Source: a virus. From it: a stretch of DNA of 30,196 bases. The position numbers were made by a program, and so were the translations under genes. The stretch's first letter is position 1, and each line of letters opens with the position of its first letter. Positions 1 through 30,196 of this stretch are shown here, piece after piece. Where the stretch lies: positions 1 through 30,196 of the IMG/VR virus record IMGVR_UViG_3300035523_000050; one strand, 5' to 3'. The notes beneath the pieces are model-generated. The model saw only the letters and a program-made list of their open reading frames with translations, ran no database searches and was not told the DNA's origin.

Positions 1-2
1 TC

Positions 3-179
3 CGCTTCTCCGACCCGCAGCTGAAGGCGGAGGCATTGACCTACCAGGAGGACGATGACGAGCTCGTCACCGACTGCCTGATGACCTTGCTCCTGATGGC
101 CTCGCAGATGAGAGACGAGCGGGGCGACGAGATCGTCGACCTGAGCTACTTGCTGGACGGCGACGAGGAAGACGAATGA
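3..179 (+). CDS. C-terminal end of upstream gene, probably terminase large subunit (partial)
   Basis: An open frame runs in from the left edge and stops with TGA at 177-179. The visible 58 residues are acidic, with DDDDE near the start of the fragment and a DGDEEDE end, and carry no catalytic motif. The stop overlaps a possible ATG at 176 of the next frame, so the gene is translationally close to the portal gene. In tailed phages the gene directly before the portal is usually the terminase large subunit, and acidic tails are common there; the assignment rests on position only. The 5' part lies outside the window. Confidence 0.5.
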   Translation, partial: RFSDPQLKAEALTYQEDDDELVTDCLMTLLLMASQMRDERGDEIVDLSYLLDGDEEDE

Positions 180-208
180 GCGCACAGAGCATACCGAGGA
201 GGGCGATC

Positions 209-1681
209 ATGGCGACGCGGGCGGCGGTGGGGACGTGGAAGCGCGTCTTCCAGGACCCGTCGGGTAAAGGGCAGGCCTACCAGCGCATGCAGGAGTGGTA
301 CGGCTACCTCTGGAGCCTGCACGAGAACTCCGTCTACGACGGCTTCCGGAGCGCAGTCGCCTACCGGGTGAACTACAACCTCTACCGCAACATCCGCGGG
401 CTCTACAACCCGGCAAGACGGCTCGCCGACTTCTATGCCGGGTTCGTCTACCCGGGTCCGCTGGATGACGCCATCCCCATCGAGAGCGACAACGAGGCAT
501 TGCTGCCTGCGATCCAGCAGGTCTGGCAGTGGTCGAACTGGCTGGACGGGAAGTCCGTCTTCGTGCGCTACGGGGCCAGCCTCGGCGACGTGCTGGTCGC
601 CGTGGTGGACGACATGGAGCGCAGGAAGGTCTACCTGGACATCGTGTGGCCCGGTCAGATCGCGGCGCTCGACCTCGACAGCCAGGGGAACGTGAAACGC
701 TACCTGCAGGAGTACGCCGCCGAGGAGAACGGCCGGGAGTACAAGTTCGGGAAGGAGGTCACCCCCGAGGCGATCACCACGTTCCGAGATGACAAGCCGT
801 TCAGCTACCAGCCCGGACAGGAGGCGACCGTTCCCAACCCCTACGGCTTTGTGCCCGCTGCGTGGGCCCGACACCGGAACGTCGGCAGCGACCATGGAGA
901 GCCGGCCATCGCGGCGTGCTACCAGAAGGTGGACGAGCTGAACCAGCTGGCCAGCGCTCTCAACGACCGGGTGATGAAGATCGTGAACAGCCCGCTCATC
1001 GTGGATGCCGAGGGGAAGCTGCCCAACGAGCGGGGGAAGCGGCCGCCAACGGCGGATCAGGCGGCCCCGGAGCGGGACAAGGACAGCCTCGGCCTCTGGC
1101 GGGTTCCGCAGGGCTCCGGGATCCACATGCTGGAGCTTCAGATCGCCGACGCCTACCCGGCTCTGGACAAGCAGATCGCCGAGATCGAGAAGGACCTGCC
1201 GGAGTTGACCGTCCACGCCCAGCTGCGGGAGATGAGCCAGGTCACCGGCCCGGCTGCCGCCAGGATCATGGGCGACGCCGTGAACCGGCTCAGCGACGCC
1301 GCGGCGGGCTACGACCAGCAGAGCGTGAAGCTCTTCCAGATGGCGGTGGCCATCGCCGGGTGGCGGGCCCAGACGGGGGCGTGGGGGAGCAAGGGAGAAC
1401 TCGGCGCCCAGCGCGCCAAGTTCGTCCCGTTCAGCCTCGACAGCTATGAGCGCGGGGATATCGACATGGCAATCGCGCCAAGGCCGCTCATCCGGGAGAC
1501 CGGTCAGGAGTCGGCGCAGACGCTGCTCCTGAAGCAACAACTCGGCGTGTCCCAGAAGCAGATCCTCACGGAGCTTGGCTACTCCGACGAGCAGGTCGCC
1601 GCGATGATCGCCGAGAAGCGGGAAGCGCAGGAGGCGATGGGCTCAAAGCTTCTCGCCGCGTTCGACAGGGGGCAGGCGTGA
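209..1681 (+). CDS. Phage portal protein
   Basis: The portal forms the dodecameric ring at the capsid vertex through which DNA enters and leaves. The frame is open from an ATG at 176, but the ATG at 209 is preceded at 5 nt by a strong GAGGAGGG Shine-Dalgarno site (196-203), so 209 is preferred, giving about 490 residues, a normal portal length. Portal-like features are an N-terminal block with YNLYRNIRGLYNPARRLADF, a central GEPAIAACYQKVDELNQLAS stretch like the clip/wing region of SPP1-type portals, a helical part around GYDQQSVKLFQMAVAIAGWR, and a C-terminal helix-rich end (LGVSQKQILTELGYS). The stop overlaps the GTG of the next gene by GTGA. The position between the probable terminase and a Mu F-like gene supports the call. 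The exact portal family is not decided by eye. Confidence 0.85.
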   Translation: MATRAAVGTWKRVFQDPSGKGQAYQRMQEWYGYLWSLHENSVYDGFRSAVAYRVNYNLYRNIRGLYNPARRLADFYAGFVYPGPLDDAIPIESDNEALLPAIQQVWQWSNWLDGKSVFVRYGASLGDVLVAVVDDMERRKVYLDIVWPGQIAALDLDSQGNVKRYLQEYAAEENGREYKFGKEVTPEAITTFRDDKPFSYQPGQEATVPNPYGFVPAAWARHRNVGSDHGEPAIAACYQKVDELNQLASALNDRVMKIVNSPLIVDAEGKLPNERGKRPPTADQAAPERDKDSLGLWRVPQGSGIHMLELQIADAYPALDKQIAEIEKDLPELTVHAQLREMSQVTGPAAARIMGDAVNRLSDAAAGYDQQSVKLFQMAVAIAGWRAQTGAWGSKGELGAQRAKFVPFSLDSYERGDIDMAIAPRPLIRETGQESAQTLLLKQQLGVSQKQILTELGYSDEQVAAMIAEKREAQEAMGSKLLAAFDRGQA

Positions 1682-2769
1682 CGACGATGAGCCAGGAACG
1701 GGAGGCCCTGATCGCGGCCCATCTGTACATCGTGGAAGCCGAGGCGGGGAAGTTCACGAGGAAGTGCCCTGCCATCTCGTATGACGACCACTACAGCGCC
1801 GGCGCGCTGGGCCTCATGAAGGCGGCCGAGACGTTCGACCCGGGCCGCGGCTACGCCTTCAAGACGATGGCGGGCTCGTGGGTGCGCGGGGAGATCAAGC
1901 ACCAAATCCGCGCCTGGGCGCGCTATCTGCACGGCATCCCGAAGGCGCTGGCCGGCTCCATCCGGGTGGACAGCCTGAACGAACTGAAGCCCATGGGCCT
2001 CACTAGCGACGGGGACACGATGCTGGAAACGCTTCCCGCCTCGGTGGACGTGGCGGTCGAGGCCTTGACCGGTCTTGATGCGGGGGAGATCGCCGCGGCC
2101 GTGGCGGGGCTACCAAGAGATGACGCCGCGGCGGTGCGCGAGGTGATCCTGGGCGGGCTGCCCTGGAAGGAGTTCGGAGCCAGGCGGGGCTGGAAGCCTT
2201 CCGAGACGGAGCGGTTCCAGCGGCGGTTCAAGGCCGAGATCGCCGGCAGGCTACGCGCCTCCCGGCGAGTGGCCGAGATGGTCGCGGGCGGGACGGTGCG
2301 CATCGACCTGGGCAACGGCGGCGCGGCCATCGTGGACGCCATCGATGCCGAGCGGCTTCAGGCCTGGCGATGGCTGCGCGATCCACGCGGCTTCGCTTAC
2401 TCGATGCAGCGGACCGGCCGCCGGCGCGCCAAGGTCCGCCTCCACCATGCCGTGGTGGGCGAAGTGCCGGAGGCCCATCGGGTACTCGTCGTGAACCACA
2501 ACCTCCTGGACTGCCGGCGGGTTAACCTCTCCATCGTCCCGGCCTGGCAGGCCTACCACCAACAGAAGGCGAGGAACCAGACCGGCTACAAGGGCATCAG
2601 ACTGCACGCTATTTCCGGGAAATGGGGAGCAGAAATCACCGTTCACGGCGAGGCGCATTATCTCGGCCTGTTCGGCTCCCCGAAGGCGGCGGCGATGGCC
2701 TACGACCAAGCGGCGAGGGAGCTGCTCGGGGAGTGGGCCGTCCTGAACTTTCCGGCGGCGGCTGCCTGA
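1678..2769 (+). CDS. Sigma-70-like protein fused to HNH/AP2 homing-endonuclease-like domain
   Basis: This 363-residue protein appears to have two halves. Residues about 14-80 resemble sigma-70 region 2 (SAGALGLMKAAETFDPGRGY, then FKTMAGSWVRGEI, matching the family pattern GLxxAxxxFDPxxGxxFxTxAxxWIRxxI). Residues about 143-193 look like a region 4 helix-turn-helix (LPRDDAAAVREVILGGLPWK). Residues 205-290 resemble the HNH fold of AP2-linked homing endonucleases, with His256/257, His274 and Asn283 in the expected order. Residues 300-358 match the AP2 DNA-binding unit (YKGIR, SGKWGAEI, HYLGLF, AAAMAYDQAA). The spacing between His274 and Asn283 seems about three residues shorter than usual, so nuclease activity is uncertain. 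The GTG at 1678 overlaps the portal stop; an in-frame ATG at 1687 is an alternative. The 363-residue frame has no internal stop. It could act as a transcription factor, a homing enzyme, or both. Confidence 0.75.
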   Translation: MTTMSQEREALIAAHLYIVEAEAGKFTRKCPAISYDDHYSAGALGLMKAAETFDPGRGYAFKTMAGSWVRGEIKHQIRAWARYLHGIPKALAGSIRVDSLNELKPMGLTSDGDTMLETLPASVDVAVEALTGLDAGEIAAAVAGLPRDDAAAVREVILGGLPWKEFGARRGWKPSETERFQRRFKAEIAGRLRASRRVAEMVAGGTVRIDLGNGGAAIVDAIDAERLQAWRWLRDPRGFAYSMQRTGRRRAKVRLHHAVVGEVPEAHRVLVVNHNLLDCRRVNLSIVPAWQAYHQQKARNQTGYKGIRLHAISGKWGAEITVHGEAHYLGLFGSPKAAAMAYDQAARELLGEWAVLNFPAAAA

Positions 2770-2770
2770 A

Positions 2771-3790
2771 ATGCCGAGCATCCTGGCTGTCCACGAGGCC
2801 TGCCGGAAGCGCATCCTCGCCGCCGATCAGGAACTGGCCGCCGATCTGGTGAAGGCGTACACCGCCGTCTACGAACGCTTGAAGCGCGACTTCGCCGCGG
2901 CGCTCGCCGACGTGAAGGCTAGTCCCGAGTCAGTCGCCTACCGCGTCTCACGGCTGCGGGCTCTGGAGGCCCAGGTCGTCGAGCGGATCGCCCGGTACGG
3001 CGGGTCAGCCGCGGAGTCCGTTACCCGGGCCCAGGCAGCTGCGGTGGAGTTGTCCGCGGAGGGGACGGCCGAACAACTGACCCTGGCGCTGACGCCGGCG
3101 CCGCCGTCTGTACGAATCGAGAGCCTGTTCACCCGACTTCCTGTCCGCGCCGCCGAGAGCCTGGCCGGCTTTGCCTCGGACGGCTCGCCCTTGGCCGCGC
3201 TCTTCGCCGAGATCGCGCCGGCCGCCGGCCAGGCCGTTCGCGATCGGCTCCTTTCCGGCCTGGCGCTGGGCTTCGGCCCGGAGCGCCTGGCCACAGAGAT
3301 GCGGGACGAACTCGGCGTGCCTCTCTCCCGGTCCCTGCGCATCGCCCGCACTGAGACCTTGCGCGCCTACCGCACATCGGCCGCGGAGTACCTGAAGGAG
3401 AACAGCGAATACGTCGCCGGCTGGTGGTGGAAGGCCTCGGGCGGCTCGCGCTGCTGCCCCGTATGCTGGGCGATGGACGGAACCTTCCACCCCCTGGATG
3501 AACCGTTCGCAAGCCACGTGTGCTGTCGTTGCACCACGATACCGGCCACCAAGTCATGGGCGGAGATGGGCTATCCCGGCATGCCGGACCGGACGTGGAA
3601 GCCGAAGGAGACAGGTGAGGAGGCCTTCGCCAACCTTGACGAGAGCGAGCAGAGGAAGATCCTCGGACCCGGCAAGTACGACCTCTACCGCAAGGGTTCC
3701 ATCCGGCTTTCCGACCTGGTGCGCGAGGGCGAAGACGGACGCTGGGGGCCGTACCGTGTGGAACGGTCGCTGAAGGCGTTCGCAGGTTGA
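2771..3790 (+). CDS. Minor head protein, Mu F-like (SPP1 gp7-like)
   Basis: Proteins of this family are minor capsid components that associate with the portal and take part in head assembly or DNA delivery. The 339 residues have a helical N-terminal half (1-180) and then the Mu F core: RIARTETLRAYRTSAAEY (190-207), GWWWKAS (217-223), and a zinc-binding-like cluster with Cys228, Cys229 and Cys232 followed by His249, Cys251, Cys252 and Cys254. That arrangement, with DGTFHPLDEPF between the Cys pairs, is characteristic of the family. It starts one base after the preceding stop, so it probably shares the portal transcript. It is the last head gene before the accessory insert at 3791-5899. Confidence 0.88.
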   Translation: MPSILAVHEACRKRILAADQELAADLVKAYTAVYERLKRDFAAALADVKASPESVAYRVSRLRALEAQVVERIARYGGSAAESVTRAQAAAVELSAEGTAEQLTLALTPAPPSVRIESLFTRLPVRAAESLAGFASDGSPLAALFAEIAPAAGQAVRDRLLSGLALGFGPERLATEMRDELGVPLSRSLRIARTETLRAYRTSAAEYLKENSEYVAGWWWKASGGSRCCPVCWAMDGTFHPLDEPFASHVCCRCTTIPATKSWAEMGYPGMPDRTWKPKETGEEAFANLDESEQRKILGPGKYDLYRKGSIRLSDLVREGEDGRWGPYRVERSLKAFAG

Positions 3791-4023
3791 CGAGCGCCGC
3801 GATGGCGGGAAGGGCTGAGCGTAGCTAGTCCCCCTCCTTGCTCAACCTACCCGGTTAGCTACACCTTGGGTATACTTGGAACCTGATAGGCGAGATCAGG
3901 CGGTTCCAGGAAACGTCCCGGTCGGAGGGCGACACGCGGACAGAGCAAGAGATGCCAGAACATGAAAACCATCGCGATGCGGAAAGTCCCTCATAGTAAC
4001 GATATCTTGGGTAGACCCCACGT
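3791..4023 (+). other. Non-coding gap before the decayed transposase, with an imperfect hairpin
   Basis: I see no convincing gene here. The clearest structure is an inverted repeat: TGGAACC (3877-3883) plus TGAT (3884-3887) pair with ATCA (3895-3898) and GGTTCCA (3902-3908), with a 3-nt bulge and 7-nt loop. There is no T-run after it, so it is not a typical terminator. The region marks the left part of a non-phage insert between the minor head gene and the HEXXH/scaffold genes. Confidence 0.4.
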
Positions 4024-4850
4024 GTGGCGAAGGAACTGCTCAGTGATGATTAGTGGCAGAAGATCAGGCCGTTACTGCCGTCATATCGGGCTCAGCCGGG
4101 TGGGCGGGGCCGTCCGCCTGTGCCGAACCAAGCGGCTCCGACGGGCATCCTGTTCGCCTTGAAGAGCGGCATCGCGTGAGAGACGCTTCCTCGCGAGATG
4201 AACAGCGGCTCCGAGACGACGTGCTGGCGCGCAGTGCGGGACTGGCACAAGGCCGGCGTATCGACGAGGCTGCACCAGATCCCGTTCTCTCGGTTGGAGA
4301 AGGCCCACGAAGTCCACTGGAGCCGGGCGAGCGTGGATTCGGCGAGCGTGTGGGCCTAGGGAGCGAACCAGGGTGGTGTGGCAGCCGGGCTGTCGGCTCG
4401 TCGCCCACGAATCGGGGCCGTGCGGGAACTATGCGTCACCTAGCGGGAGACAGAACCGGGCTTCCGCTGTTGACCCTGCTCTCGGGAGCCAACGTACCGG
4501 ACGGGACGATGCTGCTTCACGGCATTGATGCCCTCCCGAAGGTTCAGGGCATGCGGGGAAGGCCCCGGTTCCGCCCGGAGAAGGTGCACGCCGACAAGGC
4601 CCGCAACGACAAGAAGCATATCGCCGGGCGGCGGGAGCGTGGGATCGTACCGCGCATCGCTCGTAAGGCTGCCGAGAGCAACAAGATGCAGGGACGCTTC
4701 CGCTGGGCGGTCAAGCGAACGTTCAGTTGGCAGCAAGGCGCACGCCGCTTGCGGTTCCTCGGCGAGCGGCGAGACGACATCTACGAGGCGTTCGTCCAGC
4801 TCGAGAACGCCCTCATCTGTTGGGGTAGGCTCAACGGGTGCTTCTGTTAG
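4024..4850 (+). pseudogene. Degraded IS5-family transposase
   Basis: Translated piecewise, this stretch gives an almost full-length IS5-type DDE transposase. In the frame of 4024 one reads VAKELLSDD, a stop at 4051, then WQKIRPLLPSYR, GILFALKSGIA, a stop at 4177, then ETLPREM, TCWRAVRDWHKAGVSTRLHQ, HWSRASVDSASVWA and a stop at 4357. The match then moves to another frame (somewhere about 4350-4400) and continues with PTNRGRAGTMRHLAGDRTGL, LSGANVPDG, RGRPRFRPEKVHADKA, GIVPRIARKAAES, RFRWAVKRTFSW and ALICWGRLNG, ending at 4850. The DSAS aspartate and the HADKA aspartate are still readable. Three in-frame stops and a frameshift mean it cannot make an active enzyme. No clear terminal inverted repeats or target duplication were found. 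It is a relic of an insertion into a phage head operon. Confidence 0.85.
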
Positions 4851-4889
4851 GGCCTTCCAAGGACTTCCCCCTAACGTTACCCCACCTTG

Positions 4890-5579
4890 TTAGCAATCGA
4901 ACGATCCAATGGTGCAGTGTTCATATGTAGGAGGTGCCAAGTAGCATGTTTTACCCGTCCGTGGGTCGCAACGCGATGCAGGGTCGAGCGGACCGGCACA
5001 ACAACGGTCATTACCGTCTTTGTCGAGTATTCCAGCTTCGTGAGCCTCCATTAGGGCATGCTTGATTTCCTGCGATACAGAGTCTGACGGCTTTGTATAC
5101 AGGTCTTTGTAGGTAATGTCCGGAGCTTCATCGATGAGGCCTTGAAGTGCCGACCGCACTCTCGCCGCATCTTCGGTATGCCTTTCCGGGATTGGAATAC
5201 AGATACTTTGCCGTCGTAAACCGAGCACGGCGTCGAAGACCCCTTCGGGAAGGAGGTCTCGGACCTCTCCCAGTAGATCAAGTAGAGTCATACTAGGGGT
5301 GGCTGCAACAAGGGCGGTACACAGTTCCTCGATGCGGTCGGGCTTTCGGGCGAGCGAATGCTTGCGAAGCAAGCTTATCCGCGGGATTATAGTCTCCGCC
5401 AGGTCTTGAAGCTGCGCCGTAAAGAGGCGCTTGAATGGAATGTCACCAATCAAGGCAATCATTCTGTTAACGCGATTGTAAGTGACCTGAATCCACTCAC
5501 AATCCTCGTCCACCTCGGCATCACAGACGCAGGTGCGTACGTCAAATACAGCTTCGGCGCTTTCCGATGTTTCGTTCAC
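4890..5579 (-). CDS. Uncharacterised protein with Cys-rich C-terminus (accessory gene)
   Basis: A 229-residue frame reads against the phage genes. It starts at a GTG (5579-5577) with a good Shine-Dalgarno site, AAAGGAG, about 9 nt upstream. A weak -10-like TACAAT lies on the minus strand at 5644-5639, without a clear -35. I do not recognise the family. The first 30 residues are acidic with CVC and a further Cys. The middle is helical and leucine-rich (MTLLDLLGEVRDLLPEG and similar). The last 41 residues hold six cysteines (RCC, RC, TC, HC, DC), suggesting a metal site or disulfides. Base composition is visibly less GC-rich than the flanking phage genes, which fits horizontal arrival together with the IS relic. 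No transmembrane segment or signal peptide is seen. It may be a lysogenic-conversion type gene, but that is inference. Confidence 0.6.
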   Translation of the reverse strand: MNETSESAEAVFDVRTCVCDAEVDEDCEWIQVTYNRVNRMIALIGDIPFKRLFTAQLQDLAETIIPRISLLRKHSLARKPDRIEELCTALVAATPSMTLLDLLGEVRDLLPEGVFDAVLGLRRQSICIPIPERHTEDAARVRSALQGLIDEAPDITYKDLYTKPSDSVSQEIKHALMEAHEAGILDKDGNDRCCAGPLDPASRCDPRTGKTCYLAPPTYEHCTIGSFDC

Positions 5580-5899
5580 GGCAAAGCTCCTTTCAAGTAG
5601 CTTGGTGAAGTGTTTGCGGGGCGTTAGCCTTGCGGTCGATTGTAACGCATTGGCCCCAGTGACGTCTAGCGGGTAAGCATGCTGGAGTTGAGTGCTACGG
5701 CGAAAACGGCGAGACGATCAAGGTCGGGTGCGTGCCCGTCTCATGACTCCGCTTCCTCTGGGATGCCTACGGGCATACCCGTGGCCAAAGAGTAAGCAGC
5801 CGCTCACAGGACCTCAGGCTCCCCCGGCCACACGGTCCCGACGTCATCGGCCCGCGGATTCGCCGCGTCTGGCTTGGGGGATGCCGGCATACTCGCGGT
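5580..5899. other. Intergenic region between minus-strand accessory gene and head genes
   Basis: This 320-nt gap separates divergently transcribed genes, so it should hold promoters for both. The right end carries a variant of the repeated promoter-like element (see 5886-5895). A small imperfect hairpin (ATGCC paired with GGCAT, flanked by GGG and CCC) lies about 5759-5780. A short frame ending at 5746 reads VECYGENGETIKVGCVPVS, which looks protein-like and might be the tail of a gene broken by the insertion, but it has no start of its own. The longer + frame at 5692-5946 overlaps the HEXXH gene and looks like a chance frame. Confidence 0.4.
5886..5895 (+). promoter_or_regulatory. Variant GGCATACTCG element, putative promoter -10 for the HEXXH gene
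   Basis: This is a one-base variant of the GGCATAATCG element found four more times. The CATACT hexamer (5888-5893) ends 6 nt before the ATG at 5900. If it is a -10 box, transcription would start at or next to the start codon, giving a leaderless message. No clear -35 is seen. Confidence 0.4.
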
Positions 5900-6487
5900 A
5901 TGAACGAGCCGATGGGCGGGCCGGCCGGCGAGAGCCCCGGCAATAGGACCGAATGCGTCGCCTGCCGGCGCCCGTTCGTCTTCATGGCCACGGCCGTCCC
6001 CGTCTGTTCCGCCTGCTGGGACACCACGCAAGGCCGCAGGGCCCGCGCCGCCATCCAGCTCGCACTGTCCCGCTCTATGGGACCTCCGTCCTCCCCGCCG
6101 CCGGCTCCCACTCGGCCGGATCCAGCCCACCTCAGCCTGGAGGAAGTGCGGGAGTTGTGCGCCCTCTGGCAGAAGCGGCTCAGGTTGCAGGACTGGCTGG
6201 TGGCGGTGCGGATCGTCCCTCACTGGAACATGGACCGGGATAGCGAGGGCCGCTGCGACGCCACCCTCAGCCGCAAGATGGCGATCATCGACATCCTGGA
6301 GCCCGGCCACCTCTATGAGGGCGGCCTCTGGCCCAACGATATGGAGCGCACCCTCGTCCACGAGCTTCTCCATCTGCACTTCGCCCCGTTCGAGGCCGAG
6401 ATCGGAACGCCGGCCGATGCCGCTCAGGAGCAGGCCATCGACCTCATCGCCGGCGCTCTGGTCGATCTCGCCCGATTCGGCCGGTGA
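5900..6487 (+). CDS. Zinc-ribbon/HEXXH metallopeptidase-like protein
   Basis: The 195-residue product has an N-terminal four-Cys zinc ribbon (Cys19, Cys22, Cys36, Cys39), a proline-rich linker (62-76), and a helical C-terminal domain with HELLH at 154-158 and Glu177 in QEQAIDLIAGALV as the likely third zinc ligand. That is the zincin pattern, so peptidase activity is plausible but the substrate is unknown. No Shine-Dalgarno site is at a usable distance: GGGGGA lies about 17-18 nt upstream. The promoter-like element ends just before the ATG. It is followed by a hairpin terminator (6502-6531) and then the scaffold gene, the place where many phages keep the prohead protease. No serine-type prohead protease was recognised in the window. 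It could equally be a regulatory zinc protein. Confidence 0.75.
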   Translation: MNEPMGGPAGESPGNRTECVACRRPFVFMATAVPVCSACWDTTQGRRARAAIQLALSRSMGPPSSPPPAPTRPDPAHLSLEEVRELCALWQKRLRLQDWLVAVRIVPHWNMDRDSEGRCDATLSRKMAIIDILEPGHLYEGGLWPNDMERTLVHELLHLHFAPFEAEIGTPADAAQEQAIDLIAGALVDLARFGR

Positions 6488-6501
6488 GGCCAAAACAGGA
6501 G

Positions 6502-6531
6502 CAGGGCCGCCAAATAACCTGGGCGGCCCTG
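6502..6531 (+). terminator. Hairpin terminator after the HEXXH gene
   Basis: A perfect 10-bp stem, CAGGGCCGCC (6502-6511) with GGCGGCCCTG (6522-6531), encloses a 10-nt loop 15 nt after the stop at 6487. The T-tract is weak (ACTCGTT). It separates the HEXXH gene from the scaffold gene, whose own promoter-like element follows at 6642. Confidence 0.7.
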
Positions 6532-6641
6532 ACTCGTTCCAGAAGCTTGTCCTCCGCGTACACGAGCATTGTACCCCACGGATGTCCGCCAGTCAATCCC
6601 CTCTAGACTACTTTTTTCGCGTTCTCCCCACCTGCGCGGCC

Positions 6642-6651
6642 GGCATAATCG
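6642..6651 (+). promoter_or_regulatory. GGCATAATCG element upstream of scaffold gene
   Basis: An exact copy of the repeated element, embedded in GCCG-GCATAAT-CGGC so that 4-bp arms are inverted repeats. The CATAAT hexamer (6644-6649) ends 25 nt before the scaffold ATG, leaving room for the AGGAGG site at 6663-6668. It follows a terminator hairpin, as expected for the start of a new transcript. No conserved -35 was found. Confidence 0.55.
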
Positions 6652-6674
6652 GCACGTTTCCCAGGAGGATACGC

Positions 6675-7307
6675 ATGTTCACACGCACATTCAGCCGCCT
6701 GCCCTTCACCGTCTTTGCGCCGGAGACGGGCGGCGGTTCCGGCGGAGGCGGCGGGCAGGACCCGGCCGCTTCCCTTAAGCCCCAGGCGGGCGACAAAGAC
6801 GGCGAGCCAGGCGCTCCCGACAACCCAGCCGCTGCCCAGGAGGCCGCGGACGAGAAAGACCCCGCGAAGCGACTCGAGGCCATCCAGAAGGAACTGGAGA
6901 CCACGCGCAAGGAGGCGGCCAACTACCGCACCAAGCTGCGCAAGCTGGAGGAATCGGCCCAGGCGGCCGACGAGGCCAAGCTCGCGGAACAGCAGCAGTG
7001 GAAGGAACTCGCCGAGAAGCGGGAGGCCCGCATCAAGGAGCTTGAGCCGCTCCAGGATCGCGTCTCCGCTTACGAGAAGCGCGAAACCGAGCGCATCGCC
7101 GCATCGATCAAGGACTGGCCCGAGAACCTCAGGAAGCTCGTGGAACGCGCTTCCAGCCTTGAGGAGAAGCAGGCCGCCCTGCAGGACCTGAAGCCCACCG
7201 TGGACGCGCTGGCCGGCAAGGCCGCCGCCCCCGGGTCCGGCCCGGGTCCGAAGGCGTCCGGTGACTCGAAGACGGCCATCACATCTTCCCGGCCGGTCCG
7301 TCTGTAA
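6675..7307 (+). CDS. Capsid scaffolding protein
   Basis: The scaffold guides assembly of the capsid shell and is removed before DNA packaging. The ATG at 6675 has an AGGAGG site 6 nt upstream; the open frame extends further upstream to 6315 but overlaps the HEXXH gene and a terminator, so 6675 is the real start (210 residues). The composition is typical: a Gly/Pro/Ala-rich N-terminal part with a GGGSGGGGG run, a long charged coiled coil (about 60-185, KELETTRKEAANYRTKLRKL and similar), then a Gly/Pro-rich segment and a basic C-terminus ending RPVRL. Basic ends are common in scaffolds that bind the coat protein. The position, two genes before the major capsid protein, agrees. Confidence 0.82.
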   Translation: MFTRTFSRLPFTVFAPETGGGSGGGGGQDPAASLKPQAGDKDGEPGAPDNPAAAQEAADEKDPAKRLEAIQKELETTRKEAANYRTKLRKLEESAQAADEAKLAEQQQWKELAEKREARIKELEPLQDRVSAYEKRETERIAASIKDWPENLRKLVERASSLEEKQAALQDLKPTVDALAGKAAAPGSGPGPKASGDSKTAITSSRPVRL

Positions 7308-7340
7308 CGCTCACTTTGACACAGCAAGGGGAACCAACCC

Positions 7341-7748
7341 ATGGCAGATATTGCAGTCACCGCCGCCGCCGTGGCCCCGGCGCGTGCGAAGTTCGAGAGC
7401 TTCTCGTTCATCGCCGCCGCCGCCATCACGAAGGGCGCCGCGGTCTACATCACGGCCGCCGGCAAGGTTGACAACGCCGACGCCTCGCTCGCCGCCTCCG
7501 CCGGCGCCATCGGCATCGCGCTGTCTTCCGTTGGCGCCGGCCAGGCCGTCGAGGTCCTGACGCGCGGCCCGGTCGCAGGTTACAACCTCACCGCCCAGGC
7601 GTACGGGGCGACCATCTATCTCTCGGATACCGATTCCGGCATCCTCGCCGACGCCGCTGGAACCACCAGCAAAAAGGTCGGCATCGTCCTGCCCACGTCG
7701 GACAACGACCTCACCAAGGTCCTGTTCGTCTGCCCGGCGCTGGTCTAG
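7341..7748 (+). CDS. Capsid decoration protein (DUF2190-like)
   Basis: The 135-residue protein is rich in Ala, Gly, Val and Thr and built of short beta-like stretches: AAITKGAAVYITAAGKVDNA, GAIGIALSSVGAGQAVEVLT, ATIYLSD and KVGIVLP. This pattern (a value that becomes active, a GIAL segment, an EVLT/GPV segment) is typical of small capsid-stabilising or head-fibre proteins of the DUF2190 type, which sit on the outer shell. The gene lies directly between scaffold and major capsid genes with its own Shine-Dalgarno site (AAGGGGA), as in many siphoviruses. The family assignment is by pattern recognition. Confidence 0.72.
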   Translation: MADIAVTAAAVAPARAKFESFSFIAAAAITKGAAVYITAAGKVDNADASLAASAGAIGIALSSVGAGQAVEVLTRGPVAGYNLTAQAYGATIYLSDTDSGILADAAGTTSKKVGIVLPTSDNDLTKVLFVCPALV

Positions 7749-7780
7749 GCGCAGGGACCTTCAAGAGGAGCTAACAAGCT

Positions 7781-8851
7781 ATGAGCACCGTCTACGGACT
7801 CCTGAACGTCTCCGACCTGAGCACCATCTCGCAGGTTGGACAGCAGGAGATCTACACCGCGGCGTCCGGGATCCTCGCGGCGCATGACGCGGAACTGAAC
7901 CGCGCGCTGGGCCTGTTCGTCCAGCCGCAGACCACGACCCTCTACAACGAGATCTACAAGCTGATCTCGGGCGGGAAGATGCAGAAGGTCAACGAGTACG
8001 GGCAGCCGATGGCCGTGAAGGCGTCGGGGCAGTACAACGTGTCCTACCCCATCCACGACTTCCAGGATGCCATCGCGGTGACCCGGGTGACCCGCGCCAA
8101 GATGACTCTGCGCGAATATCAGCGCCATCTCGACAACATCAACGACCGGCACATCAACGCCATCCGCTTTGAGGTGCTGCGCGCCCTTCTGAACAAGACC
8201 AACCAGACATGGAAGGATCCGCAGTTCGGAGATCTGACCTTGCGGCGGTTGGCCAACGGTGACGGAACCGTCTTCCCGCCGGTTGTAGGTAGCGAGGCCG
8301 GGGCCGAGGACACGCACTACCTGGTCAGCGGCTACGTCACCGCCAACATCTCGGACGTGAACAACCCGTTCGTCACCCTGCGCGCCGAGCTCATCGAGCA
8401 CGGCCAGGGCGATATGGTCGCGTTCATCAATGCGGCCGAGACGACTAAGATCTCCGCGCTCACCGCGTTCGTCGAGGCCCCCGACCCGTTCATCCGGGCC
8501 GGTTCGTCCAATGACGCCATCGTCCAGCAGCTCGCAAACGCCCCGGGGACGTATCTCGGCCGCGTGAAGGGCTCGGGCGGCGCCGGCTGTCACGTGTTCG
8601 AGTGGAACCAGGTCCCGGCCGCTTACATCCTCGCGCTGAACCTTGCGCTGGATCAGCCGCTGAAGAAGCGCGTCGATCCGGAAACCGAGCTGCAGGGCTA
8701 CGGCCTGATCCCCGGCGCCAACCCGCAGTACCCGCTGCAGGAAGCCATCTACGGCGAGCGCTGCGGCTATGCCGTGGCCGGCCGCCTGTCCGCCGCCGTC
8801 ATGTTCCTGGACGCCGGCGGCGTCTACAACACCCCGGCCGCGTTCGCCTAA
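7781..8851 (+). CDS. Major capsid protein
   Basis: This is the most likely shell protein: 356 residues, preceded by a strong AGAGGAG site, placed after scaffold and decoration genes and before the connector genes. The N-terminal part is helical (IYTAASGILAAHDAELNRAL); the middle contains a YPIHDFQDAIAVTR segment and a long helix (TLREYQRHLDNINDRHINAI followed by RFEVLRALLNKT), as in HK97-fold capsid proteins with a spine helix. The end is RCGYAVAGRLSAAVMFLD, where a basic Gly-containing segment normally closes the P-domain. No separate cleavable delta domain is evident, consistent with a distinct scaffold gene. A hairpin terminator follows at 8881-8906. Confidence 0.85.
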   Translation: MSTVYGLLNVSDLSTISQVGQQEIYTAASGILAAHDAELNRALGLFVQPQTTTLYNEIYKLISGGKMQKVNEYGQPMAVKASGQYNVSYPIHDFQDAIAVTRVTRAKMTLREYQRHLDNINDRHINAIRFEVLRALLNKTNQTWKDPQFGDLTLRRLANGDGTVFPPVVGSEAGAEDTHYLVSGYVTANISDVNNPFVTLRAELIEHGQGDMVAFINAAETTKISALTAFVEAPDPFIRAGSSNDAIVQQLANAPGTYLGRVKGSGGAGCHVFEWNQVPAAYILALNLALDQPLKKRVDPETELQGYGLIPGANPQYPLQEAIYGERCGYAVAGRLSAAVMFLDAGGVYNTPAAFA

Positions 8852-8880
8852 CCAGGCGGACCCGGTCACGTGATGCATTG

Positions 8881-8906
8881 AGCCTCCGCCCGCTTGGGCG
8901 GGGGCT
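8881..8906 (+). terminator. Hairpin terminator after major capsid gene
   Basis: AGCCTCCGCCC (8881-8891) pairs with GGGCGGGGGCT (8896-8906) around a GCTT loop, with one U-G pair, then TCGTGC. It lies 29 nt after the capsid stop. It may limit downstream expression so that capsid protein is made in excess; the T-tract is poor, so partial read-through is likely. Confidence 0.65.
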
Positions 8907-8932
8907 TCGTGCAACGGCAAGGAGAGACACCC

Positions 8933-9340
8933 ATGGCAACCAAAGAGGCGATCGGGATCATGCGGGAGAAGGTGCACGCGCGCCTGGCCGCCGCCTCGGC
9001 CGAGCTGATGGCACGGCACGGCCTCACCCCATCGCAGTACGTGAACCTGAGCAAGGATCCGGACATCGCCACCGTTCGCACCCTGGAGGCCATCGCCGGC
9101 GACCTGGAGGCCGTTAACGCGGCGAACAGTGAGGTGGCCGAGGCGGAACCTGACGAGAAGACCGGTCTCCTGGGCGCGGTGCTCGACGGGAACGCCGATA
9201 CCGTGAAGGCGCGCATCGCCGAGGTTGAGAGCGTGGACGACCTGCGCGCCATCCACGCGATCGAGACGGCGCGCGGGGCCAAGGCCCGCAAGACGGTGCT
9301 CGCTGCCGTCGAGGCCCGCATCGCCGCCCTGGAGGGATAA
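8933..9340 (+). CDS. Hypothetical protein in head-tail connector region
   Basis: A 135-residue, mostly helical and acidic protein. The ATG at 8933 is preceded by AAGGAG (8919-8924) at 8 nt; the open frame runs further upstream but through the capsid terminator, so the later start is chosen. Visible features are a REKVHARLAAASAELMARHG helix, TPSQYVNLSKDPDIATVRTL, and a C-terminal repeat-like helical section (AEVESVDDLRAIHAIETARG, KARKTVLAAVEARIAALEG). I do not recognise the family. Placement directly after the capsid gene suggests a head-completion or packaging accessory role, or a regulatory small protein. Confidence 0.7.
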   Translation: MATKEAIGIMREKVHARLAAASAELMARHGLTPSQYVNLSKDPDIATVRTLEAIAGDLEAVNAANSEVAEAEPDEKTGLLGAVLDGNADTVKARIAEVESVDDLRAIHAIETARGAKARKTVLAAVEARIAALEG

Positions 9341-9343
9341 GGC

Positions 9344-9574
9344 ATGGCAAAGCAGACGTTCCCGATGGTGGTCCAGTCCGGCGAGGTGTGGGGGCGAAAC
9401 GGCAAGGTGATTGAGTCCCTGCACCTGGGCGTGTCCTCAGATGATTCCGTGATGGAGTACTCCGACGCGCCGACGCCATCGCCGTCCATGAGCCTCTACT
9501 TCGACCAGGGCGAGGGGCTCTCCAAGTTCCCGGTCGGCGCGGCCGTCAACGTGACGGTGGAGACTGCGGACTGA
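9344..9574 (+). CDS. Small hypothetical protein between capsid and connector genes
   Basis: A 76-residue frame begins 3 nt after the previous stop with a GGAGG site at 7 nt, and its TGA overlaps the ATG of the next gene (TGATG). The sequence is beta-rich with no helices of note (FPMVVQSGEVWGRNGKVIES, then MSLYFDQGEG, PVGAAVNVTVETAD). No signal peptide or membrane segment is seen. Tight coupling on both sides makes it a real gene; its function is not recognisable from sequence. Confidence 0.65.
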   Translation: MAKQTFPMVVQSGEVWGRNGKVIESLHLGVSSDDSVMEYSDAPTPSPSMSLYFDQGEGLSKFPVGAAVNVTVETAD

Positions 9575-10002
9575 TGACACGCAAGCAGGCTCTGGCCTGG
9601 CTGATGAAGGAGTTCGCCGAACCGTTGGCGGACTCCGACCTCGGCTGGACCTTCACCGACGCCGACCCCGAGGGCCGCCTCGCCGGCGTCATCGACAACG
9701 CGCTGCGGGGCCTCGGCGTGAACGAAGATGCCCTCGCCACGGCCGAAGTGATCCAGGAGGACGTGCCCGACTTCCTGACGCTGCTCGCTTACCACGCCCT
9801 CCAGGCGTTCACCCGCGCCTTCGCCCTGTGGGTGGATGTCGAGGTGGACGACCCGAAGACCGCCAAGAACTACAGCCAGCGTTACCGCGCTTACAAGGCC
9901 CTGCTCGACCAGGCGAGGAAGGAGGCCGAGACCGTCCTTGCCTCGGCTTTCGAGACTGGCGCGCTGACTCTGGACATCTACGAACCGAGCCCAACCTACT
10001 GA
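9574..10002 (+). CDS. Probable head-tail connector protein
   Basis: The 142-residue product is largely helical: an N-terminal helix (KQALAWLMKEFAEPLADSDL), an acidic segment, then long helices (FLTLLAYHALQAFTRAFALW, YRAYKALLDQARKEAETVLA). Small all-helical proteins at this position, after the major capsid gene, are usually the adaptor that docks on the portal (the gp15/gp6 class of SPP1 and HK97). No strict motif confirms this. It starts in a TGATG overlap with the previous gene and ends in a TGATG overlap with the next one, so it is translationally coupled. Confidence 0.55.
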   Translation: MTRKQALAWLMKEFAEPLADSDLGWTFTDADPEGRLAGVIDNALRGLGVNEDALATAEVIQEDVPDFLTLLAYHALQAFTRAFALWVDVEVDDPKTAKNYSQRYRAYKALLDQARKEAETVLASAFETGALTLDIYEPSPTY

Positions 10003-10424
10003 TGGCCAGCATCCTCAAACCCGGAGAGATCGACGGTATGGACGCGCTCTACATGGACAGCCATGGAGAGGCGGCAATCAGCGTCTTCACCTGCGGCCGT
10101 GCCCTGGACAACGCGGGAGAGGTGTCCGGCATCCCGGCCGCCGCCTGGACGCGGAGGGCCAGCGATGTCGTTGGCGTCGTCGTCCGCGGGGTGAAGCCGC
10201 ACGTGCTGGAGACTTTCGCCGAACCTGATCGCCTATCGGCCGTCTTCCGCGCGAGGATCGGCCAGAAGGGCAAGGTGCAGGCAGGTGACGTCTTGCGCGA
10301 AGCCGATGGGACGGTCTGGCTCGTCTTTGAGCCGACTGAGTTCGAGAGTGGGCGGCCCCGCGTGCGCGCGGGCCTGGAGCTCGTCCCTGTCTCGATGGTC
10401 CCGGCGGCCCTGAGGCTCCCCTGA
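10002..10424 (+). CDS. Probable head closure (stopper) protein
   Basis: The ATG at 10002 overlaps the previous stop. The 140-residue product has a beta-rich core, notably SDVVGVVVRGVKPHVLETFA, LSAVFRARIGQKGKVQAGDV and TVWLVFEPTEF, resembling small beta-barrel head-closure proteins that follow the adaptor. The gene order (helical protein, beta-barrel protein, gp10-like protein, terminator-like protein) is the normal head-to-tail joining set of siphoviruses, which is the main support. It ends with a TGATG overlap into the next gene. Confidence 0.5.
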   Translation: MASILKPGEIDGMDALYMDSHGEAAISVFTCGRALDNAGEVSGIPAAAWTRRASDVVGVVVRGVKPHVLETFAEPDRLSAVFRARIGQKGKVQAGDVLREADGTVWLVFEPTEFESGRPRVRAGLELVPVSMVPAALRLP

Positions 10425-10963
10425 TGGCCGATCTGTCGTTCGGCATCGACGTAGATCTCTCCGGCCTCTCTGGCCTCCGCAACGCCTCCGATGAGATAGA
10501 CCACGTGCTCACGGCTGCGGCCTTCCAGGCGGGGGCGAGGGTGCAGGCCGAGGTCGTCACCCGCATGCCGGTGGACCTGGGAGCCGCCCGCAACAACATC
10601 TCATTTCACGTCACCCGCGAGCGCGACGGGCTGACTGTCGAGATCGCCGGCAATCTGGAGTACCTGCCGACCCTCGAAGAGGGCCGAAAGGCGGGGAAGA
10701 AGGCGCCGCCGTATGACGCCCTCATCCCATGGGTGAAGCGCCACCCGTCGCCCCCGATGAGCTTCCTCACCGCCAAGGGCGCCCGCAGCCACAGGAAGCC
10801 GCCCACGGACAAGAGCCGCGCCTTCCTCATCGCTCGGGCCATCGGGAAGCGCGGCCAGCCCGGCCACCACATGTTCCGGGACGCGGCGATAGCCTCCGCG
10901 CCCGACGTCACCGCCGCTTTCGAGGACGCCATCACGATACTCACAAGGAGCCTGAACACATGA
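10424..10963 (+). CDS. HK97 gp10-like neck/tail-completion protein
   Basis: This 179-residue protein matches the general form of the HK97 gp10-like family: an N-terminal helical part (IDHVLTAAAFQAGARVQAEV), the hallmark MPVDLGAARNNISFHV in which P-V-D-x-G-x-x-R-x-x-I is the conserved core, a beta part ending in EIAGNLEYLPTLEEGRKAG, and a C-terminal stretch with GQPGHHMFRDA before a final helix. Members join the completed head to the tail or act as tail-completion proteins. Its stop overlaps the ATG of the next gene. Confidence 0.75.
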   Translation: MADLSFGIDVDLSGLSGLRNASDEIDHVLTAAAFQAGARVQAEVVTRMPVDLGAARNNISFHVTRERDGLTVEIAGNLEYLPTLEEGRKAGKKAPPYDALIPWVKRHPSPPMSFLTAKGARSHRKPPTDKSRAFLIARAIGKRGQPGHHMFRDAAIASAPDVTAAFEDAITILTRSLNT

Positions 10964-11439
10964 GCATCGCCGCCATCAAGGCGAAGATCGTTGAGCTGCT
11001 GTACAACCTGCCCGAGCCCGGGCAGGTTGTCGCCTTCCCCGGCGCGGAGTTGGACGCCGAGGCGGCCGGCGACTTCTCCGGGTTCTTCACCAGCATTACC
11101 CGCAACGGGATCACGCAGACCCGCCGTACCCTGGGCGGCAGCGGGGCGGGCAAGATGGACCGCGTGCACGCCATCGACATCGACGTCTACCTCCCGATGG
11201 ACGTGTCGAGCGGAGCCGGCGCGGCCGCCAACGAGGAGCGGTTTGACGCGCGCATAGACGCCATCCTCCAGGCGCTCGCCAGTCGGACATCCCTGGATGG
11301 CCTGGCCAGCCGGTCTGAGCCGCCGCACGCGTTGGAGGACTCCAACGGGATCCGCTTCTACCGGGGCGTGGTCCAGTGCCGATACCGCCGCATCCGCTGG
11401 GAGGTCACCGAAGACGCGCGCTACGACGGGCGCCATTGA
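10960..11439 (+). CDS. Probable tail terminator protein
   Basis: The ATG at 10960 overlaps the previous stop (ATGA) and has AAGGAG at 9 nt. The 159-residue protein has a short N-terminal helix, a beta segment ending in GGSGAGKMDRVHAIDIDVYL, a helix with DARIDAILQALASRT, and a final strand (RFYRGVVQCRYRRIRWEV), the alternating alpha/beta layout of gpU-like tail terminators, which cap the tail tube and bind the head. The location between the gp10-like gene and the tail tube gene is the standard one. No catalytic motif is expected. Confidence 0.6.
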   Translation: MSIAAIKAKIVELLYNLPEPGQVVAFPGAELDAEAAGDFSGFFTSITRNGITQTRRTLGGSGAGKMDRVHAIDIDVYLPMDVSSGAGAAANEERFDARIDAILQALASRTSLDGLASRSEPPHALEDSNGIRFYRGVVQCRYRRIRWEVTEDARYDGRH

Positions 11440-11447
11440 GGGTAGGC

Positions 11448-11457
11448 GGCATAATCG
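11448..11457 (+). promoter_or_regulatory. GGCATAATCG element before the tail tube region
   Basis: An exact copy of the repeated element, set inside GGCG-GCATAAT-CGCC, again with inverted 4-bp arms. It begins 8 nt after the terminator-protein stop; its hexamer (11450-11455) ends 23 nt before the ATG at 11479, with an AAGGAG site between. There is no hairpin directly before it, so it would add transcription to an already transcribed operon. Confidence 0.55.
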
Positions 11458-11478
11458 CCTCTGAAGGAGCTTCTATCC

Positions 11479-11679
11479 ATGAAAGTGACACTCAAGAAGG
11501 GGGAGCGGCATATCCCCCTGGACGGCTGCGATGTCGTCGTGTTCGTCGCCGGCGTGCCCGTCGAAGTCCCCGAGATCGAGCGGCCGCGTTTCGCCGAGGA
11601 TCCCGCCTTCGAGGTGTCCCCGGCCCCGGCCGCCGCCGAGGTGGCCGCGAAGCCCGCGAAGAAGGGCGGTGATGCGTAA
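11479..11679 (+). CDS. Small hypothetical protein before tail tube gene
   Basis: The 66-residue frame has a good AAGGAG site and lies just after a promoter-like element. The N-terminal half is beta-rich (MKVTLKKGERHIPLDGCDVV, VFVAGVPVEVPEIE) and the C-terminal half is a low-complexity Ala/Pro/Lys tail (APAAAEVAAKPAKKGGDA). Its stop overlaps the tail tube ATG (TAATG), so translation is coupled to a very highly expressed gene. Function is unknown; short proteins in this slot are common in siphoviruses. Confidence 0.65.
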   Translation: MKVTLKKGERHIPLDGCDVVVFVAGVPVEVPEIERPRFAEDPAFEVSPAPAAAEVAAKPAKKGGDA

Positions 11680-12677
11680 TGAACGGAATGGACGCAAAGA
11701 CCGGGATCGGCCTGGAGACGACCTACGGTACGCCCGTGAAGAGCATGGCCCTGCTCGACACGCTGACCAACAACATCTCCGGGACCTACAACCGGATCGA
11801 CAGCAAGGCGCTGGGCCGCGGGCGCTTCCTGCCGGCCCGTTCCGTGATGGGAAGCGCCGAGATCGGCGGCTCTCTCAGCTGCGAGGCCACCCCAGACTGC
11901 TTCAGCCTGCTTTTGTATGCTGCGCTGGGAGCGGTCACCACCACGGGAGCCGCGTCGCTCTACACGCACGCGATTACCGCGGCCGCCGCGGGCCCGAAGC
12001 CCATCACGGTGGCCACCGCCAAGGGCAACCTCATCGCGGTGGCCAGCTGTAAGGTTGAGACGCTGACCCTCAATGCGGCGTTGGACGCCATCCTCGAAGC
12101 CGATGCGGAGATGGTCGGGATCGCCGAGAAGTACGACCAGTATCCGGAGACGCCGGCGGGAAAGGTCTTCGGAACGGCGAGCGTGCCCATCAGCCTACCG
12201 TTCTCCTTCACCGGCGCGACCCTGAACCTCGACGGCACGGCCAACAACGACTGCGGCTCGTTCAAGGCTGTCATCAAGAACAACCTCTCCGCCAAGCGGG
12301 TGATGGGCAATCCCTTCCCCAACGCGCACAGCGCGCAGTTCGCCGAGGTGACCTTCGAGCTGGACATGTTCTATGAGAGCGAGGCGCTGCTCCGCAAGCA
12401 CCTGGGCGCGGCCGCAGGCTGGCCGATGTCCCGGGGAGCGATCCCCACGCCGTGCGCTCTCACCGCCGCGTTTGCGTCCGGAACGACGGGGCACAGCCTC
12501 ACCGTCGCCGCCACGGTCGCCTACGTCACCGCTCCCGAGCCCGCCATTGAGGGCTCCGACTATCTCAAGCAGACGGTGACGATCACGGTGGTCAACCCCG
12601 GCGTCACCTTCACGCTGGTTAGCGCCGAGGCCAACACGGCCCTCACCACGGCCGGCACGCCAATAGTCTACACGTAG
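11679..12677 (+). CDS. Phage tail tube protein
   Basis: The tube protein stacks into the hollow tail shaft that carries DNA. The 332-residue product opens with DAKTGIGLETTYGTPVKSMA, a common start of this family (GIGxExTYGTP), followed by LTNNISGTY, a GSLSCEATPD strand and repeated beta segments; a cysteine and glycine-rich middle is followed by FAEVTFELDMFYES. The C-terminal section after about residue 250 is Thr/Ala/Val-rich (GHSLTVAATVAYVTAPEPAI, VTITVVNPGVTFTLVSAEAN) and looks like an Ig-like surface domain, which many tube proteins carry. Two hairpins follow the stop. Confidence 0.8.
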   Translation: MNGMDAKTGIGLETTYGTPVKSMALLDTLTNNISGTYNRIDSKALGRGRFLPARSVMGSAEIGGSLSCEATPDCFSLLLYAALGAVTTTGAASLYTHAITAAAAGPKPITVATAKGNLIAVASCKVETLTLNAALDAILEADAEMVGIAEKYDQYPETPAGKVFGTASVPISLPFSFTGATLNLDGTANNDCGSFKAVIKNNLSAKRVMGNPFPNAHSAQFAEVTFELDMFYESEALLRKHLGAAAGWPMSRGAIPTPCALTAAFASGTTGHSLTVAATVAYVTAPEPAIEGSDYLKQTVTITVVNPGVTFTLVSAEANTALTTAGTPIVYT

Positions 12678-12682
12678 ACCCT

Positions 12683-12710
12683 TTCGGGAGGACGTGGCAG
12701 CGTCCCCGAA
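12683..12710 (+). terminator. First hairpin after tail tube gene
   Basis: TTCGG and GGACG (12683-12694, with a GA bulge) pair with CGTCC and CCGAA (12701-12710) around a TGGCAG loop, starting 6 nt after the tube stop. There is no T-run, so alone it would be weak. It stacks with the stronger hairpin that follows and may protect the abundant tube message from 3' decay. Confidence 0.45.
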
Positions 12711-12716
12711 ACCAGA

Positions 12717-12753
12717 GCAGGCCCGCCGCCCCAGCGCGGGGCGGCGGGCCTGC
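12717..12753 (+). terminator. Strong hairpin terminator after tail tube gene
   Basis: A perfect 16-bp GC-rich stem, 12717-12732 with 12738-12753, encloses a 5-nt loop (AGCGC) and is followed by CCCATTTGA. It lies before the chaperone gene at 12773. The T-tract is short, suggesting partial termination that lowers the chaperone relative to the tube protein. Confidence 0.7.
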
Positions 12754-12772
12754 CCCATTTGAGGAGACTGAT

Positions 12773-13276
12773 ATGAGTACACCGAAAGCCGGGAGCGTCG
12801 CCCGCAAGGCCATGGCCGAGAAGGCCGCCCAGGATGCCCCCGTTGATCTCGACGTCATGCTGGGGAACGGCCCCACCGTGAACCTCAGCGGCAGGGAGTT
12901 CCGCATCCACCCCGTCCCCCTGATGAACCACGCCCGCCTCCAGGCCGCCATGGGCGTGCTCGGCGAGGAATACCTGATGCCGGCGCTCGCCCAGGACAAC
13001 CCCGGCGCGCTGGAGCGGCTCGCCAAGCTGCTGGACGCCGAGGTGCAGGGGGTTACGTCGGAGGACATTGCCACCTCAATGCGGATGGCCTCCGCGTCCC
13101 TGACGCCAGAGCAGATCGAGGCGATGATCGACGTCTGCGAGATCGCCTTCAACCCGCCGGATGCGGTGGAAGTGACGCGGGAAACCATCGGCCGGTACGT
13201 CTCGGCGCCGGCGTTCCCGGCGGTCCTGCGGGCTGTGCTCGACTGCAGCGGTCTGCACCCTACGCCGCCCCGGTAG
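12773..13276 (+). CDS. Tail assembly chaperone (short, unshifted product)
   Basis: This protein of 167 residues sits between tail tube and tape measure genes, where siphoviruses encode the gpG-type chaperone that keeps the tape measure protein soluble. It has a GAGGAG site (12761-12766) before the ATG. Visible features are an N-terminal Ala/Lys-rich stretch, VDLDVMLGNGPTVNLSGREF, an IHPVPLMNHARLQAA helix, LTPEQIEAMIDVCEIAFN and EVTRETIGRYVSAPAFPAVL. Ending at TAG 13274-13276, it overlaps an open -1 frame that continues with sensible protein sequence to 13470, so two products (short and extended) are likely, as in lambda gpG/gpGT. Membership is inferred from position and layout, not a diagnostic motif. 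Confidence 0.7.
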   Translation: MSTPKAGSVARKAMAEKAAQDAPVDLDVMLGNGPTVNLSGREFRIHPVPLMNHARLQAAMGVLGEEYLMPALAQDNPGALERLAKLLDAEVQGVTSEDIATSMRMASASLTPEQIEAMIDVCEIAFNPPDAVEVTRETIGRYVSAPAFPAVLRAVLDCSGLHPTPPR

Positions 13277-13470
13277 AGCCGGGGCAGAGGACGGACTGGG
13301 CGGAGGTCTTCGCCCTGATGGCCCACTACTACCCCGGGATCAGGGTGGGGCGGCAGAGCCTTCCGCAACTGGAGGGTTATCTCCGCAGGCTGCCGAAGGC
13401 GCTTGAGCCGCAGGCCGGGGCCGCGGCCTTGGCGACGGGCAGACTGTTCACGGCTGGGATGGGCAGATGA
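13276..13470 (+). CDS. -1 frame extension of tail assembly chaperone (GT-like), or a small separate frame
   Basis: After the chaperone stop the -1 frame stays open to TGA at 13468-13470 and reads EPGQRTDWAEVFALMAHYYP, then GIRVGRQSLPQLEGYLRRLP and an Ala-rich end, about 64 residues. WAEVFALMAHYYPG and LPQLEGYL look like true protein. The -1 frame is open for more than 200 nt upstream of the stop, so a ribosome slip could occur anywhere there. The nearest candidate is GCCCCGG just before the stop, which is not a standard X-XXY-YYZ heptamer. An ATG at 13318 could instead start a 50-residue protein, but it lacks a strong Shine-Dalgarno site. The tail gene context favours the frameshift reading. 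Confidence 0.55.
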   Translation, partial: EPGQRTDWAEVFALMAHYYPGIRVGRQSLPQLEGYLRRLPKALEPQAGAAALATGRLFTAGMGR

Positions 13471-13473
13471 GGA

Positions 13474-13506
13474 AAGGGGCCAGGAGCATCGCGCTCCTGG
13501 CCCCTT
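13474..13506. terminator. Bidirectional hairpin terminator between convergent genes
   Basis: A perfect 14-bp stem, AAGGGGCCAGGAGC (13474-13487) with GCTCCTGGCCCCTT (13493-13506), has loop ATCGC. It lies 4 nt after the chaperone extension stop on the + strand and 7 nt beyond the end of the minus-strand gene (13514). Read on the minus strand it is followed by TCC, on the plus strand by CACC, so T-tracts are short. It probably ends both transcripts. Confidence 0.75.
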
Positions 13507-13513
13507 CACCAAT

Positions 13514-14098
13514 TCACTTGAACCCGCCGAACCAGTTGCCGCGGCCGTGGTTTGGCCTGGTGTCGCAATGGATGGCCAAGTGCTTCACCTCGTACCTGTA
13601 CAGGTTGAATCGCTCGCCGTCCCCCTTGGTGAACCTCCAGATGGGCACCTTGACCGTGTGGCCGGCGCCGATGACTGGCCATTGGACTTCCCAGCCACCA
13701 CTAATCAAGCCAGGGTTGAGCTCCAGGCGGAGATCCACATAGTCGAACGAGTTGCCGTTCCGAATGTAGACGAACCCATCCCGGACGACAACGCCAGCCT
13801 TCAGCTCCACTGACGCGGGACTATCTGTCTCTGCCGATGGCGCTGCCTGACGTACAGGAGCCGCCGGAGTTGTGGGTCCGGAACACCCCCGTAACATCCC
13901 GTTCAACACCAGGCACGCCAGAACGAATGCCCCGAGACACCCGCAGATGCCGTTGCCGGAGGCCGCCGCTTTGTCGTCACGTGTGATCGGCGAGGGCGCC
14001 TTCGGCCCTTGGCATGGTCCGGAGAGATGTGTCGCCATGGACGACGAAAGGACGGGTTTGCCGCAATGTGGACACGTCTCGAAGTTGGGGATAGGCAT
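13514..14098 (-). CDS. Zinc-ribbon membrane protein, minus-strand cargo gene in tail module
   Basis: The 194-residue product starts at ATG 14098, with GGAGG 7 nt upstream on the minus strand; the frame is open further upstream but through the tape measure gene. It has an N-terminal zinc-finger-like segment (Cys9, Cys12, His24, Cys29), a Ser/Pro linker, one hydrophobic helix (about 51-69, CLGAFVLACLVLNGML), an Ala/Pro linker, and a beta-rich C-terminal domain (about 96-180, VELKAGVVVRDGFVYIRNGN, GGWEVQWPVIGAGHTVKVPI). This layout, zinc ribbon, membrane helix and extracytoplasmic beta domain, is seen in host-type membrane proteins and not in virion parts. Transcribed against the late genes, with its own terminator, it fits a moron expressed in the lysogen. 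I do not recognise a named family. Confidence 0.7.
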   Translation of the reverse strand: MPIPNFETCPHCGKPVLSSSMATHLSGPCQGPKAPSPITRDDKAAASGNGICGCLGAFVLACLVLNGMLRGCSGPTTPAAPVRQAAPSAETDSPASVELKAGVVVRDGFVYIRNGNSFDYVDLRLELNPGLISGGWEVQWPVIGAGHTVKVPIWRFTKGDGERFNLYRYEVKHLAIHCDTRPNHGRGNWFGGFK

Positions 14099-14180
14099 GG
14101 GGCGACCTCCGTTGGCTATTGCGCTCTGAATGCATGCACGGTTGTTCGATTCCTCGTTATATGACGGCTGTGCCACCACA

Positions 14181-14190
14181 GGCATAATCG
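14181..14190 (+). promoter_or_regulatory. GGCATAATCG element directly before the tape measure start
   Basis: An exact copy of the repeated element. The hexamer (14183-14188) ends 9 nt before the ATG at 14198, so a transcript started at the usual distance would have almost no leader. There is no Shine-Dalgarno match in the short sequence between (CGGCCCGTC). It lies in the intergenic space with the divergent minus-strand gene. Confidence 0.55.
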
Positions 14191-14197
14191 GCCCGTC

Positions 14198-17100
14198 ATG
14201 GCTAACCAAATCAGCATCTATATCCGTGCGAACGGCGCGGCCGCGCGTAAGGAATTCCTCGATACCGCGAAGACCGCAGAGACCCTTGAGGCGGTCGCCA
14301 AGGCGGCGGGAGCCCAGTTCGGCAGGCTCGGCGTTGAGGTCAAGGTCTCCGGCTCCAAGGCGAAGGGCGCCCTGAAGGAAGCCGAGCAGGCCGCCAAGGG
14401 CGTAGGGGACGCCGCGGAGTCCGCCTCCCGGCGGATGAGCCTCCTCGGGCGGGCGTTCACCGCCTATGGGGCCAACGCCCGCCGAACCCTCACCGACGCC
14501 GAGTACGGCATGAAGAGCCTGGCCGACTCCGCCGGCGCGATTAGCGCGCGCCTGGCCCTCGTGGGCGGAATCGGCGCCGCCGGCATGGCCGTCCTCGGCA
14601 AGACCGCCATGTCCACGGCCGCGAACATGGAGCAGACTTCCGTCGCCTTCGGGACCCTCCTTCACTCCTCGGACGCCGCGAAGAAGTCCATCCAGGCGCT
14701 CAGTAAGTTCGCCGCGGAAACCCCCTTCGAGTTCGGCCAGGTCACCCAGGCCGCAAAGCAACTCCTCGCCTACGGGTTCAGCGCCAGGGAGCTCATCCCC
14801 ACCTTGACCAGCGTGGGAGACGCTGTTTCCGCCGTGGGGGCTGGGGCTGAGGGCATGGATGCCGTCATCCGGGCGCTGGGACAGATGCGCGCCAAGGGCA
14901 AGGTCTCCCAGGAGGAGATCAACCAGATCGGCGAGTTGGGGCTCAACGCCGGCCAGATCCTGCAGCGGGAGTTCCACCTCACGAGCAAGGAGATGGCGAA
15001 CATCGGGATCGCCGGGATCGACGTCGAGAAGGCGATCAGCGCCATCCTCCGCGGCTTCGAAAAAGCGTTTGGCGGCGGGATGGCCTCCCAGGCCCGGACG
15101 ATGAACGGCATCATCTCGAACCTGAAGGACCTCTGGTCGCAGTTCCTCGCCAACGCCGATGCCGACGGCCTGGGCGATGAGATCAACCGCGTGGCAAAGC
15201 CCGCCCTGAACGACCTGCTGAACGAAGTGATGCGCCTCCGAAAGGACGGGACGCTGCGCAAGTGGGCCCGCGAGATCGGGGATGAGTTCGGCCGGCTGGC
15301 GAAGGCCGCCTCCGAAGCGCTGAAGTTCCTCGCGCGCCACCCGGATCTCGTCCTCAGCGCGGCGAAGTGGGCGGGCATCGCCACCGCGGTTGCCCTGGCC
15401 GGGAGCGCGCTGGCGAAGGTGATCCAGACGGCTCTCGTGCTCGGTCCGTACCTGGTGAAGGCCGCGGGCGGCGTGCGGCTCCTCGCGTCGGCCTACGTGG
15501 GCCTGAATACTGCGTCGATGGCAGCCGCCGGCGGCAGTAAGGGCTTGGTCTCCGGCATGGCGTCGATGATCGCGATGATACCTGGCTGGCTGAAGCTGCT
15601 AGCGGCCTTCGCAGCCGCCATGTACCTGATCTACCAGCGGGGCAAGCAGATTGAGCATGAGCGCGAGGCCGCCGGAAACACCCAGGACCGCGAAGCCCAT
15701 TACTACCAGTCCCGAGCCTCCGACTACATGAAGGCCGCGAAGAAGAACCCGGCGATCCTCAAAGAGCATGGAGGGTTCGTCCGGGTCCCCGAAGAGAACC
15801 AGCGATATACGGCCGACGAATGGGAGGCTCTGGCCCCTTCGCGCAAGAAGAGCCTCACAGCGCAAGGTCGCGTGAGCAAGGCATACGAGCCAGTACCGGG
15901 GGCGAAAGCAGACATGCCTTCGGCTCGTCCGGAATACGACTGGATCGGCAGCCCGACGCACGGAAAGACCCCGCCGGTGTACACGGTCAAGGCCCGCCCA
16001 GGCGTAATGGTGTGGAAGTGGAAGGGGAGGGGCCCCGTCGACGCCGCCATGGCGAAGGTCCTGGACACGCCGGCTGTCCCCGACGTCGAGGTCCCGCGCA
16101 TCGGAACTCCCCAGGTGGACACGAAGGGCGAGAAGGCCGCGAAGAAGCTCGCCGACGAAGCGGCTCAGGCGAAAGCGCAGGCGAACAAGCAGATCCTCAG
16201 CCTGGACCAAACGCCCGAGGGCAGGTTGCGCTCGGCGCTGAACGAGGTGGACGAGACGCTCCGCTCGGAGCCCGCAGGCTCCAAGGCGAACGCCAAGGCG
16301 CATGCGCTTGTGCTCTCCGCCGCCGAGAAGAGCCGCAAGGCCGCCTATGCCGAGTTCTACAAAGCGGTGAACGGCGCCCTCGTTGAAGCTGAACTGGAGC
16401 TGCTGCGCGCGCAGGATACCCCCCTCTCCCGCCGTCGCGCCGCCGAGATCGAAGCCGGCCAGAAGCTGCGCGAGAACTGGGCCTCGCACGCCGGCGCCGG
16501 CGACAAGATGCTCTCCGCCCGGCAGACCGACCGCCGGACCTTCGAGACCTCCATGGCCGCGGCCGAGGCCGCCTACGTGAAGGACCTGGATGACGCCTGG
16601 GACAAGACGACCAACGACATCCTCGACGACTTCCAGCAGCGCATGGATATGGAGAGCCAGGCTCACCAGCAGGAGCTGCAGGACCTACAGGAGGCGCGCC
16701 AGGCCAGGCTAGATGCGGACCAGGCCGCGGCTGACAACGCGCGCCGCACCATCGACCTGCGGGTAGAGGATGCGCTGAAGACGAAGCAGATCTCCGAGCA
16801 GGAGAAGGCCGGCATCCAGAGCGATTACGAGATCTGGTATGACCTCCAGATCAAGCGGCAGAAGGCCCGCGAGCACGAGCTCCGGACCGCCGCCGTCGTC
16901 GCCGCCATGTTCGGCTCTGCAGCGAAGGCCGCCGCGCTGAACGCCCAGGCCGATGTCATCGCCGAGGGCGCGAAGACCCTGGAGGCGGAGAAGCAGCAGA
17001 CCATCGCCAAGAGCCTGGAGACAATCAGTCTCCACAACCTCAAGAACGATCTTCAGCACCTGGAGAACCGGAAGGCGCAGACGAAGGAGACGGCGGAACG

Positions 17101-18040
17101 CGCGCGCCTTGAAGGGCTCATCGCCGATACGAAGGCGAAGATCGCCGGTATCGAGGAGCCCGGCAAGGTCCAGCCGATCGACGCGCCCGACCAGAAAGAG
17201 GGCCGGGACGATTGGCGGCGCGAGTGGCGGGAGCGGGGCGAGATCGTGAAGCAGGCTGAGATGGAGTCCATCAGGGCCTTCAGCGACGCCTTCGTGAACG
17301 CCCTCACCGGCGCGAAAGGTGCATGGAGCGACTTCTGGAAGAGCCTCACGAACATCGCCAAGCGGGCACTGCAGGACCTCGTCTACGCCGGCATCAAGAA
17401 CGGGCTGGCCAACCTCCTCGGCCTCGGCGGTCAGCAGCCCGGGCAGGCTGGAGCGACAGGCATGGCCGGCGCCGCGGCCGCCATCGCGGGCGGCCCGGGC
17501 AGCGGGCCATTCGGCGCGCCGAGCGGCGGCAAGGGCCTTCCTGGCATGGGCGGCCTGAACAAGGCGTTCGGGAAGCTCCTCGGAAAGAAGCTCGGCGCGT
17601 CCTCCATCGGCGGCGTGGCGCTGGCCGGGCTCGCCGGCAGCCTGGTGGCGCCGATGCTGTTCGGTCGCGACAATCAGAGCGGGCTCGGCGGAGGCCTCGG
17701 TTCCGCCATCGGTATGGCGGCCGGCGGCCCCCTTGGCGCGCTTGCGGGCGGGATCCTCGGCGGCGCTCTCGGTAGCCTGTTCAAGAAGCGCAGGAAGCGC
17801 CGCACGGATTACGTTCCCACCTCGCTGCGCCTCAACACGTACGCCCTCGCCGATTCGATGCCGTCGTACAGCGCGCCAGGCTCTTCCTCGCCATCGATGA
17901 GCGCCGCGGCTGAGCCCGGTGCCATCGTCCAGCACACCAGCGTGCAGCAGACGATCAACAACTTCAACCCGCGCCCCATCGACGGCGTGGCCCGCGACCT
18001 CGGCGGCCTGGTCGCCCGCGCGGCGAAAGGCAGGTCGTAA
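14198..18040 (+). CDS. Tail tape measure protein
   Basis: The protein sets tail length and is ejected with the DNA. It has 1280 residues; at about 0.15 nm per residue this predicts a tail near 190 nm, well within siphovirus range. The N-terminal third holds the tape-measure signature: GGIGAAGMAVLGKTAMSTAA (about 123-142), ANMEQTSVAFGTLL, AETPFEFGQVTQAAKQLLAY, and VSQEEINQIGELGLNAGQIL. Hydrophobic segments lie at about 390-435 and 465-480. The middle, about 640-1000, is a long Ala/Glu/Lys/Gln coiled coil. The Gly-rich C-terminal part (about 1088-1195) ends with a basic patch (KKRRKRR) before a Ser/Ala-rich tail. No peptidase or lysozyme domain was recognised. The start is immediately after a promoter-like element and has no Shine-Dalgarno site. 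Confidence 0.93.
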   Translation: MANQISIYIRANGAAARKEFLDTAKTAETLEAVAKAAGAQFGRLGVEVKVSGSKAKGALKEAEQAAKGVGDAAESASRRMSLLGRAFTAYGANARRTLTDAEYGMKSLADSAGAISARLALVGGIGAAGMAVLGKTAMSTAANMEQTSVAFGTLLHSSDAAKKSIQALSKFAAETPFEFGQVTQAAKQLLAYGFSARELIPTLTSVGDAVSAVGAGAEGMDAVIRALGQMRAKGKVSQEEINQIGELGLNAGQILQREFHLTSKEMANIGIAGIDVEKAISAILRGFEKAFGGGMASQARTMNGIISNLKDLWSQFLANADADGLGDEINRVAKPALNDLLNEVMRLRKDGTLRKWAREIGDEFGRLAKAASEALKFLARHPDLVLSAAKWAGIATAVALAGSALAKVIQTALVLGPYLVKAAGGVRLLASAYVGLNTASMAAAGGSKGLVSGMASMIAMIPGWLKLLAAFAAAMYLIYQRGKQIEHEREAAGNTQDREAHYYQSRASDYMKAAKKNPAILKEHGGFVRVPEENQRYTADEWEALAPSRKKSLTAQGRVSKAYEPVPGAKADMPSARPEYDWIGSPTHGKTPPVYTVKARPGVMVWKWKGRGPVDAAMAKVLDTPAVPDVEVPRIGTPQVDTKGEKAAKKLADEAAQAKAQANKQILSLDQTPEGRLRSALNEVDETLRSEPAGSKANAKAHALVLSAAEKSRKAAYAEFYKAVNGALVEAELELLRAQDTPLSRRRAAEIEAGQKLRENWASHAGAGDKMLSARQTDRRTFETSMAAAEAAYVKDLDDAWDKTTNDILDDFQQRMDMESQAHQQELQDLQEARQARLDADQAAADNARRTIDLRVEDALKTKQISEQEKAGIQSDYEIWYDLQIKRQKAREHELRTAAVVAAMFGSAAKAAALNAQADVIAEGAKTLEAEKQQTIAKSLETISLHNLKNDLQHLENRKAQTKETAERARLEGLIADTKAKIAGIEEPGKVQPIDAPDQKEGRDDWRREWRERGEIVKQAEMESIRAFSDAFVNALTGAKGAWSDFWKSLTNIAKRALQDLVYAGIKNGLANLLGLGGQQPGQAGATGMAGAAAAIAGGPGSGPFGAPSGGKGLPGMGGLNKAFGKLLGKKLGASSIGGVALAGLAGSLVAPMLFGRDNQSGLGGGLGSAIGMAAGGPLGALAGGILGGALGSLFKKRRKRRTDYVPTSLRLNTYALADSMPSYSAPGSSSPSMSAAAEPGAIVQHTSVQQTINNFNPRPIDGVARDLGGLVARAAKGRS

Positions 18041-19519
18041 GTGCAGATCTCCGGCAAGTTCGTGCGCTGTCAGGGCGGCAGCGAGGAAACTCTCGTGTTC
18101 CTCTGGGACACCGAGACCTACAAGGAGTCCGATGACGCCGACGCTCAGGAGCAACTCCGAGGGGGAGCGCATGGGGCCGTTGGCGTCGACGCCCTGTTCA
18201 ACCCGCGCCGCTTCAGCTTCAACGGCCGCTTCGTGGCCGCCCCCGAGGGCTGGGGCTCCGGCCGCACGGTTGTGTTGGGCGCGGTGATCCAGGCCGGCGC
18301 GCTGCTTTACCAGTGCGCCGTTCCGGGCGCGTGCGCGGCCGTGCAGCCGGCCTGGGGCGGGGCGACCGTGGCGGACGGTACGGCCACGTGGGCGCTGCGC
18401 GGAAGCCTCTACGAGTGCCTGCGCTGGCTGCGGGACCAGTACGATCGGTTCTTCCACGCCGGAATCGTCAAGGTCTACCTGGACTCCGACCGCTACCAGT
18501 TCGCGCAGTGCATCGCTCGTTCCTTCGCCCCACTCGAAGGGACGGAGATCGCCCTCGACTGGGATGCCACGTTCACCGCCGCGGAGCCGCGAAGGTTTGA
18601 GGACACTCTCCAGACGGCGAGCCCGGCCGTCGCCGCCGGCCTGGCGCTGCGGGTTCCCCTGACCGCCTACGCCGCCGGCGCGGAGCGATGCTTCCCAGCC
18701 GACTCTGGGCGGAAGTACAGCGTCACCGCCGCCGGCATGAGCGCGGCGCTGAGCCCGCAAGGTCCGTACACGGCCCCGGCGTGGCAACCGTCGACGCCGT
18801 ACAGCCTCGGGGAGCGATGCCGTCCAGTGGTGGCCACCGGGACCGTCTACCGCTGTACGCGGGCGGGCACGTCGGGCACAGCGACGCCGGCGTGGGGATC
18901 CGGCGTGATCGAGGATCCAGGCGCCGCAGGCTGCCAGTGGACGCCGGAAGCGGAGTTCGCCGACGACCACGCGGTAACTTGGGGAGCCTACCGAGACTAC
19001 TCTCTCGGCCAGGTCGTCCGCAACCCTGCGGTCAGCGGGTGGTTCTACGTCTGCTCCCGCGCCGGCGCGTCGGGCGCTGCCGCTCCTGCGAGCCAGGTCG
19101 AAGGCGCGATCATCAACGACCCCGACGCCAACGGCTGCCAGTGGACGGCCAGAAAGGCGGCGGTGTGGACGTGCTCAGGGCTCTCCGCCCAACACACGGT
19201 CATCTCCGCGCTGACCTATGCCGGCAACGCGCCGGGCGAGCCGGTCATCGCCCTCACCGTCCCCGCGTGCGTCCTCAACGTTGTTGTCTCGAACCTCACC
19301 ACCGGGGAGAGTTGCACGATCCAGGGCGATTGCGGCGCCGCCGGCGAGCTGGTGGTGGACGGCATCGAAGGCCTCGTAACCCTCGACGGCGAAGACCGAA
19401 TGAGCCTGTTCGACGGCGCGTTCCCCGAGCTGGCCGGCGGAGCCAATCAGATCCAGGTTGCGTGGAACGAGCCCGGCCCCTCGGCCGTCTCGGTCACCTT
19501 CAGAAACAGGTGGTGGTAG
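18041..19519 (+). CDS. Distal tail protein with carbohydrate-binding-type repeats
   Basis: A GTG start directly abuts the tape measure stop. The 492-residue protein stands where siphoviruses encode the distal tail (Dit) hub. N-terminal and later segments (LYECLRWLRDQYDRFFHAGI, FVRCQGGSEETLVFLWDTET) fit a hub-like core. Inserted are three short modules with conserved aromatic and Cys positions: one at about 71-120 (YQC, PAWGG, TATWALRG), one at 248-302 (WQPSTPYSLGERCRP, YRCTRAGTSGTATPAW), one at 312-375 (WGAYRDYSLGQVV, YVCSRAGASG, CQWTAR). Such W-x-x-x-x-x-Y-x-x-G ... Y-x-C-x-x-A-G-x-S-G repeats are frequent in phage tail proteins and resemble sugar-binding folds. They suggest direct binding to the cell surface. 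The hub assignment is from position plus weak sequence pattern. Confidence 0.65.
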   Translation: MQISGKFVRCQGGSEETLVFLWDTETYKESDDADAQEQLRGGAHGAVGVDALFNPRRFSFNGRFVAAPEGWGSGRTVVLGAVIQAGALLYQCAVPGACAAVQPAWGGATVADGTATWALRGSLYECLRWLRDQYDRFFHAGIVKVYLDSDRYQFAQCIARSFAPLEGTEIALDWDATFTAAEPRRFEDTLQTASPAVAAGLALRVPLTAYAAGAERCFPADSGRKYSVTAAGMSAALSPQGPYTAPAWQPSTPYSLGERCRPVVATGTVYRCTRAGTSGTATPAWGSGVIEDPGAAGCQWTPEAEFADDHAVTWGAYRDYSLGQVVRNPAVSGWFYVCSRAGASGAAAPASQVEGAIINDPDANGCQWTARKAAVWTCSGLSAQHTVISALTYAGNAPGEPVIALTVPACVLNVVVSNLTTGESCTIQGDCGAAGELVVDGIEGLVTLDGEDRMSLFDGAFPELAGGANQIQVAWNEPGPSAVSVTFRNRWW

Positions 19520-22500
19520 GTGGGATACTCATCTGTCACAACGGGCCTGCATAACCCGGATGGGAACGTTTGCCCCTACATCTCCGTGATTGCCGGGTGC
19601 CCGCCAGGAAGCAATCCGAACGCGTCGGGCGACATCAGCATCTACACCCCGCCGGCAACCTACGGGACGAATATCCTGATGGGCTGCATGTGCGACTTTT
19701 CCACGGACTACGTGTTCGGGGACAGCGCCAATGTCCTCGCCTACGACACCACATACACGGTGCTCGTGTGCACGTGGTCATCCGATGGCGTACGTAACGA
19801 GCAGACCTACTCGGTCCACACCCCCAAGGAGGACGGCACAGGGGGCTGGGTGGTGGACGGGAGCGGCGCCATCCCGGTTGACGACCCGATTACCCCGATC
19901 GATCCGCCCGGGCCGATCGTCATCAACCCGCCTAGCGGATCCTCCAACCCCGACCCGGCGCGCAACGTGGACGCCGGAGGCTGTTACGACGGCCGCCGGC
20001 GCGGCTGGCAACTCCGCGCCTACAGCCTCATCGATGGGGCGTGGAAGCGCAAAGCCTTCACCTTCCGCGCGGTGAAGGAAGCCAGGTTCGTCCACCGCCG
20101 CGAGGGCGGTATGTCGCAGCTCGATGCCTCGCTGGCGCTGCCGATCGGTACGCCTGCCCCGCTCTACGCCGGCGATCGCCTCTCCGTGTGGGTGAGAGAG
20201 CAGTTGGGCTGGGTGGAGTGGTGGCGGGGATACGTCCAGATCTCCGAGCATTCCACCGACCGGCCGGACACCCTGAGCGTGACGGCCTACGGGGCGATGG
20301 AGCGCTTCCGGGGCATCTATGTTTCCCGCCAGTACGCGGCCGCCGCTCAGGACCTCTCGGACCTATTCAGCCAGGTTCTGATAGACTACGCCAACCCCTG
20401 GTATGCCGAGCAAGGAATCCCGGCGCCGATCCCGGATGTGCAGAAGATCGGCATCACGGTGGGGGAGACTCGGCAACTGGAAGGATCGCTGCTCGATGTC
20501 CTCACCGGCCTCGTGCGCGGCATCCCCGGCGTCACCTGGGGCGTGGACATCGATGAGCAGGGCCGGGAGCGCATCTACCTGCGGCCGAGACCCACCGACG
20601 CCGAGTACGTTGTCGCCTATGGCCACGACGTCTCCACCGTCCAGTTCGGCGAGGACGCCTCGGAGATCGTGAACGCTCTCGTCATTGAGGGCGGCACGCC
20701 TCTGTTTCCGAACCTCATCGCAAACGGCAGCTTCGAGAAGCCGGTCAACGAAGGCGCGAACCTCATCCTGAACCCGTCGTTTGAGGACGTGCAGGCTGAC
20801 GACCCAAAGACGGCGCGCCACTGGGCCCGCATCTCCGGGGACCCGGCCGCCATCGGGCCGGACAACGGAGCCTCGGACAAGGGGCTATCTCCCGCAAGCG
20901 GCAGCCGCTACATGGAGTTCGACAACCGAAAGACCGGCCGCGAGGAGATCCAGGGTGATCCGGTTGCGGTCAAACCTAGCGGACGCTATACCCTCCGCAT
21001 GGCGATGGCGGCCCAGACGAGCGGCGTCAACATCCGGCCGATTGTGCGCGTCAAGATGTGGCGGGCCGATGCCTCCTACATCGGTTACGTGGACGCCGGA
21101 GCCTCCTTCACCGGTCCGGTTAACGACCAGGTGTGGGGGACATTCGACGCCGGGTTCACCGTCGATCCCCAGGCGCGCACGGCCGCCGTGGTTATCGGAC
21201 TGCCGGACGGGGTGGGCGGAAAGAACCGGGGCATCGGCGTCGATGATGTGCAGCTGTTCAGCGCCGACGAGCTGAGCCAGGAGAGCTGGCATGCCCAGAC
21301 GAACGACACCACTGAAGGACTGCCGACGTCCGTGGCCACGGTGAAGTGGGCCGAGAAGGACGCCGCGCTCGGCGCCTATTGCGTTTGCGCCGGCTGGACC
21401 ACCGGGAACCACACGGCCTGCTACGCCGGCATCGAGGCGGATCCCATCGCGGCCGGGATCAACCAGGAGCTGCGCCTCTCCTTCTATGCCCGGGCCGTGT
21501 ACGGCACACATGTGCACGTGCTCGTGCGCCAGTACGACGGAAAGGACTGGAAGACAGCCGTCCCTGTCGCCGGCGATGGAGCGGCGGAACTCGGCGGCCG
21601 GAAGCTCACGCTCACCGCCGAGTGGCAGCGCTTCCACGTGGACGTGAAGACCGCCTCCGACTGCCAGCAGGTGACCGTGCTCTTCGGAGGCCTCGGCGCT
21701 TCCGTCGCCGGCCAGGCCGAGATGGACGGCGTTTACCTGCATGCGGGCTGGCCAACCAACGAGGATGGCACGGTGGCCATCTACCCCTACATCGAGGGGA
21801 GCGCCGTCGTCACCTACCGCTACAGCACGGAAGACGCATGGTTCCAGGACCCTGCGGACCCGGTGGGGCAGTACGCCACGCAGGACGCCCGCAACTCCGC
21901 GCTCTGGCACACCGGCGCGAAGGCCGGCCAAGTGCACTACGGCCGCCGAGAGGTCAGGGTTTCCGCCCCCAAGGTGCGAACGCAGGCTGACGCGATGAAG
22001 TGGGCGGTTAACTACTTCAACCTGAACGGCACGGCCAAGGCCCCATCGCCCCTCACCGTATCCGATCGCATCCGCAACATCCGGGCGATCGGCCTCATGC
22101 GCCTGGTCAACCTGCCCGATGGGCGCGACGGCCTCACCCTTTTCCCCGTGCAGGCGACCCACACGTTCAGCCGCGCCGGCTGGAAGTGCGAGGTCGAGCG
22201 AGCCGAGGAGAGGGGCGACCTGGCGGCGCTCATCTCCCAGATCGGCCAGACGGCCAACGATCGCTACACGACCGTCCTCCTGGCCGCGGACGGCTCCGCG
22301 TCCTCCGCCTCGAAGATCCTCTCCGCTGTTACGTCAGCGCCCGCTTCCACCGCATGGGTGTGGGCCTCCCAGATGGCCGGGGCGGGCGCGACGACCATCG
22401 TCATCGACACGACGGAGAAGCCCGTTGCATCCGGATCCCCGATCATTGCCTCGGTCTCCGGCGGAGCCTGGGACCGGGAGCTGATCGAGGTCGCCGGCGA

Positions 22501-22585
22501 CGGCAAGTCCATTACCCTGTCGGCGCCCGCCGGCTATCCCTTCACGGCCTCCGATAAGGCGGGGGTCTACTACCAAGGAGCATAA
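19520..22585 (+). CDS. Tail-tip (Tal-like) protein with jelly-roll insert domains
   Basis: A 1021-residue protein starts at a GTG immediately after the previous stop. After a Cys-containing, Pro-rich N-terminal part (1-150), residues about 160-390 form a baseplate-hub-like core (WVREQLGWVEWWRGYVQISE, SVTAYGAMERFRGIYVSRQY, LLDVLTGLVRGIPGVTWGVD, SEIVNALVIEGG), the form found in tail-associated gp27-like proteins. Residues 398-420 contain two starts of carbohydrate-binding jelly-rolls (NLIANGSFE and NLILNPSFE), and a second such domain seems to lie near 590-750 (ELRLSFYARAVYGTHVHVLV). The C-terminal section (about 815-910) returns to the hub pattern (VRTQADAMKWAVNYF, RIRNIRAIGLMRLVNL). No lytic active site was recognised. 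It probably anchors the fibre encoded next. Confidence 0.7.
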   Translation: MGYSSVTTGLHNPDGNVCPYISVIAGCPPGSNPNASGDISIYTPPATYGTNILMGCMCDFSTDYVFGDSANVLAYDTTYTVLVCTWSSDGVRNEQTYSVHTPKEDGTGGWVVDGSGAIPVDDPITPIDPPGPIVINPPSGSSNPDPARNVDAGGCYDGRRRGWQLRAYSLIDGAWKRKAFTFRAVKEARFVHRREGGMSQLDASLALPIGTPAPLYAGDRLSVWVREQLGWVEWWRGYVQISEHSTDRPDTLSVTAYGAMERFRGIYVSRQYAAAAQDLSDLFSQVLIDYANPWYAEQGIPAPIPDVQKIGITVGETRQLEGSLLDVLTGLVRGIPGVTWGVDIDEQGRERIYLRPRPTDAEYVVAYGHDVSTVQFGEDASEIVNALVIEGGTPLFPNLIANGSFEKPVNEGANLILNPSFEDVQADDPKTARHWARISGDPAAIGPDNGASDKGLSPASGSRYMEFDNRKTGREEIQGDPVAVKPSGRYTLRMAMAAQTSGVNIRPIVRVKMWRADASYIGYVDAGASFTGPVNDQVWGTFDAGFTVDPQARTAAVVIGLPDGVGGKNRGIGVDDVQLFSADELSQESWHAQTNDTTEGLPTSVATVKWAEKDAALGAYCVCAGWTTGNHTACYAGIEADPIAAGINQELRLSFYARAVYGTHVHVLVRQYDGKDWKTAVPVAGDGAAELGGRKLTLTAEWQRFHVDVKTASDCQQVTVLFGGLGASVAGQAEMDGVYLHAGWPTNEDGTVAIYPYIEGSAVVTYRYSTEDAWFQDPADPVGQYATQDARNSALWHTGAKAGQVHYGRREVRVSAPKVRTQADAMKWAVNYFNLNGTAKAPSPLTVSDRIRNIRAIGLMRLVNLPDGRDGLTLFPVQATHTFSRAGWKCEVERAEERGDLAALISQIGQTANDRYTTVLLAADGSASSASKILSAVTSAPASTAWVWASQMAGAGATTIVIDTTEKPVASGSPIIASVSGGAWDRELIEVAGDGKSITLSAPAGYPFTASDKAGVYYQGA

Positions 22586-22586
22586 C

Positions 22587-25500
22587 GTGAGACGACACGC
22601 ACTCTACCTGTGGGCGGTTGTGGCACTCGCCGTCTGCCTCATCACTCTGCCGGCGGCTGGCCAGCTCAACGTCCAGCCGCGCGACTTCAAGCAGCCCTCA
22701 AGCGTGGCCTACACCATCGGCGGCGTCACGTTGCAGAATGGCACGATCACGGCCGCAGATATGGCGGCGCTGCGGGCCGCGCTTGGCCTTGGCAACGCTG
22801 CTACCAAGAATGTCGGGACCACGGCCGGCACAGTGGCCGCCGGCGACCACACGCACACGGCGGCCCAAATTGCTAACGTGGTCACCACGAACACTGATCA
22901 GACAATCACCGCAAGCAAGACCTTTGCCCCAACCTCCACCACAGCGACCCCGCTCATCGTGACGACCAGCGGGACGGGGCAGGATGGCATCTCATCCACG
23001 AACACGTCCAGCAACTCCGGGGCGGCGATCCGGGGCATCAGTACCTCACAATCGGGCTACGGGCTCTACGGGTCCAGCAGCAACGTCCAGGGGATTGCCG
23101 TCTACGGCGTCAATACCGCAACATCCTCCGCCGGTTCGGTCGCCGTCCAGGGCGTGGCATCGGCCAGTTCCGCCGGCGTCGGCGTTCAGGGCTCGGGCGG
23201 CACAGGGATCGACGGCGCCGGCGTGCTGGCTTCGGCTTCTGCAGGGCCGGGGCTGAGGGTCAAGCAGGCATACGCGGGGAACATCACCCAGCCTGGGAGC
23301 GTGTTGCAGCGCAACGCGACCCTCGGCGGCACGTCGTCCTCAGACCTACTGAGGCTGTGGGAACAGGGGGCGACCACAACGGGCGCGACGTTCATCAACG
23401 CGTACACCGGATCGAGCAGCCCCACCACATCGGTCTTCAAGGTCGGCATGGACGGCTCTGTAACGTCCGCTGGAGGGTTCAACGGCAGCGGCTCAGGCCT
23501 CACCGGCGTGCCCCCGACAAGCCTCACCGGAACCGGCCTCATCCCAACGGCCGCCCTCGGCACGGGGACCGCCAACGCCTCATCGTACCTGCGCGGCGAT
23601 CAGACATGGGCAACGCCACCCGCCGCGCCGGTGTCCTCCGTGTTTGGCCGCACGGGGGCCGTGGTCGCCGCCACAGGAGATTACTCCGTGGGGCAAGTCA
23701 CAGGAGCCGCGCCGCTCGCTAATCCGGCGTTTACGGGTTCTGCGAGGGTCGCCGGAGGATTGAACGTTGACGACACGACAGCCAGGGTAGCCGGCGGGAT
23801 CAAGCTCGGTCGCGTCGGCACTAACGAACCCTTCCTGCTGTTCTCAAACGCGGATGGGGCCACCCAATTGGCTCAAATCCGCGGCGGGGCTTCCGGATCG
23901 CTTCGCATCACGACCGGCGACTCAGTTACGGAGTGGGCGCACTTCGACAGTGCGGGCGCCACGATTGCGGGCGGGGTCACGGCAACCTCACTCACTCTTC
24001 CTGACGCGACCAACGGCGACGTCAGCATCACTAACAACACCGGGTCGTTATACCTCACAACGACGGGGACAAACCGCCAGATCGCCTTGAAGTCGACCGG
24101 CACGGCCGGCGTGAACATCAACTACAACTCGACGTCCACAGGCTCGCTCACCTTCTATGGCGGCGGGACGTCATCCGTTTTCGATGTCGGGAACACGGGA
24201 GTTGTCACGGCAAAAGGTCTTGCAGCGGCGCCTTCGTTTGCCGTGAAGTACGGGTCTGATGCCGTAGCTCGGCCCGCGATCTCCGGCGGAACGCTCGCGG
24301 CCGGAGAGATCAGGGGCGTTGGCAGTTCCACCGCCTCCGATTACGGGTTCCTGCGCGTGAGCGCTGGAGGCGGGACCAGCGCCTCCGGCAAGTCTTGGAT
24401 AGACGTGAGCGGTTACAACGCTCCCTTTCCCGATGCGAATAACAACATCGTCTTCGGGGCTGCGGGCGCGGAGCGGGCGCGGATAACGAACGCCGGTCTA
24501 GCTGTCACGGGAGCGATTTCCTCCACAGGTGCAATCACGGCCGGCGGGGCTATCACGGCGGGTGGCGCGATCACGGCTCCTTCCGTCACGCTCACCAGCG
24601 ACCCGACAGCCGATACCAGCGCCGTGGCCCGCGAGTACGTCACCGGGAGAGGCATGAACCTCGTGGCCAATGGCTCGGGCCTGATGGGGAGCAATTACAA
24701 CTGGTCGCTCGGAACGTTCTACTCGACCGACACCCACGGCGGCAAAGGGTCCATGAAGATCACCGGCGTGAAGTCGAGCACGTTCAGTGATGAGTACATC
24801 GCCATCGACCCCACCCGCACGTACAAGCTCTCAGGCTGGGGCAAGTTGCTCAACAAAGTGGGCGCGGCCAATCTCTGGTACTTCGGCATCGGCCTTTTTG
24901 ATATCGACGGCTTGGCCATGAGCCGCCCCTACACGGATCACAAGGGCAACGCTCGCCTGACCGCTCCACTCAAAGCTGGAGACACGACGATTGCCGTCGA
25001 TGACATATCCGGTTGGAACCCCAACGATTGTTACGGCTGGAGCGGGGAGTTTGTCCTCTATGGCTACAAGAACTCGGGAGGCTACACCTACCCAGACTAT
25101 ACGTATTCCCGCATCACATCCGAGCTAGCGTACTCAACAGGCGTTGGATCGTCCGGAGCCTCTGAGCCCTCCTGGAACACCGCCACGTCGGGCTTGACGC
25201 GGGACAACATCATCGTCTGGCAGGAATGCGGCACAGACACAACCGGCATCTCGACATGGACTCCAAGCACCGCCTACGGGACTTACGTAGTGGTGAAGCC
25301 CACCGTCGCCAATGGGCATATCTACAAGTCCTATGGGTGTCCTGTGTGGCTGAACCACACGAATACGTCGATCGCGCTTCGCTCTCCTCTGCCGGCCTCT
25401 CTGGAAAATCCCTATGCCGTCTCGGGGACGACAACGCCCTCATGGCCAGCCTCCGGCGTCGGGAACAACTGCATCGACGCGAGCATTCTATGGACGGACG

Positions 25501-28310
25501 CCGGCGCCGCGGCCTCCGATCCCGTGTGGCAGGCAAGCTACGCCTATACCACGGGAACGGCAATCACGGCGAACGGTAGAAAGTACACAGCGGCCCGCAT
25601 TTGGACTACCGGAACTGCGATTGCGAACTCCTTGGGGGGTGACGGGAACGCTCGATACGTGGCCGCCGGTGGCGTCTCTATGGTGGTTGGAAACGACTGG
25701 TACAACGCGGTCGGCTATATGGGGCCAACCCCCAGCGGCGTGTACGACAACGGGACCAACCATTTCCCGCCCGGCACCGCTTTGATCAAGATCGGCGGGC
25801 ACTGGAACTATACTGGCAACGCTGCCGACGTGATGCTGGTTTCCGACGTGTGGCTCTCGGAACTCACCGCGAGCAATATCGAAGGCGCAACTGCCTCACA
25901 GCAGGGTGTCATCACCACGGGCACGCAGACCTTCGCAGGGGCTAAGACGTTCACCGCCAACCAGGCGATATCTACCACGAACACCCATGATGCGCTCACC
26001 ATTACTACAACGAGCGGGTATCGGTCGCTTGTAACAAGGGTGGCCGGTGAGGCGAATTACCGGCTCTACATCAACGGAAGTGCTTTATGGATAGGGGACG
26101 GAACCAACGTCGTCGACACCTCTCTGTACCGCCATGCGGCCGGGAAGTTGCGTACAGGCGGCGCGTTTCTCGTAGATGGCAATCTAGGCGTAGGGACGAC
26201 CTCCCCAACCTATGCCCTGCACGTCGCGCCATCTGTGACGAACGCCAGCGGGACGGCGTTATTCCAAGACCCGTCCAACACCTCCGTACAGGTTCGGTCT
26301 GGATCTAGTCAAACAGGTCCACCGTTCATAATTACCAACAATGCCGGAAGTGTTCTATGGGGTGTCAACAACGTCGGCGTACTCTATGGTGGCTCCGGTT
26401 GCGGCATTGCGCTGACGGCACCGATCTATAACGGAAGCAGTGGATCGGCGGCGTCGAGCATTCTTCCAGCGGGGACAGGGACGCAGATTACTACCTCAAC
26501 TGCAACCAACGTAGCCCTGACCATCCAGTCCGCGGCCACGACGCCAACCGCGAACCTCACTAACTGGAAGGCGCCTGGTGGCGGCATTCTGACCTCGGTA
26601 GACGCCGGCGGTGCCATTGCCTCAACGGGCCTCAATGTCGCCGGCGTACAACCGCCCAGCGTAACCACCGGGAACGGTACAGCCGGTCCGCCAATCTCCC
26701 TCACGGCGGCACAGGGCGGCGCCACAACGGCGAGCCAAGCCGGCGGCAAGGGCGGCAGCGTGACGATCACGGCGGGCCAAGGCGGCCCCCTAGCTCCGGC
26801 GGGCGGGTATGGACCGGGCGGCGACGTTACGATCAACCCAGGCCTCAAGGGAGGCGGCACGCTGGCGGCTGATGGTAACGTGTTCGTGGCCAGCGCCGGC
26901 GGCAAGGTCCGCATCGGCTCCGCGGCGTCCCCCCTCTCCACCTTGGACGTGGCGGGGACGATCAACGCCACGGGCTACAAGTCGGGCGGATCACTCGGAA
27001 CCGTGGGCGAGGTACTGCGCTCCGATGGCGTCAACGGCTTCACCCGCGCCCAGCTCACTTACGACGACATCGGAATCACGGGGGCGATCAACACTGACGG
27101 AGGGATCACCTCACGAACCACGGTCAGCCGATCAACCACCCTCACCGACGCCGGCCTATCAGTGGCTCAGGATGGCGCTACGGCAGGCCTGTTCTATGGA
27201 TCCTCCGGATGGGCGTTCGATAAGGCGGTAGCGGCTCCCTCTCTCAACGTCGCCGGGTCTGTGGTGGCCCATTCCGTGGAACTTGGCTCCAACACGATTA
27301 GCGGCGGCGCGGCGGGGCTTACCATCGACTCAGATGCGAGCGCCGTCAACATCACCGGCGAGGGCGGCCTCACCGTCTCAGGACCGATCACCGCCACAGG
27401 GACCATTACCGGCCCTATCAACGCCTCTGGCATCACCACAGGCACGCTGAATAACGCGCGATTGCCCGGCAACATCCGGGCCTACATGCTCTCGACAGGG
27501 CTACTGGACACGCCCGAAGTGATGGCAACGGTGGACGGAGAATCCGCCGGCGGCAACACCGAGGCGTGGGACGTGACGGCTGTATCCGCTGGCGGGCAGG
27601 AAAGCTCTCCAGGGTACGTCTCGGCCATGGTAGATTGGACCAACGGGAACAGTGTTACCCTTGCATGGTCACCAATCACTGGGGCCGATCACTACAACAT
27701 CTACTACTTGGGCTACTCGGGCGCCGGGCAAACCGGACTCGCAACCACGGCGACTGAAACAACCTGCGTTGGCAGCATCTCCGGGGACGGAATAACCTAC
27801 CCGCCAGGTGAGCCTCCGTTCTCGGTGGCTACTGATGGCATCGTTCACGCCGTCAGCTACAACGGCGATGGAGGGAACCTAACGAACCTGGCCGCAAACG
27901 CCATCACAGGGACGATTCCAGACGCTCGCCTCTCAACCAACGTCCCCTTGAAAGCGACTGCCAGCACATACGCGGCGTTGCAGACCTTCAACGGCGGCCT
28001 CACAGTGGGCGGCGCGCGGGCGTCGAAGGTGACCACCCTCACCGGATCAACGGCGACCTACACCGCGGCGTCTGAGGAGTACCTTCTCGTCAACCGTGGA
28101 GTAGCCACTACAATCAGCCTTCCGGCGGCGGCCACGTGCCTCGGCCGGGTCTACACGATCAAGCGCCTCAGCGCCTACGCCCATGTGATCGACCCCAGCG
28201 GCTCCGAGACGATAGACGGGGCGACGACATTCACATTCTCGGCCGACAAGCAGGCCGTCACCATCGTCAGCGACGGGACGGGCTGGCAGATAGTGAGCAA
28301 GTACCTCTAG
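22587..28310 (+). CDS. Giant tail fibre-like protein with N-terminal signal peptide
   Basis: A 1907-residue, Gly/Ser/Thr-rich repetitive protein follows the tail-tip gene. It has a strong AAGGAG site 8 nt before the GTG at 22587. The first 25 residues look like a Sec signal peptide: MRRHALY, hydrophobic LWAVVALAVCLITL, then PAAG before Gln26. Fibre features include AAGDHTHTAAQI (about 85-96), SSYLRGDQTWATP and FGRTGAVVAATGDYSVGQV near 330-375, repeated ITAGGAITAGGAITA (about 650-664), two or three W/Y binding-type modules (about 840-1010), a fibronectin-type-III-like stretch around 1640-1740, and a C-terminal domain ending DGTGWQIVSKYL. Such sequences form trimeric beta-structured fibres for receptor binding. 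A hairpin terminator follows. The signal peptide is unexpected for a virion fibre. Confidence 0.82.
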   Translation: MRRHALYLWAVVALAVCLITLPAAGQLNVQPRDFKQPSSVAYTIGGVTLQNGTITAADMAALRAALGLGNAATKNVGTTAGTVAAGDHTHTAAQIANVVTTNTDQTITASKTFAPTSTTATPLIVTTSGTGQDGISSTNTSSNSGAAIRGISTSQSGYGLYGSSSNVQGIAVYGVNTATSSAGSVAVQGVASASSAGVGVQGSGGTGIDGAGVLASASAGPGLRVKQAYAGNITQPGSVLQRNATLGGTSSSDLLRLWEQGATTTGATFINAYTGSSSPTTSVFKVGMDGSVTSAGGFNGSGSGLTGVPPTSLTGTGLIPTAALGTGTANASSYLRGDQTWATPPAAPVSSVFGRTGAVVAATGDYSVGQVTGAAPLANPAFTGSARVAGGLNVDDTTARVAGGIKLGRVGTNEPFLLFSNADGATQLAQIRGGASGSLRITTGDSVTEWAHFDSAGATIAGGVTATSLTLPDATNGDVSITNNTGSLYLTTTGTNRQIALKSTGTAGVNINYNSTSTGSLTFYGGGTSSVFDVGNTGVVTAKGLAAAPSFAVKYGSDAVARPAISGGTLAAGEIRGVGSSTASDYGFLRVSAGGGTSASGKSWIDVSGYNAPFPDANNNIVFGAAGAERARITNAGLAVTGAISSTGAITAGGAITAGGAITAPSVTLTSDPTADTSAVAREYVTGRGMNLVANGSGLMGSNYNWSLGTFYSTDTHGGKGSMKITGVKSSTFSDEYIAIDPTRTYKLSGWGKLLNKVGAANLWYFGIGLFDIDGLAMSRPYTDHKGNARLTAPLKAGDTTIAVDDISGWNPNDCYGWSGEFVLYGYKNSGGYTYPDYTYSRITSELAYSTGVGSSGASEPSWNTATSGLTRDNIIVWQECGTDTTGISTWTPSTAYGTYVVVKPTVANGHIYKSYGCPVWLNHTNTSIALRSPLPASLENPYAVSGTTTPSWPASGVGNNCIDASILWTDAGAAASDPVWQASYAYTTGTAITANGRKYTAARIWTTGTAIANSLGGDGNARYVAAGGVSMVVGNDWYNAVGYMGPTPSGVYDNGTNHFPPGTALIKIGGHWNYTGNAADVMLVSDVWLSELTASNIEGATASQQGVITTGTQTFAGAKTFTANQAISTTNTHDALTITTTSGYRSLVTRVAGEANYRLYINGSALWIGDGTNVVDTSLYRHAAGKLRTGGAFLVDGNLGVGTTSPTYALHVAPSVTNASGTALFQDPSNTSVQVRSGSSQTGPPFIITNNAGSVLWGVNNVGVLYGGSGCGIALTAPIYNGSSGSAASSILPAGTGTQITTSTATNVALTIQSAATTPTANLTNWKAPGGGILTSVDAGGAIASTGLNVAGVQPPSVTTGNGTAGPPISLTAAQGGATTASQAGGKGGSVTITAGQGGPLAPAGGYGPGGDVTINPGLKGGGTLAADGNVFVASAGGKVRIGSAASPLSTLDVAGTINATGYKSGGSLGTVGEVLRSDGVNGFTRAQLTYDDIGITGAINTDGGITSRTTVSRSTTLTDAGLSVAQDGATAGLFYGSSGWAFDKAVAAPSLNVAGSVVAHSVELGSNTISGGAAGLTIDSDASAVNITGEGGLTVSGPITATGTITGPINASGITTGTLNNARLPGNIRAYMLSTGLLDTPEVMATVDGESAGGNTEAWDVTAVSAGGQESSPGYVSAMVDWTNGNSVTLAWSPITGADHYNIYYLGYSGAGQTGLATTATETTCVGSISGDGITYPPGEPPFSVATDGIVHAVSYNGDGGNLTNLAANAITGTIPDARLSTNVPLKATASTYAALQTFNGGLTVGGARASKVTTLTGSTATYTAASEEYLLVNRGVATTISLPAAATCLGRVYTIKRLSAYAHVIDPSGSETIDGATTFTFSADKQAVTIVSDGTGWQIVSKYL

Positions 28311-28329
28311 CGATTGGCGCGCTGAGCAG

Positions 28330-28365
28330 GAAGGGGGCGGAGCCGGCCACGGTTCCGCCCCCTTC
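28330..28365 (+). terminator. Hairpin terminator after tail fibre gene
   Basis: A 16-bp stem, 28330-28345 with 28350-28365 (one G-U pair), has a GCCA loop and is followed by TTTGC, the best T-tract of the set. It starts 20 nt after the fibre stop and separates the tail operon from the lysis cassette. Confidence 0.8.
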
Positions 28366-28376
28366 TTTGCGTGGGC

Positions 28377-28386
28377 GGCATAATCG
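28377..28386 (+). promoter_or_regulatory. GGCATAATCG element before the lysis cassette
   Basis: An exact copy 12 nt after the terminator. The hexamer (28379-28384) ends 30 nt before the GTG at 28415, leaving space for the GGAGG site at 28404-28408. A terminator followed by this element is also seen before the scaffold gene. Confidence 0.6.
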
Positions 28387-28414
28387 GGCGGACACCAATC
28401 CACGGAGGGGCAAT

Positions 28415-28639
28415 GTGGGAGAGACACGCCAGACGCGAGACATGCCGTGCGCGGTCCATGAAGAACGGCTGGACAAGATCGACGAAGCACTGAAGAGCAT
28501 CGCCGAAACGGTGCGGAGCCTGGAGAAGCTGGCGGACCGCGCGTTGGGCGGCCTCACGGTCCTGATGATCGTGCAGCCGGTCGCCACCGGCGTCCTCACC
28601 GGCGTGATCCTCTGGTACCTGACGAGGAAAGGGCGCTGA
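28415..28639 (+). CDS. XhlA-like small membrane protein (probable holin or holin partner)
   Basis: The GTG at 28415 has GGAGG at 6 nt and gives 74 residues. An ATG two bases earlier is in another frame and ends after 26 codons; an in-frame ATG at 28442 is an alternative start. Residues about 15-45 form an amphipathic coiled coil (HEERLDKIDEALKSIAETVR), followed by one hydrophobic helix (LTVLMIVQPVATGVLTGVIL) and a basic tail (YLTRKGR). This matches the coil-plus-C-terminal-membrane-helix plan of XhlA-type haemolysin/holin proteins. It heads the lysis cassette two genes before the endolysin. Confidence 0.7.
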   Translation: MGETRQTRDMPCAVHEERLDKIDEALKSIAETVRSLEKLADRALGGLTVLMIVQPVATGVLTGVILWYLTRKGR

Positions 28640-28644
28640 TCCCG

Positions 28645-28869
28645 ATGGCAAACGAGACGCCTCTGCTGATCCCCGAATGCAGGACCTGCCCGGTCCTCGA
28701 GCGCAACCGCGAGCTGCAGCGCCAGCTCGCAGAGGCCCAGGGCAACGCGACATCCGCCGCCGGGATCGCCGCATCGGCCCTCGAGGGGATCGCCACGCAC
28801 GCTGACGAGCGCGCTTCTGCCGTTACTCGAGGGAGACGCCGGCGTGCACAGGGAGGGGGCATCGAATGA
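28645..28869 (+). CDS. Small coiled-coil hypothetical protein in lysis cassette
   Basis: A 74-residue frame begins 5 nt after the previous stop and ends in an ATGA overlap with the endolysin gene. It contains a CRTC pair near residue 13, a coiled-coil stretch (LERNRELQRQLAEAQGN), an Ala-rich helix, and a basic C-terminus (RGRRRRAQGG). There is no signal peptide or hydrophobic helix, so a spanin or holin role is not supported. The Shine-Dalgarno site is weak (GGGCGCTGAT region). Close packing supports it being translated. Confidence 0.55.
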   Translation: MANETPLLIPECRTCPVLERNRELQRQLAEAQGNATSAAGIAASALEGIATHADERASAVTRGRRRRAQGGGIE

Positions 28870-29279
28870 CGAACGCTGAAAAGCTGGCCGGCTGCAAGCC
28901 TCTGCTGAAACAGAAGGTCCTCGCCGTCATTGCTGACCTGGCTGGCCACGGCTACGCCTTGCGCGTGCTGGAAGGAATGCGCTCCGAGGAACAGGCTGCC
29001 GCCAACTGGGCGAAAGGCCGGAAACAGCTCGCCAGCGGCGAGTGGGTGATCGTGAACCCCAAGGCGGTCGTAACCAAGCGGCGGAGATCGCGCCACTGCG
29101 ACGGCGAGGCCGCGGACCTGGTGGCCGTCGACAAGGGCGGCAGGCCCATCTGGGATGACAAGGCCCCCGTCTGGAAGCTGATCGGCCGCTCGGCGCACGC
29201 CCACGGGCTGAACGGCGGCTACCAGTGGGGCTGGGACCTGGGCCACGTGGAGCTTCCGGAAGGTGGGAAGACGGCATGA
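28866..29279 (+). CDS. Endolysin, M15-family peptidase (L-Ala-D-Glu or D-Ala-D-Ala type)
   Basis: The enzyme cuts the peptide part of peptidoglycan to release progeny. In 137 residues it shows the M15 zinc site: SRHCDGEAADL with His77 and Asp84, and WDLGHVEL with His127 as the third ligand. The substrate-side motif EGMRSEEQAA (36-45, with Arg39) is also present, as are the conserved WKLIGRSAHAHGLNGGYQWG segments. It is a single-domain enzyme with no cell-wall-binding domain and no signal peptide, so it needs a holin to leave the cytoplasm, in agreement with neighbouring membrane proteins. It starts in an ATGA overlap and ends in another. Confidence 0.9.
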   Translation: MTNAEKLAGCKPLLKQKVLAVIADLAGHGYALRVLEGMRSEEQAAANWAKGRKQLASGEWVIVNPKAVVTKRRRSRHCDGEAADLVAVDKGGRPIWDDKAPVWKLIGRSAHAHGLNGGYQWGWDLGHVELPEGGKTA

Positions 29280-29641
29280 CCCCCTCTGTGCAGAGCCCGG
29301 CTCCTCGAAACCGCAAGCTCCAGCTCGCCAAACTCGGCGGCGTGGCCATCGCGGCCGCCGGCGTCGGCGGCGTCATCTGGCCGGACCGGGCCGAGTACCT
29401 GATGCGCCTGGCGACAGCGATCTCCGTCCTGTTCGGCGCGATCTCGGCCGCTATGGCCTACGAGGACGGGCAGCAGGCGCACGCCGCGGCCAGCGTGCAG
29501 ATCGCGGCCTCGCAAACGGCCTCCGTTGGGGCAGGACCGGCCCAGGAGTGCGACGCAGCCGTCCCGCTGGCAACCAGCCACGAGGCAGACGAGGCCGCGC
29601 CTACGGGCGATTCTGGGGCAAACGGCGGCACGGCGCAATGA
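29276..29641 (+). CDS. Two-helix membrane protein, probable holin
   Basis: The ATG at 29276 overlaps the endolysin stop. The 121-residue product has a basic start (PRNRKLQLAK), two hydrophobic helices (LGGVAIAAAGVGGVIW at about 20-35, and LATAISVLFGAISAAMAY at about 45-62) and then a long hydrophilic Ala/Ser/Glu-rich tail. Two membrane helices next to an endolysin gene is the plan of class II holins, although the long acidic tail is unusual. Which of this and the XhlA-like protein is the true holin cannot be told from sequence. Its stop overlaps the next ATG. Confidence 0.6.
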   Translation: MTPSVQSPAPRNRKLQLAKLGGVAIAAAGVGGVIWPDRAEYLMRLATAISVLFGAISAAMAYEDGQQAHAAASVQIAASQTASVGAGPAQECDAAVPLATSHEADEAAPTGDSGANGGTAQ

Positions 29642-30165
29642 TCGACAGCGAGCCATGGTTTCCGATGGCTCGCTGGCTCGCGCGCCGGTTCCGCCCGGCG
29701 GGGTTGCTGGAGACGGGTGACCTGGAGGCCATCGGGATGATGGCGGCGCACGTCGCCTGTCAGACGTATGACCCGACGCGCGCGCAGCTGAAAACATGGA
29801 TCACCAACCGCGTGATCTGGGCCGTCAGGGACGCGATCCGCTCCGAGCTGCGAATGCGGAGGGAATCCTACGGCTCTCCCACGTCGCCCGATCACGCCAT
29901 CAGCCTCGAGGCGCTGATAGACGGCGATGTGGTTGATCGTTCGCCCGGGCCCGACGCGCGGGCAATCAGTTCGGCAACCGTGCGATGGGCTCTGGGGGCG
30001 GTGACCGCCAGGCAGCGCGAGGTGCTGGGTCCGTGGTTGGGCGGGGAGTCGTTGTCGTGCATCGCCAGCCGCCTCGGGATAACCGAGAGCGGGGCGATCT
30101 ATCTGGAGCGGGCCGCGATCGGGCGGCTGAAGCGGAACGGGGCAGAGGAGGCCCTACGAGGATGA
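29638..30165 (+). CDS. Sigma-70 family RNA polymerase sigma factor (short)
   Basis: The ATG at 29638 overlaps the previous stop (ATGA); the frame is open upstream, but only through the endolysin and holin genes. The 175-residue protein has a region 2-like N-terminal half (about 28-70, DLEAIGMMAAHVACQTYDPT, LKTWITNRVIWAVRDAIRSE) and a clear region 4 (about 116-168, VTARQREVLGPWLGGESLSC, IASRLGITESGAIYLERAAI). The two domains and ~175-residue length suit an ECF-like or phage late sigma factor. It lies at the end of the lysis cassette and could direct transcription of late genes or replace a phage activator. The N-terminal region 2 match is weaker than region 4. The stop overlaps the next ATG. 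Confidence 0.75.
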   Translation: MIDSEPWFPMARWLARRFRPAGLLETGDLEAIGMMAAHVACQTYDPTRAQLKTWITNRVIWAVRDAIRSELRMRRESYGSPTSPDHAISLEALIDGDVVDRSPGPDARAISSATVRWALGAVTARQREVLGPWLGGESLSCIASRLGITESGAIYLERAAIGRLKRNGAEEALRG

Positions 30166-30196
30166 GTGCGACTTGGAAGCTGGTCATCGCGGCACT
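30162..30196 (+). CDS. Start of a further gene (partial)
   Basis: An ATG overlaps the sigma-factor stop (ATGA) and reads MSATWKLVIAA to the window edge. The hydrophobic start could be a membrane segment, but too little is visible for any call. Confidence 0.45.
   Translation, partial: MSATWKLVIAA

Follow-up and report, generated by a model that had tools for sequence, protein, structure and literature searches.

A single open reading frame between the portal and minor head genes of a virus of bacteria appears to encode a two-domain sigma-70-like protein, with region 2 followed by a region-4-like helix-turn-helix (HTH), joined to an HNH-AP2 unit whose catalytic residues have been lost. Our preferred explanation, held with moderate confidence, is that a domesticated, nuclease-dead HNH-AP2 module provides a sigma-like regulator of the phage with additional site recognition. 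The window, i.e., the whole stretch of DNA analysed, is a virus record of 30,196 bases. The following features were distinguished in it:

176-1681 (+), portal protein gene, upstream of the fusion (PHROG 104 portal, E 0.0011; portal-like relatives).
1678-2769 (+), gene of the sigma-like / predicted nuclease-dead HNH-AP2 fusion (single open frame, 363 aa; the same fusion in a second record, L002).
1717-1914 (+), sigma-70 region 2, residues 14-79 (Pfam, PHROG, PDB, hhalign).
2071-2271 (+), putative sigma region-4-like HTH, residues 132-198 (predicted fold only).
2278-2766 (+), complete HNH-AP2 unit, residues 201-363 (end-to-end alignment with free-standing relatives).
2298-2664 (+), tract exchanged in comparison with L002, codons 207-329 (36% mismatches vs. 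7% outside).
2449-2541 (+), HNH core, residues 258-288 (weak Pfam HNH_3; I-HmuI via profile).
2485-2490 (+), lost catalytic pair (profile alignment).
2551-2553 (+), lost catalytic residue (profile alignment).
2581-2730 (+), AP2 domain, residues 302-351 (Pfam PF00847; PDB WRI1, E 2.3e-10).
2771-3790 (+), minor head gene, Mu F / SPP1 gp7-like, downstream of the fusion (Pfam PF04233, E 2.5e-14; TIGR01641, E 5.1e-13).

The frame at 1678-2769 had no internal stop. Its GTG start shares 4 nt (GTGA) with the end of the portal gene, and a single nucleotide separates its own end from the minor head gene. The record IMGVR_UViG_3300035523_000098 (L002) carried the fusion in frame at the same portal-minor head position. 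Its copy lacked three codons near the start and had no ATG there, so GTG is the conserved start. An earlier reading of the letters without database searches (the sequence-only reading) had proposed sigma-like and HNH-AP2 parts in one open frame between the portal and minor head genes; Pfam, PHROGs, and the in-frame copy in L002 confirmed the composition, and L002 repeated the placement. The same reading had allowed that the halves might be separate genes in relatives, with the junction due to a sequencing error. The sole close relative found was fused in frame, and the differences near its junction were mostly synonymous; on these grounds, we rejected the idea that two genes had merely been joined by a frameshift or an error of sequencing. 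Since L002 repeats the fusion in frame at the same place, a sequencing or assembly artefact is an unlikely source of it. A promoter and terminator scan of positions 1-9000 revealed nothing useful near the fusion gene, and the sole PADLOC match was MzaA, through sigma region 2.

The N-terminal half contained region 2 of the sigma-70 family (core binding, -10 element). Pfam Sigma70_r2 (PF04542) matched residues 14-79 with E 9.5e-9 and 35.4 bits against a cut-off of 24, and PHROGs phrog_351 (sigma factor) matched residues 6-86 with E 9.4e-17. PDB sequence matches of the first part of the protein were RpoD (E 6.4e-7), FliA, and RpoS. The NCBIfam sigma70-ECF model spanned residues 7-188 with 39.8 bits, under its cut-off of 42.9. 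The sigma-like character proposed earlier for residues 1-200 thus withstood the profile search, through region 2. For the region-4-like HTH, which had been proposed as well, the outcome was divided: Pfam and NCBIfam profiles gave no match on residues 95-206 alone, but the predicted fold fitted SigR region 4. Residues 120-206 modelled alone (AlphaFold2, two sequences) formed a helical domain with a mean pLDDT of 75.8. Sigma chains occupied 43 of the best 50 Foldseek rows listed for this model, with a best E of 0.17 and none below 0.001. The top VIA match was SigR region 4 (65/65 residues, rmsd 1.9) with Z 7.2, a value that can, according to the program's warning, reflect a common arrangement. 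It is by this predicted fold that residues 132-198 may be called region-4-like. ECF-type sigma factors, such as SigH and SigR, consist of region 2 and region 4 and are not known to have a region 3. They gave the best structural matches of the sigma type, and they differ from the fusion in two respects: region 2 of the fusion is nearer in sequence to SigF/FliA types, and the fusion has an extra C-terminal putative DNA-binding unit. An hhalign comparison with two SigF/SigK-type proteins gave 97.8%, with residues 6-150 only aligned.

Phages and plasmids encode free-standing HNH-AP2 proteins, 164-171 residues long, that aligned over their full length with residues 201-363. The in-frame ATG at 2278 is the point where these proteins start, and it was kept in L002. 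An HNH fold was followed by AP2, as in HNH-AP2 homing endonucleases. Pfam HNH_3 was weak (residues 258-288, 16.2 bits vs. a cut-off of 24.8); PHROGs phrog_99 (HNH endonuclease) matched residues 262-357 of the same protein with E 9.5e-18, and a profile of ten HNH parts retrieved I-HmuI (PDB 1u3e) with E 2.2e-6. With the full protein, Pfam AP2 (PF00847) gave E 1.6e-7 and 31.9 bits, just below the cut-off of 33.3, and in L002 it scored 36.1 bits, above the cut-off. The sequence-only reading had advised searching the second half by itself, which brought AP2 to 33.3 bits. PDB sequence matches of the last part were plant AP2 factors; the unit is related to I-HmuI and to the AP2 domains of AtERF1 and WRI1. 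The full-length structure model was poor (pLDDT 39), and its PDB structure matches, AtERF1 first and then SigH, were suggestive only, none having E <= 0.001. In this low-confidence model, AP2 comprised strands at 306-332 and a helix at 335-349.

The catalytic residues of I-HmuI are described as D74, H75, and N96 (PMC12724721). In the profile alignment, the V-D-H stretch holds D74 and H75; we obtained these residue numbers, and that of N96, by counting along the alignment. The pair D74-H75 corresponded to L270-V271 in the window and to L-A in L002, and N96 corresponded to A292 in the window and to A in L002, so that neither copy had the catalytic D, H, and N of an HNH-AP2 homing endonuclease. 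Because all three catalytic positions are substituted, the nuclease of the fusion protein is, judged by its sequence, dead. In a non-random sample of 23 relatives (22 picked from phage and plasmid matches, and the protein of record L003), the triad was intact in 19 if D or N is accepted at 270; position 270 was D in 20 and N in one, position 271 was H in 21, and position 292 was N in 19. The four without a full triad were L025, L037, L003, and L043. Cys279 was not diagnostic: L022 carries it with D and H intact. A shortened spacing before Asn283 had earlier been taken as a hint that cutting may have been lost and binding kept. The loss of cutting is well supported through substitution of all three catalytic positions, and the spacing was ruled out as its reason by the gapless alignment of the HNH motif with relatives. 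Since both diverged alleles are dead, the nuclease loss is older than their divergence, unless it arose twice. Among phage proteins, L025 1516-2289 and L037 743-1528 had AP2 and no HNH found by Pfam, and one of the two was annotated "putative transcription factor"; they are possibly another homing endonuclease gene (HEG) turned regulator.

Between the window and L002, the tract at 2298-2664 gave a log-likelihood gain of 91.7, compared with at most 9.5 in 20 shuffles that were scanned at a coarser step than the real data. The dS values were 0.198 for the portal, 0.237 for the sigma half, and 0.231 for the minor head gene, and 2.1 (saturated) for residues 208-296; the last 35 residues were identical as protein with a dS of 0.25. 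Ordinary divergence of the HNH-AP2 core was ruled out by flanks with a dS of 0.2-0.24 beside a saturated core. Because of the same difference, replacement of the core through recombination with a distant allele is most likely. Residues 201-363 (164 codons) contained no stops, frameshifts, or indels in this comparison. In residues 208-328, pS was 0.65 vs. a pN of 0.26 (Fisher p 3e-11). The dN/dS ratio was 0.06 for the sigma half and 0.15 for HNH residues 208-296, the latter being rough since dS is saturated. On these estimates, made from two sequences by a simple counting method with saturated dS, the HNH-AP2 half is still under selection as a protein in the two sequences. Both sequences combine a dead nuclease with a constrained protein, as a domesticated HEG does. 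In AtERF1, DNA contacts are made by the AP2 sheet. In the low-confidence model, the exchanged tract takes in the HNH together with the larger part of the AP2 sheet and leaves out the AP2 helix. Because it covers most of the part that contacts DNA in AtERF1, the proteins of the window and L002 may read different DNA sites.

In the distant relative L009, the portal (27% identical to that of the window) overlapped the minor head gene (34% identity of the proteins) by 8 nt, and L010 had the same layout as far as its contig reaches. A different minor capsid gene directly followed the portal in L007 and L008; the L008 protein is unlike that of the window and matches Pfam Phage_min_cap2. Small ORFs lay 3' of the portal in L006 and L012, and the contig of L011 ended inside the portal. 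None of these seven records (L006-L012) contained a match to the fusion protein; of the nine records searched, only L002 and L003 matched, L003 encoding an HNH-AP2 protein that lacks a sigma part. Because portal and minor head overlap directly in L009, the whole fusion gene is, on this sequence comparison, extra in the window. The earlier suggestion of a mobile domain captured by a phage regulator fits these data as one possibility: because L009 is without the whole gene, the comparison does not distinguish between a resident regulator that captured HNH-AP2 and a fusion that arrived already assembled. A survey for lone halves, also suggested earlier, found the second half alone, in L003 and in the free-standing HNH-AP2 proteins.

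When viral contigs were searched with a DNA pattern, the whole fusion protein, its sigma half, and the HNH halves of the window and L002, the only further fusion was that of L002, the scans by peptide pattern reaching close relatives only. Weak scans of genome contigs for the fusion and by the portal alignment, with two and one short peptide patterns, gave no match. Among phage records, 427 matched, and among plasmid records 65; in none of them did a single place span 80% of the fusion protein. The collections searched held two fusion sequences, both in IMG/VR virus records. We found no literature report of a sigma factor fused to a homing endonuclease and AP2 in a phage; sigma factors and an HNH fusion appear separately in the account of PMC7824862. 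Two records labelled as phage, L016 (MT839343) and L017 (MT837028), contained ORFs that by eye resemble a bacterial chromosome (tRNA-synthetase-like, SigF-operon-like, and SigK-like).

Beyond the observed anatomy, active-site loss, exchange, and constraint, we infer how the fusion would work from the known cases of WhiA, CapR, plant AP2 factors, and I-TevI. With its sigma-like half the fusion protein would contact host RNA polymerase, and with the dead HNH-AP2 half it would bind a specific DNA site; it would thereby direct or hold the polymerase at chosen phage promoters. As a product of the portal-minor head operon, it would most likely tune late or head-gene transcription, and the recombination between phages that replaced the DNA-recognition core, seen as sequence, would change the recognised site. 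Plant AP2/ERF factors are not known to have an HNH or a sigma part. Their AP2 is described as of HEG origin and as controlling transcription without cutting (PMC10448857); they share with the fusion an HEG-derived AP2 in a probable role in transcription control and are eukaryotic, unlike the phage fusion. Phage homing endonucleases of the HNH-AP2 (IPA-HNH) type have HNH and then AP2 (PMC10448857). The 163-residue C-terminal unit of the fusion aligns end to end with their free-standing members, and the fusion differs in the added sigma-like protein and in being without catalytic D, H, and N. WhiA (DUF199) is described as a degenerate homing endonuclease joined to an HTH, with the catalytic residues gone (PMC3781837), and thus resembles the fusion, itself a putative transcription regulator with a putative HTH, in uniting a dead homing endonuclease and an HTH in one protein. 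WhiA is cellular and has LAGLIDADG at the N terminus and one HTH, whereas the fusion is phage-borne and has a C-terminal HNH-AP2 and a partner including sigma region 2; no LAGLIDADG was found in it with Pfam, PHROGs, or the best 25 of 43 NCBIfam matches. CapR, a domesticated phage HEG module, represses the capsid operon of ICP1 (PMC10448857); it controls head genes, and the fusion sits in a head operon. It differs in being T5orf172-derived, in residing in a satellite, and in having no sigma part in the PMC10448857 account. I-TevI is described as acting as a repressor (PMC2988022).

These data suggest that a selfish gene has been converted into a regulator. If the domestication explanation is right, a selfish DNA-cutting gene has been caught becoming part of a phage transcription machine, at a stage when the two halves can still be read and two related phages visibly differ by a swap of the DNA-reading core; the conversion of a homing endonuclease into a transcription factor and the gain of specificity by sigma factors via an extra DNA-binding head would both become testable. 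A bolder and tentative proposal is a phage sigma factor to which a third head for DNA recognition, itself interchangeable, has been added: a dead HNH-AP2 cassette, swapped between phages by recombination, would re-aim the polymerase-binding body to new promoters. If true, a virus would have repeated independently the route from homing endonuclease to plant AP2 transcription factor.

The lost active site and the empty arrangement in L009 would also be explained if a chance fusion had joined an HEG to a sigma-like gene, the HEG now being dead and decaying with no new function, and HEGs are described as often degenerating and adjoining essential genes (PMC10448857). We consider this unlikely: the 164 codons are intact though the cores differ at 36% of bases, and the excess of pS over pN in residues 208-328 stands against it. 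Decaying parasites are not expected to give dead alleles so diverged yet constrained, and this reading is already weakened by the finding that both alleles are so. Alternatively, the frame may yield two proteins, the full fusion and an HNH-AP2 repressor from ATG 2278, the fusion being partly a by-product. This is in line with the position of that ATG at the start point of the free-standing proteins and its retention in L002; a clear ribosome-binding site was not seen by eye 5' of 2278, and we assign the reading a low probability.

Polymerase-binding proteins are common in phages, and the sigma half is 96-97% identical between both phages, as could be expected of an anti-host factor that acts by binding host RNA polymerase and blocking or redirecting it, with AP2 merely a DNA anchor. 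Such a factor would, however, leave the selected and exchanged DNA-recognition core unexplained, and we regard it as quite improbable. Modular DNA-binding domains occur in HEGs, and the HNH fold is still recognisable, but an active homing enzyme locating its target through the sigma-like half is very hard to reconcile with the loss of D74, H75, and N96 in both phages; the alternative alignment of the sequence-only reading puts His at 274, which is Arg in L002.

A free-standing smaller sigma-70-like gene of 175 aa was located at 29638-30165 (+) of the window (Pfam region 2, 26 bits with a cut-off of 24; sigma70-ECF, 39.4 bits). It showed no useful similarity to the fused sigma half. A 95% identical copy lies at the end of L048, another contig of metagenome 3300035523, and neither the fusion protein nor the portal matched anything in the L048 record. 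This gene could be the real late regulator, which counts against the domestication explanation.

An IS5 family transposase gene was present at 4053-4850 (+); along its entire length it was 41% identical to copies on Lichenicola plasmids, and it had no Pfam match. The segment 3776-5869 that holds it had no blastn match to L002. Differing ORFs, both without a Pfam match, occupied the same interval in the two records (4890-5579 (-) in the window and 3891-4679 (-) in L002). The interval between the minor head gene and the next shared region is, by this comparison of the two records, a variable spot.

Follow-up and report, generated by a model that had tools for sequence, protein, structure and literature searches.

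A repeated ten-base element at the starts of late gene blocks, a probable late promoter family, in an uncultured siphophage-like virus and its close relative

A ten-base element, GGCATAATCG, stands ahead of five gene blocks in an uncultured virus and very probably constitutes a family of phage late promoters. The window analyzed here is the whole IMG/VR contig IMGVR_UViG_3300035523_000050 (30,196 bp, 66% GC), which carries siphophage-like head, tail and lysis genes. We infer promoter activity and late timing for these elements from their bases, their positions and the genes that follow them. Each copy would start one block (a protease-like gene, the capsid block, the tail block, the tape measure gene and the lysis genes, respectively), and the factor that reads them may be phage-encoded.

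When both strands of the whole window were scanned, four exact copies of GGCATAATCG were found on the plus strand, along with a fifth plus-strand copy with one mismatch, exactly as the preliminary description had given them; no copy was found on the minus strand. The five elements are as follows.

5886-5895, plus strand: variant element GGCATACTCG, preceding a HELLH-type metalloprotease-like gene that lacks a Shine-Dalgarno sequence; predicted +1 at 5900, the AUG itself; found in the relative at 4816 as GGCATACTCG with the same spacing
6642-6651, plus strand: element preceding the scaffold-like/decoration/major capsid block (start 6675); conserved at relative position 5583
11448-11457, plus strand: element preceding the tail block (start 11479); conserved at relative position 9938
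14181-14190, plus strand: element preceding the tape measure gene, which starts at 14198; +1 predicted at 14195; found in the relative at 14371 as GGCATAATCC with the same spacing
28377-28386, plus strand: element preceding the lysis cassette (start GTG 28415); conserved at relative position 22979

Among the 10-mers present at least three times in the window, GGCATAATCG has the highest ratio of observed to expected occurrences under a second-order Markov model (4 observed, 0.0075 expected). Its score (-log10 P of 9.9) was not reached by any 10-mer in 300 sequences simulated with a second-order Markov model (maximum 7.9); a weaker test allowing one mismatch was matched by 1 of 100 shuffles. Outside the element copies, CATAAT occurs just once more on the plus strand of the window and ATAATCG does not occur again. 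All five copies lie outside called genes, in the 7% of the window that is non-coding, which bears out the earlier statement that none falls within a gene. They had been placed 6-30 nt before start codons, and while they do lie shortly upstream of starts, the measured range is 4-28 nt, with gaps of 4, 23, 21, 7 and 28 nt for the starts at 5900, 6675, 11479, 14198 and GTG 28415. Because approximately 3.9% of window positions are within 45 nt upstream of a plus-strand start, chance placement of four copies would be rare (approximately 1e-7 for four exact copies on the coding strand, by simple multiplication).

The preliminary description had asked for a scan of relatives. One close relative was identified, IMG/VR 3300035523_000098 (24,688 bp), the capsid protein of which is 74% identical to that of the window, and the element is present in it at all five orthologous gene-block starts. 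No further close relative was found when viral contigs were scanned with capsid, minor tail, tape measure and P0002 sigma-part queries. A portal query of viral contigs added distant contigs, in none of which the exact element occurs, and a P0001 query found the phage G020 described below. In megablast, the window had no match among 50,697 phage records, and tblastn with the window capsid protein returned distant actinophage capsids alone (approximately 26%). The window and the relative start at exactly the same base and are near-identical over their first few hundred bases; this common first base is probably an assembly-graph break, or perhaps a physical end.

Read as a promoter, the consensus GSCGGCATAATCG would be of the extended -10 type without a -35, with CATAAT at -12 to -7, GG at -14/-13 and CG at -6/-5. 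Over the ten sites of the two phages, GGCATA-TC is invariant and the upstream consensus is GSC. With A or C allowed at -8, 99 of 100 bases fit the consensus: changes are confined to -8, which is A or C (the ACT variant at the first site is common to both phages), and -5, which is G at nine of ten sites, the relative's tape measure copy ending in CC rather than CG. A-11 and T-7, the -10 positions most important for melting, are kept at all ten sites, as is C at -12, while -15 to -13 reads CGG at nine sites and AGG at one. At four sites, DNA similarity between the two phages extends beyond the upstream edge of the element by only 0, 4, about 8 and 16 nt (4 nt at 28377); the phages thus have the element in common but not the -35 region, which lies about 16-21 nt upstream. 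The upstream sequences at 14181 are non-homologous; those at 11448 are coding and are homologous between the two phages. The absence of a shared -35 had been noted from the window, and the upstream columns are indeed low in information. Sharing of the element with one close relative partly reflects common ancestry.

The expected transcription start is some 7 nt beyond the T at -7. By this count, +1 coincides with the AUG of the gene at 5900 and precedes that of the gene at 14198 by 3 nt; the distances in the relative are the same, and exactly these two genes have no Shine-Dalgarno sequence. As the predicted starts lie 0 or 3 nt before the AUG, these two messages would be leaderless or near-leaderless, while the other three would have short leaders with their Shine-Dalgarno sequences (AGGAGG, AAGGAG and GGAGGGG). 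Conservation at five of five sites, position at the heads of late blocks, retention of A-11 and T-7 at all ten sites and predicted starts close to AUG codons that lack a Shine-Dalgarno sequence together make a dedicated late promoter family, as first proposed, the best reading of the element.

Several other features lie between the late blocks.

6499-6535, plus strand: hairpin, likely terminator of the preceding unit, upstream of 6642 (-27.2 kcal/mol for 6490-6550, z -3.35)
28326-28370, plus strand: hairpin downstream of the long tail/fibre gene and likely a terminator, upstream of 28377 (-41.6 kcal/mol for 28325-28376, z -6.1)
13474-13508, no strand assigned: hairpin between the end of the plus-strand operon and the end of the minus-strand cargo gene (-33 kcal/mol for 13465-13515, z -6.2)
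13514-14098, minus strand: cargo gene (zinc ribbon and membrane segment) between the tail block and the tape measure gene, in a region that differs in the relative
4890-5579, minus strand: cargo gene with the Shine-Dalgarno sequence AAAGGAG and a canonical-type promoter upstream
5639-5668, minus strand: canonical-type promoter TAGACG-18-TACAAT, predicted to drive the cargo gene at 4890-5579, a contrasting class

Folding confirmed the hairpins upstream of 6642 and 28377, which had been described as terminators preceding two of the copies. The hairpin at 13474-13508, which has a counterpart on the other strand in the relative, ends the operon before 14181, and the minus-strand cargo gene lies between them. 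Both minus-strand cargo genes are inserted between late blocks, where the relative has other DNA. By eye, 4053-4850 is a remnant that resembles an IS5-type transposase (no Pfam match was found for it), and the end of the relative's contig resembles the end of an IS630-type transposase.

The window contains a second promoter-like sequence of the canonical type on its minus strand, TTGACT-17-TACAAT at 6596-6568, which is followed by the strong hairpin at 6499-6535 between two late blocks; the pair is a possible short antisense or small RNA. Similar sequences occur in G020 (IMG/VR 3300035523_000153, 37,962 bp), a phage from the same metagenome as the relative that has the lysis cassette and P0001 in common with the window at 92% DNA identity. 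G020 has three repeated promoter-leader units, with TTGACG-18-TACGAT, TAGACG-18-TAGGAT and TGTGATACAAT. These near-identical units (L256:13355, L256:18687 and L257:12377, G020 position 31377) lie just upstream of genes, and each consists of a sigma70-type promoter, a shared leader of approximately 45 nt (GAGACATAGCGCTTG.TGCGCCAGAGGTTTGACCCGGCGC) and a T-run hairpin; the shared leader is a candidate processive antitermination or attenuation leader. All of the vegetative-type sites of the window minus strand and G020 have T at -12, and most have a -35. This apparent vegetative class, TTGACg-17/18-TAcaAT, differs from the late element, and we infer that it is the vegetative class of the host. Neither a copy of the element nor P0002 was found in the 37,962 bases of G020.

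Two sigma-70-like proteins are encoded in the window.

1678-2769, plus strand: P0002, sigma-70 protein fused to HNH/AP2 (region 2, short linker, region 4-like), candidate recognizer of the element
29638-30165, plus strand: P0001, a second, smaller protein resembling sigma-70, encoded at the end of the lysis cassette (26 bits for Pfam Sigma70_r2, cutoff 24)

P0002 matches Pfam Sigma70_r2 with 35.4 bits (cutoff 24), as expected of region 2 in the sigma-70 family, and NCBIfam SigF with an E-value of 1e-13; a match to RpoD has an E-value of 6e-7. Its region 2 is up to 49% identical to FliA/WhiG-type sigmas of Armatimonadota. Region 4 gave no Pfam match; TIGR02937 covers residues 7-188 with 39.8 bits, below its cutoff of 42.9, and the helix-turn-helix aligns with those of host sigmas. 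The order is a FliA/SigF-group region 2, a shortened linker, a region 4-like helix-turn-helix and HNH-AP2, with region 3 mostly missing. Between the window and the relative, the sigma part has 7 amino acid versus 31 synonymous codon changes over 200 codons and the HNH part has 44 versus 48 over 160 codons, a pattern that points to strong constraint on the sigma part and rapid divergence of the nuclease part. In the alignment, P0002 carries G and K at the positions of Q437 and T440 in E. coli sigma70, where the mutations Q437H and T440I suppress a T to C change at -12 (PMC2613000); these residues would be compatible with a protein that reads C at -12. P0002 is present in both element-bearing phages, while both it and the element are absent from G020 and from the part read of a prophage of Armatimonadota. 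This correlation is drawn from two phages that have both and two that lack both, which is a small number of independent phages, and the contigs are fragments.

Whether P0002 reads the element is, on this evidence, evenly balanced. The location of its gene in the portal/head block is odd for a late sigma made early, and the HNH-AP2 half means that P0002 could instead be a nuclease that borrowed a sigma-like domain for DNA binding. Among the phage-collection proteins most like its sigma part, those examined were ordinary sigmas of the sporulation type that lack HNH. With AlphaFold, the models of P0002 and P0001 had a pLDDT of 39, too low for use. The most specific proposal, that P0002 is a group-3-derived sigma with an HNH-AP2 nuclease module serving as the late promoter factor of this lineage and reading a 10-bp element with C at -12, is held only tentatively.

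Armatimonadota is our best guess for the host phylum because portal matches there (6 of 291 genomes; best 39% identity, E-value: 1e-95) are stronger than in a sample of 301 Chloroflexota (best 29%, 5e-24). The Armatimonadota prophage mentioned above is related in its portal (37-39%), its capsid protein (29%) and its tape measure protein, and the 20 kb read contain neither P0002 nor the element. To our knowledge, no phage transcription has been studied in Armatimonadota. The density of the 10-mer is 0.13 per kb in the window but roughly 0.0002-0.0044 per kb in nine genomes of this phylum, and the genomes counted thus give no indication that the host uses it generally. When 84,980 species genomes were scanned for the motif plus a Shine-Dalgarno sequence, 103 matches were found, spread over phyla; this scatter speaks against a housekeeping element in wide use. 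A control of the scan with the reversed pattern was biased, as the reversed word contains TAA, and was kept out of the evidence. The same scan of viral contigs gave mostly chance-like results among the matches listed. In an unrelated viral contig of 152 kb (L005), GGCATAATCGCC occurs in a clustered repeat paired with GAACAG and was rejected as a different element. A literature text search with GGCATAAT found nothing on phage promoters among the matches listed.

The element might instead be an extended -10 promoter without a -35 that is read by the housekeeping sigma of the host. CATAAT differs from TATAAT at -12 only, the G at -14 agrees with the extended -10 G, one site has ATGACG-16-CATAAT (14161), and matches to the motif plus a Shine-Dalgarno sequence occur singly across many bacteria. 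In an extended -10 promoter of sigma-70, -15 to -13 should read TGn and -12 should be T, but at the ten sites -12 is always C, -15 is never T and the -35 region is not conserved. At other promoter-like sites in these phages -12 is T and a -35 is mostly present, no taxon dominates the species-genome scan, and the 10-mer is approximately 30-fold or more less dense in the nine Armatimonadota genomes. We consider this explanation unlikely, and the late element is probably not read by a housekeeping sigma. Exploitation by the phage of an alternative host sigma of the FliA/WhiG/SigF group is improbable: Armatimonadota possess FliA/WhiG-type sigmas and the sigma28 -10, GCCGATAA, is likewise GC-rich ahead of ATAA (PMC2859248), but exact copies occur at low density in the nine genomes counted from the candidate host phylum and the sites have no TAAA-type -35 in common. 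P0001 itself is above the Pfam cutoff and lies in the unit started at 28377, so that reading of the element by P0001 would be autoregulation, and in phage 7-11 a phage sigma gene has been proposed to lie downstream of its own promoters (PMC4331800). However, P0001 is present (95% identical) in the element-free G020 and absent from the sequenced part of the element-bearing relative, and it is therefore neither needed nor sufficient for the element as far as these contigs show; we regard this reading as quite improbable.

A non-promoter function (a repressor operator, a stoperator, a start-associated translation signal or a recombination linker at module borders) is very improbable. Such functions would suit the single orientation of the copies, their proximity to starts and their frequent position at a border between homologous and non-homologous DNA, and the start-associated sequences of cluster K mycobacteriophages (GGGATAGGAGCCC) are also asymmetric repeats just upstream of starts, mostly in one orientation (PMC3203893). 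Those sequences hold a Shine-Dalgarno-like AGGAG immediately upstream of starts, whereas the element here is a different, AT-cored sequence at a variable distance from the start codon, and the Shine-Dalgarno sequence present at three of the sites is separate from it. The variable spacing is better accounted for by a promoter than by a translation signal. The core is AT although the genome is 66% GC, and it fits a -10 in which A-11 and T-7 are invariant, as expected; at 11448 homologous coding sequence on the upstream side means that there is no border. The preliminary description had left recognition between an extended -10 and a phage factor; the invariant C at -12, the different canonical class elsewhere and the co-occurrence with P0002 now tip this towards a phage factor. 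Overall, we lean slightly towards late promoters of a single-element type, at which a phage specificity factor, most likely P0002, would retarget the host RNA polymerase core.

Promoters of this type are read by phage sigmas from a short conserved element, one per unit, repeated upstream of late genes without a conserved -35, and here the repeated element and the lack of a conserved -35 are found together with phage-encoded sigma-70-family proteins (P0002 and P0001). The middle and late promoters of phiEco32 gp36 have the single element tAATGTAtA, with starts 6-8 bp downstream (PMC8948821). The arrangement is alike, and would be of the same kind only given a link between sigma and element; the present case differs in its GC-rich flank and CATAAT core, in an unrelated phage where a group-3-like sigma is joined to HNH-AP2. 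The T4 system of late promoters and gp55 likewise combines a strictly kept, -10-only element without a -35 and a diverged sigma-70-family protein with domain 2 (PMC2988020), but T4 has about 50 sites versus five here and uses gp33 and a sliding clamp. The T4 consensus is TATAAATA while the element is GGCATAATCG, and no homologue of the T4 late-transcription proteins (gp55, gp33, gp45), clamp or co-activator was identified among PHROG matches of the genes tested. In phage 7-11, the phage sigma gp47 directs late genes from a phage-specific consensus (PMC8948821), but those promoters are bipartite (GTAAtg-16-aCTA). The group-3 sigmas FliA/WhiG/SigF are closest to P0002 in region 2, and sigma28, a member of this group, recognizes a long -10, GCCGATAA (PMC2859248), that shares a GC-rich extension followed by ATAA. 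The element, GGCATAAT, differs from the FliA/WhiG pattern in having CATAAT rather than GATAA and no TAAA -35, and region 3 of P0002 is mostly missing.

This kind of strategy is already known from phiEco32 gp36 and T4 gp55, and what is new is the phage lineage. If the proposed reading is true, it would show how an uncultured phage group switches on late transcription and would provide a sigma/promoter pair whose sequences suffice for an in vitro test. It would also add an example of initiation from a single element, independent of a -35 and with altered specificity at -12. A mobile-nuclease module would then be part of, or be kept in, a promoter specificity factor of Armatimonadota phages, which would add an example of a nuclease fused to a sigma domain. 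Conservation of such footprints at the edges of mosaic modules can reveal phage-sigma promoters in metagenomic contigs.
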